DNA of 64,000 bases. Origin: Lachnospiraceae bacterium. Lineage in GTDB: Bacteria > Bacillota > Clostridia > Lachnospirales > Lachnospiraceae. Shown here piece by piece: positions 1 through 64,000 of the stretch. Both the position numbers and the translations under genes were made by a program. Below the pieces are notes generated by a model, which worked only from the letters and a program-made list of their open reading frames with translations, ran no database searches and was not told the DNA's origin. The number at the start of each line of letters is the position of its first letter. Position 1 is the first letter of the stretch. Location of the stretch: assembly GCA_017396555.1 (NCBI GenBank), contig JAFQLS010000017.1, forward strand, positions 1 through 64,000, in the 5' to 3' direction.

Positions 1-32
1 TCGTATACTCTAAAATAAGAAACAATAACAAA

Positions 33-101
33 AACATCCTAAGATAAATCACCTATCCTTGCTTGAAGACGTTGATTTTCCTAGGATGTTCTATTTTTTT
101 T
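33..101 (+). terminator. Candidate Rho-independent terminator
   Basis: An imperfect inverted repeat (33-50 with 73-90; core AACATCCTAAG against CCTAGGATGTT) is followed by CTATTTTTTTT. The loop is long (about 22 nt). An A-run to its left means it could also work on the minus strand. Confidence 0.5.
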
Positions 102-150
102 ATTTAGAAGTTAAAAATCGTTATTTACCGATTACTCCTTTTCTTTATAT

Positions 151-354
151 TTATAATGTGTCGCACAGATATGAGCAGATTGAAAATGAAATATTTGAGT
201 GAAATGATAAGGCATCATTGCTTATAGAAATATAGGTGATGGTGTTTCTGACAAGATAAACTTTACTTATATTGGTTATACTTAATTCTTTGATGAGTTT
301 ATATGTAGATAAAGTAAATTCTTCGGCGTCAGTCATATCCATAACTTCTTGCAA
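151..354 (-). CDS. Doubtful small ORF, no recognised family
   Basis: A 67-codon minus-strand frame opens with TTG at 354; internal ATGs lie 4 and 6 codons in. It does not shadow another gene, but no clear SD precedes any of its starts and I recognise no domain. The N-terminal third is acidic and amphipathic, and the rest is rich in Ser, Ile and Asn with three cysteines near the end. It may be a remnant like its right-hand neighbours, or chance. Confidence 0.15.
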   Translation of the reverse strand: MQEVMDMTDAEEFTLSTYKLIKELSITNISKVYLVRNTITYISISNDALSFHSNISFSICSYLCDTL

Positions 355-479
355 TTATAATAAATTTAAAATATTGTAGCATGCCAGTTTTCTTTTTACA
401 AGTTTATTCTCGCAGTCTAAGACTTTTTAGAATTAATATGATAAAATGAAAAAGTGAGTATTGAAAAGTGAGGATTGTC

Positions 480-741
480 ATGAGCAAAGAAACAAAAGAA
501 ATGATGAAACGATTGGTTTCTACGATAGAATACGAGGAATTTTATGAGACTAACAGAGGGAAATTTATTGATATAAGCTTATCGGAATATCTTTTGGAGG
601 TGATGGCAGAAAAGGATTTGACGGCAGCTCAGATTGCTAAATCCACTGGAACGGGAGATTATTTGTATAAATAAGTCGTATGATTTGCAACGTACAAATG
701 AAATGTTATATGAATTACAATTACAAACGTTAGAGAAATAG
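480..741 (+). pseudogene. Truncated helix-turn-helix protein remnant
   Basis: The ATG at 480 has an SD (GAGGA, 470-474). The 64-residue product reads into a helix-turn-helix (about residues 42-64: SEYLLEVM...LTAAQIAKSTG, then DYLYK) and stops at 672-674, right after what should be the recognition helix. In the +1 frame the sequence stays open for 23 more codons (NKSYDLQ...QTLEK) and ends at 739-741, directly beside the SD of the next gene, as an intact operonic gene would. From memory, the family usually continues well past DYLYK with a basic RG..KP segment, so an internal deletion plus frameshift is likely. Function is unknown; it may once have been a DNA-binding regulator. Confidence 0.5.
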
Positions 742-751
742 GAGGTTTACA

Positions 752-1609
752 ATGTTTTTTGAGAAGGTTAAGAGAGGTAATGGATTTGATTGCTATGCTT
801 TTATGGTAGATTTTGATAATATGGGGCTTGCATGGCCGGATGGTTATGTAGATTATCAGGTTAAGGGGCAGGCACCGATTGGTGTAAATGATAATTATAT
901 TTTTTATGCAAAAAATGATGAACTTAAGATGCTTGATTTTGGTAGCTATAAGGTACAGACACAGCCTATTCCGATGGGAAGCGGTGCTACATTTAATAAG
1001 TCCTTAGAAGAAGTTGCTCTAAAAAATGAGGAAAAGGAGAATGTATATTCATAGTTAGAGAATCTGATTTCAAGTATTGAGCTTATTACGTGTGCTAAAC
1101 ATGGTGACGGAATGAATGATATGAATATGATTCTTTGTATAGGAGAATTTGAGTCAATAGTTAATAAGGTGTCTAAGAGTGGTAAAGAATATTGCATACC
1201 GGCTAAGGAAGATACTGAAACTCCTTCAAAGGAAGAGTTGAATAAATTGCTTGCACATATAACTGTAGATGGAGTAGAAGTTACCCTTGAAAGTGTGTTG
1301 GATGACTTGGATGGTGCGGTATTAATAATAATTACATAATATGGCAAATGGGTGGTAATGTTATCCGGTTGGATATATTTACAGGAAAGAAATATTGATA
1401 TGGAAGAATTGATTGGCGATTTAATCCGTTTTGGACTGTTTGATACGCATAATACAATGTGGGCTAGTGATATATATTCAGAGGTTATGAGAATATGGAG
1501 TGGAACTTACAGGCTCACTACAGAAACTATTTATCAGGGGGTTGGAAGATTTATTACGCTAAGAAGTAATCGTAAGGTATCGTTAGAAGAAATGATAGAG
1601 ATTTTATAA
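752..1609 (+). pseudogene. Unrecognised gene with two in-frame stops
   Basis: A good SD (AGGAGG, 741-746) precedes the ATG at 752. One reading frame then runs 285 codons to 1609, interrupted only by TAG at 1052-1054 and TAA at 1337-1339. The internal restarts (ATG 1112, GTG 1352) have no convincing SD, so a single decayed gene explains the region better than three separate ones. In low-GC DNA so long a frame with only two stops is unlikely by chance. The segments are acidic and soluble-looking, and I recognise no domain. The alternative is three small genes in the same frame. It lies directly downstream of another remnant, so this end of the window appears to be a decaying operon. Confidence 0.5.
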
Positions 1610-1627
1610 GGATTATAGCTAAAAATG

Positions 1628-1670
1628 AAAGCTGATGTAAATTATGAAAATAATTTTCACCAGCTTTTTT
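1628..1670 (+). terminator. Rho-independent terminator
   Basis: The stem GAAAGCTGATGTAAATT pairs with AATTTTCACCAGCTTT through several G-U pairs, and the right arm runs into six T. It closes the remnant region and separates it from the promoter at 1704. Confidence 0.7.
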
Positions 1671-1703
1671 AGTACAAAAGTACTATATTATGCTTGGATT
1701 ATA

Positions 1704-1732
1704 TTGAAAATATTGTCGAAAAATGATAGAAT
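1704..1732 (+). promoter_or_regulatory. Promoter of the surface-system operon
   Basis: TTGAAA (1704-1709), 17-nt spacer, TAGAAT (1727-1732), about 40 nt before the GTG start of the HD-GYP gene. It is the only good promoter I see before the eleven co-oriented genes ending at 22791. Confidence 0.6.
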
Positions 1733-1771
1733 ATAATGGATTTATTATGTGAAGAAAGGAAAGTGTGCTAA

Positions 1772-2425
1772 GTGATTACAACAGACAGAGAAAAGGTTAG
1801 CAGTTCATGTATAGGATGCTTTCCTACGATTAACAGTTTGTATAGTATGATTCCCAGAGAAACCAGATTGCATATGGAGAGAGTTGGCAGATATTCGGAG
1901 GTAATATTTAAATATCTGTATAGGAAGAATCCTGAACTTGTAGAGAGTGAGCTGGGTGTGGAATTTGCTAAATATAGTGAAGAAGCATTTAGATATCATG
2001 ACATAGGAAGATATTTCATTCCTATAGCGGTTCTGAACAAGGTTGAGAAGCTTACGGATGAAGAGGTAATGATGATTAGAGACCATACTATAAATGCACT
2101 TTCGGCCGTTGAACTTCTGTATAAAAAACCATTTCCAAGAGAGGTTTTGGAGAAATTTTTGGATATTGCTGTGTATCATCATGAGAGATGGGATGGTGAT
2201 GGATATCCTGAAAGAAGAAAGGGTACGGACATTCCAATAGGAGCAAGGATATGTGCAATAGCAGATAACTTTGACGGGATTATCAGTTGGAAGCCATATA
2301 AAAAGAGACAAACTACGGAGATAGAGGCTATAGATATAATAACTAATCAGGCAGGTAAGCAATTTGATCCATATCTGATAGAGGTATTCGAAGAATGTAG
2401 TTATAACTTATTGATAAAAGGATAG
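1772..2425 (+). CDS. HD-GYP domain protein (predicted c-di-GMP phosphodiesterase)
   Basis: A stand-alone 217-residue HD-GYP domain, a family that hydrolyses cyclic di-GMP or related dinucleotides. The signature is nearly complete: H34 (RLHMERVGRYS), H76-D77 (YHDIGR), K90 and the LTDEE segment, H105, H136-H137 (AVYHHERWDGDGYP, with GYP at 144-146), IP.GARI, D165 in IADNFDG and a final FDP. There is no sensor domain or signal peptide, so it should be cytoplasmic. The start is GTG with SD GAAAGGAAAG; no better ATG is available. It is the first gene of the operon, 9 nt before the next, which ties surface-protein production to c-di-GMP. The usual Gly after the third His is Asn, so activity is likely but not certain. 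Confidence 0.85.
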   Translation: MITTDREKVSSSCIGCFPTINSLYSMIPRETRLHMERVGRYSEVIFKYLYRKNPELVESELGVEFAKYSEEAFRYHDIGRYFIPIAVLNKVEKLTDEEVMMIRDHTINALSAVELLYKKPFPREVLEKFLDIAVYHHERWDGDGYPERRKGTDIPIGARICAIADNFDGIISWKPYKKRQTTEIEAIDIITNQAGKQFDPYLIEVFEECSYNLLIKG

Positions 2426-2434
2426 TGATAAAGC

Positions 2435-3382
2435 GTGAGTAATAAAGAAACTGATACAAACAATAAAATTATTACTGATAATAATAGTAATATGGATAAC
2501 GAAAATAAAAAAACAGATACTAATGTTCCTAAAAAATCATTTATTAGTCGTTTTGATTTACTTAATAGATTTAAGCATTGGTATATGGGTGGAATAAGTA
2601 TAACAAGAAGCTTGTTCAGAGTAAGAGCAGCATGGCAGGGTGTTATTATTATTTCCTCAATATTAGCGATACTGTTTATTTTGTCAGCATTTTATACAGG
2701 AGCAGGTGAGTTCGTCATCAGCCTTAGTAGTGAAATGTCAGAGGATGGATTCTTTTTATCCAATACAGAGGATTTTTCGGAGCGTCAGGTTTGTATAAGA
2801 GGTACGGCAGTTGTAGCAGACAATGTCAGTATATTTGATATTAGCGAAGACGTTGGTTATGTAGATGGAATGCACAATGGACAAAATTATGTTGCACATA
2901 CATTTTATTTAACGAATAAAACGGGAAAGACAACAGATTACAGATACACACTTAATATAAGACAGTCGGCTAATAATGCAGATAAGGCGTTGTGGGTAAT
3001 GCTATATATGAATGGCAAGCAGACAATATATGCGCTTGAGGGTGCGAATGGTGAAGCTGAAAGCCAGTATTCTATATATAATTTTCCTTTTGAGTCAGAT
3101 GCATTAAGTGATAAGCAATACATAACCGTGGATGGAATTGAGTCGGGTATTAGTCCGGAGGAAATCAGCAATGCATTATCAATTAATACGGCTAATAAGC
3201 TTGTAACTACACCGTTTGTGTCTGAAAAGGTTATTTGTACAGACATAAGAAAAGAAATAGAAAATGATGAAATTGATAAATTTACAGTTGTTATGTGGTA
3301 TGAAGGAGAGGATCCTGAATGTACAGATGAAATAATTGGCGGTTGGGTTGAAACGTATATGACATTTGACTATGTTGAATAA
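2435..3382 (+). CDS. Membrane-anchored exported protein, WxEGxDxxC family
   Basis: 315 residues: a 65-residue Asn/Asp/Lys-rich cytoplasmic head, one transmembrane helix (about 67-88), then an extracellular beta-rich domain. I recognise no named family. The C-terminus (about 287-296, MWYEGEDPEC) shares a pattern, W-x-E-G-x-D-x-[DE]-C, with the ends of the next two products, so the three form a related set. The long polar head and lack of an A-W-F type cleavage region distinguish it: it may stay anchored as an assembly base rather than be released. It starts at GTG 2435 and belongs to the operon (gaps of 9 and 20 nt). Confidence 0.75.
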   Translation: MSNKETDTNNKIITDNNSNMDNENKKTDTNVPKKSFISRFDLLNRFKHWYMGGISITRSLFRVRAAWQGVIIISSILAILFILSAFYTGAGEFVISLSSEMSEDGFFLSNTEDFSERQVCIRGTAVVADNVSIFDISEDVGYVDGMHNGQNYVAHTFYLTNKTGKTTDYRYTLNIRQSANNADKALWVMLYMNGKQTIYALEGANGEAESQYSIYNFPFESDALSDKQYITVDGIESGISPEEISNALSINTANKLVTTPFVSEKVICTDIRKEIENDEIDKFTVVMWYEGEDPECTDEIIGGWVETYMTFDYVE

Positions 3383-3402
3383 ATTAAGAAGGACAGTGAC
3401 TT

Positions 3403-4266
3403 ATGAATAATAAAAAGAAAAAAACGAAAACGGCATTTTGGTTGTCAATATTTTTTATAGTTATTGGTACTACAGGAGTATATGCATGGTTTTCTGTAAG
3501 CAATAGAGCAAGAGTAGAGAATCTGGCGCTTATTGCTGACCATCAGGGAAATTTAAGAATTGCTGATGATACGGGAAATGGACCGGGAGAATATAAAGAC
3601 ACTCTTAATTTGACAGAAACGAATGAAAATGGTCTTAATACTATACTTAGTCCTGTAACTACAATGGATGGAGTTAAGTTTTTCTCTCCGGAATACAATC
3701 CTTCAACACAAACTGTTGAGAGTGTATCAGAAATTACTGACCACGAAGAGCTCACAAAATTTTATGTTTATGAGAAAACATTTTATTTAAGAGCAGGAAC
3801 AGACGATAGAGAGACTATAGCTAATATAAATCGAAAATATGATGTTGCTTTATATGGTGTGAACTCTACAAATAAAGTAAACGGATGTTATATGTATCAG
3901 TCAGAAGGTGAAAATGGTGATACGGCAGCAAATTCGATAAGAGTGAGCTTTACCCTGGAGGATGGGACTACATACATATATGAGCCTAACTGTGATGTTA
4001 ATAATACTGATGATACAAGGGCAAAGGATGCAGTAAATATTGTATATGGACGATATGACACATACAGACAGAGAGAGAATGGTGTGTTTGAAATTAGTCC
4101 GAAGGCTAATGAATCAGAAAAGTTATTTACTATAGATGAAAATGTAGATATTAAGGTTACTATGAGAATATGGATTGAAGGTACGGATGTTGATTGTACT
4201 AATTCAATAGCAGCAGATAATATTCTTGGACAAATTCAATTTGTATCAACTGAAATAAAAAATTAG
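3403..4266 (+). CDS. TasA/camelysin-like exported subunit, paralog 1
   Basis: 287 residues with a basic start (MNNKKKKTKT), a hydrophobic helix (about 11-28) and YAWFSVSN immediately after, the arrangement seen in SipW-processed proteins such as TasA and camelysin. The body is beta-rich and acidic. It is clearly paralogous to the next product: both contain PGEY.DTL.L, YVYEKTFYLRAG and AANSIRV, and both end in the W-x-E-G-x-D-x-D-C motif followed by AAD.I.GQIQF. Two such tandem subunits suggest a heteropolymer or a duplicated major component. The processing peptidase is probably the one at 8085. Assignment to the TasA superfamily rests on N-terminal architecture and context, not on a demonstrated fold. 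Confidence 0.75.
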   Translation: MNNKKKKTKTAFWLSIFFIVIGTTGVYAWFSVSNRARVENLALIADHQGNLRIADDTGNGPGEYKDTLNLTETNENGLNTILSPVTTMDGVKFFSPEYNPSTQTVESVSEITDHEELTKFYVYEKTFYLRAGTDDRETIANINRKYDVALYGVNSTNKVNGCYMYQSEGENGDTAANSIRVSFTLEDGTTYIYEPNCDVNNTDDTRAKDAVNIVYGRYDTYRQRENGVFEISPKANESEKLFTIDENVDIKVTMRIWIEGTDVDCTNSIAADNILGQIQFVSTEIKN

Positions 4267-4282
4267 TAAAAGAGGATAGCTT

Positions 4283-5206
4283 ATGAATGAGAAAAAAAGG
4301 AAAAGATTAAATCTGACAAAACGGACAATGATGACAATAGTGATGCTTGGTATTAGCATACTTACAATTTCGATTTCAGCATTTGCATGGTTCCTTATAA
4401 CTAATACACCGAAGGTTGAAAATATCGAATTGACGGCAGATACAATAGGAACTCTTCAGATCGCAGAGGATATGGGAGATAAGCCGGGTGAGTACTCCGA
4501 TACATTGGATTTAAAGGGTAAAAACAAAAAGAATACATATTTAAGCCCTGTTACTACCAAGGACGGACTTACATTCTTTACTCCGGTGTATACAGAAAAT
4601 AAGGTTACGAATTTGAAGAAAGAAACTCAAAAGAAAGTGCTTAATACTAAGTATGTATATGAGAAAACATTTTATCTAAGAGCTGGCGATGATTCTACAA
4701 AGGTGGATAAAGATAAGGCTAAGACATATGATATATATCTTGTGGGTTCGTCGGCTGATTCCAATAATGGTTGTTTTGTTAAACAAAAAGGAACTGATGG
4801 AAAAGGAAATGAAATAACAGCAGCTAATTCTATTAGAGTGGCATTAACATTTGAAGGTGGTAACAGTGGTGAAAAGGTAACTGTTATTTATGAGCCTAAT
4901 GCTGATAAGGATAATAAAGGTGTTAAAGGCAAAAACATGGCTTATTTCGATTATAAGGGCAATGACAGTAATTCAGAGGCATATGGTGCATATGGTACAA
5001 TACAGCAGAATTACGATAAGAGCTTTAAGCCTAACAGTAATATAAGTTCTCGTTCGGTTGTGATTGATACAATTACTGAGGGAAAAGATGTGAAGGTTAC
5101 AATGAAGATATGGTTAGAGGGTATGGATAAGGACTGTGTTAACCAGGTTGCAGCAGATGAGATAATTGGACAGATACAATTTGGCTCAGAAGAAAGATTT
5201 GAATAG
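4283..5206 (+). CDS. TasA/camelysin-like exported subunit, paralog 2
   Basis: 307 residues, tandem paralog of the preceding product. It has a basic start, a hydrophobic helix (about 15-34), then AFAWFLITN with AWF at 35-37. Shared blocks are PGEYSDTLDL, YVYEKTFYLRAG, AANSIRV and, at about 274-300, MKIWLEGMDKDCVNQVAAD followed by IIGQIQF. It differs in being richer in Lys/Asp/Gly in the middle (GKGNE, DKDNKGVKGK), as expected for surface loops that diverge. Gaps of 16 and 10 nt place it in the operon. It is probably secreted and released or assembled after SipW-type cleavage. Confidence 0.75.
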   Translation: MNEKKRKRLNLTKRTMMTIVMLGISILTISISAFAWFLITNTPKVENIELTADTIGTLQIAEDMGDKPGEYSDTLDLKGKNKKNTYLSPVTTKDGLTFFTPVYTENKVTNLKKETQKKVLNTKYVYEKTFYLRAGDDSTKVDKDKAKTYDIYLVGSSADSNNGCFVKQKGTDGKGNEITAANSIRVALTFEGGNSGEKVTVIYEPNADKDNKGVKGKNMAYFDYKGNDSNSEAYGAYGTIQQNYDKSFKPNSNISSRSVVIDTITEGKDVKVTMKIWLEGMDKDCVNQVAADEIIGQIQFGSEERFE

Positions 5207-5216
5207 AGGTATTGAT

Positions 5217-6893
5217 ATGGACGCATATTTTAATTATTTTTACAACTTTGTAAGACACATATTTGATAGTTTATATGGATTGGTAGTTGCTTTTGTGGAT
5301 TGTATTGCAACTATTCTTGACATACAGTTTTATCAGAAACTTGCAAATTCTTATTATAAGGATTTATCACCTTTAGGCTGGTTTGCATATATAATTACAC
5401 ATATTTTGATTTATATTTTAATTGCACTTATTATTTATCTGATTTATAAGGGAATAAAGGTGCTGTTTAGATTTAAGGTTCCTGTGATTAAGTATGAGCA
5501 GATGAAGGATGAAGTAGTAACATTAAAGCGTGAGATAATGAAGGCTAATTATGAAAAGGATAAGATATTAGCTATGAAAATATCCGAAATGGGACTTAAG
5601 GTTAATGAGGAGTTGCTTGAAAATAATCCTGAGCTTAAGGGAATGTACAGTGGCGTAGAAAACCCTGACAATATGACAGATGAAGAAATTGATAATATCG
5701 TTATTAAGAATGTAGTAATAAATACAGCTACTACAGAACATGAGGAACGTATAATTGACCCTGAAAATCCGGAGGATGTTAAAACGGTTCTTACAGGTGA
5801 ATACAGATTCCCAAGATTGTCTACAGTTGACCTTGTATATAAGGATGAGAATTATGTGGCACCGGAGTATGATAACAAGATGACGCTTGAAGAAATCTGT
5901 ATTAATTTCCGAAATTATGCAGCATCAAGATTGCATTTGTACTATGAATTAGATGTTATTAAGCAGGCATTTGCTACATTTGGAGCAGCAAAGATGCTTA
6001 TTTTACAGGGTATATCCGGTACAGGTAAGACTTCGTTACCATATGCGCTTGGTCAGTACCTTAATAATCCAAGTCTTATTTGTTCTGTTCAGCCTTCGTG
6101 GAGAGATAGAACGGAGTTGTTTGGATATTACAATGATTTTACTAAGAAGTATACAGAAACAGATTTCTTAAAGACATTATATGAGGCTCAGTATTATGAT
6201 GATATGAAGCTTGTAATCCTAGATGAAATGAATATTGCCAGAGTTGAGTATTATTTCGCAGAAATGTTATCTATTCTTGAATTACCAAGAGAGGATGAAA
6301 GATTTGTTTCAGTGGTATCATCACAGGCTGATAATGATCCGGATAAAATGTTTGAAGGTAAGATATGGATTCCTTCAAATGTGTGGTATGTAGGAACAAT
6401 TAATAATGATGATTCTACGTTTGCAGTATCAGATAAGGTATATGATAGAGCTATTCCAATTGACTTGGATGCAAGAGCAGAGGTGTTCGAGGCACCGGAT
6501 ACAGAGCCTGTTAGACTTAGTTATACTAATATGGCAAGGATGTACGATGAAGCTAAGGAGAAATATCCTGTATCAGAAGAAAATCTCTTAGAACTCGATA
6601 AGTTAGACCAGTATCTGATTGAGCATTTCAGATTAACATTTGGTAACCGTATTTTAAGACAATTAAAGGATTTTGTTCCATGTTATATAGCATGTGGTGG
6701 AACAGAAATAGATGGTATAGACTTTATGTTTGCAAAGAAGGTATTAAGAAAATTCGAGTCATTAGGTCTTGGATTCATCAGAGATGAGCTTGATGGTTTG
6801 ATTATTTATCTTAATAATGCATTTGGAGAAGAAAACTTCCAGATAAGTAAGGAATATTTACAGCGTCTTAAGAGAATGAGTGGCGCAATGTAG
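5217..6893 (+). CDS. Membrane-anchored McrB-like AAA+ ATPase
   Basis: 558 residues from the ATG at 5217; an in-frame TTG at 5166 lies inside the previous gene, and the ATG follows an AGAGG. Two predicted membrane helices (about 15-35 and 55-83) are followed by a charged coiled-coil-like stretch (90-125) and an AAA+ module: Walker A GISGTGKTS (265-273), Walker B LVILDEMN (332-339) continuing into ARVEYYFAEML, sensor region GTINNDDST (393-401) and Arg411. The Walker B context and the N-N-D-x-S segment resemble the McrB/MoxR side of AAA+. McrB normally drives a nuclease (McrC), but here it is embedded among secreted proteins and anchored to the membrane, so a role in export or assembly is more plausible than DNA restriction. 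That role is inference. Confidence 0.85.
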   Translation: MDAYFNYFYNFVRHIFDSLYGLVVAFVDCIATILDIQFYQKLANSYYKDLSPLGWFAYIITHILIYILIALIIYLIYKGIKVLFRFKVPVIKYEQMKDEVVTLKREIMKANYEKDKILAMKISEMGLKVNEELLENNPELKGMYSGVENPDNMTDEEIDNIVIKNVVINTATTEHEERIIDPENPEDVKTVLTGEYRFPRLSTVDLVYKDENYVAPEYDNKMTLEEICINFRNYAASRLHLYYELDVIKQAFATFGAAKMLILQGISGTGKTSLPYALGQYLNNPSLICSVQPSWRDRTELFGYYNDFTKKYTETDFLKTLYEAQYYDDMKLVILDEMNIARVEYYFAEMLSILELPREDERFVSVVSSQADNDPDKMFEGKIWIPSNVWYVGTINNDDSTFAVSDKVYDRAIPIDLDARAEVFEAPDTEPVRLSYTNMARMYDEAKEKYPVSEENLLELDKLDQYLIEHFRLTFGNRILRQLKDFVPCYIACGGTEIDGIDFMFAKKVLRKFESLGLGFIRDELDGLIIYLNNAFGEENFQISKEYLQRLKRMSGAM

Positions 6894-6924
6894 CACATAG
6901 TAATGGCGGAAAGGAGAAACTTCG

Positions 6925-8082
6925 ATGGATATAGATGAATCATTACGTCCTTTTGATGATGAAAAGGATGTAGTACAAAATGTATATGATAAAATGTCAT
7001 CTTCAAATCTTAATGCCACGAAGGATGATGCATTTTATAAATATTTTTATAATTTGTTGGATACAAGTACTAATTTCTGCACATTTAAGCATGTGCGTCT
7101 TATTAAGAGCATTGATGAGGATTGGATAAGCGCAATAGAGGAAGCACTTCCTTCTCTGCATCATGTAATTATGAATCCAAGAAAATTCATAGAAGAGGAT
7201 AGAGAAGTTGTTAATATTGCAATGGCAAGAAATATTACAACAGAGTCATTAAAACATTTAACACAGCATAGTGATCTTATTGATAAGTACGATATGGAAG
7301 ACGGTACTGTTATTCCAAACAGAATCCTGAATGTATTTAAGGAAGAAAGCTTGAATATATACGAAAACAGATTTGTATGTACATTGATTGCGGAGCTTCA
7401 GCATTTTGTAAATAAAAGATATAACGTAATATTTGAAAATACGAAGGATGAGCTTGGTGCATTTTTTGAAATGGAATCCAGAGTAGATAATTATACAGAG
7501 ACTGTTGATTATAAGCTTAGCGTAAAAGTAAAGGATAAGCAGTCGGATTCTGAAAATGAGAAGGATAATAATGACATTTTCTCAAGATTAATTACTATTC
7601 ATCGTCAGGTAAATGGTCTTGCATCGACTGAATTTATATCTGAAATGAGAGGTTATGCTCCGGTTAAGCATCCTATAGTTAAGACGAATGCTATCAAGAA
7701 AAATATGTATTATAAGGCATGTCAGAAGCTATGGAATTTTATTTACAGCTATAATAAGGTTGGATATACGGTTAATCTTGTAAAAAAAGAACCTATAATA
7801 ACAGGAGCTTTCGAGAAGGATATATATGATTCGTTTATCTGGAATTATGCAATGATTCATAATCAGATAGAGGATGTAAAAGCTCTTGATATTAATAAAC
7901 CTGAGAGAAAAAAGGAAGTTAATACCAGATATATTCGTCAGATGTTGGAATATATAGTTAGGGAAAGTGGTATTCCGGATGCAACCTTAAAGAAAATAAT
8001 TATTAATGAATTAGATACAATACAAAGTAAACGCAAGCGTGAGGAAGCAGAGCTTGCAAGAGCATTGAAGAAGAAAAAATAA
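6925..8082 (+). CDS. DUF2357-like partner of the McrB-like ATPase
   Basis: 385 residues, soluble, helix-rich, with a very basic C-terminus (KKKK). The block ESLNIYENRFVCTLI (141-155) matches the ENRF hallmark of DUF2357 proteins, which usually sit beside McrB-like ATPases and often carry a PD-(D/E)XK nuclease. I see no D...D-A-K-Y or similar catalytic set here, so it may be a nuclease-free adaptor. The later block KACQKLWNFIYSY fits the LYE-W-type helix of that family. A good SD (AAAGGAG) precedes the ATG; the gene is 31 nt after the ATPase gene and 2 nt before the peptidase gene, so the pair is locked into the operon. Family assignment is from motif memory. Confidence 0.65.
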   Translation: MDIDESLRPFDDEKDVVQNVYDKMSSSNLNATKDDAFYKYFYNLLDTSTNFCTFKHVRLIKSIDEDWISAIEEALPSLHHVIMNPRKFIEEDREVVNIAMARNITTESLKHLTQHSDLIDKYDMEDGTVIPNRILNVFKEESLNIYENRFVCTLIAELQHFVNKRYNVIFENTKDELGAFFEMESRVDNYTETVDYKLSVKVKDKQSDSENEKDNNDIFSRLITIHRQVNGLASTEFISEMRGYAPVKHPIVKTNAIKKNMYYKACQKLWNFIYSYNKVGYTVNLVKKEPIITGAFEKDIYDSFIWNYAMIHNQIEDVKALDINKPERKKEVNTRYIRQMLEYIVRESGIPDATLKKIIINELDTIQSKRKREEAELARALKKKK

Positions 8083-8084
8083 AT

Positions 8085-8645
8085 ATGAAAGTTACGAAAA
8101 TATTTAAAGTGGTGGAAGATATTTTATTTATAATCCTTTTGGGAATTCTTTGCTATACAATTTATTCAGTACATGTATATAAGACTGTAGGTTTTTTTGA
8201 GTATCATTTTTTCAGGATACTTAGTAATAGTATGGAACCGACATTTGAGGTTAATACCTGTATTATTGTAAAAGAAGTAGATGAGGACGATTTAAAAGTT
8301 GGAGATATTATAACATTTAGAGCTGACACTACGGAGATTTATGGCGAATATAATACTCACAGAATCTATGATATAGAATTAGATGAGTCTACAGGTAGAA
8401 AACGATATGTTACAAAAGGGGATTATTTTGAGTATGAGGATAAGGTAAGGGTTGAATATGAAGATATTATAGGGAAATATAATAGTAAAATGCCATTTAG
8501 CGATCAAATAAGCTGGCTTGTAGAGAAGCTGTCTAATAATAAGGTATATTTTTGTGTTATTATTTTTCCGTTAATATTATGTTTTTTATCATATGTATAT
8601 CAGTTACTTGATATTTTATTTGTTGAAAAGGGAAGTGAATCATAA
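8085..8645 (+). CDS. ER/SipW-type signal peptidase I
   Basis: 186 residues with N-terminal (about 10-30) and C-terminal (about 153-177) membrane helices and the signal peptidase core between. Box B is SNSMEPT with catalytic Ser49. The general base position is NTHRI with His92, not Lys, which defines the archaeal/ER/SipW subtype. Box E is TKGDYFEYED with Asp113. In Bacillus, SipW processes the TasA fibre protein. Here the gene lies between two groups of proteins with hydrophobic N-termini ending in A-W-F or similar, which are its probable substrates. It abuts both neighbours (2 nt before, 0 nt after), implying coupled translation. Confidence 0.93.
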   Translation: MKVTKIFKVVEDILFIILLGILCYTIYSVHVYKTVGFFEYHFFRILSNSMEPTFEVNTCIIVKEVDEDDLKVGDIITFRADTTEIYGEYNTHRIYDIELDESTGRKRYVTKGDYFEYEDKVRVEYEDIIGKYNSKMPFSDQISWLVEKLSNNKVYFCVIIFPLILCFLSYVYQLLDILFVEKGSES

Positions 8646-9428
8646 ATGAAAAAATCAAAACGTGAGGCAATTAGAATAGTAGTTATGACTATGGTAGTTA
8701 TAGCTGTAATAGGTAGTGCTACGGTTGCTTGGTTTCTGAAGGGTTCGCCGGCTTCCTTAAGAAATATGGATATTGCGATGGATGATAAGGGAGACCTTTT
8801 GGTTAAGGTAAAGGTAGAGGATGGTAGCTATAAGAATCTTAGCCAAATAGGTACGGGAGAAAATGTAAAATACACAATAGACCTTAATATTGTTGATCAG
8901 GATAATATAGAAAATAATACATTTGCTCCAGGCGCATATGGAAAGGTAGAATTTAAAATTAAAACAATGACATCTTTGGTTGAAGGATATTCTATTAGAA
9001 TTACACCTTCCATAGAAGTCAATGAAAAATATGAAGAGGATTCATTGAGTGAAGAAGAATTGTTTGATTTAGTTAAAATGCATATTAAGTTCTATGCTGT
9101 AAATGATTCGGGTAAATATTCGGAGGTTATTCCATATTATGATGAAAATGTTGTAAATATAGACGAATGTCAGCTCACAGGGGCTTTGTCGGAGGGTATA
9201 GAGAAGGATGTTACATTATATTGGTATTGGCCATATGAGTATATAAATGTTCCTGATAAGGATAATGAGGAAAGTCCGGTGTATGATGAGTATGAAAAGT
9301 ACAGAGAACTTGGTACTATTACTGAACAAATCGAAGCATATGACTGGGATGATACATATATAGGAAATTACGTAGAAAAATTAAATTTTCATTTTGATGT
9401 AGAGGGAAACAGATATGAAAAAGAATAA
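8646..9428 (+). CDS. TasA/camelysin-like exported protein
   Basis: 260 residues. The start MKKSKREAIR is followed by a helix (about 11-27) and ATVAWFLKGSP, the SipW-type processing signature. The mature part is acidic and beta-rich, with FAPGAYGKVEF (a pattern recalling the PG...V.F strand of camelysin-like domains) and TLYWYWPYEY near residue 195. It abuts the peptidase gene and overlaps the next gene by 14 nt. It is a probable fibre or matrix subunit. It lacks the C-terminal W-x-E-G-x-D-x-x-C motif of the upstream group, so the operon encodes at least two subunit types. Confidence 0.75.
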   Translation: MKKSKREAIRIVVMTMVVIAVIGSATVAWFLKGSPASLRNMDIAMDDKGDLLVKVKVEDGSYKNLSQIGTGENVKYTIDLNIVDQDNIENNTFAPGAYGKVEFKIKTMTSLVEGYSIRITPSIEVNEKYEEDSLSEEELFDLVKMHIKFYAVNDSGKYSEVIPYYDENVVNIDECQLTGALSEGIEKDVTLYWYWPYEYINVPDKDNEESPVYDEYEKYRELGTITEQIEAYDWDDTYIGNYVEKLNFHFDVEGNRYEKE

Positions 9429-10185
9429 GAAATTAATAGTAATATCATTGATAATTACGGTTTTCCTTGTGTTTGGTACAAGTTTTAGCTGGTATTTATT
9501 TACAAAGGATAATCATGCAGACAGGTTGGATGCAGAAATTATGGCACCATATTTTTTGTATTTGTTAAATCCAGATGATGAATATTCGCTTCAGTTTTCA
9601 GTAGGTAATATTCATCCGGGTGAAACAAAGGAAATAGTTATTTGTGTCAGTAATAAAAGACCAACAGATGTGTCTGATAATTCTATAGATATTGCAAGAG
9701 AATCTAAGTTTAATTATGATCTTGAGTTTATTTATACGGAGAATCTTCCCGTAAATTATAATATATATGAGCTAAATAAGTATGATATGTCAGATGACGG
9801 AAATTATAGTGAAGCTAGCATAGTTGTTGAAGGTGTCGAGGATTACTACTGGAATAAAAATGATGCGCGTAAGAATAGCGATGGAACACCTAAACCTTTA
9901 ACAATTACTAAAAATGTAACTGACGATAGACTTTCTCAGGTGTTTGGGCAGGAAGATATTTCAGGTGTAGTTAATAAAGGTAATTATTTGCTATATCAGG
10001 AGGATGGTCAGGCAAAACCTGAGCCATTAGGACTTGAATACAAGAATGAAGAATATGAATTTGATTATTATTTGATAGAAGTGACATGGAAGGATGGAAT
10101 AACCTTCAATGATTACACAAAGGAAACAGACCTTTTATATGTAGTGGTTAATGCTAAACAACCATTACCAAAGGAACAGGATTAA
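9415..10185 (+). CDS. TasA-like exported protein
   Basis: 256 residues. The N-terminus MKKNKKLIVI, a helix to about residue 22 and FSWYLFTKD resemble the cleavage regions of its neighbours, with WY in place of WF. The mature domain opens with a strand, then has IHPGETKEIVICVSN (about residues 64-78), the typical P-G-E/Q strand of camelysin-like beta-sandwiches, and a C-terminal segment of alternating hydrophobics (DLLYVVVNA). It overlaps the upstream gene, suggesting translational coupling and matched amounts. I recognise no enzymatic motif, so it is probably structural. Confidence 0.7.
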   Translation: MKKNKKLIVISLIITVFLVFGTSFSWYLFTKDNHADRLDAEIMAPYFLYLLNPDDEYSLQFSVGNIHPGETKEIVICVSNKRPTDVSDNSIDIARESKFNYDLEFIYTENLPVNYNIYELNKYDMSDDGNYSEASIVVEGVEDYYWNKNDARKNSDGTPKPLTITKNVTDDRLSQVFGQEDISGVVNKGNYLLYQEDGQAKPEPLGLEYKNEEYEFDYYLIEVTWKDGITFNDYTKETDLLYVVVNAKQPLPKEQD

Positions 10186-10207
10186 TTGTAAAACGTGGTG
10201 AGCAGAT

Positions 10208-11284
10208 TTGGTAAAAACAGTGAAAATTAAGGACAAGTTAATAGCTATAGGTGTAACATTGTTAGTACTAATTATAATGTTATGCGGGTATTCTATTGTG
10301 TTTGCTAAGTATTATGCAGCAAGGAATAATAAGGGTATTGCTATTGCTTCGAATTTTTATTTTAACAGTGATAAACTAAATAAAATTGATAGACTTATTG
10401 ATATTTCTAGTGAAGATTGGAAGACAGATATTAACTGGATTAATGAGAATCTGTCAGATAAGATAATGGTATACACTAATAATGAAAGATGGTCGAATGG
10501 ATATTATGATTTTGATATTATGATTCAGAATTATGATAGTCATATTCTATATAATCAGGAAGATATGAAGGTCGGTTACAAGGTTGAATTTATGTTGCTT
10601 GACCAACCTGTAGGGGCTGCTTATCAAATAGTTTCTAATGGAAGAACATATAATCTTAATTATGAGGATATTGTCAAATTAGGTGGTGAATTGGAAGGCG
10701 GCAGCCTTAATAGTGATACCTATAAAATAAGAATGACTCTTACGGACACTATTGATAATTATAAACAGGCAAGGGTTTTAGTTATTGCTTATCCTGATTC
10801 TCCGGATTATTTAAAACAGGAAGATAATCAGCAATATCTAATGGCTGGTGTATTTGCAGGAACAGCAAGTATGATGGAACTTAATATTGCGTCGCAGAAT
10901 TTTGAAGTGGTTGAAGAATACAGTGACTTTAATATTAAATATGTAGATTATATAAATGATTTGACTGGGTATATATATAACATCAAGACAGAAGGAGATG
11001 TTATTAAAAATGAGAATACAGCTATTAAGCAGGAAATAACTGTAAGATGGAAAACAGATTATTTGAGTATAAGTGAATTTGACGAGTATTATGATGAAAG
11101 CAGGATTACTACAGGAGTAGAGGATGGAATCAATTATACCTATATGACAATTGATGTGCTTCCATATACAAGTATTAATCTTACTTTTTATAAAACAGAT
11201 AAGTTTATTCAGGAAATGAAGACAGGTGGACAACTTTACAGTAATTCTGAAAATTTTAAGAATCTGGTATATGCATACAAATAG
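10208..11284 (+). CDS. Exported or membrane-anchored TasA-like protein
   Basis: 358 residues from a TTG start (SD GGTGAG, 10197-10202). After a basic start (MVKTVKIKDK) comes a long hydrophobic helix (about 11-34) ending FAKYYAARNNKGIAIASNFYF. The A-S-x-F-Y-F segment right after the helix is a common start of TasA-like mature domains. The body contains Y.VEF.LLDQP and YNLNYEDIVKLGG blocks and ends in a Tyr/Asn-rich tail. It is the last small exported protein before the giant secreted gene (29-nt gap), so it could be the adaptor or cap holding the giant protein. That is inference from position. Confidence 0.65.
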   Translation: MVKTVKIKDKLIAIGVTLLVLIIMLCGYSIVFAKYYAARNNKGIAIASNFYFNSDKLNKIDRLIDISSEDWKTDINWINENLSDKIMVYTNNERWSNGYYDFDIMIQNYDSHILYNQEDMKVGYKVEFMLLDQPVGAAYQIVSNGRTYNLNYEDIVKLGGELEGGSLNSDTYKIRMTLTDTIDNYKQARVLVIAYPDSPDYLKQEDNQQYLMAGVFAGTASMMELNIASQNFEVVEEYSDFNIKYVDYINDLTGYIYNIKTEGDVIKNENTAIKQEITVRWKTDYLSISEFDEYYDESRITTGVEDGINYTYMTIDVLPYTSINLTFYKTDKFIQEMKTGGQLYSNSENFKNLVYAYK

Positions 11285-11313
11285 GAAATATTTATTTACG
11301 GAGGCTTAGCAAT

Positions 11314-14300
11314 ATGTATCAGCGTTTAAAGAAGATATTAGCATTAATTCTTAGTGTGGCATTGTTTGTAAATGCCACTGATTTTAGTGCGTTTATTATA
11401 TATGGTGATGAAAGAGATAAAAGTGAAGAAACAACAATAGAATTACAGACTAGTGAGATAACAACAGAACCACAGGCAGAGACAACAACAGAGCCGGAGA
11501 CAGAGACAACAACAGAGCCGCAGACGGAGACTGTAACAGAGCCACAGACAGAAACGAAGGTTGAAGCAGAAATGAAGCCGGTTGATACAGATTTTGTTGA
11601 TATAAAGCCTAATGGCGCAAAAACTACTGTATCTGCTACAAATGCGCTTAATTATACAAGCTATGATAATATCAATATTGGTGTATATACTCATCAGGAC
11701 TGGACAAGTCTGGTAGCTATTACACATAAGTCAAGTCTTGAAGGTGTTGATATTATTTTATCGAACGATAATAGTAAAACCAGTGATAAACAGACCTGGG
11801 ATTTGACACTAAATGATTTAAAATATTCAGATGGAACAAATATATATTATGGTCTTGGTTCCAAGGAATATCCATTTGCAGGAAATCTTACGTCACAGTT
11901 TACATTAACCTTAAAACCAAAGGTATCATTGTTTAATTATTTATCTTCAAAGGCTAATATTGGTTCTAACGGATATGCTATAACTATTAATTATGTTAAG
12001 GGCTCTAATAATATTATGGGAGGTCTTGCAGGACATTTAGTTCTTGAGAGCGATTATGAATTTGATTATAAGAGACTTGCGATTACAGGTTATGTAGGAC
12101 ATCAAAATGGTGTGTCTGAGGTTGCCGGAGGACTGTTTGGTTATGTAGAATCTAAAGAGGGCGTTACAGGTGTTAAGTTTTTGATTGATGATGATATGAC
12201 AGGTATATCGGGCATTACTAATGTATATGGTAGGATTGCAGGAGGTATAGCAGGTGTAGTTGATAAAAATGTAGTGGTGGAAATGTCAGGGGCACCTATT
12301 TTACCTAATATTGTACATTCAAGTGCTACCTGCGCAGGCGGAATTATTGGAAAGCTTTCAGAAGGTTCGAAGCTTATAACTACAGCTACACAGAGTAAGC
12401 CTATTGTTTTGAAGAATGGAGAGAACGGTTCTACTGCCATAAAGATAACAGGAGCCGGATATTCCGGTGGTGTAGTAGGATGGGTAGAAAATAGCACAAT
12501 TGAATTACAATATGTAGAAAAACATGATAGTGTAAATGGCACTCTGCATGTAGGAGGGCTTATTGGTTATGCAGAATCTACATCAACAGACAAGCCGGTT
12601 AAAGTAACGGTTAGTGATTGTGTAATAGCAGCATTCCATGTGTCTCAAACTTCTAACAATATAAGTCAGAGTAATTGTTCAGGAGGAATAATAGGTAAAT
12701 ATAAGACGACAGATGAAGATACAGAATCTAGTCTTGAAATATCAAAGGTTACTACAAAGACGGCTTCACGAGAGAATAGTAATGAAGTACAGTCGTTTTT
12801 GAGAGTTGAAGTATATCCGTATACCAAGAAAGATTTATATTATTATAATGGCGGTATTGTTGGTGGAATTTGTGGTAACAATGTAAATATTCATGACATT
12901 GATTTTAAGAGAGATGGATTTAGGGTTAATCAGATTTATTGTTTTAATACTAAATATGTTTGGGACACCCAGTCCGCTGGTACAGTTGCAGGTGGAATTG
13001 CAGGTAAAAATATTGAGATAAGTAATATTCTTTTGGCTAATGGCAAATTTGCAGGAACTGACGCATATGGAACGGCAGGCTTAAGCGGTAAGACCGTAGG
13101 CGGACTTGTTGGAAGAATTGGATATTTCGATGGAAATAATATTACGGGTACAAAGATAAAGGTATCTGATATAGATATTGACAGTTTGTATATATGGGAA
13201 GCTGATGCAGACCAGACTAAATATTTAATGAATAACGGAGGTCTTTTTGGTGATATAGGAAAGGGTTCTGTAGTTGCTATATGTGGAGATATTGATTTAT
13301 CAGGTGTTACAACCATTGCTCCGGATGTGGAAGGCTATAGGGATCTGTGTGGTAAAGTAGAAGGCAGGGGCTTTGTGGCAGGTAGCGTTAATGAAAGTCT
13401 TGTCTATTTTGAAAAGGATGCTGTAATAAAAAGACCGATAACAGTAGATGATGGTGTTGTATATTTTTCAGAAGATAAGGATGAAGATTTTAGCACTAAC
13501 AATCCTGCATATAGATTATATACCATTAATGATGTGGGTAATTACGGTTCTATATACCAAAATATTGATGATGAAAATGGTAATGCTGTTATTCAGTATG
13601 ATAATGAATATGGTAATGAGGTTACAGGAACAGTAGGAACAGAAACAGTAGATGATAAGGAATTCTATGTATTAGATTCTCTTGCGGATGCTTTACGCCT
13701 TGCAATAGCAGGTCATACATTTGATGAATCAGGAGATAAAAAGCCAAGATTTGCAAGAGACTGCTTTGGAGATAAAACTATAAATGAACTTTTAAATGCT
13801 AATTATCTTATTAAAACGGATATTGATTTAGGGGATGCAGGTATAAATGGATTTGTTAGAAATGATAGTCTGTTATATCCTTTTTCAGGAATTATGAAGG
13901 GGGCTTCAAAAGGGGAGAATGGAAAATATAAGATTACTGTTAATAATATTACAAGACAATATTATGGGGGATTATTCCCACAGTTAGATGATGGAGTAAG
14001 CTTTGAGAATATCAAAATAGATGGTTATCTTGGATATCAGATAACTCCAACTACTGCTACAGGTGCAGCAGGTGTTCTCGCAGCAAATTCTAAGGGTGGA
14101 ATCACCTTAAAGGGAGTTGATGTATCCACTGTCATTTGTGGACATTGTGTTGCTAATGTTTGGGATAATTCGACAATGTACTGTTATGGTGGTTATGTGG
14201 GTAATGTAGACATAGGAACCGGTGAAATAGTAGTTGATGATTGTAATATTTCGCCAAATATACATAGTATGAATTGTCATTATTTTGTAGGTGGATTGTT

Positions 14301-17300
14301 TGGAAAAATAATACTTAAGAACACCAGCCTGTCATCATCTATAAAAATTATTAATTCAACAATTAGTACTAAAATAATAGCAGATAAGAATATTGGAAAT
14401 GGAAATACAACATCAGGAGCACATATAAGAAGTGGTGGTCTTATTGGATTTGTAGGATATCAGTATAAAAATGTTAGTGAAACAAATAATAATAATAATA
14501 TAACGCCTGGAGCGGTTGCTGCTATGTCACATGCAACAATGGTTATAGAAAATATTGATATTGATTCGGCTGTAATGGATATGACATTGTCACCACAGAA
14601 TAATGTTAAAATGTCAGGCGGTTTACTTGGTTATGCATGGTGTAATGTGGATCTTAAGCTTAATGATGTTAATGTTATAAATGAATCTAAGCTATATAGC
14701 AGAGGTATAACAGGCGGTTTAATAAGTTTCTTAAGCGGAAGTGCAAAGGTAACAAATATTAACCTTGAATCGTTTGAAATGAAAAATACATGGGGTACTA
14801 ATGTTACATATAGTGGTTTGTTGTTTGGAAACGGACAATATGCATATATTACTCTTGATGATGCGACATATGTGATTAATCCTGATGCTGTAACAACCGA
14901 AAATTATTCTTACTTTGATGAAATTGTAGGATTGAATCTTATGGTAAATAGATGCAATGAATTTGGTGCAGCATTAGATGGAAGTTATTCGAATGCGGGT
15001 GTGCTGAATATTATTAAGAGTGACTTTGATTCGTTTAAGGGTGATACTGAGTATTCAAGCTACGTTAATAAGGTAGTGGAGGGAACGAACAAGTATTCAA
15101 GATATTATTATAATTTGTTTACGGGAGATAAAAATGAATGGATTATTCAGATGTCTGGAAATAGCGGAAATATAGATTCTCCTAAGAAGTTTATGACCTT
15201 CCATATATCTCAGTATGCTCACAGCTATCTAAAGAGATATTTTAATGAGTATTTTTCTAATAGTGTGTCTACATCACTTACAATTGCAAATATATCAATT
15301 GATTTAGATATGAATGGATATAGCCTATATCCTACGGTATTAAATGGAAGAACAGTAAATGGAAATAGCCATACAATAACACTGTATGGTGAAGAGATTT
15401 CGAATATTGAAAAGACACTCAAAGACAATGAAAAATCCTTGGTATATCGCAATAATGAATTTATTAGTAATGCAACAACACAGCATTATCTTATGCATGC
15501 ATCGCTTTTCTACAATGTTACAGGAAGCACTATTTCAGATATAAAAATAAAGGGAACTATTGCTAAGAATGAAAGATATACAGGAGCACTTATAGGTGGT
15601 GCAGTATATGGTACTACAACAATAAAAAATATTATTTTGGATAACGTTACTATTAGCAATTATAATAATGAAAGTCATGGCTTGATGATTGCCAGAATAG
15701 GACTTGTTAATGATGCTAATAATAACCAGAAGCTTGAAAGTGCAAATATTGTGATAGATGGCATAGATACTATATATGATACATCAGATAAGACTGTTGC
15801 GGGGGCACTTATAGGTTCGGTTGGAAATACTAATGCAAAAGATGCGAGAGTAAGATTTGAAAATATGCGTGTAAGCGGTGTGAAGTCTGATAAGATATTT
15901 ACATATGCATCATTTATATATGATTATCAATATACAAGTGATTTGGAAAATAATAATTGTTATGGTCTGTATACATTTGAATATGATGATGCAGTTTCAG
16001 GCAATGTTACTTATGGAAAAGAGATTGCAAAGGGAGTGGAATACAACGATTGTCTTGTCAGTTCAATTCCGGAGGGTGATCCTAATCCGCTTGAAGAGGC
16101 AATTAATAGAGCACAGACAGAGGCAAATTTTTATTTACCATATGTATATAAGACTAAGGATATATATGTTAATCCACAGAATGGTAATATTTTAGAGGGA
16201 TGTGGTACATATGAAGACCCATATGTTATTAAAAATTCAAGACAGTTTTTAAGTCTTTATTGTTATCTTACAGGAAAAACATCATACTATAATATGTTTG
16301 AAAGTAAGGGAGAAGGTACACCGGGATGGACTATTAACAGAATTGGTGGAGATGGAGATCCTTATGAATGTTCGGAAAAAGCTGATTCTTCAGTTGCGCA
16401 TAGTAGTGCTGAGTTTTCAATTGTAGATGGTAAGCTCAATGAAGAATTTCCAACGATAGATGAACTTAGAACTGCATATTATATTATAGAAAATGATATT
16501 AACCTTGAAGATATTATTGATTTGAATGATTCAATATTAGTACAGGAATATAATGGTCTTGGAACATTACAATACCCATTTGCAGGTGTTATATCTGGTA
16601 AAGAGATTGATACAGATAAATATTCAACCATTACATTACCAAGACAGGGCGAAAGCAATAGTGTTCAGACAAATTATGGATTGATTCAATATATGAAGGG
16701 TGCCGTAGTTAAGGATTTGAATATTATTACTCCTGTTAAAGATGAAGGTGATACATCGGAAATATTTATTAATGTAAATGCGTATGCCGGTGGAGTGGCA
16801 GCTATTCTTCTTGGCGGTGATAATATTATTGATAATGTATCAACAAGGGTTCGTTTCAGAGCATATAATAATGTTAATTATGATGTAAGTACTGTAATAA
16901 TGGGAGGTTATGTAGGAAAGATAAAAAATGGTTCGTTAATTCTTAGAAATCTTAATGATAAGAATGTAACGGATGGTTGCGAATATATCCATTTAAAAAC
17001 CGGAGGTAATGTAACTACTGTATGCAATGAATCTGATTATGTAGGTATGTTAGTTGGTAAAGTAGAAGATGGATTTATATTATATGAGCATAATAGCAAT
17101 GAGAAAGCCTTTGAAGATACAACTAAAAAAGTATTAACAAAGAATGATCTTGTTGTCTCTACAGCTAATAATAATCTTAAGCTTGCTAATGGTTTTGATA
17201 TCATTAACGGATATGCTCTTGATAAGGGTATAGAAGCTTTTGGAAAAATAAATGTAACAAAGGATGCAAATGGTAATCTTAATGTGAATATGAATAGTGC

Positions 17301-20300
17301 TGAAGCACTTGAAATTATTGCACTTGCGCTTAATAGTGATGCGTTATCTATATATTATGACAGATTTGCTACAAGACAGAACAGCCATGACATATATGGA
17401 TATGAAGTAACTGCAAAGTGTAGAAAAGGAACATATGCTGATCTTGGTAATAAGAGTAGTGCTGACAGGGAGTCAGTAGTCTTATATGATGATGGCAAAA
17501 ATCCGGATGAAAGTAATGTATTTTTGTATCCGTATTTGTTACACAAATATGTTAGTTTTAATAGTGCAGCTTCAGAGAGCGATAATTATGCTAATTATAT
17601 AGATTATACATTCGAGATTAAGCAGACAACAGCGGTTGTTGATAATGTAAATGTTAGCTATAACATATATATTTCGAGATTTAACAAGATACATGATGAT
17701 GTAAGGGAATATACAACAACATATGAGCTTGATAATGGAATTACGGAAGTACTTGATTTATCAGGATATGGTGTAAGCTTTAGAGGATTTGGGGCTTTGT
17801 ATACAGTAGGAAGGTCCGATTTTAGAGCGAATTTTGATGGTAACAGTAAGAATATTAAATTATCAATGAACAGAGAATTTGACAGTTCAAAGGATTTCCC
17901 GGTGGGAATGTTTAATTCTCTTACTTATGATGTACGTGTAGGTGATGCTGTAATTGGAAATAACAATGCCACAATTCCTATGCCGGATGAAGAGGCACTT
18001 GTAATTAGAGAGATAAATATTGTTGATAGTACATTTGATAATATATCAGGTACAGGAACTTATACCGGAGCTATAGCGGGAAGACTTACAGGAAAGTGGG
18101 ATTTTGAAGATATTTATATTAAATCCGAAAACACTGACACCAGCATAGAGGGTAATTTATATGTAGGTGGTTTAATAGGTTCTATAGATAATATAAAATG
18201 GCAAAACACTTATAATGATGATTTACACGATGCTTCAAATGTAATTAATTTCAGGAGATGCGGAACATTTGGAAAAGTAGCGGATACTGTAAAAATAAGT
18301 GGTGAAAATACAATTGTTGGTATTGGTGGCATAGTTGGAGCTATAGGAAGAAAGGATGCTACGAATAAAGAAAATAATGTATTCTATTCCGGAATTATTT
18401 CGATGGAAGATTGTAGTATAAATAACACAGAGATATCAACGGGTAATACAGGAAATGCCGGTGGATTTGCCGGTATGCTTGGATTTAGAAAAACGGATTC
18501 GACATACTCTGCGGTTGGTGTTGTTAATGTAAGTAATACAGAAGGATTTGCAGCAAATAATATTGAAAACGTAATAATTAGAAATAAGGTTGATAATGAT
18601 AGTCAATCTGAATCGTCCATAGGAGGTTTGTTTGGAAAGGTTCTTTTTGTTAATAAACCTGCACCAAATAATGACCCAATGTTTGGGTATATTGGTATAA
18701 ATGGATGTAATGTATCAAATCTTAACATAATATGGGCAGAGAATAATACCAGTCTTACATATAATGAAGATGGTAACAATGCCATAGGTGGACTTATTGG
18801 ATTTAATAGGACACAGAACACGGATATATACAATATTAAAGTTAATAATTCTACAATAGGCACAAGTGAAAATACAGCTTGTTCAGCCGGTGGATTAATT
18901 GGTTTATATAGAGATACTACAGGTGGTGGATTAAACTATGCAATTAACTATAATGTTGATAATGTAGAGATTAGTAATACAAATATTGTATCAAAGAGTG
19001 GCAGAGTTGGTGGTTTGGTAGGACATTTACGTTCTGATGTAAATTCTATAAATAATTGTAAGATTGATAACTGTACCATAACTTCGGAGTTAGAGTCTGT
19101 AGGTGGATTATTAGGGTACCATTATCCTGCCTATGCCGGAAGTACAACTATAAATGATATAGAAGTTTTGGCAAGTACCATACATACAACTGATGCACAT
19201 ACTAATGGTTCTAATGCGATTGCAGCAGGTGGTATCATTGGTCAGGCGGCTAATTATGGTAATGTTATTACAGTTGGCCGGGTTTATGTAGGAAATGGTT
19301 GCTACATACGAGGTGCCAAAGGTGGAGGGGGTATATTTGGTATTGTTAATAATGATGTGAATATTACATATAATGAATGGATTGGAGTTGGAGCCAAGTA
19401 TTCTTCAGATGCGTGGGTTGAGGATAGCGTATATAACAATATTGTTGGAAGAATTGCAGGAGGAATTGCAGGAAGCGAGGATTCAACAACTGAGAGAAAT
19501 ATATCAGCAAAGCTTTGCGTTGCTAAAAATAGAATATATTCATACGATAGAATTGGCAATGCTAATGGAAGATGCGGAAGTGGTGGTCTTGCAGGATATA
19601 GAAATGGAGCCTCAGGTCAGGTAATTCTTGATGATGTGACTATTATGCATAATGTAATAATAACATCAGGAAGAGGAGTTACAGCAGCAGAAGCATATGG
19701 AAGCGGTAATAATAATTATATGCCTGCAGCCGGTGGAATGTATGGTAGAATTGAGGCAAATAGCTCAAGCACTACAGAATGCGCAAATATTACTTTGTTA
19801 GATAATAGTATTGGCTTCTACGATGTTAGCAGTATGGATGAGGATGAAAAATATAAAGGCTTTAAAAATCTTGATATTAATTCAGAGGAAGTTAAGCTCT
19901 TTTATTACGATGAAAATAATACCTTGCAAACTGCTAAATGGAGTGAATCGTTAATTAATGAAAAAAATGTTGGGCGTTATTCTATAGGATTAGGAACATT
20001 TATCGGATATTATTTAGCAAATAATACAAGCAAAAACAGACAGTTTAATATTTTGAGACCTAATGTAATATTTAGTGAAGATATAGGTTCCATTCCGGCG
20101 ATAGATTGTGGAAATATCAAATATACTACTGATTCGACACAATATGGAGCACAATATCCATATAGTTATAGAAATACTGTACATATTCTATATATGAAAG
20201 ATAAAGAAAATACTATAATAGACAGTGCTATTGTTACTAAAACAGGAGAAGATAATAACTTGTTTGAAAATCTTGATAATATTATTTCGGATTATAGAGA

Positions 20301-22791
20301 TGTTAGAGATATGACAGTAGATGAAAGTGATAGTAATGCTGTAAAAAATGCTACATATAGCTTTATTAATTCAGATAAGCTCAAGGCATTTATGAGAACC
20401 GGAAACGGTGAAGTATACGATATCATAGATGGAGAATTAAATTATTACGATTCTACATATAATGCTGCTGATTATAATGGCGTTCCGGTTATAGTATTAG
20501 ATGGTCATGAGGTACAGCATCTTGGAGATTGGCCGGTATTTATGCTGACAGGAGGAAGTGGTGTAACTAAGAGCACAATGGCTAGAATGAAGAATTGTGG
20601 CTTTTTAAATATAACCTGTGATAATGCTGTAATTACACCGGCTGGAAAAATTATTTTAAACAATGGTTTGTATGGAACAGGAGATAATAAGAATAACACA
20701 AGTATTAGTTCATCAAATGGTTATGCATTATCTCTGCAAAATCGTCCGTATGATGAGAGAGTAGAGAGGGATGATGGTGTATATTACACGATTACATTGC
20801 TTGAGTACAATTATTCCGTTAAAACTACAACAGGCACAGTAAAAGAAACAGTATATGTTCCTGTGTATGTAAAAGAAAAGGTAACGGTTAGCTCTTCGGT
20901 ACGAATTCTAGGTGGAGAAGATTATTCTTATACATCTGCTATGAATGACGGAAAGCACGGAGAAATAGTTATTGCACATGGAAGTGTATATACAATATTT
21001 GCTGAATTTGTATATGACAGTATAAGATTAAAGGATTCTTTTGCCAATATCATACTTAAGAAGACATTAATATTTAAGAATTCACAGGAATCAATACCGG
21101 TTGGAACTAAATTGACTTTGGTGGATAATCAGACCGGAAAGGATTATTACTATATTGTTGAAGATGATAATATAAATGAGATTCCGCTTACAGCATTTAA
21201 AAATAATGGTGTAGGATATGAAGAAAAGGAAATTGGCGGACAAGGAATAACATATACGGCAAATAATTATCAGATGTTTGATGGAACTGTAATTAAAGGT
21301 CAGGTAGGTATAGATCGTTTCTATATATATGTTCAGCCTTCAGAAGGAGATCATAATATTACATATGATTTTCAGATTAAGGCTGAGCCGGTGGATAAGA
21401 ATAATGCAGCAATGGATGGATATTTCACTAAGAAGTTTGATGCAAATATTAGTATGGAATTTATCCCGGGACCTGAGATTTCATTTGCCGGAGTGTCTAA
21501 GGACGAGCTTACAGGAATATACACAGGTACTGAAGGTATAACGTTTACAGAAGGAACAATTAGCAATGAAAAGAGTATAACAATAGATGCTACAGTCGAT
21601 ATTTCGCTTGCAGATAGTACTTCACCATATTGGACTAAAAGAGAAAGTACAATTGATAGTACTAATAATGGTAAATATCTGGATGTAGCTGTAACTCTTG
21701 TGGATAAGGATGGTAAAGAGGTAGCCTTCCCAGAGGGTACTAATATAATCTTTAATGATGGTGCACCACAGACTGTAAATGGCTCGGTTATATATCTGTA
21801 TAAGGATAGTGGCAAGAAATTTGCTTATGATACGCTTGAGAGAGATATTAACGGAAATAAGCCTTGGTATTATTATGATGTTGACGGCGATGACACTTAC
21901 AAGTGGATTACCAGTAATGATGGCGTGAATTATTTCTACTATGAAGACCAGACTGAGCCTGTAAGCGTAGATAATGTTACAATTGATAAGATAAATATGT
22001 TGTCTAACCATATAAAGCTTACATTTGATTTTTCATTAGCTGATGTGGATGAATATGCAGGAAATGATTATGATGTAGTGCTTAAATTGTATCGTTCTAC
22101 AGACCCTGATTATCCTATAGAGGAATTTATTGAGTCAAAATCGAATAGACAGACAGAGTATAAGGAGGAAGTAGACGGAGAGGCAAATAAGCAAATGGGT
22201 GCAGCAGTATCTGTAGCCGATGATATGTCGCTTGGAATCAACCTGTATAAAAATTTTGTTACAGAAGAATTTATTTCGTTTACAAATAAGTTTGATTTTA
22301 CAAATGTTATTAATAAGAGAAATGATATCAGAGCACAGGAGGATATAGAAGAGTGTGCAGGTGATACATATATGGTTACCTACAGAATTCAGAAGAAGAA
22401 TTCGAGAGGTAATTATGTAACTATTGATATTGAGGATAGTCCATTTAAGCTCAGTAAGATTTCTAAGGATGATAATGGAGATGAAGTTGTTACCGATATG
22501 GATATAACTGAAATGAATGGTGATCAGGTATATGTAGAATTCAAGAATTTTACAGAAGAAGATATTAAGACTGGTACTGACGGGGTTATGTATGTTACTG
22601 CATGGGATATGAAGCTTACGGCAAATGTCGAAAAGCTAAAAGAAAATGTAGATATTCTATCAAATTATAAGATTTCAATATCATATCTTCCATATAATGA
22701 GTCAGAAGAAGGAATACCTACAGATGATGCGGCAGCAATATTGTTAGATTATTTTATATTTACAGTTGCTAATCTTAAGACTGATATGTAG
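11314..22791 (+). CDS. Giant secreted beta-helix (GLUG-like repeat) surface protein
   Basis: 3825 residues with an SD (CGGAGG) 9 nt before the ATG. Signal peptide about 1-25; Thr/Glu/Pro-rich linker with four 8-residue repeats (48-79, type ETTTEPQT); then a very long region (about 200-2950) with around thirty GGLIG/AGGIAG/SGGVVG-type turns spaced as in GLUG-motif parallel beta-helix adhesins; finally a beta-sandwich-like region (about 3150-3825) rich in Asp, Lys and Thr. There is no LPxTG sorting signal and no C-terminal membrane helix, so display must depend on other products, plausibly the fibre proteins just upstream. The last residues (DYFIFTVANLKTDM) form a strand-like hydrophobic end. 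Likely role: adhesion to a surface, carbohydrate or partner cell. No catalytic domain was recognised. Confidence 0.85.
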   Translation: MYQRLKKILALILSVALFVNATDFSAFIIYGDERDKSEETTIELQTSEITTEPQAETTTEPETETTTEPQTETVTEPQTETKVEAEMKPVDTDFVDIKPNGAKTTVSATNALNYTSYDNINIGVYTHQDWTSLVAITHKSSLEGVDIILSNDNSKTSDKQTWDLTLNDLKYSDGTNIYYGLGSKEYPFAGNLTSQFTLTLKPKVSLFNYLSSKANIGSNGYAITINYVKGSNNIMGGLAGHLVLESDYEFDYKRLAITGYVGHQNGVSEVAGGLFGYVESKEGVTGVKFLIDDDMTGISGITNVYGRIAGGIAGVVDKNVVVEMSGAPILPNIVHSSATCAGGIIGKLSEGSKLITTATQSKPIVLKNGENGSTAIKITGAGYSGGVVGWVENSTIELQYVEKHDSVNGTLHVGGLIGYAESTSTDKPVKVTVSDCVIAAFHVSQTSNNISQSNCSGGIIGKYKTTDEDTESSLEISKVTTKTASRENSNEVQSFLRVEVYPYTKKDLYYYNGGIVGGICGNNVNIHDIDFKRDGFRVNQIYCFNTKYVWDTQSAGTVAGGIAGKNIEISNILLANGKFAGTDAYGTAGLSGKTVGGLVGRIGYFDGNNITGTKIKVSDIDIDSLYIWEADADQTKYLMNNGGLFGDIGKGSVVAICGDIDLSGVTTIAPDVEGYRDLCGKVEGRGFVAGSVNESLVYFEKDAVIKRPITVDDGVVYFSEDKDEDFSTNNPAYRLYTINDVGNYGSIYQNIDDENGNAVIQYDNEYGNEVTGTVGTETVDDKEFYVLDSLADALRLAIAGHTFDESGDKKPRFARDCFGDKTINELLNANYLIKTDIDLGDAGINGFVRNDSLLYPFSGIMKGASKGENGKYKITVNNITRQYYGGLFPQLDDGVSFENIKIDGYLGYQITPTTATGAAGVLAANSKGGITLKGVDVSTVICGHCVANVWDNSTMYCYGGYVGNVDIGTGEIVVDDCNISPNIHSMNCHYFVGGLFGKIILKNTSLSSSIKIINSTISTKIIADKNIGNGNTTSGAHIRSGGLIGFVGYQYKNVSETNNNNNITPGAVAAMSHATMVIENIDIDSAVMDMTLSPQNNVKMSGGLLGYAWCNVDLKLNDVNVINESKLYSRGITGGLISFLSGSAKVTNINLESFEMKNTWGTNVTYSGLLFGNGQYAYITLDDATYVINPDAVTTENYSYFDEIVGLNLMVNRCNEFGAALDGSYSNAGVLNIIKSDFDSFKGDTEYSSYVNKVVEGTNKYSRYYYNLFTGDKNEWIIQMSGNSGNIDSPKKFMTFHISQYAHSYLKRYFNEYFSNSVSTSLTIANISIDLDMNGYSLYPTVLNGRTVNGNSHTITLYGEEISNIEKTLKDNEKSLVYRNNEFISNATTQHYLMHASLFYNVTGSTISDIKIKGTIAKNERYTGALIGGAVYGTTTIKNIILDNVTISNYNNESHGLMIARIGLVNDANNNQKLESANIVIDGIDTIYDTSDKTVAGALIGSVGNTNAKDARVRFENMRVSGVKSDKIFTYASFIYDYQYTSDLENNNCYGLYTFEYDDAVSGNVTYGKEIAKGVEYNDCLVSSIPEGDPNPLEEAINRAQTEANFYLPYVYKTKDIYVNPQNGNILEGCGTYEDPYVIKNSRQFLSLYCYLTGKTSYYNMFESKGEGTPGWTINRIGGDGDPYECSEKADSSVAHSSAEFSIVDGKLNEEFPTIDELRTAYYIIENDINLEDIIDLNDSILVQEYNGLGTLQYPFAGVISGKEIDTDKYSTITLPRQGESNSVQTNYGLIQYMKGAVVKDLNIITPVKDEGDTSEIFINVNAYAGGVAAILLGGDNIIDNVSTRVRFRAYNNVNYDVSTVIMGGYVGKIKNGSLILRNLNDKNVTDGCEYIHLKTGGNVTTVCNESDYVGMLVGKVEDGFILYEHNSNEKAFEDTTKKVLTKNDLVVSTANNNLKLANGFDIINGYALDKGIEAFGKINVTKDANGNLNVNMNSAEALEIIALALNSDALSIYYDRFATRQNSHDIYGYEVTAKCRKGTYADLGNKSSADRESVVLYDDGKNPDESNVFLYPYLLHKYVSFNSAASESDNYANYIDYTFEIKQTTAVVDNVNVSYNIYISRFNKIHDDVREYTTTYELDNGITEVLDLSGYGVSFRGFGALYTVGRSDFRANFDGNSKNIKLSMNREFDSSKDFPVGMFNSLTYDVRVGDAVIGNNNATIPMPDEEALVIREINIVDSTFDNISGTGTYTGAIAGRLTGKWDFEDIYIKSENTDTSIEGNLYVGGLIGSIDNIKWQNTYNDDLHDASNVINFRRCGTFGKVADTVKISGENTIVGIGGIVGAIGRKDATNKENNVFYSGIISMEDCSINNTEISTGNTGNAGGFAGMLGFRKTDSTYSAVGVVNVSNTEGFAANNIENVIIRNKVDNDSQSESSIGGLFGKVLFVNKPAPNNDPMFGYIGINGCNVSNLNIIWAENNTSLTYNEDGNNAIGGLIGFNRTQNTDIYNIKVNNSTIGTSENTACSAGGLIGLYRDTTGGGLNYAINYNVDNVEISNTNIVSKSGRVGGLVGHLRSDVNSINNCKIDNCTITSELESVGGLLGYHYPAYAGSTTINDIEVLASTIHTTDAHTNGSNAIAAGGIIGQAANYGNVITVGRVYVGNGCYIRGAKGGGGIFGIVNNDVNITYNEWIGVGAKYSSDAWVEDSVYNNIVGRIAGGIAGSEDSTTERNISAKLCVAKNRIYSYDRIGNANGRCGSGGLAGYRNGASGQVILDDVTIMHNVIITSGRGVTAAEAYGSGNNNYMPAAGGMYGRIEANSSSTTECANITLLDNSIGFYDVSSMDEDEKYKGFKNLDINSEEVKLFYYDENNTLQTAKWSESLINEKNVGRYSIGLGTFIGYYLANNTSKNRQFNILRPNVIFSEDIGSIPAIDCGNIKYTTDSTQYGAQYPYSYRNTVHILYMKDKENTIIDSAIVTKTGEDNNLFENLDNIISDYRDVRDMTVDESDSNAVKNATYSFINSDKLKAFMRTGNGEVYDIIDGELNYYDSTYNAADYNGVPVIVLDGHEVQHLGDWPVFMLTGGSGVTKSTMARMKNCGFLNITCDNAVITPAGKIILNNGLYGTGDNKNNTSISSSNGYALSLQNRPYDERVERDDGVYYTITLLEYNYSVKTTTGTVKETVYVPVYVKEKVTVSSSVRILGGEDYSYTSAMNDGKHGEIVIAHGSVYTIFAEFVYDSIRLKDSFANIILKKTLIFKNSQESIPVGTKLTLVDNQTGKDYYYIVEDDNINEIPLTAFKNNGVGYEEKEIGGQGITYTANNYQMFDGTVIKGQVGIDRFYIYVQPSEGDHNITYDFQIKAEPVDKNNAAMDGYFTKKFDANISMEFIPGPEISFAGVSKDELTGIYTGTEGITFTEGTISNEKSITIDATVDISLADSTSPYWTKRESTIDSTNNGKYLDVAVTLVDKDGKEVAFPEGTNIIFNDGAPQTVNGSVIYLYKDSGKKFAYDTLERDINGNKPWYYYDVDGDDTYKWITSNDGVNYFYYEDQTEPVSVDNVTIDKINMLSNHIKLTFDFSLADVDEYAGNDYDVVLKLYRSTDPDYPIEEFIESKSNRQTEYKEEVDGEANKQMGAAVSVADDMSLGINLYKNFVTEEFISFTNKFDFTNVINKRNDIRAQEDIEECAGDTYMVTYRIQKKNSRGNYVTIDIEDSPFKLSKISKDDNGDEVVTDMDITEMNGDQVYVEFKNFTEEDIKTGTDGVMYVTAWDMKLTANVEKLKENVDILSNYKISISYLPYNESEEGIPTDDAAAILLDYFIFTVANLKTDM
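11455..11550 (+). repeat. 24-bp tandem repeats encoding E-T-T-T-E-P-x-T
   Basis: Four in-frame 24-bp units encode residues 48-79 of the giant protein (EITTEPQA, ETTTEPET, ETTTEPQT, ETVTEPQT). They form a flexible, possibly glycosylated linker behind the signal peptide. Length variation by slippage would stay in frame. Confidence 0.85.
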
Positions 22792-22808
22792 AAAAGCAAA
22801 GTATAAAT

Positions 22809-22845
22809 AACAGGTAGTGATTTAAGGTCACTACCTGTTATTTTG
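22809..22845 (+). terminator. Strong terminator of the surface-system operon
   Basis: A perfect 12-bp stem (AACAGGTAGTGA with TCACTACCTGTT) has a 7-nt loop and is followed by ATTTTG, 17 nt after the giant gene. It marks the end of the operon that begins at the 1704 promoter. Confidence 0.85.
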
Positions 22846-22911
22846 CATCACTACGGATTTAGTAAAATAAGGCTTCGGTTGTGCTTTGAAAATTTTAAAA
22901 TATTTTAATAG

Positions 22912-22940
22912 TAGACAAAAACTTCAATCTGTATTATAAT
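22912..22940 (+). promoter_or_regulatory. Promoter of the Rpn-type gene
   Basis: TAGACA (22912-22917), 17-nt spacer, TATAAT (22935-22940), about 70 nt before the TTG start. It gives this gene expression independent of the upstream operon. Confidence 0.6.
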
Positions 22941-23013
22941 ACTAAAAATAAACTGATTATTTTATTGATATTTATTTGAAAGAGTACTATAATATGAGAA
23001 GGAGCGATGTTTA

Positions 23014-24057
23014 TTGGGTAAAAATGATAGCATTACTAAGAAGTATATGAGGCAGAATGACAGATTTGCAGATGTATGTAATTATTATCTGTTTGATGGT
23101 GAGTCAGTAGTTAAGGCTGACGAGCTGGAAGAGAAGGATATTACTGAGCTTGCGGTTATTAAGGATAAGAACAGTAAGGTGATAACTACGCAGAAGTTTA
23201 GGGACGTTCTTAAGAATTGTATTGTGAAGTCGGCAAATGGTGTTACATATATGCTTATAGGTATAGAGAATCAGACTGATATCCATTATGCAATGGTTAT
23301 TAAGAATATGGTATACGATGCTCTTAACTATGCCACGCAAGCAGAGCAATGTGCAAAACAGCATAGAGATGATAAGGACTTAGACGGAGCAGAGTTTTTA
23401 TCAGGATTTGCTAAGACTGATAAGCTAATGCCTGTCATAACAATTACGATATATTGGAATTCCGGTAAATGGGATGGTTCAAGAAGTCTTCATGAGATGT
23501 TAGATGTGAAGGATAAGAATATTCTTGAATATGTCTCAGATTATAAGTTGAACTTAGTTGTGCCGGATGATATAGAAGATTTTAATAAGTTTAATACAGA
23601 GCTTGGTAAGGTGTTTGATTTTATCAGCTATTCGGAAAACAAGGATGAAATACGCAGGCGATTTTATGAATCAGAAAGTAACGAAGAAGGTATGTTTAGT
23701 GCAGATGCAATAACATTACTTAATGAATGTGTTAAAGCTAATTTGAAAACAACGAAGAAAAAAGGAGGAAAGACAGACGTGTGCAAAGGAATAAAGGATT
23801 TGGTTGAAGAGGAAAAAGAAAAGAGCAGGACTGAGGGCAGAACCGAGGGTAGAATAGAGGGCAGAACCGAGGGTAGAATAGAGGGCAGAACCGAAGGGGA
23901 ACGTATTGGCGAAATACGAGGCGAAATAAGAGGCGAGGATTATATGGCAACACTGGTAGGTAAGCTGCTGGAAGATAATCGAATGAGCGAGTTGCAGAAG
24001 ATATCATCAGACAAAGAACTTAGAGAAAAATTATATAAGGAATATGGTATTAAATAA
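23014..24057 (+). CDS. Rpn family PD-(D/E)XK nuclease / putative transposase
   Basis: 347 residues from a TTG start with SD GAAGGAG. The N-terminus (KKYMRQNDRFADVCNYYLF) and the core YMLIGIENQTDIHYAMVIKN with downstream M.YDALNY match the Rpn recombination-promoting nuclease family, in which I-E-N-Q stands for the (D/E)XK motif. The C-terminus has a run of E-G-R repeats (about residues 270-310) from tandem DNA repeats, then a helical tail. These proteins are abundant in Lachnospiraceae genomes, often many copies each. It appears intact. It stands alone between its own promoter and a bidirectional terminator. I did not find inverted repeats typical of an IS around it. Confidence 0.85.
   Translation: MGKNDSITKKYMRQNDRFADVCNYYLFDGESVVKADELEEKDITELAVIKDKNSKVITTQKFRDVLKNCIVKSANGVTYMLIGIENQTDIHYAMVIKNMVYDALNYATQAEQCAKQHRDDKDLDGAEFLSGFAKTDKLMPVITITIYWNSGKWDGSRSLHEMLDVKDKNILEYVSDYKLNLVVPDDIEDFNKFNTELGKVFDFISYSENKDEIRRRFYESESNEEGMFSADAITLLNECVKANLKTTKKKGGKTDVCKGIKDLVEEEKEKSRTEGRTEGRIEGRTEGRIEGRTEGERIGEIRGEIRGEDYMATLVGKLLEDNRMSELQKISSDKELREKLYKEYGIK
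23833..23894 (+). repeat. 24-bp tandem repeats inside the Rpn-type gene
   Basis: Two perfect 24-bp copies (23833-23856 and 23857-23880, each starting GAGGGCAGAACC) and a partial third copy of 14 nt. They encode alternating E-G-R-T and E-G-R-I units. The perfect identity suggests recent slippage. Confidence 0.85.
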
Positions 24058-24059
24058 AA

Positions 24060-24100
24060 AACTGTCGCGCTTATGAAGTTACATAAGTGCGACAGTTACT
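24060..24100. terminator. Bidirectional terminator between convergent genes
   Basis: A 16-bp inverted repeat (24060-24075 with 24082-24097; AACTGTCGCGCTTATG on the left) has one G-T mismatch and a 6-nt loop. An A-run lies on its left and TTACTTTATT on its right, so it can end both the plus-strand Rpn-type gene and the minus-strand EAL gene. Confidence 0.85.
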
Positions 24101-25657
24101 TTATTCCACTGCAGAATTTTCACGGTTAACGAAAAATTGTGCGATTAGATCAAGATCTCGTGTATAGTCTTCAAAGGTTGGATAATATTCATCCGGTCTA
24201 TACATAGCTTTAACCAGAGTTTTGTTTAAGTTATCAAATGTTCTTAAATCTACAGGCTTAGAAAAATGATATCCCTGACCGATATCACATCCTATTTCGA
24301 GAAGCATATTGGCCTGTTCCTCTGTTTCGATACCTTCTGTAATTACAGTAAAATCTAATTCCTTTGCCATTGCTATAAGATAACGAAGAATTGTAAGCCC
24401 TTCATCACTTGTAGAATTCTTAGATAAGAATGAACGGTCAAGCTTGATTCTGTCTATAGGAAGGTCTTTAAGCAGGTTGAGGGGGGAATTTAAGCTTCCA
24501 AATCCATCTATACATAAAATAAAACCTTCATCATGAAGTCTGTTAATTATTTGTGAGATTTGTGGTGTTACTGTTGACAATCCACGCTCAGGTATCTCAA
24601 GTATAATTAAGTCGTTTTGTATAAGGTATTTATCACGAATTTCAACTAAGTAATCAACAAATTTATCATTAGTAAAATGATTTGGTGATATATTCATTGT
24701 AATAGGTGTTGGAGTTATTTTGTTATCTATCCAACGTCTTATAAGCTTCATACATTCCTCCCACATATAATAGTCGAGCTTCTGTATAAGAGAAGTGCTC
24801 TCGAATAAAGGAAGAAATGCATAAGGAGATAGTACTCCTTTGCCAGGATAATCCCATCTTACGAGTGCCTCAGCACTAATAATTTTATATGAATGAAGGT
24901 CGTACATAGGCTGTAAATATACCATAAACTTGTGGTCCTCAAGAGCCTGTTCCATTTCTTCACTCATCCTTTTGTTATCAAGGAAGGTCTGGTTAAGTTC
25001 ATTAGTAAAGAACTTATAACATAGATCATCAGATTCCTTGACGAACTTCTGAGCAAGTGTAGCGTAGTTTATCATATCCATAATATTCTCGGAAGTATTC
25101 TTGATTTTGTATATACCAAATGCAGTTCTAATTTGTACATTTGTATCATGTGTATAAAGTGTGTTGTATATCTTTTCGATTCGCTCAGTTACATATTCAT
25201 CCTTGCAGTTGATAAATAGAATACAGAAAAGATTGGAATAAATTTGTGCGTATATGTGTTGGCTTGCAAGCTTTTTAAGTGTCTGTGCTGTTGTGTATAC
25301 AACCTTATCACCCTCAGTAGGTCCAAATAACTGATTGATTTTACCAATATTAGCTATGTTGAACGCAACAAGCGTAAAACTTGGTGGAAAATCGTATGTG
25401 GCTGTAAAAGCTTTTTTGCCCTGTGTTATAAAATAGTCAATATTCCAAATATTAGTAGTAGCATTCATAAATGCTATGGTTTGAAGCTCGTTAACCTTCT
25501 GATTTGATGCAGTTAAGTCTTTGTCATAACGTTTTTCCATTCTTTCTAATGCGTCTGTCTGGTATTTATAATATGCTTTCATTAAATCATAATGATGATA
25601 TAAGACGCCTGCCAGAATACACACGGCTATAAATAATAATATAAAAAACCATTGCAT
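24101..25657 (-). CDS. Membrane protein with degenerate GGDEF and EAL domains
   Basis: 518 residues: one N-terminal membrane helix (about 2-20), a coiled-coil stretch (25-60), a GGDEF-like domain (about 62-215) in which the GG(D/E)EF loop reads YSNLF (140-144), and an EAL domain (about 235-490). EAL features present are E263-A-L265, N322, E354, K405, E441 and Q461. The metal-binding D-D-F-G motif reads D384-G385-F-G, so one conserved Asp is missing. The GGDEF half cannot make c-di-GMP. The EAL half may hydrolyse it weakly or only bind it. SD GGAGGTGATG is well placed. It lies 31 nt after the GH13 gene and is probably co-transcribed. Confidence 0.88.
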   Translation of the reverse strand: MQWFFILLFIAVCILAGVLYHHYDLMKAYYKYQTDALERMEKRYDKDLTASNQKVNELQTIAFMNATTNIWNIDYFITQGKKAFTATYDFPPSFTLVAFNIANIGKINQLFGPTEGDKVVYTTAQTLKKLASQHIYAQIYSNLFCILFINCKDEYVTERIEKIYNTLYTHDTNVQIRTAFGIYKIKNTSENIMDMINYATLAQKFVKESDDLCYKFFTNELNQTFLDNKRMSEEMEQALEDHKFMVYLQPMYDLHSYKIISAEALVRWDYPGKGVLSPYAFLPLFESTSLIQKLDYYMWEECMKLIRRWIDNKITPTPITMNISPNHFTNDKFVDYLVEIRDKYLIQNDLIILEIPERGLSTVTPQISQIINRLHDEGFILCIDGFGSLNSPLNLLKDLPIDRIKLDRSFLSKNSTSDEGLTILRYLIAMAKELDFTVITEGIETEEQANMLLEIGCDIGQGYHFSKPVDLRTFDNLNKTLVKAMYRPDEYYPTFEDYTRDLDLIAQFFVNRENSAVE

Positions 25658-25688
25658 ATTCTACATCACCTCCGTTTTTTCTTAGGTA

Positions 25689-27134
25689 TTAATTTGATTT
25701 TATAACATAATATTCCCATGGCTCTAATACATGACCACTTGTAATATCTGTACTTGTTACATCTTCAGGAATATATTCGGCACCATATCCATTTATAAGG
25801 ATATCACCTGAGATAGTGCCTTCATCAAATTCTAGGGTCTGTTTTTCGTCAGACATATTTATAATAACAGTTATCTGAGTTTCTTCATTTGCTCTTTTAA
25901 ACATTAGAATGTTTTTGTTAGAGCATTTGATGTATTCAACAGGTGCACCCGTTCTGTTGTTGAATACAGGATCAGATAATTTGATTTCACATAATTTGGT
26001 AATAAGTGGAGCATAAGTATAGTTTTCGAATCTTATTGGATCCTTATCAAAAAATGCTAATGTTTGTGTAATTCCCTCTTCCTGTCCGGAGTAAATAAGC
26101 GGAGCACCTTTAAGTGTAAATATTAATGTTGTAAGTGCTGGAATTGCATTGGCACCAAATCTTTCTTCAAGGGAACCGTCGTATGAATTTTTATCATGAT
26201 TTTCAATAAAGTTCATAACAAAAGAACCCTCGGGAAGTTTTGCTGATATTTTGTATTCGAGGTCTTTAGCATCCTCACTGCCTTTAGCAATACCAAGTAA
26301 GCTGTCATAGGTCTGGAAGGCATAGTTACTGTCAAATGCACTGATAAGATAGCTGTTACTTTGTGAACCTTCCTCAGCAAGCATATAAATATCTTTTAAT
26401 TTGTTAAGTTCTTCTCTGGCTTCGTTCCAAAATTCAACAGGAACACCCTGAGCATAGTCGCATCTAAAACCATCAATATCTGCTTCTGTTATCCAGTATT
26501 TCATTGCATCTATCATTGCAGCCTTCATTTCGGTATTATTAAAATCAAGCTGTGCAACATCATCCCAATCCTGACCGATAGGAGATATGATATTTCCTTC
26601 TTCATCTTTCATATAATATTCAGGATGTTCAGTTATCCATGTGTGATCCCATCCGGTATGATTAGCAACCCAGTCAAGTATTACTTTAAAACCCATATCG
26701 TGAGCTTTATCGACAAGAGCAGTGAAATCTTCCATAGTTCCAAATTCGCTGTTGACGGACTTGTAATCCTGTATAGCATAGTAAGAGCCTAAGGTTCCTT
26801 TTCTATTCTCTTCCGAAATACTATATATAGGCATAAACCAAAGAGTGTTAACACCCATTTCTTTTAATCTTTCTAATTCACCCTCGAAAGCAGCAAAGGT
26901 ACCTTCGTTAGAATACTGTCTTACATTTACCTCATATATTATAGCTGTATCTGACCACTCGGCAACCTGTCTGGAACTTTCTGCTTGTGATGTAGTAGTA
27001 GTTTCGGCTGGAGCTTCGGTTGGTGTAGTAGTAGTAGTCTTTAAATCGTTTTCATTTGATGTACATGCTGTGAGACCTGCAAGCATTGAAACGGCTAAAG
27101 ACAGAGAACATATATTTTTTAATGTTTTTTTCAA
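25689..27134 (-). CDS. GH13 alpha-amylase-family lipoprotein
   Basis: 481 residues from a TTG start (SD AGGAGG). A lipoprotein signal ends LAGLTAC with Cys24, followed by a Thr/Glu/Pro-rich tether (33-55). The catalytic barrel has all four GH13 regions: DWVANHT (154-160), DGFRCDYA with nucleophile Asp226, MLAEEG with acid Glu254, and FIENHD with Asp314. The C-terminal beta domain ends near 480. At this length it should be an extracellular, membrane-tethered enzyme acting on alpha-glucans or maltodextrins; the exact substrate cannot be read from sequence. It heads a two-gene minus-strand operon with the EAL protein, an unusual pairing of sugar breakdown and second-messenger genes. Confidence 0.92.
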   Translation of the reverse strand: MKKTLKNICSLSLAVSMLAGLTACTSNENDLKTTTTTPTEAPAETTTTSQAESSRQVAEWSDTAIIYEVNVRQYSNEGTFAAFEGELERLKEMGVNTLWFMPIYSISEENRKGTLGSYYAIQDYKSVNSEFGTMEDFTALVDKAHDMGFKVILDWVANHTGWDHTWITEHPEYYMKDEEGNIISPIGQDWDDVAQLDFNNTEMKAAMIDAMKYWITEADIDGFRCDYAQGVPVEFWNEAREELNKLKDIYMLAEEGSQSNSYLISAFDSNYAFQTYDSLLGIAKGSEDAKDLEYKISAKLPEGSFVMNFIENHDKNSYDGSLEERFGANAIPALTTLIFTLKGAPLIYSGQEEGITQTLAFFDKDPIRFENYTYAPLITKLCEIKLSDPVFNNRTGAPVEYIKCSNKNILMFKRANEETQITVIINMSDEKQTLEFDEGTISGDILINGYGAEYIPEDVTSTDITSGHVLEPWEYYVIKSN

Positions 27135-27174
27135 TTTATTATCCTCCTGAAATTTCTTTAATTAATATATCTTA

Positions 27175-27203
27175 ATTATAATATAGGAAGTAATTTTAAG
27201 CAA
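27175..27203 (-). promoter_or_regulatory. Promoter of the GH13-EAL operon
   Basis: On the minus strand: TTGCTT (27198-27203), 17-nt spacer, TATAAT (27175-27180), about 40 nt before the GH13 start. It is divergent from the promoter at 27219. Confidence 0.55.
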
Positions 27204-27218
27204 TATCCTAAAAAGTAT

Positions 27219-27247
27219 TTGGAAAGGATAATTCTTTGTGGTAAAAT
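27219..27247 (+). promoter_or_regulatory. Promoter of the TPR-GGDEF gene
   Basis: TTGGAA (27219-27224), 17-nt spacer, TAAAAT (27242-27247), 30 nt before the ATG at 27277. Only 15 nt separate it from the divergent GH13 promoter, so the two may be co-regulated. Confidence 0.5.
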
Positions 27248-27276
27248 AAAAATATATTGTTTAGCGAGGATTGTAT

Positions 27277-30200
27277 ATGAAGTACGAAAACTCTGTGAAA
27301 AATATGGTTGAATCATATTTGGAATCTCCATCTAAAAAAGGAATATTTATAAAGAATTATAATTTGCTTAATGAAATGGTATCACAGATACAGGAATATT
27401 TGTATGATGAAGATGAGGATATTACTTATCTTTATTATGAATTTGTTGTGGGTGATATTAAGGGGGCTTATGAGCCTTTTTTGGGTTGGATAAAAGAAAT
27501 TTATAATATGCATTATAAGAGGCTGTATACAGTAGAGCAATTTATAGAGTTGTGTGAAGTATATAAAATGCATAAAGAGGTGTTTATTGAATACATAAAT
27601 ACCGGTGTTTGTAAGCGTAGAGAGGATGTAATGATTGAGGAATTTGAGTTTGAATGTGAACAAATGCTTAGATCGGTGTATAAAATTTTTGATTTTATAT
27701 CTAACAGTATAGAGTTAAGGTTTGTTATTTCAAATATACATATCGCTCCGTATAGTACATTAAACCTTATAAATTATATGATGGATAAGGATGATGACAT
27801 AAGGTTTGTATTTTCATACAATGATACCTTTAATACAAATGATTATATTAAAAGTGAATGGAATAAGCTTATAAGCTATGCGGAAAATAATAAAATGATA
27901 CCTGAAAGTAATCTATATGTTAATGAAACATATGTTGACTATCAGGATGAGTTTATCTTTGATGAGAGTAAGATTAAGGAATATTGTGCTGTAACAAATA
28001 ATATGTATTTTTTACTTACACTTGAAGACGCTAATTACTATTTAAGCCGTATTTTTGATAAAATATGTGTACGGGATTCATTAATAGATGATGATAGCAG
28101 ATTACAGCTTACATCCGTATATGCAATGATTAATTTAGGAATGAAAGAATACAACAAAGCATTATTTATCTGTGAAAGTATGGTTCCGATTTACTCTAAA
28201 ATAAACAATATTATGTATGAATATTACTATAATTATTTATCTGCACTTGCACACCTTATGATGATTGAGTCAGGGTTAGCAACCAAGTTTTGTGACAGAT
28301 GTAGAGAGCTCGTTGATAAGATGCCGGAGAATACAAGATATTCAAAGGAATATTGTTATATGAATATTCTTATTATAGAATGTTTATCGCGTTTTGGTAG
28401 TTTGAGTGAAGTTTTTAGATGTAATTATCAGTTTAATGCTGAGGAAGAATTACTTGAAAAAATCAATGAAGTTAAATATGAAAACTTCTTGGCATATATG
28501 TACATATTTGGATTTGACAATGATGAAGAATCTGTAAGACAAATTGCTGAAGGAATTAAAGAACCTGTTTATTTTAATAAAGGTATAGAGATAGCTGAAA
28601 AAATTGGGAATGTTAATTTGTTGCAACGTGCCTACATGAGAAATATTGTTTTGTATTCAGAATATGGCTATCATAAATATGTCCGTTCTATGTATGAGAA
28701 GAGAATAGCCATTATACCTAAGGAAAATAAGGTACGAAGAGCACACTCATATAGTGGTATGGGATATAATTCAATTGTTATGGAGGAGTACGAAGAGGCA
28801 GATAGATACTTTAGAAATAGTATTATTATTCTTACGGAAGAAAAAAAGGCAGAAGATATAGCAGAAACTCTATATAATATGGCATTGAATTATTATTTGG
28901 CCGGAGCATATAATATGTCCGTTCTATGTATGGAAACTGTTCTTAAAATTATGGAGCTTATTGGTATAGAAGGAGTAAGAATATGTAACACTTCTAAGCT
29001 ATATGGAATAATGGCACTAGCATGTTACAGACAAAAAAAATACTATGATGTATATTTTTGTCTTAAGAAAATGGAGAGCTTTTTGTCTCATCTCATAAAC
29101 AAGGCTGAGTTTGACAGTAAACTATGGGAAGAGGATTTGATTTTATATTATCTTACAAAGGCAATTATGTATCAGCATGAAGGTAATATGGAAGAGGCGG
29201 ATTTGAATTTTGAAAGTGCATATAAATATGTTCAAAATTTTAAAGGGGCAAAATTTTATTCTATTAGAGAATATGCCATATTCAGAGCTGAATATTATGA
29301 AAAAAAAGATAATCAGTTTATGAAACATAATGTATTAAGAGAGGCTCATGCTTATTACGAAGAAAACAGATATCCTAAAACAAGAAATATAATAGAAGCA
29401 TTGCTTGATAATAAAGAATTAGTACAGGAAAATAATTTTGATGAAGGCGTTATCGACTTTGAAAGAATAATTGATGTTGCAGCAAGTGTCGGAAATAAGC
29501 TTAATGTGCAAAATAAAGAAAAAGATATTGACTTTATTATGTTATGTCAGGATATTCTTGTTAAAGAAAATATAAATACACATCTTGTTATTAATAATAT
29601 AATGAATATAATTCAGAATACATTTAATATTGATAAGTTGTTCCTGATTGAAAAAACCTTGAACGAGTACACAGTTAGCTATTCATATGGAAAAGAAGAA
29701 ATTCATGCAGAAGATGTTAAAGACGTATTTGATTTTATAAGTAATCATAGAGTGGGCTTTATATCTAATCGAATTGATAAGGATTATTTAGTGTTCAGAA
29801 CTGTGACAGATAAGTTCGGTAGCGATGATATAGCGACTATTATAGGAATACCTATAGATAAACAGGGAGAAATAGCAAAGGTTTTTGTTGGTGTTATTGA
29901 TATTCATCGTAATTTTACCACTAATAGAATTATGCTTAAAAAGAATAATCTTACAGTAATTAAATATGTATTGAATCAGCTAGAGGAGGCAGTCAGAAGA
30001 ATTAATAGCAAGAAAATGTTAAGACTTATGAATGAAAAACTTAAAGAGGTTTCAGTGACAGATAACTTAACAGGTATTTACAATAGACAGGGATATTCAA
30101 TAGTTGAGAGAGAGCAACAGAATAATAACGGAATTATAATGTATTTAGATGTAGATAACTTTAAATATTACAATGATACTTTTGGTCACAATGCAGGTGA

Positions 30201-30537
30201 TTCCGTGCTTATGAGATTTGCCAGGATTATAGAGAATTGTATAGGAAAAGAAGGAAAAGCAATTCGATACGGTGATGAATTTCTTGCAATAATACCGGAA
30301 ACTTCGGAGGAAGAGGCTAAGGTTATGGCACAGAATATTATTGATGAATTTTTACAGGCATTATCCAATACTGTTGGTGAAAATGCTAAAGTTGGTTGCT
30401 CAATAGGAATAGCATCATATAAGGCAGGTGATCCGAATAATATGGATATTGCTCTTAGATATGCAGATAAAGCATTATATTATATTAAAAATAGTGGTAA
30501 GGGCAATTATGCTGTATGGTCTGAAATATTAGAATAA
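27277..30537 (+). CDS. Large TPR-like sensor with C-terminal GGDEF domain
   Basis: 1086 residues from the ATG at 27277 (SD GCGAGGA, 7-nt spacing; the in-frame TTG at 27271 is too close to the SD). There is no signal peptide or membrane helix. Residues 1-230 resemble a divergent P-loop/STAND-like region without a visible Walker A; about 240-720 is a tetratricopeptide-like helical solenoid; about 770-900 looks GAF-like; the end (about 925-1086) is a GGDEF domain with DNLTGIYNR, DVDNFKYYND and GHNAGD. The active loop reads RYGDEF, with Tyr for the first Gly. Synthesis of c-di-GMP is plausible but the substitution leaves doubt. The architecture suggests a cytoplasmic ligand- or protein-sensing cyclase. 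Confidence 0.85.
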   Translation: MKYENSVKNMVESYLESPSKKGIFIKNYNLLNEMVSQIQEYLYDEDEDITYLYYEFVVGDIKGAYEPFLGWIKEIYNMHYKRLYTVEQFIELCEVYKMHKEVFIEYINTGVCKRREDVMIEEFEFECEQMLRSVYKIFDFISNSIELRFVISNIHIAPYSTLNLINYMMDKDDDIRFVFSYNDTFNTNDYIKSEWNKLISYAENNKMIPESNLYVNETYVDYQDEFIFDESKIKEYCAVTNNMYFLLTLEDANYYLSRIFDKICVRDSLIDDDSRLQLTSVYAMINLGMKEYNKALFICESMVPIYSKINNIMYEYYYNYLSALAHLMMIESGLATKFCDRCRELVDKMPENTRYSKEYCYMNILIIECLSRFGSLSEVFRCNYQFNAEEELLEKINEVKYENFLAYMYIFGFDNDEESVRQIAEGIKEPVYFNKGIEIAEKIGNVNLLQRAYMRNIVLYSEYGYHKYVRSMYEKRIAIIPKENKVRRAHSYSGMGYNSIVMEEYEEADRYFRNSIIILTEEKKAEDIAETLYNMALNYYLAGAYNMSVLCMETVLKIMELIGIEGVRICNTSKLYGIMALACYRQKKYYDVYFCLKKMESFLSHLINKAEFDSKLWEEDLILYYLTKAIMYQHEGNMEEADLNFESAYKYVQNFKGAKFYSIREYAIFRAEYYEKKDNQFMKHNVLREAHAYYEENRYPKTRNIIEALLDNKELVQENNFDEGVIDFERIIDVAASVGNKLNVQNKEKDIDFIMLCQDILVKENINTHLVINNIMNIIQNTFNIDKLFLIEKTLNEYTVSYSYGKEEIHAEDVKDVFDFISNHRVGFISNRIDKDYLVFRTVTDKFGSDDIATIIGIPIDKQGEIAKVFVGVIDIHRNFTTNRIMLKKNNLTVIKYVLNQLEEAVRRINSKKMLRLMNEKLKEVSVTDNLTGIYNRQGYSIVEREQQNNNGIIMYLDVDNFKYYNDTFGHNAGDSVLMRFARIIENCIGKEGKAIRYGDEFLAIIPETSEEEAKVMAQNIIDEFLQALSNTVGENAKVGCSIGIASYKAGDPNNMDIALRYADKALYYIKNSGKGNYAVWSEILE

Positions 30538-30605
30538 ATTTTTAATGCAATATTTTAAAAGATATGTTAGAATACATTAGATAATTAAAGTTGGAGGAAT
30601 AAGAT

Positions 30606-31481
30606 ATGGGCTTTTTGAACTTAAAGGAATTCAAGGAAGAGTTATCACAGGCAGTTAATGAATTAGTTGAAGAAGATAATAAGAAGGAGGACACAAATGT
30701 TTCTGTAGATTCAGAAGATATTGTTGTTCCTGATGTAGAGGTTTCAGATAATGATATAGTTAATACATTTGATGATGATGAGTCTGAGGCAGATTATGAA
30801 TCTAATATAGATATGGCGACACTTAATGAGATGTTTGCCGAGGATAATAAAGCTACAGAAAAGAAATCCAAGTCAGGTAATAAGAAAGAAAAGAAGGAAT
30901 CTAAAGAAACAAAGGCTAAGAAGGAAGAAAAAATGGATAAGTTAGATGAAGAATTAAAGAATTCAGAAGAAATAAGAAATAGAAACAGACAGTATGAGGA
31001 TATTCCTGATATGGGAATTGCATCTGATGAAGTAGCTGAAATTACAAAAGGAATGAGTATTGAAGGTAATGTTACTTCTGATGGTTCCGTTAATGTTAAT
31101 GGTAAAGTCAAGGGTGACATTAAGTGTAATGGAAAGTTAGTTATTAGTGGTACTGTTGTAGGTGTATCCAGTGCTTCAGAGATATATACTAATAATGCGA
31201 AGATATGTGGCGATGTTGTAAGTGAAGGCAGTGTTAAGGTCGGTAGCAGCAGCGTTATTATTGGTAATGTAGTTGGAACAAGTGCAGTAGTAGGTGGTGC
31301 TATCAAGGGTGATCTTGATATTAAGGGACCTGTTATTGTTGATGGTTCAGCAGTTATTCAGGGTAATATTAAGTCACGTTCAGTACAGATTAATAATGGT
31401 GCGGTAATAGAAGGTGTAATTTCACAGTGCTATGCTGATGTTGATTATGAAGCATTATTTGACAAAACATTTAGCGAATAA
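30606..31481 (+). CDS. Bactofilin (polymer-forming cytoskeletal protein)
   Basis: 291 residues. The N-terminal half is acidic then Lys/Glu-rich and disordered (about 20-125). The C-terminal bactofilin domain (about 145-275) is a run of short beta-helix rungs such as SIEGNVTSDGSVNVNGKVKG and VIIGNVVGTSAVVGGAIKG, which is diagnostic. Bactofilins self-assemble into filaments at the membrane without nucleotide and act in cell shape or stalk/spore features. The long charged N-terminus is unusual compared with short canonical bactofilins and may recruit partners. SD GGAGGA is well placed. It sits 17 nt before pyrH, so it may be transcribed with the translation/isoprenoid cluster. Confidence 0.92.
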   Translation: MGFLNLKEFKEELSQAVNELVEEDNKKEDTNVSVDSEDIVVPDVEVSDNDIVNTFDDDESEADYESNIDMATLNEMFAEDNKATEKKSKSGNKKEKKESKETKAKKEEKMDKLDEELKNSEEIRNRNRQYEDIPDMGIASDEVAEITKGMSIEGNVTSDGSVNVNGKVKGDIKCNGKLVISGTVVGVSSASEIYTNNAKICGDVVSEGSVKVGSSSVIIGNVVGTSAVVGGAIKGDLDIKGPVIVDGSAVIQGNIKSRSVQINNGAVIEGVISQCYADVDYEALFDKTFSE

Positions 31482-31498
31482 TTGGAGGCGACTGTTTA

Positions 31499-32197
31499 AT
31501 GGATAGAATATTACTGAAGCTAAGCGGAGAAGCTTTAGCAGGAGATAAGAAAACAGGCTTTGATGAAGCTACTGTTGTAGGAGTGGCTAAGCAGGTCAAG
31601 GTTTTGGTTGATTCGGGAGTTCAGGTAGGTATAGTTATTGGTGGAGGTAATTTCTGGAGAGGCAGAACCAGTGAGAAGATTGACAGAACTAAGGCTGATG
31701 CCATTGGAATGCTTGCTACAGTTATGAATTGTATATATGTTTCTGAAATATTCAGGACAGAAGGTATGGATACTCAGGTTCTTACCCCTTTTGAATGTGG
31801 TTCGTTTACAAAATTATTTTCAAAAGACAGAGCTAATAAATATTTGAATAAAGGAACGGTCTGCTTCTTTGCAGGCGGAATTGGACATCCTTATTTCTCA
31901 ACAGATGTTGGAATGGTTCTTAGAGCAATTGAGATTGAGGCAGATTACATACTGGCTGCTAAGGCAATAGACGGCGTATATGATAGTGATCCAAATGTCA
32001 ATCCGGATGCTAAGAAATATGATGAATTATCTATTAAGGAAGTTGTTGATAAGAAACTTGGTGTGATAGACCTTGCTGCATCAGTATTATGTATGGAAAA
32101 TAAAATGCCAATGAAGATATTTGGTCTTAATGAAGAAAATAGTATAATAAATGCTGTTCAGGGTGAATTTACAGGAACAAAGATTATTGTAGAATAA
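31499..32197 (+). CDS. pyrH: UMP kinase
   Basis: 232 residues, the normal length for bacterial UMP kinase, which makes UDP from UMP in pyrimidine synthesis. It shows RILLKLSGEAL at the N-terminus, VIGGGNFWRGR (phosphate loop), RTKADAIGMLATVMN, the QVLT segment and AKAIDGVYDSDPN near residue 160. SD TTGGAGGCG precedes the ATG. Its stop overlaps a possible upstream ATG of frr, as is usual for the pyrH-frr pair. Confidence 0.97.
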   Translation: MDRILLKLSGEALAGDKKTGFDEATVVGVAKQVKVLVDSGVQVGIVIGGGNFWRGRTSEKIDRTKADAIGMLATVMNCIYVSEIFRTEGMDTQVLTPFECGSFTKLFSKDRANKYLNKGTVCFFAGGIGHPYFSTDVGMVLRAIEIEADYILAAKAIDGVYDSDPNVNPDAKKYDELSIKEVVDKKLGVIDLAASVLCMENKMPMKIFGLNEENSIINAVQGEFTGTKIIVE

Positions 32198-32211
32198 TGG
32201 AGGATATGAAA

Positions 32212-32766
32212 ATGGAAGAATTGTTGATGGAATTTGAAGAAAAAATGGAAAAGACACTTGCGGCTCTTGCCAATGATTATAGTTCAATTAGAGCAGGACG
32301 TGCTAATCCACATATTTTAGATAAAATCAGAGTTGATTATTATGGTTCGCCAACACCTCTTCAGCAGGTTGCAAATGTTTCTGTACCGGAAGCAAGAATG
32401 ATACAGATACAGCCATGGGAATCAAGTCTTATTAAAGAAATAGAAAAAGCTATCTTAGTATCAGATCTTGGTTTAACACCAACAAATGATGGTAAATCAA
32501 TTAGACTTGTATTTCCTGAATTAACAGAGGACAGAAGAAAAGAGCTTGTTAAGGATGTTAAGAAAAAGGGTGAAAATGCTAAGGTTGCAATTAGAAATGT
32601 AAGACGTGATGCAAATGATGCATTTAAGAAACAAAATAAAGCAAATGAAATATCAGAAGATGAGCTTAAGCAAAGCGAAGACAGAGTTCAGAAATTAACT
32701 GATAAATATGTTGCAGAAGTAGATAAAGCAGTAGAAACAAAGTCAGCAGAGATACTCACAGTGTAA
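32212..32766 (+). CDS. frr: Ribosome recycling factor
   Basis: 184 residues from the ATG at 32212, chosen because GGAGGA (32199-32204) lies 7 nt before it; the ATGs at 32197 and 32206 overlap or crowd this SD. With EF-G the protein splits the post-termination ribosome. Family blocks are present: SSIRAGRANP, PTPLQQVANVSVPEARM, IQPWE, and LTEDRRKELVKDVKKKGENAKVAIRN-type helices (shown in part as AKVAIRNVRRDA). It directly follows pyrH. Confidence 0.97.
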   Translation: MEELLMEFEEKMEKTLAALANDYSSIRAGRANPHILDKIRVDYYGSPTPLQQVANVSVPEARMIQIQPWESSLIKEIEKAILVSDLGLTPTNDGKSIRLVFPELTEDRRKELVKDVKKKGENAKVAIRNVRRDANDAFKKQNKANEISEDELKQSEDRVQKLTDKYVAEVDKAVETKSAEILTV

Positions 32767-32768
32767 GA

Positions 32769-32806
32769 ATAATAATCCCCATCTTTTTAGGTGGGGAATT
32801 ATTTCG
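32769..32806 (+). terminator. Candidate terminator between frr and uppS
   Basis: AATAATCCCCA pairs with TGGGGAATTATT (one bulge) around a T-rich loop, and the 3' side is TTATTTCG. It may attenuate rather than stop transcription into uppS, since no strong promoter is seen after it. Confidence 0.5.
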
Positions 32807-32836
32807 TGGTACGAAGAATTATAATGGAGGATTAAT

Positions 32837-33562
32837 ATGGCAGAGCTTAGAATACCTAAACATGTTGCCATTATCTTAGATGGAAACGGAAGATGGGCAA
32901 AGAAAAGATTGTTACCAAGAAATATGGGACATGTGCAGGGAGCAAAAACCGTTGAAAAAATCTGTGAAGAAGCAGGGAATATGGGGATAAAATATTTAAC
33001 AGTATACGCATTTTCAACAGAGAACTGGAATAGACCGGAAAGCGAAGTTAATGCGCTTATGAAGCTTCTTAGAAATTATCTGGAAGATTGTATTAATAGA
33101 GCAAATGAGAATGATATGAGAGTTAGAGTTATAGGAGAAAGAACCAGACTCAGCGATGATATCAGAATTAAGATAGATGAGTTAGAGGAAGCAACTAAGA
33201 ATAATTCAGGTATCAATTTTACAATAGCTATTAATTATGGAAGCAGAGATGAAATGATTAGAGCTATGAAAAAAATGAATAAAGATATTGCAGAGGGTAA
33301 ATTATCTGAAGATGATATTACAGAAAAGATGTTTAATTCGTATCTTGATACAAGTGAACTTCCGGATCCGGATCTTGTTATAAGAACAAGTGGAGAGGAA
33401 AGAGTATCTAACTTCTTGTTATGGCAGCTTGCGTATTCAGAGTTTTATTTTACAGATGTATTGTGGCCTGACTTTGATAAAAAAGAACTTGAAAGAGCAA
33501 TAGTTAAATATAACAGTAGAGAAAGAAGATTTGGAAAGACGTCAGAACAAATGGAGGAATAA
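32837..33562 (+). CDS. uppS: Undecaprenyl (isoprenyl) diphosphate synthase
   Basis: 241 residues, cis-prenyltransferase making the C55 carrier lipid for peptidoglycan and other envelope polymers. Motifs: HVAIILDGNGRWAKKR with Asp15, NMGHVQGAKTVE, LTVYAFSTENWNRP, and near the C-terminus DLVIRTSGEERVSNFLLWQ. The usual E-Q-R of the last block is E-E-R here, a mild variation. SD ATGGAGG. It begins the envelope-lipid part of the cluster (uppS-cdsA-dxr-rseP-ispG). Confidence 0.96.
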   Translation: MAELRIPKHVAIILDGNGRWAKKRLLPRNMGHVQGAKTVEKICEEAGNMGIKYLTVYAFSTENWNRPESEVNALMKLLRNYLEDCINRANENDMRVRVIGERTRLSDDIRIKIDELEEATKNNSGINFTIAINYGSRDEMIRAMKKMNKDIAEGKLSEDDITEKMFNSYLDTSELPDPDLVIRTSGEERVSNFLLWQLAYSEFYFTDVLWPDFDKKELERAIVKYNSRERRFGKTSEQMEE

Positions 33563-33563
33563 A

Positions 33564-34394
33564 ATGTCGGCAGTAAATAAATTAATGAATAAATCATTTC
33601 TAGAACGATTAATCAGCGGTATTTTACTGGTTATTATAGCTTTAGTTACAATAATTATGGGAAAGGATGTTTTATTTGTTACTATAGCTATAATTTCACT
33701 TATTGGTCTTAGTGAAATTCTTAAAGTATTTAAAGTTCATACAAAACTTCCGGGTGTGTCTGCTTATCTTGCAGCAATAGGATATTTTGTGTTATTAAGA
33801 CTTGAATATATGGAATATTTTATGCCAATGATTATAGCATATCTTATGGTTTTAATGGCTATTTATGTATTTTCGTTTCCGAAGTACCACACAAATGAGA
33901 TTATACCTTGTTTCTTTGGCGTTTTTTATGTAGTAATAATGCTTTCATATGTATATCAGGTAAGAATGATGGAGGATGGCTTGTATACAGTATGGCTAAT
34001 TTTCTTATGTTCTTGGGGGTGTGATACCTGTGCTTACCTTGTAGGTGTAATGTTTGGAAAGCATAAAATGGCTCCAATATTAAGCCCTAAGAAGTCTATA
34101 GAAGGTGCAATCGGAGGTTTGGTAGGGGCAGCATTACTTGGCTTGGCCTATGCACATATTTTTAAAGGAAATATGACCAGTATAAATAATCCTTTGATTT
34201 TGTTTCCAGTTGTCTGTGTTGTTGGTGGGCTTATTTCTATGGTTGGTGATTTGGCAGCATCAGGTATTAAGAGAAATAATGATATTAAAGATTATGGAAA
34301 GCTTATACCGGGACATGGTGGGATACTTGATAGATTTGACAGTGTAATTTTTACTGCACCAATTATATATTATTTAATTAGTTTTATGAATTAA
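33564..34394 (+). CDS. cdsA: Phosphatidate cytidylyltransferase
   Basis: 276 residues from the ATG at 33564, which lies one base after the uppS stop with SD GGAGGA just before it; an in-frame start at 33531 lies within uppS and lacks an SD. It makes CDP-diacylglycerol for phospholipid synthesis. It is a polytopic membrane protein with about seven helices and the C-terminal signature S.VGDLAASGIKR...KDYGKLIPGHGGILDR in pieces (VGDLAASGIKR, IPGHGGILDRFDS). The SPKKSIEGAIGG block is also present. Confidence 0.96.
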   Translation: MSAVNKLMNKSFLERLISGILLVIIALVTIIMGKDVLFVTIAIISLIGLSEILKVFKVHTKLPGVSAYLAAIGYFVLLRLEYMEYFMPMIIAYLMVLMAIYVFSFPKYHTNEIIPCFFGVFYVVIMLSYVYQVRMMEDGLYTVWLIFLCSWGCDTCAYLVGVMFGKHKMAPILSPKKSIEGAIGGLVGAALLGLAYAHIFKGNMTSINNPLILFPVVCVVGGLISMVGDLAASGIKRNNDIKDYGKLIPGHGGILDRFDSVIFTAPIIYYLISFMN

Positions 34395-34415
34395 TAATTG
34401 AAACGGAGACTGATT

Positions 34416-35567
34416 ATGGAGAAAATAAAGAATGTTGCAGTGCTGGGGTCTACGGGCTCGATAGGTACACAAACTCTTGAGATTGCAAGAGCAAATAAAG
34501 ATATAAATATTACTGCGCTTGCAGCCGGACAGAATATAGAGCTTCTTGAAAAACAGATTCGGGAATTCAAGCCGGAACTGGTTGCTGTATGGGACGAAGC
34601 TAAAGCAGGTGAACTTAGAGAAAATATTAAAGATTTAGATATTAAAGTTCTTTCAGGAATGGAAGGACTTATTGAAGTATCTGTGCTTGATTGTACAGAT
34701 ATAGTCCTTACGGCAGTTGTTGGAATGATAGGTATACAGCCTACAATTGCTGCAATAAAGGCAGGTAAGGATATTGCACTTGCAAATAAAGAAACATTAG
34801 TTACTGCAGGACATATTATTATGCCGCTTGCAAATGAAATGGGAATTAATATTTATCCTGTAGATAGTGAGCATAGTGCTATTTTCCAGTGTTTAAACGG
34901 TGAAAACAGTAAAGAACTTAGTAAAATTATTTTAACCGCATCAGGTGGACCTTTTAGGGGTAAAGACAGAGAATTTATGAAAAATGTTAAGCTGGAAGAT
35001 GCCCTTAAGCACCCGAACTGGTCAATGGGAAGAAAAATCACCATTGATTCTGCTACAATGGTAAATAAAGGTTTGGAAGTTATAGAAGCAAAATGGCTGT
35101 TTGATGTAGAATTTGATGATATTCAGGTAGTAATACAGCCACAGAGTCTTATTCATTCAATGGTTGAGTTTAAGGATGGCGGCATTATGGCACAGCTTGG
35201 AACACCGGATATGAAGCTTCCTATACAGTATGCTTTGTATTATCCTGAAAGAAGATATCTTGAAGGGAAAAGAGTGGATTTTTCAAAGCTTGCGCAGATT
35301 TCTTTTGAACTTCCGGATATGGATAATTTTGTAGGACTCAAATATGCATATGAAGCAGGTAGAGCAGGTGGTTCGATGACTACTGTTTTTAATGCAGCAA
35401 ATGAATTAGCAGTTAGTAAATTTCTTAATAGAGAGGTAAGTTTCCTTGAAATAACAGATATTATAGAATATGCTATGTCAAAACATACAAAAATTGTAAA
35501 TCCAAATGTTGAAGATATACTTAATGTTGAAAAGGAAACATATGATATTATTAAGGGAAGGTGGTAA
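34416..35567 (+). CDS. dxr: 1-deoxy-D-xylulose 5-phosphate reductoisomerase
   Basis: 383 residues from the ATG at 34416 (SD CGGAGA); an upstream in-frame TTG at 34398 would add six residues but overlaps the SD. First committed step of the MEP isoprenoid pathway, giving MEP from DXP with NADPH. Motifs: VLGSTGSIGTQTLEIA (NADPH binding), ANKETLVTAG, PVDSEHSAIFQCL and ASGGPFRGKDRE with HPNWSMGRKITIDSATMVNKG split over about residues 195-225. It sits with ispG and uppS, supplying the same lipid carrier route. Confidence 0.97.
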   Translation: MEKIKNVAVLGSTGSIGTQTLEIARANKDINITALAAGQNIELLEKQIREFKPELVAVWDEAKAGELRENIKDLDIKVLSGMEGLIEVSVLDCTDIVLTAVVGMIGIQPTIAAIKAGKDIALANKETLVTAGHIIMPLANEMGINIYPVDSEHSAIFQCLNGENSKELSKIILTASGGPFRGKDREFMKNVKLEDALKHPNWSMGRKITIDSATMVNKGLEVIEAKWLFDVEFDDIQVVIQPQSLIHSMVEFKDGGIMAQLGTPDMKLPIQYALYYPERRYLEGKRVDFSKLAQISFELPDMDNFVGLKYAYEAGRAGGSMTTVFNAANELAVSKFLNREVSFLEITDIIEYAMSKHTKIVNPNVEDILNVEKETYDIIKGRW

Positions 35568-35573
35568 ATTATT

Positions 35574-36857
35574 ATGGGTATAGTATTAGCACTTATAGTG
35601 TTTAGTATATTGATTTTATTTCATGAGTTGGGACATTTTTTGCTTGCAAAGAAGAATGGAATAGGAGTTACTGAATTTTCGCTGGGACTTGGACCAAGAT
35701 TAGTTAGTCACAAGTTTGGAGAAACAAGATATTCTATTAAGCTTTTGCCGTTTGGTGGCTCTTGTGCGATGCTTGGTGAAGATGAAGATAATGAAGATGA
35801 GAGAGCATTTAACAATAAATCTGTGTGGGCTAGAATGGCTGTAATTGCAGCGGGACCAATTTTTAATTTCATTCTTGCTTTTGTAGCAGCAATAATAGTC
35901 GTGGGAGTAATTGGATACGATCCATGTATTGTTACATCAATAGATGAAAATTCCCCACTTATTGAGGCCGGTTTGGAAAAAGGCGATATTATAACAGAAG
36001 TTAATGGAGTTAGTATTAATGTAGGAAGAGAATTATATCTTGAGGAATATGTTAATCCATATACAGATGAGGACGTAGAAATTAAGTATCTTCGTGATGG
36101 TAAAGAGTATGAGATTACTGTCCCTACAAAAGAAAAATACATGCTTGGAATATATTATACAGCTAAGGAAGATGAAGAAGCATTAGTTAGTTCAATTTCG
36201 AATAATGGTGCATTTGCGAAGGCAGGAGCTAAGAAGGATGATATTATTACAAAAGTAGATGGTGTCGTTATTAATAATGGTAAGGAGCTTATGGAATATT
36301 TTGATGCTAATCCCCTTACAGGAGAAGAAATCAATGTCACAATAAAGCGTGATGGTAAAGAAAAGGATATTGAGGTTACTCCAAGAATTACCTATGAGTT
36401 AGGATTTACCTATAATGTAAACGGCAGAGTTGAGGCTGAAAATGTTGGAGAAGTTTTAAAATATAGTTTTGTCGAGCTTAAATATGGTGCAGAGTCAGTA
36501 TTTAAGAGTTTTCAATTGTTATTTACAGGGAAAGCAGGAATGGATGATATTTCCGGACCTGTAGGAATAGTTGATATGATGGATGAAGTGGTTGAAGAAA
36601 CTAAGAGTGAAGGAAGTCTTATAGTTATTATGAATCTTCTTAATTATATGATACTATTCAGTGTGAATCTTGGAATTCTTAATCTTGTTCCATTTCCGGC
36701 ATTAGATGGAGGAAGATTATTCTTCCTGATTATTGAAGCAATCAGAAGAAAGCCTATATCAAGAGAAAAAGAAGGAATAGTTAACTTTGTAGGCTTGATG
36801 ATACTTATGGTATTTATGGTGTATGTAATGTTTAACGATATTATGAAAATATTTTAA
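35574..36857 (+). CDS. rseP: RIP zinc metalloprotease (site-2 protease family)
   Basis: 427 residues, an intramembrane protease that releases membrane-bound regulators. The zinc site is HELGH (17-21) in the first membrane helix, and the second site is PFPALDGGRLFF in the C-terminal helices. Between are two PDZ-like domains (about 115-195 and 200-285), each with an EAGLEKGD- or KAGAKKDD-type carboxylate loop. Two PDZ domains and about 427 residues match the RseP/RasP class. Translation starts 6 nt after dxr. Confidence 0.95.
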   Translation: MGIVLALIVFSILILFHELGHFLLAKKNGIGVTEFSLGLGPRLVSHKFGETRYSIKLLPFGGSCAMLGEDEDNEDERAFNNKSVWARMAVIAAGPIFNFILAFVAAIIVVGVIGYDPCIVTSIDENSPLIEAGLEKGDIITEVNGVSINVGRELYLEEYVNPYTDEDVEIKYLRDGKEYEITVPTKEKYMLGIYYTAKEDEEALVSSISNNGAFAKAGAKKDDIITKVDGVVINNGKELMEYFDANPLTGEEINVTIKRDGKEKDIEVTPRITYELGFTYNVNGRVEAENVGEVLKYSFVELKYGAESVFKSFQLLFTGKAGMDDISGPVGIVDMMDEVVEETKSEGSLIVIMNLLNYMILFSVNLGILNLVPFPALDGGRLFFLIIEAIRRKPISREKEGIVNFVGLMILMVFMVYVMFNDIMKIF

Positions 36858-36877
36858 TTAGATAGGATTGTGAAAAT

Positions 36878-37933
36878 ATGAGAGAACAGACGAGAGCGAT
36901 AAAAATCGGTAATAGAATAATTGGCGGCGGAAATCCAATACTTATTCAGTCCATGACAAATACAAAGACAGAGGATGTTAAGGCAACTGTAGAGCAGATA
37001 CGAAATCTCGAAGAGGCTGGATGCGATATTATCAGATGCGCTGTTCCAACTATTGAGGCTGCAAATGCTCTTTCGCTAATAAAGAAAGAAATAAATATTC
37101 CTTTGGTGGCAGATATTCATTTTGATTATAAATTAGCAATTGCAGCTATGGAGAATGGTGCGGATAAGATTAGGATTAATCCCGGCAACATAGGCAGCTC
37201 TGATAGAATAAAAGCAGTAATAGATGTTGCAAAGGAAAGAAATATACCGATTAGAGTTGGAGTTAACAGTGGTTCTCTTGAAAAATCTATATTGGATAAA
37301 TATGGAGCGGTAACAGCAGAAGGAATAGTTGAAAGTGCTTTAGATAAGGTCAGAATAATTGAGGAATTTGATTACGATAACCTGGTTATAAGTATTAAAT
37401 CTTCTGATGTAATGATGTGTGTTAAGGCTCATGAATTAATATCAAAAAAGACTGATTATCCATTACATGTTGGAATTACGGAAGCAGGAACATTAATTTC
37501 AGGTAATATTAAATCTGCTATTGGACTTGGACTTATTCTGTCGCAGGGAATTGGTGATACAATAAGAGTATCACTTACAGGCAATCCAATAGAAGAGATT
37601 AAGTCAGCAAAGCTTATTTTAAAAACACTTGGTCTTAGAAGTGGTGGAATTGATGTTGTATCTTGTCCTACATGTGGTAGAACACAGATTGATTTAATAG
37701 GATTAGCAAATAAAGCAGAGACCTTGGCATCAGCTTATGATTTGAATATTAAGCTTGCAGTTATGGGGTGTGTTGTAAATGGACCTGGTGAAGCAAGAGA
37801 AGCTGATTTGGGTATAGCCGGAGGTCAAGGCGAAGGACTTATAATAAAAAAAGGCGAGGTTATAAGAAAAGTGCCAGAGGATAAGCTTTTAGATGAATTG
37901 AAAAAGGAACTTGATATATTAGCGGGTAAATAG
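36878..37933 (+). CDS. ispG: 4-hydroxy-3-methylbut-2-enyl diphosphate synthase
   Basis: 351 residues, iron-sulfur enzyme of the MEP pathway (also gcpE). Visible blocks: [45 protein letters not shown], and the cluster ligands [11 protein letters not shown] and [10 protein letters not shown]. The length is typical for the short bacterial form. It follows rseP by 20 nt and precedes polC by 16 nt. Confidence 0.97.
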
Positions 37934-37949
37934 TACGAGGTGAGAAGGT

Positions 37950-40900
37950 ATGGATAGCAGCAAGGAATTTTTAGAAGTGTTTCCGAATTTGAAGCTAGAT
38001 ACGGAATTAATTGCTCTGTTAAAACATGCAAAAGTTAAAAAAGTGGCAAGCAGGAGTGATAAGACTGCTGTTAGAGTTTACATAGTAAGTGACAGGCTTA
38101 TTATGTTTAAAAATATAAAGAAAATTGAAAAGGCTATAACTGAGCAGTTATTTAAGGGAAATAATGTATCGGTTAAGATTATGGAACAATATACTTTGTC
38201 AGAGCAATACAATCTGGCAAAGTTTTTAAATATATACATGGATAGTATATTGTCAGAGATTAAGGATTATAGTCTCATTATGGGAAATACCTTAAAAAAA
38301 GCAAAGTATGACATAGTGGATGATGAAAGACTCGTATTACACATTGAAGATAATATCGTATCCAGAAATCTTGTACCTGAGCTGATTGATATTTTGGACA
38401 AAATAATATGTGAAAGATGTGGGATAAAAGCCATAATTGATTATGATATTGTTGAAGCGGTAAAGAGTAAATATTCACAATATGGTGAAATGAAAATGGA
38501 GCAGGAGATTAAGGCTATAATGAGTCGAATCTCAGATGCAGATGAAAATAAAGAAAATATTAGTGAAACTATTAAAGATGATAACAAAGATTCGGTTAAG
38601 GAAGTGGCTAAAGAGCCTGCAAAACAAAAAATAGTAGAAAAGAAGGCATATGCCAGACCGATAATTAACTCAAATAATCCGGATGTAATCTATGGTAGAG
38701 ATTTTGATGGAGAAGAAATTACTATTAGTACTATTGATGGTGAAATAGGTGAGGTAATAATTAAAGGTAAGATTCTCTCTGTTGATACAAGAGATATTCG
38801 TAACGAGAAAACCATAATTATGTTTAGTATTACGGATTTTACAGATACGATTACAGTAAAGATGTTTGCTAGAAATGACCAGCTTGCAGAAATTATGGCA
38901 GGAATTAAAAAAGATACCTTTGTTAAGCTTAAAGGTGTTACTATGGTGGATAAATTTGATAATGAAATAACCATAGCTTCGGTAAATGGTATGAAAAAAA
39001 TAGGAGATTTTACAACCAAGAGAGTTGACACAGCAGCTAACAAAAGAGTTGAACTTCATTGTCATACCAAAATGAGTGATATGGATGGAGTATCTGACGC
39101 TGGTTCGATTATTAAGCGAGCTATATCATGGGGACATAAGGCTATTGCTATAACAGACCATGGTGCGGTTCAGGGATTTACAGATGCACTTCATTGTTTG
39201 CAAAAGGTAGAAAACAAATATAAATGGGAGCCATTTGATTTTAAGGTTATTTATGGTGTGGAAGCATATCTTGTAGATGATCTTAAAGGTATTGTTACAA
39301 ATTCCAAAAACCAGAGTATAGATGCGGATTATGTTGTGTTTGATATAGAAACAACGGGTTTTAGTCCGGAAAATAACAATATCATTGAAATAGGTGCGGT
39401 TAAGGTATCAAAAGGTGTCATAGTAGACAAATACAGCACATTTGTCAATCCTAAGGAGCCCATTCCATTTAGGATAGAGGAACTTACAGGCATTAATGAT
39501 TCTATGGTTGTAAATGCAAGAGTTATTGAAGAAATTTTGCCTGAATTTTTAGAGTTTGCAAAAGGCTCGATTATGGTTGCTCATAATGCTGATTTTGATA
39601 TGAGCTTTATAATTAATAATTGCAATAGATTTAATATTGAACATGATTTTACTTATATAGATACCGTTGCGTTGTCACGTTTTCTTATACCTTCAATTGC
39701 CAGGTATAAGCTTGATAATGTTGCAAAGGCTTTGGGTGTAACACTTGAAAATCATCACAGGGCAGTTGATGATGCAGGTTGTACGGCTGAAATATTTGTA
39801 AAGTTATTAGAAATGCTTAAGGAAATGGATATTCTTACTCTTGATAAATTAAATGAGGAAGGTCAGTCATCAGAGGAAACAATTAGAAAAATGCCTTCGC
39901 ATCATGCAATTATACTTGCAAAGAATGAAACCGGTAGAATTAATTTATATAGACTTGTTTCGAATTCACATATTAAGTATTTTAACAGACAACCTAAAAT
40001 CCCTAAGAGTGATTTTCTTGCTCATAGAGAAGGTCTTATTATTGGTTCGGCTTGCGAGGCAGGGGAATTGTATCAGGCAATATTAGGTGGAAGAGATGAC
40101 CACGAGATAGCAAGATTAGTGGATTTTTATGATTATCTTGAAATACAGCCGCTTGGAAATAATATGTTTATGCTTGAAAGCGATAAGGTTAATGTGAAAT
40201 CGGTTGATGAACTTAAGGATATTAATAAAAAAATTGTTAAGCTTGGTGAGGAATTTAACAAACCGGTTGTAGCTACCTGTGATGTGCATTTCTTAGACCC
40301 GGAGGATGAGGTATACAGAAGAATAATTATGGCTGGAAAGGGCTTTAAGGATGCAGATAATCAAGCGCCTCTCTACCTTAGAACAACGGATGAAATGCTA
40401 GAGGAGTTTATGTATCTTGGAAGAGAGAAGGCAGAAGAGGTAGTTATTACCAATACTAATCTTATAGCTGATATGATAGAAAATATTATTCCTGTAAGTC
40501 CTAAGAAATGTCCTCCTGTAATTGAAAATTCGGATACGACACTTAGAGAAATTTGTTACAATAAAGCTCATTCCATGTATGGTGAGAATTTGCCTGATAT
40601 TGTTACAGAGAGGCTTGAAAGAGAACTTAATTCTATTATTAGCAATGGATTTGCGGTTATGTACATTATTGCTCAGAAGCTTGTGTGGAAATCAAACGAC
40701 GATGGATATCTGGTTGGTTCAAGAGGTTCGGTTGGTTCTTCTTTTGTTGCAACAATGTCAGGTATCACAGAGGTTAATCCTCTTAGTCCTCATTATTATT
40801 GTAAAAAATGTCATTTTAGTGACTTCGATTCGCCGGAGGTTAAAAAATATGCTGGTGGTGCAGGGTGTGATATGCCGGATAGAAAATGTCCTAAATGTGG

Positions 40901-42410
40901 TGAGGATTTAGTAAAAGATGGTTTTGACATACCGTTTGAAACATTCCTTGGATTTAAAGGAAATAAAGAGCCTGATATTGACCTTAATTTCTCAGGGGAA
41001 TATCAGAGTAAGGCTCATGATTATACAGAAGTAATTTTTGGAAAGGGTCAGACCTTTAGAGCAGGTACGATAGGTACACTTGCTGAAAAGACAGCTATTG
41101 GATTTGTAAAAAAATATTTTGAAGAAAGGAATCAGAGAAAGCGTAACAGTGAAATTGTCAGACTGGCTCAGGGATGCGTTGGTATTCGAAGAACTACAGG
41201 TCAGCATCCGGGAGGAATTATTGTACTACCTCATGGTTATGATATCAATATGTTTACACCTGTTCAGCATCCGGCAAATGATATGACGACAAAGACAATA
41301 ACAACGCATTTTGATTACCATTCAATTGATCATAATCTTCTTAAACTTGATATTCTTGGACACGACGATCCAACCATGATTAGAATGCTTGAGGATATTA
41401 CAGGTATAGATGCAAAAAAGATACCTTTGGATGACAAGAAGGTTATGTCGCTATTTGATAATACAAGCGCATTAGGTATAAAGCCGGAGGATATTGGTGG
41501 ATGTCCGCTGGGCTCTCTTGGAATACCTGAATTCGGAACAGAATTCGTTATACAGATGTTAATTGATACTAAGCCAAAGACGTTGTCTGATCTGATTAGA
41601 ATATCAGGTCTGTCGCATGGTACAGATGTATGGCTTGGAAATGCCCAGAAACTCATACAGGAAGGAAATGCAACTATTTCCACGGCAATTTGTACAAGAG
41701 ATGATATTATGGTGTATTTGATTAACAAAGGGATGGATTCGGAGTTATCATTTACAATAATGGAATCAGTAAGAAAGGGAAAAGGACTTAAGCCTGAGTG
41801 GGAGGAAGCTATGAAGGCTGCAGATGTGCCGGATTGGTATATCTGGTCATGTAAAATGATTAAATATATGTTTCCTAAAGCCCATGCGGCAGCCTATGTT
41901 ATGATGGCATTTAGAATAGCTTATTTTAAAGTGTATTATCCACTTGCTTATTATACTGCATATTTTAGTATAAGAGCATCTGCATTTAGCTATGAGCTTA
42001 TGTGTCAGGGAAGAGAAAAACTGGAGTTTTTCCTTGCGGACTATAAAAAAAGATTGGCAACTAAGGAGCTTAGTAAAAAGGAAGAAGAGAGTCTTAAAGA
42101 TATGAAGATTGTTCAGGAAATGTACGCAAGAGGATTTGAATTCTGGAAATTAGATGTGTTCAAGGCTGATGCGCATAGATTTAAGATTATTGATGGCAAA
42201 ATAATGCCGGCATTAAGTAGTATTGATGGAATGGGTGATAAGGCGGCAGAAAGTCTTGCGCAGGCTGCAAAGGATGGACCATTTCTATCCAAGGATGATT
42301 TGCGTGAAAGAGGTAAAGTATCTAAGACAATTGTAGATGCAATGCAGGAATTTGGAATATTAGGAGATTTACCTGAATCAAATCAGTTATCATTATTTGA
42401 CTTTGGATAA
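37950..42410 (+). CDS. polC: DNA polymerase III alpha subunit, PolC type
   Basis: 1486 residues, main replicative polymerase of low-GC Gram-positives with built-in proofreading. Order: N-terminal domain (1-230), OB fold (about 235-340), PHP part 1 (HCHTKMSDMDG, about 370), inserted DEDDh exonuclease (YVVFDIETTGFSPENN, HNADFDMSF, HHRAVDDAGCTAE), PHP part 2, zinc motif (YYCKKCHFSDFD and CDMPDRKCPKCG), and palm with EPDIDLNFSGEYQ. The SYELMCQG and helix-hairpin-helix blocks follow, and the C-terminus ends LSLFDFG, a fit to the beta-clamp binding QLSLFD consensus. The start is ATG with SD GAGGTGAGAAGG. Confidence 0.98.
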   Translation: MDSSKEFLEVFPNLKLDTELIALLKHAKVKKVASRSDKTAVRVYIVSDRLIMFKNIKKIEKAITEQLFKGNNVSVKIMEQYTLSEQYNLAKFLNIYMDSILSEIKDYSLIMGNTLKKAKYDIVDDERLVLHIEDNIVSRNLVPELIDILDKIICERCGIKAIIDYDIVEAVKSKYSQYGEMKMEQEIKAIMSRISDADENKENISETIKDDNKDSVKEVAKEPAKQKIVEKKAYARPIINSNNPDVIYGRDFDGEEITISTIDGEIGEVIIKGKILSVDTRDIRNEKTIIMFSITDFTDTITVKMFARNDQLAEIMAGIKKDTFVKLKGVTMVDKFDNEITIASVNGMKKIGDFTTKRVDTAANKRVELHCHTKMSDMDGVSDAGSIIKRAISWGHKAIAITDHGAVQGFTDALHCLQKVENKYKWEPFDFKVIYGVEAYLVDDLKGIVTNSKNQSIDADYVVFDIETTGFSPENNNIIEIGAVKVSKGVIVDKYSTFVNPKEPIPFRIEELTGINDSMVVNARVIEEILPEFLEFAKGSIMVAHNADFDMSFIINNCNRFNIEHDFTYIDTVALSRFLIPSIARYKLDNVAKALGVTLENHHRAVDDAGCTAEIFVKLLEMLKEMDILTLDKLNEEGQSSEETIRKMPSHHAIILAKNETGRINLYRLVSNSHIKYFNRQPKIPKSDFLAHREGLIIGSACEAGELYQAILGGRDDHEIARLVDFYDYLEIQPLGNNMFMLESDKVNVKSVDELKDINKKIVKLGEEFNKPVVATCDVHFLDPEDEVYRRIIMAGKGFKDADNQAPLYLRTTDEMLEEFMYLGREKAEEVVITNTNLIADMIENIIPVSPKKCPPVIENSDTTLREICYNKAHSMYGENLPDIVTERLERELNSIISNGFAVMYIIAQKLVWKSNDDGYLVGSRGSVGSSFVATMSGITEVNPLSPHYYCKKCHFSDFDSPEVKKYAGGAGCDMPDRKCPKCGEDLVKDGFDIPFETFLGFKGNKEPDIDLNFSGEYQSKAHDYTEVIFGKGQTFRAGTIGTLAEKTAIGFVKKYFEERNQRKRNSEIVRLAQGCVGIRRTTGQHPGGIIVLPHGYDINMFTPVQHPANDMTTKTITTHFDYHSIDHNLLKLDILGHDDPTMIRMLEDITGIDAKKIPLDDKKVMSLFDNTSALGIKPEDIGGCPLGSLGIPEFGTEFVIQMLIDTKPKTLSDLIRISGLSHGTDVWLGNAQKLIQEGNATISTAICTRDDIMVYLINKGMDSELSFTIMESVRKGKGLKPEWEEAMKAADVPDWYIWSCKMIKYMFPKAHAAAYVMMAFRIAYFKVYYPLAYYTAYFSIRASAFSYELMCQGREKLEFFLADYKKRLATKELSKKEEESLKDMKIVQEMYARGFEFWKLDVFKADAHRFKIIDGKIMPALSSIDGMGDKAAESLAQAAKDGPFLSKDDLRERGKVSKTIVDAMQEFGILGDLPESNQLSLFDFG

Positions 42411-42426
42411 TAGGTAGGAGATTAGG

Positions 42427-43173
42427 ATGGATTTTGAATTGGCAGTTAAAGCTGTTCTTGAGTCTACGAAGGAACAGAGAAATATTAATAATGGATATGG
42501 AATTGGAACTTTGTCTGAAAAAACAGTACATGCTGTATTAAAGAGATATTATGAACCTAATGAGGACTATCACGAGGTACCGATTAATGGTATGGTTGCG
42601 GATATATATAGAGATGGAAAAATAATTGAGATTCAGACAAGAAGCTTTAACAAGATGAGAAATAAGCTTGATAGATTTTTGCCGGAATACAAGGTAACTA
42701 TCGTATATCCTATTCCATATACTAAGAATCTTGTATGGATAGATAAGGATACGGGAAACCTTTCTAAGAAAAGGAAATCTCCGAAGAAGGGTGAATATTT
42801 TGAAGTGTTTTATGAGCTCTACAAGATAAAGATGTATCTGGATAATCCAAATCTGTCGTTTAGATTTGTATTAATTAATATAGATGAATATAGATTACTT
42901 GATGGATGGAGTACTGATAAAAAGAAGGGTTCACATAGGTATGATAGAATACCTACAGAATTGATAGGCGAAATGACAATAGACAGAATAGAGGATTATG
43001 TGCAGCTGCTGCCTATTGAATTACCGGATGAATTTACTGTGGCTGATTATAAAGAGGTAGCACATATATCAGAAGATTGTGCAAGACTGGGACTTCATAT
43101 ATTGAATCATATTGGAGTTATAAAAAATATTGGTAAGCTTGGCAGGAAAAATTTATATACAAATTGTTTTTGA
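42427..43173 (+). CDS. Uncharacterised protein with nuclease-like core and C-terminal winged helix
   Basis: 248 residues, not a family I can name. Residues about 45-75 contain GMVADIYRDGKIIEIQTRSF: an Asp then E-x-Q separated by a short hairpin, the spacing of a PD-(D/E)XK core, with an upstream Glu in a helix (SEKTVHAVLKRYYE). Residues about 205-245 (VADYKEVAHISEDCARLG and following) resemble a winged helix. It starts 16 nt after polC and ends just before a terminator, so it is probably co-transcribed with the replicase. A link to DNA repair or restriction is a guess; the nuclease reading depends on short motifs. Confidence 0.6.
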   Translation: MDFELAVKAVLESTKEQRNINNGYGIGTLSEKTVHAVLKRYYEPNEDYHEVPINGMVADIYRDGKIIEIQTRSFNKMRNKLDRFLPEYKVTIVYPIPYTKNLVWIDKDTGNLSKKRKSPKKGEYFEVFYELYKIKMYLDNPNLSFRFVLINIDEYRLLDGWSTDKKKGSHRYDRIPTELIGEMTIDRIEDYVQLLPIELPDEFTVADYKEVAHISEDCARLGLHILNHIGVIKNIGKLGRKNLYTNCF

Positions 43174-43181
43174 TAAAAGAG

Positions 43182-43222
43182 AAAGGAGTTCTACTTCATA
43201 TAGAAGCTGAACTCCTTTGATG
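43182..43222. terminator. Terminator between polC cluster and convergent cheX
   Basis: A 10-bp stem (AAAGGAGTTC with GAACTCCTTT) extended by CTACTTC/GAAGCTG-type pairing. On the minus strand the stem is followed by CTCTTTTATC, so it can serve cheX too. Confidence 0.6.
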
Positions 43223-43233
43223 TTTAAAATAAA

Positions 43234-43710
43234 TTAGTCCTGAGCAACACAGATATATAAATCAAATCTTTCTACACCATCGCAAATCATAGGTATTCTT
43301 AATGCCTGAATATCTGATGCTAACTTAAGCTGAGCACCCATAACTGCCATAGGAGGTGTGATATCGATATGTATATTCTGGGTTGAGAAAATAGTAGCAG
43401 TATTACCCATAATCATATTGCCTAATTCGCTTAAAGCTGATGTTGCCATCTCGTCAATCTCTTCAACAGGCATTCCCATCATCATCTGACTTGCAATATG
43501 TTTAGCATTATCAGTCGTCATAACGATAAGAACCTGTCCCTTAAGGGCTCCTGTAACACCAACCTGAATTACAAAAGTTGCCTCCTGAAAGTTAAGTTCT
43601 GCTAATGCAGGCTTACCAACAGCAGGTTTAACCTGAGTAAGACTTTCGTAAATAGTTACACACGATTGTAAAAATGGGTTGATATGTTTCACGTCTAATC
43701 CTGGTTTCAA
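43234..43710 (-). CDS. cheX: CheX-like chemotaxis phosphatase
   Basis: About 159 residues. CheX-family enzymes dephosphorylate CheY-P. The fold is indicated by the repeated helix with SALSELGNMIMGN, which carries the conserved E-x-x-N, and by IDITPPMAVMG. I chose the TTG at 43710 because GAGGTG lies 6 nt upstream; a GTG at 43719 would overlap that SD. It is a stand-alone gene here without other chemotaxis genes nearby, and might act on a c-di-GMP or other response regulator. CheC/FliY relatives are the alternative. Confidence 0.85.
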   Translation of the reverse strand: MKPGLDVKHINPFLQSCVTIYESLTQVKPAVGKPALAELNFQEATFVIQVGVTGALKGQVLIVMTTDNAKHIASQMMMGMPVEEIDEMATSALSELGNMIMGNTATIFSTQNIHIDITPPMAVMGAQLKLASDIQALRIPMICDGVERFDLYICVAQD

Positions 43711-43829
43711 ATTATTCACCTCAAACTCATTTTATATTTAATACTATTGTCCTTTATATGTCGTTTTTTGTCAAGAGATTTTTGGTGTTTTAGAGTTATT
43801 TTTATATTATTTTTATTGTTCAAAGTTTG

Positions 43830-43858
43830 TTGAAAAATGTAACATAGAATGATATAAT
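43830..43858 (+). promoter_or_regulatory. Promoter of the DHH phosphoesterase gene
   Basis: TTGAAA (43830-43835), 17-nt spacer, TATAAT (43853-43858), 30 nt before the ATG at 43889. Confidence 0.65.
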
Positions 43859-43888
43859 GTATGTAATACTTTTTATTGGGAGGCTAAC

Positions 43889-44806
43889 ATGAGATTAATT
43901 ACAAGATCAGATTTTGACGGCTTGGCATGTGCCGTTTTTTTGAGAGAAGCAGGTATCATTGATTCATATAAGTTTGCGCATCCAAAGGATCTCCAGGATG
44001 GACTTATAGAAGTTACAGAAAATGATTGTCTTGCAAATGTTCCGTTTGTAGAAGGATGTGGATTATGGTTTGATCACCATTCAAGTGAACAGGAGAGAAA
44101 TGCATACAAGGGCAAATACGAAGGAGCTAGTAGAATGGCACCTAGTGCAGCTCATGTTGTGTATGATTATTATGGTGGAAAGGAACGTTTTCCGGGCTTT
44201 GATGATTTATTAGCTGCTGTTGACAAGGTAGATTCAGCTAATTTGACAAGAGAAGAGATTCTTAATCCAACACCTTGGATTTTACTTGGTTACATAATGG
44301 ATCCAAGAACAGGACTTGGAAGATTTAGAAATTTCACTATCAGTAACTATCAGTTAATGGAGAAATGTATTGAATGGTGTCGTACTATGACTATCGAAGA
44401 GATAATGGAGATACCAGATATCAAGGAAAGAATCGAAATGTATTATGAGCAGACAGAGAAGTTTGTTGAGATGGTTAAGGAACACACTGTTCTTAGGGGT
44501 AATACAATTGTAAGCGATTTAAGAGGTCTTGAAACTATCTATACAGGTAATCGTTTTATGATATATAGCTTATATCCTGAACAGAACCTTTCTGTGTGGA
44601 TTGTATCAGGAAAGGGTGGACAGGGTTGTTCATGTGCAGTTGGTTACAGCGTACTTAATAGAACCTGTACAGTAGACGTAGGTTCTATTATGCTTAAGTA
44701 CGGTGGTGGCGGACATAAGGCCGTTGGAACATGTCAGTTCCCTGATGAAGTGATGGACGCTAAGATTGAAGCTCTCGTTAATGAGCTTGAAGAACTTAAC
44801 GGTTAA
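43889..44806 (+). CDS. DHH family phosphoesterase
   Basis: 305 residues of the DHH superfamily of metal-dependent phosphoesterases. Motifs: LITRSDFDGLACAVF (motif I), LWFDHHSSE (the DHH motif), LAAVDKVDSAN and the C-terminal DHHA1-like KYGGGGHKAVGTC. It differs from NrnA, also present in this window (58080), by having no bifunctional NrnA-type core blocks, and its substrate is unknown; exopolyphosphatase-like annotation is common for this group. A good promoter and SD (GGGAGG) precede it. Its 3' end overlaps the convergent ABC permease gene by 11 nt, so no terminator separates them. Confidence 0.88.
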   Translation: MRLITRSDFDGLACAVFLREAGIIDSYKFAHPKDLQDGLIEVTENDCLANVPFVEGCGLWFDHHSSEQERNAYKGKYEGASRMAPSAAHVVYDYYGGKERFPGFDDLLAAVDKVDSANLTREEILNPTPWILLGYIMDPRTGLGRFRNFTISNYQLMEKCIEWCRTMTIEEIMEIPDIKERIEMYYEQTEKFVEMVKEHTVLRGNTIVSDLRGLETIYTGNRFMIYSLYPEQNLSVWIVSGKGGQGCSCAVGYSVLNRTCTVDVGSIMLKYGGGGHKAVGTCQFPDEVMDAKIEALVNELEELNG

Positions 44807-45461
44807 TCCCTTTGGCAATCATATAAGATAGAGCTATAGAAGATGAATCGATAATTAATAGGATTATAGCTATAATAGCTTTATTATTTTTTATTTGGTT
44901 TAGTAATTTTGGCAGGTCAGGTAAGTTGTTGCTTCTAACAAGTATTGCAAGACCTGCTATTATTATGCCTATAATTAGTACTATTAATAATACAGAAGCC
45001 ACTGTCTGACCAAAACGCATAGTAATAGGAATCTGAAAATTAATAAATAGAAGTATAAATGAGGCTATAATAAAACATACAAATAAGTAATTTTTACCGG
45101 GTATATACCCCCATATAAAGTAATTTATTAATGCGAATAATGATACTATCAAGTAACTTAAGATATAAAGAATGTAAGTCAATGCATATTTTTCTGCAAT
45201 TATCTTATGCAAGCTTATGGGATAGCAACAGGTGTATAATGTGCTTTTGGATGCTTTGTCAAAATTAATTGTAAAACAGGCACATGAAGTTAAAAAACAT
45301 GGAATAATGCCGCACATACAGTACATGACCATATCTATTGTGGAGTTATTAGCTGTATGAGAACCAACAAGTAATATGGCAAGAAAATATATACATGCTC
45401 CAAAGCATATAATAAGATTTTTTTTCATTATATAATAGTCTTGTAGAAATAGTCCCTTCAT
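44796..45461 (-). CDS. ABC-2 type permease, second subunit
   Basis: 221 residues with about six membrane helices, basic loops and no enzymatic motif; ABC-2-like exporter permease. It is the last gene of the GntR-ATPase-permease-permease operon. Its ATG shares one base with the stop of the preceding permease (TGATG), so it is translationally coupled. It overlaps the convergent DHH gene by 11 nt. Substrate unknown; such four-gene sets in Firmicutes often handle antimicrobial peptides or cell-wall stress. Confidence 0.8.
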   Translation of the reverse strand: MKGLFLQDYYIMKKNLIICFGACIYFLAILLVGSHTANNSTIDMVMYCMCGIIPCFLTSCACFTINFDKASKSTLYTCCYPISLHKIIAEKYALTYILYILSYLIVSLFALINYFIWGYIPGKNYLFVCFIIASFILLFINFQIPITMRFGQTVASVLLIVLIIGIIIAGLAILVRSNNLPDLPKLLNQIKNNKAIIAIILLIIDSSSIALSYMIAKGINR

Positions 45462-46159
45462 CAGAACTCCCTCCTTTCATAAATTTTAGTAGCTACTATC
45501 ACAGATATTCCTGTAAATAGAAAAGCTATAATAAATAAATATAAAAGTATTTCGTTAGTAGATATATTGTATTTGTTGAAAAATTCAGGTATTTTTTCTA
45601 TTAAGCCGTTAAGGCTAAGTCTGTTTACGGCCATAATAATTAAAAAAGGTGAAGAAAGTATAATCATTGGTATAAAAAAACTTAAGGGCTCACTTCCTCC
45701 ATTTACAAGTATAGCAAGTTCAAGTGAAAGCATAATCATATAGCAGAAGAATGCAATAATAAAATGCTTGTATGGTGTAAAGTTTATATTTATGCCGTCT
45801 AAATATGCAAATGCTGTTAAGCAAATACAAGAAAATAACAATCCGTTTAAAGAAAAAATTATAGAACCTATATATTTAGAAAGTATTATGTTAAACCTTG
45901 ATAACGGTAGGGAATTAAAGTATTTTTCAGATTTAAGTCCTGTATTATCAAAACATAAAGCTTTAGTGTTGAATTCCATAACCATAATAAGGGGCAATAA
46001 AGCTAAAGTAAATCTTGAAAAATCTGTATCCTTAATAAGGTTATCAAAAATAATTACTTTAATAAATATGTATCCAAACATATATAAAAGAGAGCATAAG
46101 GCAAATATAAATGCATATTTTCTTGTCATATAAAGATGTTTTTTAATTAATCCTATCAT
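45461..46159 (-). CDS. ABC-2 type permease, first subunit
   Basis: 232 residues with about six membrane helices, of the same type as the following permease. It starts with MIGLIKKHLYMTRKYAF, a typical ABC-2 permease opening. It overlaps the upstream ATPase gene by 4 nt. With the second permease and one ATPase it likely forms a heterodimeric exporter. Confidence 0.82.
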   Translation of the reverse strand: MIGLIKKHLYMTRKYAFIFALCSLLYMFGYIFIKVIIFDNLIKDTDFSRFTLALLPLIMVMEFNTKALCFDNTGLKSEKYFNSLPLSRFNIILSKYIGSIIFSLNGLLFSCICLTAFAYLDGININFTPYKHFIIAFFCYMIMLSLELAILVNGGSEPLSFFIPMIILSSPFLIIMAVNRLSLNGLIEKIPEFFNKYNISTNEILLYLFIIAFLFTGISVIVATKIYERREF

Positions 46160-47028
46160 ATGTTTTCCTTTCTCTGCTTAACATAAAAGTACAATATATC
46201 ATCCAGTGATACCTTGTCATATACAAGGTCAGGATAGGAGTCTTTTAGAATTGAAGCCTGATTGGTAAGAGCTTCAGCTCCATAGGAGTTTTTACGAGTA
46301 CTTATTATTAGCTCTTTTGGAAGAACTTCTATATCTTTGGAAGAACCCTTTACAATCAAATGATTTTCTAAAATGTTATATTTTTCATCACTGAGTAGAA
46401 TTGAGCCTTCGTCTATGAATGTAATGTAGTCAGCTACTCGCTCCAAATCACTGGTTATGTGGGAAGACATTAATATGGAGTGTTCTTCGTCTTCCATATA
46501 TTCAAGTAAAATATCAAGAAGTTCATTTCTGGCGAGTGGATCAAGACCGGCAGTGGCTTCGTCAAGAATTAGCAGCTTAGCATTATGAGATAAAGCAATG
46601 GCTGTCTGAATTTTCATTTGCATACCCCTTGAAAATTTCTTGAAAGGTTTGTCAGGTGGAAGCTTGAACTGTTTTAGATAATTAAAATAAACTTCCTCAT
46701 TCCAGTTCTTATATATATTTTTCATAATGGAATTAACCATTTTGCAGTTAAGAGAATCTGGAAGACCAAGTTCATCAAATACTATACCTATATCCTCTTT
46801 AATCTTTACACTTTCGTTTACAGCATCAAGACCGAATACCGATACCTCCCCTGAATCAATTTTAATTAGATTGAGAATAGACTTGATAGTAGTAGTCTTA
46901 CCGGCACCGTTTTGACCAACGAATCCCATAACAGTTCCTTTGGGGATGGTAAAGGAAATACCATTTAGTGAAAAATCTTTATATTCTTTTCTTAGATTAT
47001 TAATTACCAATGTTTTTTCATTATTCAT
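46156..47028 (-). CDS. ABC transporter ATP-binding protein
   Basis: 290 residues. Walker A GQNGAGKTTTIKSIL (about 37-51), signature FSRGMQMK, Walker B LLILDEATAGLDP, then SSHITSDLERV with the switch His. The C-terminal about 75 residues form an extra domain often seen in YtrB/BcrA-like exporters. SD AGGAGGATACTT overlaps the end of the gntR gene. Energises the two permeases downstream. Confidence 0.94.
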   Translation of the reverse strand: MNNEKTLVINNLRKEYKDFSLNGISFTIPKGTVMGFVGQNGAGKTTTIKSILNLIKIDSGEVSVFGLDAVNESVKIKEDIGIVFDELGLPDSLNCKMVNSIMKNIYKNWNEEVYFNYLKQFKLPPDKPFKKFSRGMQMKIQTAIALSHNAKLLILDEATAGLDPLARNELLDILLEYMEDEEHSILMSSHITSDLERVADYITFIDEGSILLSDEKYNILENHLIVKGSSKDIEVLPKELIISTRKNSYGAEALTNQASILKDSYPDLVYDKVSLDDILYFYVKQRKENI

Positions 47029-47401
47029 AAGTATCCTCCAAAATAATATTAAAAATCTTTGTTAATTCCGAATTAGATATGCCACTTGTTTTTGCTGTTT
47101 CTATTGCATTCGTAAGATATGCTTCAATTTTCTTCAGTGATTCTTCGCGCAATAAGTCCATATTCCTAGGTGCTACAAAACTACCTTTGCCTGTAAAGGA
47201 CTTAATAAAGCCGTCTCTTTCCAAATCTTCATAGGATCTTTTGGTTGTAATAAGACTTATTCTTAAATCCTTTGCAAGAGTTCTCATTGATGGAAGTGCA
47301 TCGCCTTCCTTCAATTCACCTTGCATAATCATAGTTTTAATCTGTGTGGATATTTGTTCATAAATAGGTAGATTGCTTGAATTGCTAATTATAATATTCA
47401 T
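47021..47401 (-). CDS. GntR family regulator (YtrA subfamily)
   Basis: 126 residues from the ATG at 47401, which has AAAGG 6 nt upstream; an ATG at 47416 is further from any SD. The winged helix covers about 8-75 (PIYEQISTQIKTMIMQGEL, ALPSMRTLAKDL, TTKRSYEDLERDGF and the wing GKGSFV). The short C-terminal tail (about 50 residues) without a ligand domain marks the YtrA class, which represses its own ABC operon and is relieved by cell-envelope stress. A 9-bp inverted repeat overlapping its promoter is the likely operator. Confidence 0.92.
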   Translation of the reverse strand: MNIIISNSSNLPIYEQISTQIKTMIMQGELKEGDALPSMRTLAKDLRISLITTKRSYEDLERDGFIKSFTGKGSFVAPRNMDLLREESLKKIEAYLTNAIETAKTSGISNSELTKIFNIILEDTYE

Positions 47402-47418
47402 ATGTTTACCTTTCATAA

Positions 47419-47450
47419 ATGTGTATATGTAATATATACATTATACACAT
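47419..47450 (-). promoter_or_regulatory. Inverted repeat, likely GntR operator
   Basis: ATGTGTATA (47419-47427) and TATACACAT (47442-47450) form a perfect 9-bp inverted repeat with a 14-nt spacer. It covers the -10 of the gntR operon promoter, as expected for autorepression. Confidence 0.65.
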
Positions 47451-47468
47451 ATGTAAATATAGTGTCAA
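47440..47468 (-). promoter_or_regulatory. Consensus promoter of the gntR-ABC operon
   Basis: On the minus strand: perfect TTGACA (47463-47468), 17-nt spacer, perfect TATAAT (47440-47445). A fully consensus promoter fits a tightly repressed operon. Confidence 0.8.
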
Positions 47469-47503
47469 TAGAGAGTAAAAATCGAAAATAACTAAATTTA
47501 TTC

Positions 47504-47533
47504 TTGTTACTATAGTACCAGAGATGTTATAAT
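47504..47533 (+). promoter_or_regulatory. Promoter of the membrane GGDEF gene
   Basis: TTGTTA (47504-47509), 18-nt spacer, TATAAT (47528-47533), about 33 nt before the ATG. Confidence 0.5.
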
Positions 47534-47566
47534 ATTATAAATTAGTATATATAGTAGGAGAGTATT

Positions 47567-48649
47567 ATGAATAGCACAATTACAAAGGCTAAACAATTTG
47601 ACAAAAAGCAAAGAAGAGAATTTTATCAATCCAAATATGATTATTATAAGAGCTTTAACAGAGGTTTGTTGATAGTATCTACAATAGCATATATTACTTT
47701 CTTTTTTACTGATTGTGGTATATATGGAAGATTTGCATACGAAACAATTATACCGAGATCAATAGTGTTATTACCATTATTTGTTTTCCTGTTCATGTAT
47801 AAGAAGACATCTAATTATAAAATAATGAATATTGCTTCTTATTTTATGGTACATATAATAATTTGGCTTACGGATTGGTCTACATATATATTGCCGGATA
47901 GAGAATATGCAGGCGAGGGTATGATAGTAATGAACCTCATATTTGTATGTGCGGGATTCTGTGCGCCATTTAGATATACACTTATAGCTCATTGCGGGTT
48001 AATTGTAGATATATTGGTTGCGAATTTATTTATAAAATATGATGATGTAGTTATGATGCTTATGTTTAATGTTCCTTGTGTCGTGGCTGTATGTGTTATG
48101 CATAATATTATGGAAAAGGTGTACCTTGACCATTATCTTGTTAATAAGAAGCTTGAAAAACTTGTGGTACATGATGAATTGACCGGAGTATATAATCGTA
48201 ATAAATTAAGGGAAATAAGTGACCCTATTACTGAGGAACTTAATGTAGCTAATGATATTCCTGTAACACTTATGATTGTGGATATGGATTTCTTTAAAAA
48301 GGTAAATGATAAATACGGACATGAAGCGGGAGATATTGTACTTAAACATTTAGCAAAGGTTCTTCTGGAATCTGTGCGTACATCTGATTATGTAATACGT
48401 TGGGGCGGAGAAGAATTTGTAATAATTCTGACGGGATGTAATATAGATAGAGGAAGTGCTATCGCAGAGAAAATAAGAGTAAATGTAGAAAATAGCGACA
48501 ACACAATTTGCCCTGCAACGGTTTCAATTGGCGTAACCGAATATAACGGAGGCAGCTATCATATAGCGATTGAATGTGCGGACAAAGCATTATATAGAGC
48601 AAAAACAAGCGGACGTAACAGAGTGGTTGTATATAATGAGCAGGAGTAA
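47567..48649 (+). CDS. Membrane-bound diguanylate cyclase
   Basis: 360 residues: about six membrane helices (35-195) form an N-terminal sensor, followed by a short linker helix and a GGDEF domain (about 195-360). The active features are intact: DELTGVYNRNKL, DMDFFKKVNDKYGHEAGD, RWGGEEFVIIL and SIGVTEY. No RxxD inhibitory site is evident before the motif. Unlike the two other c-di-GMP proteins in this window, this one should be fully active. Own promoter and a strong terminator make it a single-gene unit. Confidence 0.93.
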   Translation: MNSTITKAKQFDKKQRREFYQSKYDYYKSFNRGLLIVSTIAYITFFFTDCGIYGRFAYETIIPRSIVLLPLFVFLFMYKKTSNYKIMNIASYFMVHIIIWLTDWSTYILPDREYAGEGMIVMNLIFVCAGFCAPFRYTLIAHCGLIVDILVANLFIKYDDVVMMLMFNVPCVVAVCVMHNIMEKVYLDHYLVNKKLEKLVVHDELTGVYNRNKLREISDPITEELNVANDIPVTLMIVDMDFFKKVNDKYGHEAGDIVLKHLAKVLLESVRTSDYVIRWGGEEFVIILTGCNIDRGSAIAEKIRVNVENSDNTICPATVSIGVTEYNGGSYHIAIECADKALYRAKTSGRNRVVVYNEQE

Positions 48650-48677
48650 AAATATTTAATAAGTTGGATAGGAGATT

Positions 48678-48719
48678 AAGAAGCTACGCGCTAATAGATT
48701 AGTGTGTAGCTTCTTTTTA
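48678..48719 (+). terminator. Terminator of the membrane GGDEF gene
   Basis: AGAAGCTACGCGCTAAT pairs with ATTAGTGTGTAGCTTCT over 17 bp (two G-U pairs) with a 2-nt loop region, followed by TTTTTATTA. Confidence 0.8.
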
Positions 48720-48968
48720 TTATATGTCTATATGAGGGAATAAATCTTCTATTGACACTCTTAATATGGATGCAAGTCCATAAAGTTCTATGTCAGTTAC
48801 TGTTCTGGAGCCATCTTCTATTCGGGAAATAGAGCCTCTGCAAATATAAATAGCCATTGTTTCTAGTTTTTCGGATAATAATTTCTGACTATATTTTTTC
48901 TTTTTTCTATAGTAGCGAACACGTTCTCCTACTAAATTGCAACGTTCACCTTCAATTATTCTGGGCAT
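48720..48968 (-). CDS. Small XRE family repressor
   Basis: 82 residues, one Cro/CI-type helix-turn-helix (about 12-75): GERVRYYRKKKKYSQKLLSEKL, ICRGSISRIEDGSRTVTDIELYGLASIL in pieces (SISRIEDGSRTVTD). No other domain, so it should act as a DNA-binding dimer. SD AAAAGGAG precedes its ATG. It is divergent from the accessory operon at 49122, and two matching 17-bp dyads lie between, one on the -35 of that operon, so it is probably its repressor and its own autoregulator. Confidence 0.9.
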   Translation of the reverse strand: MPRIIEGERCNLVGERVRYYRKKKKYSQKLLSEKLETMAIYICRGSISRIEDGSRTVTDIELYGLASILRVSIEDLFPHIDI

Positions 48969-48993
48969 AGTAACACTCCTTTTAAAATACTTT

Positions 48994-49010
48994 TGTCTTG
49001 TGATAGGACA
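48994..49010. promoter_or_regulatory. Dyad operator A of the XRE-controlled island
   Basis: TGTCTTGTGATAGGACA, an imperfect 17-bp palindrome of pattern TGTC-N9-GACA. It overlaps the -35 (TTGTGA) of the rightward promoter. It matches operator B in inverse orientation. Confidence 0.75.
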
Positions 49011-49026
49011 AAATATATGATATAAT
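48998..49026 (+). promoter_or_regulatory. Promoter of the XRE-controlled accessory operon
   Basis: TTGTGA (48998-49003), 17-nt spacer, TATAAT (49021-49026). The -35 lies inside operator A and operator B begins 17 nt after the -10, so bound repressor could block both binding and escape of polymerase. Confidence 0.65.
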
Positions 49027-49042
49027 GCTTGTGAATAAAAAA

Positions 49043-49059
49043 TGTCCTATTATAAGACA
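49043..49059. promoter_or_regulatory. Dyad operator B of the XRE-controlled island
   Basis: TGTCCTATTATAAGACA, 17-bp palindrome of the same TGTC-N9-GACA pattern as operator A; centres are 49 bp apart, close to five helical turns, so the two sites face the same side of the DNA. Confidence 0.75.
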
Positions 49060-49121
49060 AAATGCGAAATAATATTATTGTTCCTAGAAGTTAACAAAAT
49101 ATACAAAATTGAAGGTGTGAA

Positions 49122-49577
49122 ATGATTAATTATTTTGAAGTGTTAAATGTTTCGGAAAATGCAGAAATGGAGGTGATCAAGGCATCGTATAAAGCATTGG
49201 TAAAGAAATATCATCCTGATAATTCAACTTTGCCGATTGAAGTAACGAAGGAAAAAATGGCAATTATTAATGAAGCATTTAAGATATTGTCTGATAATGA
49301 ATCGCGTAAACATTATTTAGTAGAATTACATCATTATCTGGAAAATGAAAGAGCAGCAGTTGAAAATGCGAAATATCATACTCAGAGAAATGAGGATGAT
49401 ATGCACATACATAATGATTTTTCAAGAGGGTATGGAGAAAATTTGTTGGAAATTATTATAACTATTGTTGTGATTGTATCTGTGATATGTTGTGTTTTCA
49501 ATTTTGTACCGGATTTATTAAATGATGCATGGAATAATATTGTTAAAGAATTTGAAGAAATAATTAGTACATTTTAA
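49122..49577 (+). CDS. DnaJ-domain membrane protein
   Basis: 151 residues. J domain at about 2-65 with HPD at 31-33 (KKYHPDN), which stimulates Hsp70 ATPase. After a charged linker, one membrane helix (about 108-130, IIITIVVIVSVICCV) anchors it, then a short acidic tail. There is no Gly/Phe or zinc region, so it is a type III J protein, presumably recruiting DnaK to the membrane for one client. First gene of the repressor-controlled operon; the next gene starts 14 nt later. Clients could be the exported proteins encoded downstream. Confidence 0.88.
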   Translation: MINYFEVLNVSENAEMEVIKASYKALVKKYHPDNSTLPIEVTKEKMAIINEAFKILSDNESRKHYLVELHHYLENERAAVENAKYHTQRNEDDMHIHNDFSRGYGENLLEIIITIVVIVSVICCVFNFVPDLLNDAWNNIVKEFEEIISTF

Positions 49578-49591
49578 AGGAGTGATTGAAT

Positions 49592-51394
49592 ATGAAGTAT
49601 TTGGTAAAGATTGTAGTAGTAATCAGTTATATGTTTATTACAATTTTATGTTTAGATATTAATACATTTGCAACAGAAGAAGTAGAGTTGAATACGGATT
49701 ATTATTTTAAAGATTCGGCAAATAAAGCTTCCGATGGATTTGTAGATGATATTGTTGTTAGTGTTCCAAACGATGGTAGAATACGATTGGTTATTGAGGA
49801 TTGTACAGAGAATTATTTTGGAGGAGAATGTTTATTTGGAATTTCATCTGATTTTTTTGGTAATCAAATTAAAGTAATGGAAAAAGAATGGAATAAGAAT
49901 ACAGAGGGTGTAAGTAGTAATTGGATAAGTGTAGATAAAGAAACATACAGATTTAGAATGGATATTTATAAAAATCCTAATAAAGAAGCGAAATACAGAA
50001 TAGAATATCAAGTAAAAGGAACATATTTAGGTGAAGATGAATCGAATGATACATATGATGATGCAAATATAATATTACCGGAAAAAATATATTATGGAGA
50101 TTATAGTAAGGTGGCTGATGTTGACATATATAAATTTACCATAGCTAAACCAAGCAAAGTAGAGATATTTGCAAAGAACGTATTAGATAGTACAGAAAGT
50201 GTAGCATATACCTTATATGAAGAAGATATAAATGGAAACGTTTACGAAATAGATAAGGTATATGAGGATAGAACATTTCGACTCCCAAAAGGTGATTATT
50301 ATATTAAGATAAATTGCACGAGAAATTATGAACAATATGAGCTAAAAGTTATAGCTAAAAATGAAGCTTTAAATTCTTTTGAAAAAGAGAATAATAATAT
50401 AAAAAAGCAAGCAAATTTGAAAAATTGTAATAAGTGGTATACAGGAAATATGAATACATCTTATGATATAGACTATTATAAAATATCAGTTCCAAAACGT
50501 AGCTATTTATCCTTGAAATTTAAAATATCAAGGGGAGAACCTGACGGATGTATTAAAATTTCGTTATATGATAAAAATCTTAATTTAATATGTGAAGCAG
50601 AAAATACGAGTAATCCATATCTTGAAACAGAAAAAGTTTTAATGAATAAAGGAACTTATTATGTAAGAGTTGAGAGAGGTTCATCTTATAATTATTGGTT
50701 AAACACTGATTACAAATTCTATTTAAAACAACAAGAATATGTAAAACTAAGTAAAGAAGAAGCTGTATTAAAAAAAGGAAAAACAATGCAACTAAAATTA
50801 AAGGGTGCAACTGGTTCGATTAAGTGGAAATCCTCAAAGCGTGCTATAGCAACAGTTAATTCAAAAGGAGTTATAAAAGCTAAAAAGAGTGGAGCAGCTA
50901 AGATTACAGCAGTATATAAAGGGAAAAAATATTCATGTAAAGTTATAGTTGTAGAAGCAACTGCTAAGGAAGTAAAAAAAGCATATAAAAAATATGCTGC
51001 TAAAAATTTGAAAGAGTCAGATTATCCTTATAGAAATATATTCTATTATGATATTGATAAAGATAATATTGATGAAATGATTGTATCATATGAAGCAGGT
51101 AATCGTATGGCTTATCAGTTATATACATATTATAAGGGTAAAACTAGAAAATTACATAAAGAAGATTTTGCATGGTGCAGTGGGATTTATTCGGTTACAA
51201 CAAATCCAAAGTACATATGTATACAACAAACAGGTGGCGCTGATAATTATTATTTAACAGTTTATAAAATATCAAATAAGAAATTAAAAGAAGTAGTAAA
51301 TTACAGTTATGATGATTATACAGGTGAAGCATATAAAAATGGAAAAGAAATCAGTATATCAGAATTGAATGACTTTCTAAATACATTAGAATAA
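49592..51394 (+). CDS. Secreted PPC and Big_2 domain protein
   Basis: 600 residues from the ATG at 49592 (SD AAAGGAGTG; the TTG at 49586 is too near the SD). Signal peptide about 1-28, cleaved after TFA. Two PPC-like beta domains (about 155-245, with DVDIYKFTIAKPSKVEIFA; 265-365, with DIDYYKISVPKRSYLSLKF), a bacterial Ig-like group 2 domain (about 368-450, IKWKSSKRAIATVNSKGVIK), and a C-terminal domain (455-600) with FYYDIDKDNIDEMIV, like a calcium-binding or propeller repeat. It should be an extracellular binding protein; no protease or other catalytic centre is visible. Confidence 0.82.
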   Translation: MKYLVKIVVVISYMFITILCLDINTFATEEVELNTDYYFKDSANKASDGFVDDIVVSVPNDGRIRLVIEDCTENYFGGECLFGISSDFFGNQIKVMEKEWNKNTEGVSSNWISVDKETYRFRMDIYKNPNKEAKYRIEYQVKGTYLGEDESNDTYDDANIILPEKIYYGDYSKVADVDIYKFTIAKPSKVEIFAKNVLDSTESVAYTLYEEDINGNVYEIDKVYEDRTFRLPKGDYYIKINCTRNYEQYELKVIAKNEALNSFEKENNNIKKQANLKNCNKWYTGNMNTSYDIDYYKISVPKRSYLSLKFKISRGEPDGCIKISLYDKNLNLICEAENTSNPYLETEKVLMNKGTYYVRVERGSSYNYWLNTDYKFYLKQQEYVKLSKEEAVLKKGKTMQLKLKGATGSIKWKSSKRAIATVNSKGVIKAKKSGAAKITAVYKGKKYSCKVIVVEATAKEVKKAYKKYAAKNLKESDYPYRNIFYYDIDKDNIDEMIVSYEAGNRMAYQLYTYYKGKTRKLHKEDFAWCSGIYSVTTNPKYICIQQTGGADNYYLTVYKISNKKLKEVVNYSYDDYTGEAYKNGKEISISELNDFLNTLE

Positions 51395-51409
51395 GTGAGG
51401 TAAATACAT

Positions 51410-51952
51410 ATGGATGAAAATAAGAAAGAAGACATTGTGAGCTTTATAGTGTTGATTTTAGGAATTTTAGCTCTGATAATAGGATTTTCTAGTGATTGTA
51501 TTAGATGTACTAACTGTGGAGATGACGATAATAGGATGGTGCTATATGCAAGTGGAAGAGATGAAAATGGAGTTGAATATAAGAGTTGTGTAGGACCAGC
51601 AGGTTGTCTTGGATTTGGTATAAATTCAAAATGTTGGCCAACAGAATGTGTATATATTGAAAAATATGTAGAAGATAGTAAAATTAGTGGATGTGTTACA
51701 TACTACAATAAGGCGGGATGTATTTCTAAATCAGAAGTAAAGAGTGAGGGTGAATACTCTGATGAACTAACATGCTTTAATATAAGTTGCTTTGGCGAAA
51801 AATATGTCGAAACAGTTGCTGAAAGTGAAAGAGCAACTACAAGTGCATCTTGTTTTGGAGTGAAATGTGGAGGTACAAGTACCACGGAGTTCCAGGGACT
51901 TAATGACGTTATGCCGAGACAGTTTTCAAAAGGCTGTTGGAGCAAAAATTAA
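51410..51952 (+). CDS. Cysteine-rich membrane-anchored protein
   Basis: 180 residues, unrecognised. One N-terminal membrane helix (about 9-27), then 14 Cys in 150 residues (DCIRCTNC; SCVGPAGC; KCWPTEC; GC..; CFNISCFGEKY; CFGVKCGGT; final GCW). Two CFG-x-K units near the end look like degenerate repeats. The even number and spacing of Cys suggest disulfide-linked or metal-binding folding outside the cell. The first Cys just after the helix (SSDC) does not make a standard lipobox because Asp precedes it. It is followed by an Lgt-like gene and preceded by a secreted protein in the same operon. Function unknown. Confidence 0.7.
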   Translation: MDENKKEDIVSFIVLILGILALIIGFSSDCIRCTNCGDDDNRMVLYASGRDENGVEYKSCVGPAGCLGFGINSKCWPTECVYIEKYVEDSKISGCVTYYNKAGCISKSEVKSEGEYSDELTCFNISCFGEKYVETVAESERATTSASCFGVKCGGTSTTEFQGLNDVMPRQFSKGCWSKN

Positions 51953-52016
51953 ATTAAGTTAGGAGGAATGACTTATTTTACCGATATTATATATTGCAAT
52001 TCCTACATATATTTTA

Positions 52017-52712
52017 ATGGCATGTATAGGTTTTGTTTCTGCAATTATCTATATTGTGTTAAGAATGAAGAAAGTACAATTATCATATAGAAAAATTTCG
52101 GAATATATAATTGTCTGTGGAATTATGGGGTTTATAGGTGCAAGGCTTCTTTTTGTAATTTCAATTATTCCGTCGCTAGAAATTATAACAATAAATGATT
52201 TGCTATATTATTTGTTCAATGGAGGAATTGTTTTTTATGGAGGTTTATTTGGTGTAATATTAGGGATTGTTATAGTTTCCCGATATAGCAAATTTGACTC
52301 TTATGTTATGTTGGATTTTTTTACACCAGTATTTCCGTTGTTTCATGGATTTGCAAGATTGGGATGTTTGTTAGCGGGATGTTGTTATGGCATTCCGTGG
52401 TCATGGGGAGTTATTTTAGAGGGAGAAGAAAGCATTATCAGATTTCCTGTTCAATTGATTGAAAGTATGTGTTGCTTTTTAATATTCATAATATTAATAA
52501 CGCGTAATCGTAAATATGAACACAAAAATGATAATATATTTATCTATTTATGTTGTTATTCGGTTTGTAGATTTGCTTTGGAATTTTTACGAGGAGACGC
52601 AGTTAGAGGAATATGGTTCGGAAATTTGTCAACCGCCCAATATATTTCGATGTTGATATTTATAGTTTGTATTAGTTATAAAGTTTTTTATGTAAAAAAA
52701 TGTAAGGCATAG
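52017..52712 (+). CDS. Lgt-like membrane protein (variant prolipoprotein diacylglyceryl transferase family)
   Basis: 231 residues from the first in-frame ATG, about seven membrane helices. Lgt-like blocks: GGIVFYGGLFGVILG, HGFARLGCLLAGCCYGIPWS, FPVQLIESM and ALEFLRGDAVRG with LSTAQYIS. The HGG of canonical Lgt is YGG. The ATG at 52017 has no SD. In the same frame, codons back to 51972 (ending IAIPTYILMA) read like the missing N-terminus of Lgt. The ATG at 51968 with perfect SD (AGGAGG) would reach that frame if one T of the 51976-51979 run were skipped. So the gene carries a frameshift or uses a nonstandard start (ATT 51975). Canonical lgt presumably lies elsewhere. Confidence 0.75.
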   Translation: MACIGFVSAIIYIVLRMKKVQLSYRKISEYIIVCGIMGFIGARLLFVISIIPSLEIITINDLLYYLFNGGIVFYGGLFGVILGIVIVSRYSKFDSYVMLDFFTPVFPLFHGFARLGCLLAGCCYGIPWSWGVILEGEESIIRFPVQLIESMCCFLIFIILITRNRKYEHKNDNIFIYLCCYSVCRFALEFLRGDAVRGIWFGNLSTAQYISMLIFIVCISYKVFYVKKCKA

Positions 52713-52720
52713 TCAAATTA

Positions 52721-52986
52721 CAGTCGCCTTATAAAATAGCCAGCGACCTTCAGCAAATACCGGTACTTTGTTGAAAATATGATAATGTACGGTTGGATAT
52801 GTATGCGTAGCATACTCGTAAAATATAAATACATCAAGATGAGCTTGCTTAATCTTGATGTATTTATATTTTGCGAAAATGCCGTAGGTATTATATCCAA
52901 CCGTATATTCATATTTGCAACATTAGTACCGCTGTTTCTTTTGCTGAGAGCGGGAGCGTGTCGCCTGGGATTTTATAAGGCGACTG
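52721..52986. repeat. 266-bp nested palindrome (MITE-like or structured RNA)
   Basis: The whole element folds on itself. Perfect 17-bp terminal inverted repeats (52721-52737 and 52970-52986, CAGTCGCCTTATAAAAT) enclose imperfect arms (TCAGCAAA with TTTGCTGA; CGGTACT with AGTACCG), a perfect 13-bp pair (52788-52800 with 52893-52905) and a perfect 21-bp pair (52820-52840 with 52852-52872) around an 11-nt loop. It encodes no plausible protein; reading frames inside it are artefacts of the fold. It lies between the Lgt-like gene and the tRNA-Glu promoter. No obvious target duplication is visible; AATTA on the left and TAATTA on the right are suggestive only. Confidence 0.85.
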
Positions 52987-53025
52987 CCTAATTACAAAAA
53001 CTGAGAAAGAAAATAAAAAAAGTAC

Positions 53026-53054
53026 TTGCAATATTTCCAACATTAATATATAAT
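53026..53054 (+). promoter_or_regulatory. Promoter of tRNA-Glu
   Basis: TTGCAA (53026-53031), 17-nt spacer, TATAAT (53049-53054), 20 nt before the tRNA. Confidence 0.75.
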
Positions 53055-53074
53055 ACACGAGTACGCAACAGTGA

Positions 53075-53146
53075 GGCTCGTTGGTCAAGCGGTTAAGACG
53101 TCGCCCTCTCACGGCGAAAACAGGGGTTCGATTCCCCTACGAGCTG
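53075..53146 (+). tRNA. tRNA-Glu (anticodon CTC)
   Basis: Cloverleaf: acceptor GGCTCGT with ACGAGCT (first pair G-U); anticodon stem TCGCC/GGCGA, loop CTCTCAC with anticodon CTC at 53108-53110; T arm AGGGG-TTCGATT-CCCCT. Position 73 is G; CCA is not encoded (genome has CTA). Confidence 0.95.
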
Positions 53147-53163
53147 CTATAGTAACTAGTTAG

Positions 53164-53196
53164 AAGAGTGGACAGAAAAGTCCACTCTTTGTTATT
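53164..53196 (+). terminator. Terminator between tRNA-Glu and rimP
   Basis: A perfect 10-bp stem (AAGAGTGGAC with GTCCACTCTT) around a 6-nt loop, followed by TGTTATTATC. It ends the tRNA transcript or attenuates into the rimP operon. Confidence 0.65.
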
Positions 53197-53230
53197 ATCA
53201 TTACTATATAAAATAAAAGGAGGCTTTAAT

Positions 53231-53698
53231 TTGGCTAAGAGAGAAGTATACGAACAGAAAACAGAAGAATTATTAATGCCTATCATAGAGGCTAATAATT
53301 TTGAACTCGTTGATGTGGAATATGTCAGAGAAGGAAGTAACTGGTATCTTAGGGCATATATTGACAAAGAAGGCGGAATTAATATTGATGACTGCGAGCT
53401 TGTCAGTAGAGCATTAAGTGATAAGTTGGATGAGAAAGACTTTATTGAAGATGCATATATCCTTGAAGTTAGTTCGCCGGGACTTGGAAGACCACTTAAA
53501 AAAGATAAGGATTTTACAAGAAGCATTGGTGAACTTATTGAAATAAAATTATATAGGGCAATTGATAAACAAAAAGAATTTGAAGGTGTTCTTACAGAAT
53601 TTACAAAGGACACAATAACCATTCAATATGAGGATGGGGAAGAGGCAGTATTTAACAGAAATGATATCGCCTTGGTTAGATTAGCAATAGATTTTTAA
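53231..53698 (+). CDS. rimP: Ribosome maturation factor RimP
   Basis: 155 residues from TTG 53231 (SD AAGGAGG, 53217-53223). A longer frame from GTG 53168 would run through the terminator hairpin and has no SD. RimP acts in 30S maturation. Blocks: FELVDVEYVREGSNWYLRAYID, CELVSRALSDKLD (shown in parts), and LEVSSPGLGRPLKK, the family signature, with a C-terminal SH3-like part. First gene of the rimP-nusA-ylxR-ylxQ-infB-rbfA-nrnA-truB-ribF operon. Confidence 0.95.
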   Translation: MAKREVYEQKTEELLMPIIEANNFELVDVEYVREGSNWYLRAYIDKEGGINIDDCELVSRALSDKLDEKDFIEDAYILEVSSPGLGRPLKKDKDFTRSIGELIEIKLYRAIDKQKEFEGVLTEFTKDTITIQYEDGEEAVFNRNDIALVRLAIDF

Positions 53699-53741
53699 AT
53701 TAATTATACAAGTTGTTATATACAACGGAATGGAGGAAAAA

Positions 53742-54851
53742 ATGAATAAAGAATTAATTGAATCATTGGAGGTTTTGGAAAAGGAGAAAGGGATTGATAA
53801 GGAAGTTATTATAGAAGCTATTGAAAACTCTTTATTTGCAGCCTACAAAAACCACGTTGACAAAGTAGATAACATTAAGATAACAGGTGAAAATGTTAAG
53901 GTAAATGTCGATAGAGAAACAGGAGAATTTACAATTAAGGTTGAAAAAACGGTTGTAGATGAGGTTGAAGACAAAGCAACACAGATTAGTCTTGACAAGG
54001 CATTAGAAATCAATAAGAAATATAAGGTTGGAGACGTTGCAATAATTGATATTGAAACAAAAGAGTTCGGACGTATTGCAACACAGAATGCTAAGAATAT
54101 TATTCTTCAGAAGATTAGAGAAGAAGAAAAGAAATCTATATATGAACAGTATTTTGAAAAGCAGTCAGATATTGTTACAGGTATTGTTCAGAGAATAAAT
54201 GGAAATTCAATAAGTATTGATTTGGGTAAGGCAGAAGCCATTTTATCTGAAAATGAACAGGTTAAGGGAGAGGTGTTCCTTCCAACTGAGAGAGTTAAAT
54301 TATATGTTGCAGAGGTTAGAGAGGCAGCTAAGGGATTAAGAATAGTTGTATCAAGAACAAGACCGGAATTAGTTAAGAGACTTTTTGAAGAAGAAGTAAC
54401 CGAAATTAAGGATGGAACAGTAGAAATTAAGAGCATTGCAAGAGAAGCAGGTTCAAGAACAAAGATGGCAGTATGGTCAAATAATAAAAATGTAGATCCT
54501 GTTGGTGCCTGTGTAGGTATGAATGGTGCAAGAGTAAATGCTATTGTTAATGAATTAAGAGGAGAAAAAATTGATATTATAAGCTGGAGCGAAAATCCTG
54601 CGGAACTTATTGAACATGCACTTAGCCCTGCAATTGTTGTATCGGTTGTAGCAGATGATGAAGCTAAGACAGCAAATGTAGTTGTTCCTGATTATCAATT
54701 ATCTCTTGCTATTGGTAAGGAAGGACAGAATGCACGACTTGCAGCACGACTTACAGGATTTAAGATAGATATTAAGAGTGAGTCACAGGCTGGATTAGAA
54801 CCAACAACTCCTCAGAGGTCAGCAAAGCCAAAAAGAGGCAAAAGAGGTTAA
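53742..54851 (+). CDS. nusA: Transcription termination/antitermination factor NusA
   Basis: 369 residues from the ATG at 53742, with GGAGG at 53732-53736; a nearer ATG at 53730 overlaps the SD. N-terminal domain (1-125) binds RNA polymerase, then S1 (about 130-200, [18 protein letters not shown]), KH1 and KH2 ([15 protein letters not shown] and [16 protein letters not shown]). The end is Lys/Arg-rich. It lacks the acidic C-terminal repeats of E. coli NusA, normal for Firmicutes. Confidence 0.96.
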
Positions 54852-54856
54852 TATTT

Positions 54857-55135
54857 ATGTCAAATATTAAAAAAGTACCACAAAGGCAATGTATCGGATG
54901 TGGAGAAATGAAGTCAAAAAAGGAAATGACCAGAGTGATTAAGACAAACGAAGGAGAAATATGTGTTGATTTCACTGGAAAAAAGAATGGCAGAGGCGCA
55001 TATATATGTAACGATGTAGAATGTCTTAAGAAAGCTGTTAAAAATCATGGATTAGATAGAGCATTTAAGACTTCTGTTCCACAGGAGATATATGATGAGT
55101 TGATAAACAGTATGGAGGCACAAAATGCAGAATAA
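54857..55135 (+). CDS. ylxR: YlxR family nucleic-acid-binding protein
   Basis: 92 residues; family of small RNA/DNA-binding proteins encoded between nusA and infB. Signature: VPQRQCIGCGEMKSKKEM near the start, GRGAYIC and VECLKKA. It overlaps ylxQ by 11 nt. Confidence 0.93.
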   Translation: MSNIKKVPQRQCIGCGEMKSKKEMTRVIKTNEGEICVDFTGKKNGRGAYICNDVECLKKAVKNHGLDRAFKTSVPQEIYDELINSMEAQNAE

Positions 55136-55433
55136 AGTATATTCATTGATTGGAATTGCAACAAAGGCCGGCAAAACTGTTAGTGGAGAATTTAGTGTTG
55201 AGAGAGCAGTTAAGGATGGAAAAGCTGTAGTTGTAGTGATTGCAGAAGAAGCATCAGACAACACTAAAAAGATGTTTACAAATATGTGTAGCTTCTATAA
55301 TGTTCCACTTTATATATATGGAACCAAGGATGAATTAGGAAATGCCATGGGAAAACAAATGAGAGCATCCATGGCGATAACAGATGAAGGACTTGGTAAG
55401 GCACTGGAAAAGCAGATTAAATCGGAGGTGTAA
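55125..55433 (+). CDS. ylxQ: L7Ae-like ribosomal protein YlxQ
   Basis: 102 residues of the L7Ae/L30e/S12e family, a K-turn RNA-binding fold: LIGIATKAGKTVSGEFSVER, VVVVIAEEASDNTKKMF and a C-terminal GLGKALE. Starts within the end of ylxR. Found in most Firmicutes between ylxR and infB. Confidence 0.92.
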   Translation: MQNKVYSLIGIATKAGKTVSGEFSVERAVKDGKAVVVVIAEEASDNTKKMFTNMCSFYNVPLYIYGTKDELGNAMGKQMRASMAITDEGLGKALEKQIKSEV

Positions 55434-55436
55434 CGC

Positions 55437-57704
55437 ATGTCAAATATTAGAGTTCATGAGCTTGCAAAGTTATTAAATAAAGATAGTAAAGAAATTATTG
55501 GTGTTCTTAAAGAACATGGTGTTGAAGTGAAGAGTCATATGAGTTCGATTACAGATGAATCAGTAGAACTTGTAAAGAAGGCATTTGCTCCAAAGGAAGA
55601 AAAGAAGATTGAAAGCAAACCGGAAAATAAACCGGAAAAGAAACAAGAAAAAAAGCAGGATAAGAAATCACAGAGCAAAGAAAAGAAACCTGATAACAGA
55701 CCGGAAAAGAAGGAAGAGAAAAATAAACAGCCAAAGAAAGATGGTAATCAGGAAAAGAACCAGAATAATAAGAAAAATAAACAGGAAAATAAATCACATA
55801 TTTCACAGGTTTATAATCCACAAAATAGTTCTAAGAATAACAAGAACAATAAAAATAATCAGAACAATCAGAATAACAAAAATAATAAGAATGCAAATAA
55901 GCCGGCACCGGCACCAGCTCCTGTAAAGGAACCGGTAGAAGAAGAAATCAAGGTTATTACTATTCCTGAAAGTCTCACAATTGGTGAACTTGCTAATAAG
56001 ATGAAGATTCAGTCATCAGTGATTGTTAAGAAATTGTTTATGCAGGGACAAATTGTAACAATTAATCAGGAAATTGATTTTGAGCAGGCAGAAGAAATTG
56101 CAATGGAATTCGATATTATCGTTGAAATGGAAGAAAAGGTTGATGTAATTGAGGAACTTCTTAAGGAAGATGAAGAAGATGAAAGTCTTATGATTACAAG
56201 ACCACCTGTAGTTTGTGTAATGGGTCACGTTGACCATGGTAAAACATCGTTGCTTGATGCTATAAGAGCTACTAATGTGGTTACAGGTGAGGCAGGTGGA
56301 ATTACACAGCATATTGGTGCGTATGTGGTTGAAGTTGATGGACAGCAGATTACATTCCTTGATACACCGGGACATGAGGCATTTACTGCAATGCGTATGC
56401 GTGGTGCTCAGTCAACAGATATTGCAATTCTTGTAGTTGCGGCTGATGATGGTGTAATGCCTCAGACAGTAGAAGCTATTAACCATGCTAAAGCGGCAGG
56501 TGTTAGTATAATTGTTGCAGTCAACAAGATTGATAAGCCAAGTGCAAATATAGACAGAGTAAAGCAGGAGCTTTCTGAATATGAACTTATTCCTGAAGAT
56601 TGGGGTGGAGATACAATATTTGTACCTGTTTCAGCTCATACTAAGGAAGGTATTCCGGAGCTTCTTGAGATGGTATTGCTTGAGGCCGAGGTTTGTGAAC
56701 TTAAGGCTAATCCAAATCGTAAAGCAAGAGGTCTTGTTATAGAGGCACAGCTTGATAAGGGTAGAGGTCCGGTTGCAACTGTACTTGTTCAGAAGGGTAC
56801 ACTTAGAATATCTGATAATATTGCTGTGGGTTCATATTATGGTAAGGTTAGAGCAATGATAGATGATCAGGGTAGAAAGCTTAAAGAGGCTGGTCCATCT
56901 ACACCGGTTGAGATTTTAGGTCTTAATGGTGTTCCAAATGCAGGTGAAATTCTTGTTGCTACTCAGAATGATAAGGAAGCAAGAAACTTTGCAGAGACAT
57001 TTATTAAAGAAGGAAGAGAAAAACTTCTTGATGCATCAAAGGCTAAATCAAAAATGTCACTTGATGATTTGTTCACACAGATTCAGGCTGGTGATGTTAA
57101 GGAACTTGGTATTATCGTAAAGGCAGATGTTCAGGGTTCTGTAGAGGCAGTTAAGCAAAGTCTTGTTAAACTTTCTAATGATGAAGTAGTTGTTAAGATT
57201 ATTCATGGTGGTGTTGGTGCTATTAATGAATCAGACGTAACACTTGCATCAGCATCAAATGCAATTATTATCGGATTTAATGTTAGACCTGATAATACTG
57301 CAAAGGAAATAGCAGATAGAGAAAAGGTTGATTTAAGATTATACAGAGTAATATATCAGGCTATTGAAGATGTAGAGGCAGCTATGAAGGGACTTCTTGA
57401 TCCGGTATTCGAAGAAAAGATTATTGGTCATGCTGAGGTTAGACAGACTTTCAAGGCTTCGGGTGTTGGTACAATTGCAGGTTCATATGTTCTTGATGGT
57501 ATGTTCCAGAGAGGTTGTAATGTTCGTCTTACAAGAGAAGGAGAACAGCTATTTGATGGACCTCTTGCATCTCTTAAGAGATTTAAGGATGATGTTAAGG
57601 AAGTAAAAACAGGTTATGAATGTGGTCTTGTGCTTGAAAAGTTTAATGATGTTAAAGAGGGCGACCTTGTAGAAGCTTACATTATGGAAGAGGTACCTAG
57701 ATAG
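55437..57704 (+). CDS. infB: Translation initiation factor IF-2
   Basis: 755 residues. N-terminal IF2N (1-45, [19 protein letters not shown]), then a Lys/Asn/Gln-rich low-complexity linker (about 50-165), a second IF2N-like part ([16 protein letters not shown]), and the GTPase core with [16 protein letters not shown] (G1), [10 protein letters not shown] (G2), [14 protein letters not shown] (G3), VNKIDKP (G4). Domains II-IV follow. It delivers initiator tRNA to the 30S subunit. SD GGAGGTG. Confidence 0.97.
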
Positions 57705-57714
57705 GAGTTAATAG

Positions 57715-58065
57715 ATGAGAAAAAATAGTATTAAGAACACTAGAATAAATGTTGAGGTTCAGAGGGAACTCAGTAATATAATACGTGGAGAAATTAAGGA
57801 TCCACGTATTAACCCTATGACAAGTGTTGTGGCGGTAGAGGTTGCTCCTGATCTTAAGCAGTGTAAGGCGTATATTAGTGTGCTTGGTGATGAAGAATCG
57901 CAGAAACATACTTTGGAAGGTCTCAGGAGTGCAGAAGGTTATATAAGAAAACAGCTTGCATCTTCTATCAACCTGAGAAATACGCCTGAAATAACATTTA
58001 TTATAGATCAGTCCATAGAATATGGAGTAAATATGTCGAAGCTTATTGATGAAGTAAACAAATAA
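57715..58065 (+). CDS. rbfA: Ribosome-binding factor A
   Basis: 116 residues, KH-like 30S maturation factor: RINVEVQRELSNIIRGEIKDPRI in parts (NVEVQRELSNIIRGEIKD), MTSVVAVEVAPDLKQCKAYI and LAS.INLRNTPEITFIID. Starts 10 nt after infB. Confidence 0.95.
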   Translation: MRKNSIKNTRINVEVQRELSNIIRGEIKDPRINPMTSVVAVEVAPDLKQCKAYISVLGDEESQKHTLEGLRSAEGYIRKQLASSINLRNTPEITFIIDQSIEYGVNMSKLIDEVNK

Positions 58066-58079
58066 TTGGGAGTGTTATT

Positions 58080-59030
58080 TTGAAAAAAATAGTAGATATT
58101 ATTAAAGGAGCATCAACTATTGCAATTGGTGGACATATTCGACCTGATGGTGATTGTATAGGTTCATGTATGGGACTGTACAATTATCTTAGGGAGAATT
58201 TTTCTGATGTAGAAGTTGATGTATATTTACAGAAAATACCGGATAGATTTAAGTTTATAAAGAATTCGGATGCGATTATTTCAGATGTTGAGGAAGATAA
58301 AAAATATGATTTATTTATTGTTCTTGACTCTAGTGATATAGATAGACTTGGAGAATTCCAAAAATATTTTGACGAAGCAGACAGAACGTTTTGTATTGAT
58401 CACCATATAAGTAATAATCACTATGCTGATGAAGATATCGTTGTCGATAATGCAAGTTCTACGAGTGAAGTTATATATGAACTTATGGACGAAGAAAAGG
58501 TATCAAAGGCTGTTGCAGAATGTATTTATATAGGGATTGTTCATGATTCGGGAGTGTTTAAATATCAGAGCACAACTAAGAGAACGATGGAGATAGCCGG
58601 TGAGTTAATGCAAAAGGGTATACCCTTTACAAAGATTATAGATGATACATTTTATACCAAGAGTTACATTGAAAATCAGATTCTTGGAAGAGCCTTAGTG
58701 GAAAGCGTTATGTTTTTTAACGGAAAATGTATTGTATCAGCTATAAGCAAAGGCGTTCAGGATTTCTATGGTATTACCAGTGATGATATGGGTGGTATAG
58801 TAGAACAGTTAAGAATAACAAAAGGTGTTGAGTGTGCTATATTTATGTATGAAACTGAGCATCTTAAATATAAAGTTAGTATGCGTTCAAAGGAAATAGT
58901 TGATGTTAGTAAAATTGCAACATATTTTGGTGGCGGTGGGCATATGAGAGCAGCAGGCTTTAATATGGAAGGAAATTTCCACGATGTTGTTAATAATATT
59001 TCTGAACAGATTGCATTACAGCTAGATTAG
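58080..59030 (+). CDS. nrnA: NrnA-type DHH phosphoesterase (nanoRNase/pAp phosphatase)
   Basis: 316 residues from a TTG start (SD TTGGGAGTG). It degrades short oligoribonucleotides and removes the 3' phosphate of pAp in relatives. Motifs: AIGGHIRPDGDCIGS (DHH I), FIVLDSSDIDRLG, CIDHHISNNHYA (DHH), and the C-terminal FGGGGHMRAAGF (DHHA1). In a c-di-GMP-rich genome it may also finish pGpG breakdown; that is inference. Confidence 0.93.
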   Translation: MKKIVDIIKGASTIAIGGHIRPDGDCIGSCMGLYNYLRENFSDVEVDVYLQKIPDRFKFIKNSDAIISDVEEDKKYDLFIVLDSSDIDRLGEFQKYFDEADRTFCIDHHISNNHYADEDIVVDNASSTSEVIYELMDEEKVSKAVAECIYIGIVHDSGVFKYQSTTKRTMEIAGELMQKGIPFTKIIDDTFYTKSYIENQILGRALVESVMFFNGKCIVSAISKGVQDFYGITSDDMGGIVEQLRITKGVECAIFMYETEHLKYKVSMRSKEIVDVSKIATYFGGGGHMRAAGFNMEGNFHDVVNNISEQIALQLD

Positions 59031-59039
59031 TGGTGGACT

Positions 59040-59945
59040 ATGATTAACGGTATAATAAATGTATATAAGGAAAAGGGCTATACATCACATGATGTGGTAG
59101 CAAAGCTTAGAGGCATTTTAAAACAGAAAAAAATAGGACATACAGGAACTCTTGATCCTGACGCAGAAGGTGTTTTGCCGGTGTGTCTTGGTAAAGGTAC
59201 TAAGCTGTGCGATATGTTTACAGATAAGGATAAAACATATAAGGCAGTTATGCATCTTGGAATTGTAACTGATACACAGGATTCTTCGGGAAATATATTG
59301 GAGGAAAAGGAAATATCATTCTTGAATGAAAATACTGTGAAAGAAAAAATTCTTTCTTTTATAGGCGAGTACAATCAGATTCCACCAATGTATTCGGCTC
59401 TAAAGGTAAATGGTAAGAAGTTATATGAATTGGCCAGACAGGGAATTGAAGTTGAAAGAAAGGCAAGAAAGGTTTTTATCTATGACATTAAGATAGATAA
59501 AATAGAATTGCCCTATGTTACAATGACAGTTGACTGTTCAAAGGGTACATACATAAGAACGCTTTGTCATGATATTGGACAAGCTTTGGATGTTGGGGCT
59601 TGTATGGAACATCTTATAAGAACAAATGTAAGTGTATTTAATATAGAAGAAAGTCTTAAGCTTTGCGAAATAGAGAGACTCAGAGATAACGGTGAACTTG
59701 ATAATTATATTAAAAAGGTAGATGAAGTTTTTGAAAATCTTTTAAGAATTACAATGAAGCCGGAAGCTGATAAACTTGTATATAATGGAAATCCATTTAC
59801 AAAAAGAGATATATCGAATGCTGATAAGAATTTTTCTAAAGATGAGTCATACAGGGTATATGATTCAAAAGGAGTTTTTATTGGTATATATGGATATAAA
59901 GAAAATGGATTGTTCAAAGTGATAAAGTTCTTTATGTGTGACTGA
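59040..59945 (+). CDS. truB: tRNA pseudouridine(55) synthase
   Basis: 301 residues. It makes pseudouridine in the T loop of tRNAs. Motifs: IINVYKEKGYTSHDVV, KIGHTGTLDPDAEGVLPV with the catalytic Asp, KTYKAVMHLG, PPMYSALKVNGKKLYELAR and SKGTYIRTLCHDIG. The start overlaps the end of the TGGTGGA SD area, ATG at 59040. Confidence 0.97.
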   Translation: MINGIINVYKEKGYTSHDVVAKLRGILKQKKIGHTGTLDPDAEGVLPVCLGKGTKLCDMFTDKDKTYKAVMHLGIVTDTQDSSGNILEEKEISFLNENTVKEKILSFIGEYNQIPPMYSALKVNGKKLYELARQGIEVERKARKVFIYDIKIDKIELPYVTMTVDCSKGTYIRTLCHDIGQALDVGACMEHLIRTNVSVFNIEESLKLCEIERLRDNGELDNYIKKVDEVFENLLRITMKPEADKLVYNGNPFTKRDISNADKNFSKDESYRVYDSKGVFIGIYGYKENGLFKVIKFFMCD

Positions 59946-59964
59946 ACTGGTAAGGTAAAGAATA

Positions 59965-60873
59965 ATGAAGTACATTAACAGTGATGATTTTAAACTGAAT
60001 AACACAGTGGTAACACTAGGTAAGTTTGATGGGTTTCATATTGGACATATGAGACTTATTGAAGAATTAAAGAAAAATAAAAATGAATTTAACACTGTTG
60101 TTTTTACATTTGATACATCGCCTCTTAAGGTTTTAGGTAGTGACAATAATGAAATTCTTTCTAAAAATGAAAGAATGAATATGTATGAAAAATTAGAAAT
60201 GGATGTTGTTATAGAGTACCCATTTGATGATAGATTAATGCATATGTCACCTGAGGAATTTGTTGAAAATGTTATAAAAGCTAAGCTTAATGCTAAAAAA
60301 ATAATAGTGGGTAAGGATTTTAGATTTGGTCATAAGCGTGCAGGAGATATAGAATTATTAAAAAAATTGTCAAAAATACATAACTATGAGCTTGTAGTTA
60401 TTGATAAAGTTAAGTATCTTTGTGAAGATGTAAGCAGTACAAGGATTAAATCTGAAATCAATACAGGAAATATAGAGGCTGCGAATGAAATGTTAGGATA
60501 TATATATCCTATTTGCAGTAAAGTTATTTCCGGTAAAAAAATTGGTAGAACACTTGGATTTCCTACAATCAATCAGGAGGTACCGTTTGGAAAGGTTATA
60601 CCGTTAAATGGAGTTTATGCATCAAAGATTTTGATAGATGATAAGGTATATACAGGTGTTACAAATATTGGTTGTAAACCAACTCTAAAAAATAACAATG
60701 ATATAAATGTAGAAACATATATATTTGATTTTGATGAAGATGTATATGAAAAAACAGTTTGTACAATGTTATATTCATACATAAGAAGTGAAAGGCAGTT
60801 TGAAAATCTTGAAATGTTAAAAGAACAAATTGCAAAAGATAAAGATACTGTAAAAGAGTTTTTTGAAAAATAA
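59965..60873 (+). CDS. ribF: Bifunctional riboflavin kinase / FAD synthetase
   Basis: 302 residues. The N-terminal adenylyltransferase half has VVTLGKFDGFHIGHMRLI and DFRFGHKRAGD with a following S-S-T-R-I-K block. The C-terminal kinase half (about 175-300) has GRTLGFPTINQ, NGVYA, GVTNIGCKPT and VETYIFDFDED. It makes FMN and FAD. Last gene of the rimP operon proper. Confidence 0.96.
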   Translation: MKYINSDDFKLNNTVVTLGKFDGFHIGHMRLIEELKKNKNEFNTVVFTFDTSPLKVLGSDNNEILSKNERMNMYEKLEMDVVIEYPFDDRLMHMSPEEFVENVIKAKLNAKKIIVGKDFRFGHKRAGDIELLKKLSKIHNYELVVIDKVKYLCEDVSSTRIKSEINTGNIEAANEMLGYIYPICSKVISGKKIGRTLGFPTINQEVPFGKVIPLNGVYASKILIDDKVYTGVTNIGCKPTLKNNNDINVETYIFDFDEDVYEKTVCTMLYSYIRSERQFENLEMLKEQIAKDKDTVKEFFEK

Positions 60874-60897
60874 TCTGAAATACGGAGGGAATTGAAA

Positions 60898-61083
60898 ATG
60901 AATATTGTTGCATCGATGATTTCTGGAAGTGTAGCTACAGGTGACGAAGTGGATGTTAAAAAATTCGTTATTATTGGAGTTGTATGTGTGGTACTGGTTA
61001 TAGGCGTTACAGTACTTGGCAAAATGGCAGCTAAGAGTGATGAACAGGAAAAAGGCAAGGAAGATAATATAGAAGATAAATAG
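60898..61083 (+). CDS. Small single-pass membrane protein
   Basis: 61 residues from the ATG at 60898 (SD GGAGG, 9 nt; an in-frame TTG at 60892 is too close). One membrane helix (about 25-43, FVIIGVVCVVLVIGVTVLG) with a short N-terminus and a charged, Lys/Glu/Asp-rich tail. It follows ribF by 24 nt and precedes a terminator, so it is co-transcribed with the translation operon. Unrecognised; function unknown. Confidence 0.7.
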   Translation: MNIVASMISGSVATGDEVDVKKFVIIGVVCVVLVIGVTVLGKMAAKSDEQEKGKEDNIEDK

Positions 61084-61095
61084 AATAATTATAAG

Positions 61096-61133
61096 AATCT
61101 GCATAGTGTTTAAACATTATGCAGATTTTTTCT
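61096..61133 (+). terminator. Terminator of the rimP operon
   Basis: AATCTGCATAGTG pairs with CATTATGCAGATT (one G-T pair) around a 6-nt loop, then TTTTTCTT. Confidence 0.85.
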
Positions 61134-61160
61134 TGACATATAAAAAACGTGTGCTATAAT
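61133..61160 (+). promoter_or_regulatory. Promoter of the NlpC/P60 gene
   Basis: Perfect TTGACA (61133-61138), 16-nt spacer, perfect TATAAT (61155-61160), then about 70 nt of AT-rich leader before the ATG at 61231. The -35 abuts the preceding T-tract. Confidence 0.8.
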
Positions 61161-61230
61161 AACTTTGTAATAAATGTAACAAAAATTTAACAATTTTAAT
61201 AATATATTACTAAAGGAGAAAGGTAATAAT

Positions 61231-62436
61231 ATGCTTAATATTAAGAAGAGAAGAATAGTAGCTTTTTCGGTAGTTACTTCGGTTACAACTTTATTGATTA
61301 GTGGTGCGGTATTTGCCGGTAACGGAGATATTAGTGTGGCAACATCTGGGGTTTCTGCTGCGATAGAATCTTTTATTAATAATTCAGAGGATTCGGACAA
61401 TGCACATATTAATACAGCAGGAATATCGGTTGCATTAAATGATTATTATGTTAATGAGAAGAGTACAGAGGTTATTGTAGCTTCTAAGGAAGATATAGAG
61501 AGTATTCTTATGTTGAAGCCTGAGTCTGAAACTAAGAAAGAAGAGCCTAAGAAGGAAGAAAATAAAAATGAAGCTAAAAAGGAAGATAAGAATGTTTCAT
61601 ATGCAGGATACAAAAAGCTTGGTGTTGCAAATGTAACTAACTATCTTAATGTTAGAGAAGAACCAAGTATGACAGGTAAAATACTTGGTAAATTACCTAT
61701 GAATGCAGGTTGTGAGATTTTAGATGAGGTAAATGGCTGGTATAAGATTGAATCGGGTAATGTATCAGGTTATGTGTCTTCAGAATATTTATTGACAGGA
61801 CAGAAGGCACTTAAGCGTGCAAAGAAAGCTATTTCTACATATGCAACTGTTACATGCGATCAGTTAAAGGTAAGACAGGAGCCAAATACTAACTGTGCTG
61901 TATTATCAAGGGTGGCAAAGGATGAAAAGCTTGAAGTTGTAGAAGTATTAGATGGTTGGGTTAAGATTAATATTAATAATAATATTGGATATGTAAGTGC
62001 GGAATTTGTTAACGTACATGACTCTTTACCACAAGGTTTGACTATAAAAGAGTTATCTTATGGTGGGGACGTATCTAATAAGGTTGTAGAACTTATAGAA
62101 TATGCTAAACAGTTTTTGGGTAATCCATATGTATATGGTGGAACCAGCCTTACAAACGGAACGGATTGTTCAGGATTTACTATGAGAATATTTGAACATT
62201 TTGGTTACAGTCTTAACAGAAGTTCAGGCTCACAGAGCTATAACGGAACACCGGTATCCTTATCAGAGATTAAGCCCGGAGATTTATTGTTCTATAGTTA
62301 TGGAAGTTCTATCGGTCATGTTGCTATTTATATTGGAAATGGACAGATTATTCACGCTGGTACAGAAAGAACAGGTATATGTATAGGTAACGCATATTAT
62401 CAGACACCATGTTGTGCAAGAAGAATTATTTATTAA
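61231..62436 (+). CDS. Secreted NlpC/P60 endopeptidase with two SH3 domains
   Basis: 401 residues: signal peptide (about 1-29, cleaved after FAG region), an N-terminal part with a Lys/Glu-rich hinge (98-121), two bacterial SH3 domains (about 131-187, VANVTNYLNVREEPSMTGKI; 205-262, VTCDQLKVRQEPNTNCAV), and an NlpC/P60 domain (283-401) with Cys313 (GTDCSGF), His363 (GHVAIYIG) and His375. It should cleave stem peptides of peptidoglycan during growth or separation. Own consensus promoter and no partners. The ATG follows AAAGGAGAAAGG. Confidence 0.95.
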   Translation: MLNIKKRRIVAFSVVTSVTTLLISGAVFAGNGDISVATSGVSAAIESFINNSEDSDNAHINTAGISVALNDYYVNEKSTEVIVASKEDIESILMLKPESETKKEEPKKEENKNEAKKEDKNVSYAGYKKLGVANVTNYLNVREEPSMTGKILGKLPMNAGCEILDEVNGWYKIESGNVSGYVSSEYLLTGQKALKRAKKAISTYATVTCDQLKVRQEPNTNCAVLSRVAKDEKLEVVEVLDGWVKININNNIGYVSAEFVNVHDSLPQGLTIKELSYGGDVSNKVVELIEYAKQFLGNPYVYGGTSLTNGTDCSGFTMRIFEHFGYSLNRSSGSQSYNGTPVSLSEIKPGDLLFYSYGSSIGHVAIYIGNGQIIHAGTERTGICIGNAYYQTPCCARRIIY

Positions 62437-62456
62437 TAAATTTGTAAACATAGCAC

Positions 62457-62485
62457 TAGACAAAAGTCTGGTGCTATGTTACAAT
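62457..62485 (+). promoter_or_regulatory. Promoter of rpsO within a hairpin
   Basis: TAGACA (62457-62462), 17-nt spacer, TACAAT (62480-62485). It lies on a 15-bp inverted repeat (62447-62461 with 62466-62480; AACATAGCACTAGAC on the left). The repeat may be a terminator for the upstream gene, though no T-run follows it. Confidence 0.5.
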
Positions 62486-62487
62486 GT

Positions 62488-62575
62488 ACGAGGTCAATTT
62501 TGATAGCCGTTACTCGGACATTGGCTCACTCCGACCATATCTGAAGTGATAGGCGATAATATTTTTAAAGGAGGA
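62488..62575 (+). ncRNA. Structured leader of rpsO (possible S15 autoregulatory site)
   Basis: The leader between promoter and SD contains GATAGCC...GGCGATA and TCGGA (62514-62518) pairing with TCCGA (62530-62534), i.e. at least two stems. S15 represses its own mRNA by binding such leaders in several phyla. The assignment rests on position and hand-folding. Confidence 0.4.
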
Positions 62576-62582
62576 ACTTAGA

Positions 62583-62849
62583 ATGATAACTAAGGAACAG
62601 AAGGCACAGTTAATTAAAGAATATGGTAGAACACCGGAAGACACAGGTTCTCCGGAAGTTCAGATTGCTATTTTAACTTTCAGAATTAGAGAGTTAACAG
62701 AGCATTTAAAAGTTCATCAGAAGGATCACCATTCAAGAAGAGGACTTCTTAAGTTAGTAGGTCAGAGAAGAGGTTTACTTGATTACCTTAAGAAGAATGA
62801 CCTTGAAGGTTATCGTACATTAATTGAACGTTTAGGAATCAGAAAGTAA
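62583..62849 (+). CDS. rpsO: 30S ribosomal protein S15
   Basis: 88 residues, standard length. [40 protein letters not shown] and [14 protein letters not shown] are diagnostic. SD AAAGGAGGAA. Its own promoter and terminator separate it from pnp, its usual neighbour. Confidence 0.98.
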
Positions 62850-62862
62850 TAACTTTTTATAC

Positions 62863-62904
62863 AGTAGACTTGGTATAGTGATACCGAGTCTATTGTTGTT
62901 ATTA
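62863..62904 (+). terminator. Terminator after rpsO
   Basis: AGTAGACTTGGTAT pairs with ATACCGAGTCTATT (G-U pairs) around a 4-nt loop, followed by GTTGTTATTA. Confidence 0.65.
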
Positions 62905-62921
62905 TCAAATATAATTAATGA

Positions 62922-62996
62922 TGGAAGATATGCTACCGAGACCACTGAGGTACTTATGAGGGTCGTAGGCAGCTCAGTGTTTTCGGCATCTTCCAC
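62922..62996 (+). ncRNA. Structured leader of pnp
   Basis: A long hairpin: TGGAAGAT pairs with ATCTTCCA at the base and CACTGAG with CTCAGTG near the top, with an internal loop and a branch (GGTACTTATGAGGGTC). pnp leaders are autoregulated by RNase III and PNPase in other bacteria; the hairpin is consistent with that. Alternatively a leader processed from rpsO read-through. Confidence 0.5.
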
Positions 62997-63020
62997 CATA
63001 AATAAAAAGGAGATGTAGAT

Positions 63021-64000
63021 ATGTACAAAAGTTTTAGCATGGAACTTGCAGGAAGAACTCTTACAGTAGATATTGGAAGAGTTGCTAAGCAGGCAAATGG
63101 TGCAGCGTTAATGCATTATGGAGATACAGTTGTTCTTTCAACAGCGACTGCATCAGAGAAACCAAGGGATGGAATAGATTTCTTTCCATTAAGTGTTGAA
63201 TATGAAGAAAAGCTATATGCAGTAGGTAAGATACCTGGTGGATTTAACAAGAGAGAAGGAAAGGCATCTGAAAATGCTATCCTTACATCAAGAGTAATTG
63301 ACCGTCCTATGAGACCATTATTCCCTAAAGATTACAGAAATGATGTTACACTTAACAATATGGTAATGTCTGTTGATCCTGAATGTAGTCCGGAACTTAC
63401 AGCTATGATTGGTTCAGCAATTGCTGTAGCAATTTCGGATATTCCATTTGATGGTCCATGTGCAACAACACAGGTTGGTCTTATTGATGGAGAATTTGTA
63501 TTTAACCCAAATGCATCACAGAATGCTGTTTCAGATCTTAAGCTTACTGTAGCTTCAACAAGTGAAAAGGTTATTATGATTGAGGCAGGTGCAAATGAAG
63601 TTAAAGAAGATAAGATGATTGAAGCAATTTACGCAGCACATGCAATCAATCAGCAGGTTATTGAATTTATCAATAATATTGTAGCAGAATGTGGTAAAGC
63701 AAAGCATGAGTATACAAGCTGTGCAGTTCCAGAAGAATTATTTGCAGCTATCAAGGAAATTGTTCCACCGGCAGAGATGGAGGAAGCTGTATTTACAGAT
63801 GAGAAGCAGATTAGAGAAGAAAATATGCGTCAGGTTACAGCGAAGCTTGAAGAAGCATTTGCAGATAATGAAGAATGGCTTGCAGTTCTTCCGGATGCTA
63901 TTTATCAGTATCAAAAGAAGACAGTTCGTAAGATGATTCTTAAGGATCATAAGCGACCAGACGGAAGAGAACTTACACAGATTCGTAAGCTTGCTGCAGA
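63021..64000 (+). CDS. pnp: Polynucleotide phosphorylase, 5' part
   Basis: The ATG at 63021 (SD AAAAAGGAGATG) opens a frame that is still open at the window edge (326 codons, no stop). It shows the first RNase PH-like domain: MELAGRTLTVDIGRVAKQ, YGDTVVLSTATASE, KIPGGFNKREGKASENAIL, SRVIDRPMRPLFPK, and then the helical domain and KDHKRPDGREL, the start of the second PH domain. It degrades RNA 3'-5' by phosphorolysis. The 3' half, including KH and S1 domains, lies outside the window. Confidence 0.97.
   Translation, partial: MYKSFSMELAGRTLTVDIGRVAKQANGAALMHYGDTVVLSTATASEKPRDGIDFFPLSVEYEEKLYAVGKIPGGFNKREGKASENAILTSRVIDRPMRPLFPKDYRNDVTLNNMVMSVDPECSPELTAMIGSAIAVAISDIPFDGPCATTQVGLIDGEFVFNPNASQNAVSDLKLTVASTSEKVIMIEAGANEVKEDKMIEAIYAAHAINQQVIEFINNIVAECGKAKHEYTSCAVPEELFAAIKEIVPPAEMEEAVFTDEKQIREENMRQVTAKLEEAFADNEEWLAVLPDAIYQYQKKTVRKMILKDHKRPDGRELTQIRKLAA

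Follow-up and report, generated by a model that had tools for sequence, protein, structure and literature searches.

The question raised by this locus is why a gut-type Lachnospiraceae bacterium should encode a restriction-type AAA+ protein and its partner among exported proteins and a signal peptidase, and what the combination might do. We think it rather probable that this is a CoCoPALM-type locus dedicated to exporting and assembling adhesins or surface fibres, with an AAA+ ring of the McrB type, anchored in the membrane, at its centre; the fibre, the anchor, the motor and control by c-di-GMP are predictions, whereas the gene set and its order, the co-occurrence, the type of peptidase, the class of signal and the lack of a recognisable nuclease can be read from the sequences. 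Eleven plus-strand genes fill positions 1772–22791 of the window (the whole stretch of DNA that was analysed, 64,000 nucleotides), separated by gaps of 0–31 nt and with one 14-nt overlap (X4/X5), and we predict that they form an operon (Table 1). The tightly spaced, one-strand set of eleven in the preliminary description is thereby borne out. That description had also proposed a single promoter at 1704 and a strong terminator at 22809. A promoter-like site does exist, matching 10 of 12 consensus positions with TG before the −10 element, but such sites are not rare (18 in window positions 1000–4000 against 14.6 expected from shuffles in a consensus scan). For the terminator there is a terminator-like hairpin at 22805–22843 with a folding energy of −25.2 kcal/mol (z = −6.9; none of 200 shuffled sequences folded as stably), though its T tail is short (ATTTTG); it is absent from the output of a terminator consensus scan. 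Within the window there is no Rfam riboswitch at the gathering score, and one tRNA only. The start of the AAA gene was set to ATG 5217 and not TTG 5166, because homologues align from there. The window's genome (2.34 Mb in 57 contigs) is 85% complete, so the absence of a gene from it is not strict.

Table 1. Features of the predicted operon, with window coordinates
Feature	Position	Strand	Basis
Promoter-like site TTGAAA-17-TAGAAT, extended −10	1704–1732	+	Consensus match only
HD-GYP protein, 217 aa, putative c-di-GMP phosphodiesterase	1772–2425	+	PF13487 4.8e-28; HDIG, HHE and GYP motifs intact
X1, proposed membrane anchor/base subunit	2435–3382	+	Profile–profile 97% to X2/X3; topology inferred
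X2, exported subunit, SipW-class signal (YAWF)	3403–4266	+	Profile comparison
X3, X2 paralogue (42–43% identical), SipW-class signal (FAWF)	4283–5206	+	Profile comparison
AAA+ protein of McrB type	5217–6893	+	N-terminal membrane segment and charged helix, GISGTGKT, LDEMN, NNDDST, YDR
DUF2357 (McrC N-terminal type) partner, no nuclease domain	6925–8082	+	PF09823 5.4e-12
SipW/ER-type signal peptidase (Ser-His-Asp)	8085–8645	+	TIGR02228 9.1e-25, over cut-off
X4, exported, SipW-class signal (VAWF)	8646–9428	+	Profile comparison
X5, exported, SipW-class signal (FSWY)	9415–10185	+	Profile comparison
X6, exported or membrane-anchored, signal variant AKYYA	10208–11284	+	Weaker SipW-class match
Giant exported protein, 3825 aa	11314–22791	+	Sec-type signal (by eye), T/E/P-rich linker, GLUG-type repeats, no LPxTG
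Terminator-like hairpin, 18 bp	22805–22846	+	Folding energy versus shuffles

Beyond the terminator-like hairpin, 23014–24057 (+) encodes a 347-aa protein that matches the YhgA-like transposase family below threshold and has a series of RTEGR-type repeats close to its C-terminus. Further on, we take the product of 30606–31481 (+) to be a bactofilin from its appearance, and the genes directly after it are presumably the housekeeping genes pyrH, frr and uppS.

For the AAA protein, the matches to Pfam AAA_5 (0.0046) and to the NCBIfam McrB model (6e-6) fall below the respective cut-offs, and a 12-row AAA profile matches solved McrB structures (PDB 6hz4 and others) at 1.5e-5. Walker A, Walker B, YDR and N-N-D-D-S-T are present in all 78 AAA proteins of the loci compared below, a count that for NNDD is partly circular, the genome scan having used it as one of two patterns; N-N-D-D-S-T is also invariant in the 12 of 12 rows found by protein search. 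A simple hydropathy test of the first 120 residues places an N-terminal membrane segment in 78/78 AAA proteins, and in the 12-row alignment this segment is followed by a conserved charged helix. Of the 25 families listed, out of 32 with matches to 30 AAA proteins, none was FtsB or DivIC, and FtsL_2 matched weakly in two of the proteins. As for the partner, DUF2357 was matched in 23 of 30 homologues and a nuclease domain in none of the 30 scanned; coiled-coil-type matches are scattered through the same set. The preliminary description had called the two proteins a motor pair: their placement in the McrB-type AAA+ and DUF2357 families stands, whereas a motor role would be a prediction from protein family.

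It had also found this to be no system that it could name. The combination of AAA, DUF2357 and signal peptidase does have a name, CoCoPALM, from a 2024 paper whose few sentences on the class, set beside the CoCoNuT systems, report no tested function (PMC11090510). As outlined there, CoCoPALMs have an NxD-type McrB GTPase/ATPase domain, a membrane and helical N-terminus, a McrC-type partner and a linked signal peptidase, with an FtsB-like N-terminal domain (transmembrane plus coiled-coil helices) fused to the AAA (PMC11090510). The AAA sensor here carries the shortened NxD motif, usually then D or E, of the definition given in that source (PMC11090510), and the DUF2357 partner is of the McrC type; judged by its predicted domains, the core of the locus fits CoCoPALM.

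Such relatives bring a defence function into consideration, and a restriction system was rejected on the lack of a nuclease match together with the membrane N-terminus: the AAA/DUF2357 pair does not look like one in its predicted domains. Searches of 72,556 plasmid records and 50,697 phage records gave no site covering 80% of the query, and cargo of known plasmids or phages was likewise rejected; partial matches (17 plasmid and 2 phage records) fall mainly in the AAA domain. It is improbable, in our estimate, that the locus is a CoCoNuT relative whose exported proteins act as outer sensors or barriers against phages. Membership of the McrB/McrC superfamily, the treatment of CoCoPALMs beside CoCoNuT systems (PMC11090510) and a patchy distribution (12 of 200 family genomes) would suit that function, but the nuclease-free DUF2357 homologues and the membrane segment in every AAA protein argue against it, and the plasmid and phage result tells only against a mobile defence island.

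The surface assignment begins with the signal peptidase, which the preliminary description had taken for an ER/SipW type and which proves to be one: over the cut-off for TIGR02228, it also matches the SipW equivalog NF046067 (2.6e-18, below that model's own cut-off), and among 97 aligned homologues the catalytic Ser and His are kept in 97 and the later Asp in 94, as scored by alignment columns in place of a motif pattern that was too strict. It is the sole TIGR02228 match over cut-off in the window's genome. As peptidases of SipW type pass the cut-off in 62 of the 200 family genomes, the presence of one does not by itself mark the system. Many of the more distant loci (within L072–L135) carry two SipW-type peptidase genes, one on each side of AAA/DUF2357, which suggests separate peptidases for two substrate sets.

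None of X1–X6 matches a curated family over cut-off. At least five A-W-F-like export regions had been proposed; AWF itself is found in X2, X3 and X4, with the variants SWY in X5, AKYYA in X6 and AFYT in X1. We compared subunit profiles with 15 TasA/camelysin-type open reading frames from the phylum, picked by a PF12389 match plus a signal-motif pattern. With signals included, the profile–profile probability of a match was 94% for X2/X3, 93% for X4, 95% for X5 and 83% for X6; as controls, the membrane segments of the AAA, signal peptidase and giant proteins gave at most 57% and column-shuffled profiles less than 1%. With the signal removed, no subunit profile exceeded 19%. X1 reached 8% against the same signal class. 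Curated models respond weakly to the 45 X2/X3-type proteins: TIGR04088, the SipW-signal model, matches only three (best 0.033), the TapA model two (best 1.1e-4) and PF12389 one (0.0099), and the window's genome, at 85% completeness, has no PF12389 match at 0.01. By profile comparison, then, the export signals of X2–X5 are of the SipW class, though divergent, and the mature parts of X2–X6 have no detectable TasA/camelysin homology at the profile–profile level. The earlier label of TasA-like subunits thus holds for the class of signal (93–95% for X2–X5) and fails for the mature parts.

Nor do the subunits form one family. A first iterative grouping had placed X1–X5 together, and was rejected because it is only the signal they have in common that brings in X4 and X5; mature X4–X6 resemble neither X2/X3 nor TasA in profile–profile comparison. 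Sequence searches of solved structures gave no useful match for X2/X3 or X5. All four matches to the X2/X3 profile in the window's genome (E up to 0.1) fall within the operon. In a crude count, A-W-F-type motifs occur in 184 of 355 membrane-segment proteins inside AAA gene runs versus 20 of 107 outside, an outside set that still includes some system genes.

X1 stands apart. Past the membrane segment its ectodomain is homologous to X2/X3 (97%, profile–profile), and some 65 residues precede its single transmembrane segment. This tail is conserved among close homologues: a form of SRxDxxNRFxHWxxG occurs in 10 of the 24 aligned rows and NKIDPAN-FRHWYLG in four more, with distant rows differing. 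We infer a topology in which the tail is cytoplasmic.

The AAA gene and X1 keep company with great regularity. Across 200 genomes of the family, AAA matches at E up to 1e-5 occur in 24 and matches below 1e-128, a line drawn after the list was seen, in 12, the window's genome included; the X1 profile, run over the same 200, finds X1 in 12 genomes, and they are the same 12. One of these (G009) has X1 with a stop codon on a different contig from its AAA gene, which lies near a contig end. In a class sample of 291 genomes that partly overlaps the first, 15 have AAA at E up to 1e-60; X1 was found in 11 genomes, every one of them among the 15. Four AAA genomes thus have no X1. In G688 the AAA is a fragment at the edge of a contig; in G828, which is 78% complete, AAA lies no more than 71 bases from where its contig ends; and in G777 and G793 the AAA matches omit the N-terminal columns. 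Because AAA-linked loci supplied the sequences for the X1 profile, it could miss distant X1-like genes. Among 398 genomes across the phylum, with few rows listed from the class, the window's is the only one with AAA at 1e-60.

Gene order tells the same story. Thirteen other family relatives were mapped by open reading frames: in nine, genes for exported proteins precede AAA, DUF2357 and the signal peptidase, in that order, and more such genes follow (G009 has an extra exported gene between DUF2357 and the peptidase), two (G146 and G089) are cut by a contig end soon past AAA, and two are of a sister type. Behind the run, seven of the nine carry a protein of 2846–4135 aa. A scan of GTDB species genomes returned at least 531 confirmed AAA relatives among at least 596 candidate stretches, not all of which need share these neighbours. 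The best 80 of these relatives, retained as named loci, bear titles from Lachnospiraceae, Oscillospiraceae, Ruminococcus, Christensenellaceae and other Clostridia, or in a few cases no more than 'Bacillota' or 'bacterium'. Metagenome-assembled genomes make up most of them, many from animal guts; those titled otherwise include Lachnospiraceae bacterium 10-1 (L067), Anaerosporobacter faecicola (L072) and strain 1XD21-87 (L063). Seventy-seven of the 80 plus the window make up the 78 loci compared (L091, L115 and L129 were dropped for want of an AAA reading frame above 350 aa). In 72 of the 78, DUF2357 directly follows AAA; 74 have a signal peptidase nearby, and at least one protein of the SipW-signal class or X1/X2/X3 type is present in 72 (two or more in 70), a grouping by signal or homology and not by one fold. 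Several of the exceptions lie at contig ends, and the order recurs across several families of Clostridia.

The co-occurrence check that the preliminary description had proposed across Lachnospiraceae genomes thus finds the same gene set recurring. Its doubts, that the genes might be scattered in relatives or the ATPase pair evolve apart from the exported proteins, were answered in the negative: over 23 loci the distance correlations range from 0.93 to 0.97 (AAA–DUF2357 0.965, AAA–X1 0.935, DUF2357–X1 0.931; 0 of 2000 permutations as high), values that show joint inheritance only, the species tree not being factored in. Chance neighbourhood was rejected on the X1/AAA co-occurrence. A SipW-type secretion operon and an independent McrBC-derived pair sharing a transcript by accident is highly improbable: most of the 62 family genomes with SipW-type peptidases do lack this AAA, which 12 have, but X1 and AAA co-occur in the family sample without exception, X1 always falls inside the AAA set of the class sample and the order recurs in several Clostridia families, so that this alternative looks largely refuted by co-occurrence. 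The locus is a recurrent dedicated system, and the surface-protein system claimed from the letters is to that extent confirmed.

The two sister-type relatives differ. In G073 (L048/L049), a DUF2357 gene sits between two AAA genes whose products have hydrophobic N-termini; neighbouring products have N-terminal hydrophobic segments and match AgI/II-C2 (over cut-off) or MBG (below cut-off), and on the 12-kb contig neither X1 nor a signal peptidase was recognised. In G188 (L047) the AAA genes, again with hydrophobic N-termini, stand in tandem, and no X1 and no DUF2357 were recognised there. The idea that these AAA relatives without X1 lack the membrane segment was dropped, the segment being present. 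These arrangements suggest that the AAA core may serve more than one kind of surface protein.

For the giant, the preliminary description had proposed a β-helix protein with no sorting signal. No LPxTG end was found with the pattern used, here or among the other listed proteins of at least 640 aa, many of which are cut by the locus end; the β-helix is presumed from the GLUG repeats. Overlapping ones included, the protein contains 26 GG[LIVA][FIVALC]G motifs, where 1000 shuffles averaged 0.3 and gave 3 at most, and the Pfam Glug model, a weak one of 28 positions, attains its cut-off a single time, when the score is summed with neighbours in frame. A β-helical fold is a fair guess from these repeats. 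Many distant loci have other kinds of large exported proteins, several with SipW-class signals, and a GLUG giant was not seen within their fetched flanks. At L057, the first reading frame, four genes before AAA, encodes at least 2407 aa with GLUG motifs and ends in a hydrophobic stretch and basic tail; this giant may be anchored in the membrane at its C-terminus.

The enzyme at the operon head, a putative phosphodiesterase, has intact HD and GYP active-site motifs (HDIG, HHE, DGDGYP). Profiles for HD-GYP and EAL were kept separate, an earlier joint 'HD' grouping having drifted into EAL proteins. Upstream of AAA we compared the 49 loci whose flank there reaches 8 kb or more, together with the window, although its flank is shorter. 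In 35 of these 50 a match to one or both profiles lies on the same strand as AAA (HD-GYP 15, EAL 13, both 7); the other 15 have none. Downstream matches occur in four of 78 loci, the window's on the other strand only, the lengths searched not being matched to those upstream. An HD-GYP-type gene heads the operon in five of 11 non-sister family relatives and lies downstream in one more. Of ten such proteins scanned against Pfam, three have HD_5 plus EAL, one HD_5 alone and four EAL alone; the remaining two, both downstream, combine EAL with a weak GGDEF match. Double-domain HD_5 plus EAL proteins upstream of AAA (L112, L087, L085) fail the HDxG pattern and are possibly c-di-GMP receptors rather than enzymes. 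The best argument for a functional link is that unrelated c-di-GMP domains are exchanged at one position. The preliminary description had placed the system under c-di-GMP: intact motifs and the upstream recurrence sustain the association, and control itself would follow from gene position. The surrounding region is rich in c-di-GMP genes, since a GGDEF-EAL protein (24101–25657, minus strand; 518 aa, EAL 2.6e-63) lies just past the operon and a GGDEF protein with TPR repeats at 27271–30537 (+).

Taken as an export and assembly locus, the parts could work as follows. Sec would insert X2–X5, and probably X6, and the operon's SipW-type peptidase would cleave their A-W-F-type signals, a step that the sequences support. 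X1 would remain in the membrane as the base on which X2/X3 subunits build a fibre. Tethered to the membrane through its N-terminus, the AAA+ protein would form a ring with DUF2357 as activator, much as McrB does with McrC. In what is the weakest step, NTP hydrolysis by the ring might act on X1 or on emerging subunits and so gate, nucleate or release the fibre. The giant GLUG protein would leave by the general Sec route as an adhesive or scaffold part, and the HD-GYP or EAL protein at the operon head may adjust the system through local c-di-GMP.

In its specific form this scheme has a restriction-type AAA+ ring moved to the membrane, where it would be the energy-driven assembler or gate of SipW-processed fibres, coupled through the cytoplasmic tail of X1 and tuned by the operon's c-di-GMP enzyme; this we offer tentatively, as possible and short of probable. 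A motor is not obviously needed, because BsaA, a SipW-dependent fibre protein, polymerises in E. coli without an AAA/DUF2357-type partner (PMC7395162). That result also favours a different arrangement, in our view rather unlikely, in which the fibre assembles itself as TasA and BsaA do and the pair acts as a module for quality control or regulation at the membrane, one that extracts or senses misprocessed subunits, or reports the state of the fibre to the c-di-GMP enzyme. The HD-GYP/EAL gene upstream in 35 of 50 loci would fit such a module, and the tail of X1 could be its sensor. Against it, the pair is present in every X1 genome of both samples, a closer association than expected for an optional regulator, though in co-occurrence an obligatory regulator and a motor would look alike.

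Should the energy-driven assembler hold true, monoderm bacteria would have a fibre system powered by NTP and distinct from both type IV pili and sortase pili, and a defence-type AAA+ module would have been reused at the cell surface.

The closest known systems each share part of this design. With McrBC type IV restriction the locus has in common a McrB-related AAA+ domain and DUF2357, as in McrC; unlike McrBC, its AAA N-terminus is a membrane segment in place of a DNA-binding domain and its partner has no nuclease domain. SipW-type peptidases belong to the tapA-sipW-tasA operon of Bacillus subtilis and to the TasA/CalY system of B. cereus. Their substrate signals are of the same class as those here, whereas the McrB-type AAA+ pair is an addition and the mature subunits have no detectable homology to theirs. 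The sipW-bsaABCRSD operon of Clostridium perfringens combines a SipW-type peptidase with several exported proteins and yields a filamentous extracellular polymer with no sortase requirement (PMC7395162). It resembles the present locus in placing the peptidase in one operon with exported proteins; it differs in its two-component control, and the operon as described there has no AAA+/DUF2357 pair, the main text not containing the word ATPase, and no giant is mentioned in the description (PMC7395162). No paper on the full gene set was found by title within open-licence papers. CoCoPALM shares the NxD-type AAA+ protein with a membrane and helical N-terminus, the McrC-type partner and the linked signal peptidase. 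The SipW-signal subunits, the X1 anchor, the GLUG giant, the missing nuclease and the HD-GYP/EAL gene go beyond the description in the sentences devoted to that class (PMC11090510), although its authors may know of them. For a class named in 2024, the locus and its relatives thus provide a testable parts list: a proposed anchor found only in AAA genomes, likely peptidase substrates, a nuclease-free partner and an HD-GYP/EAL gene.
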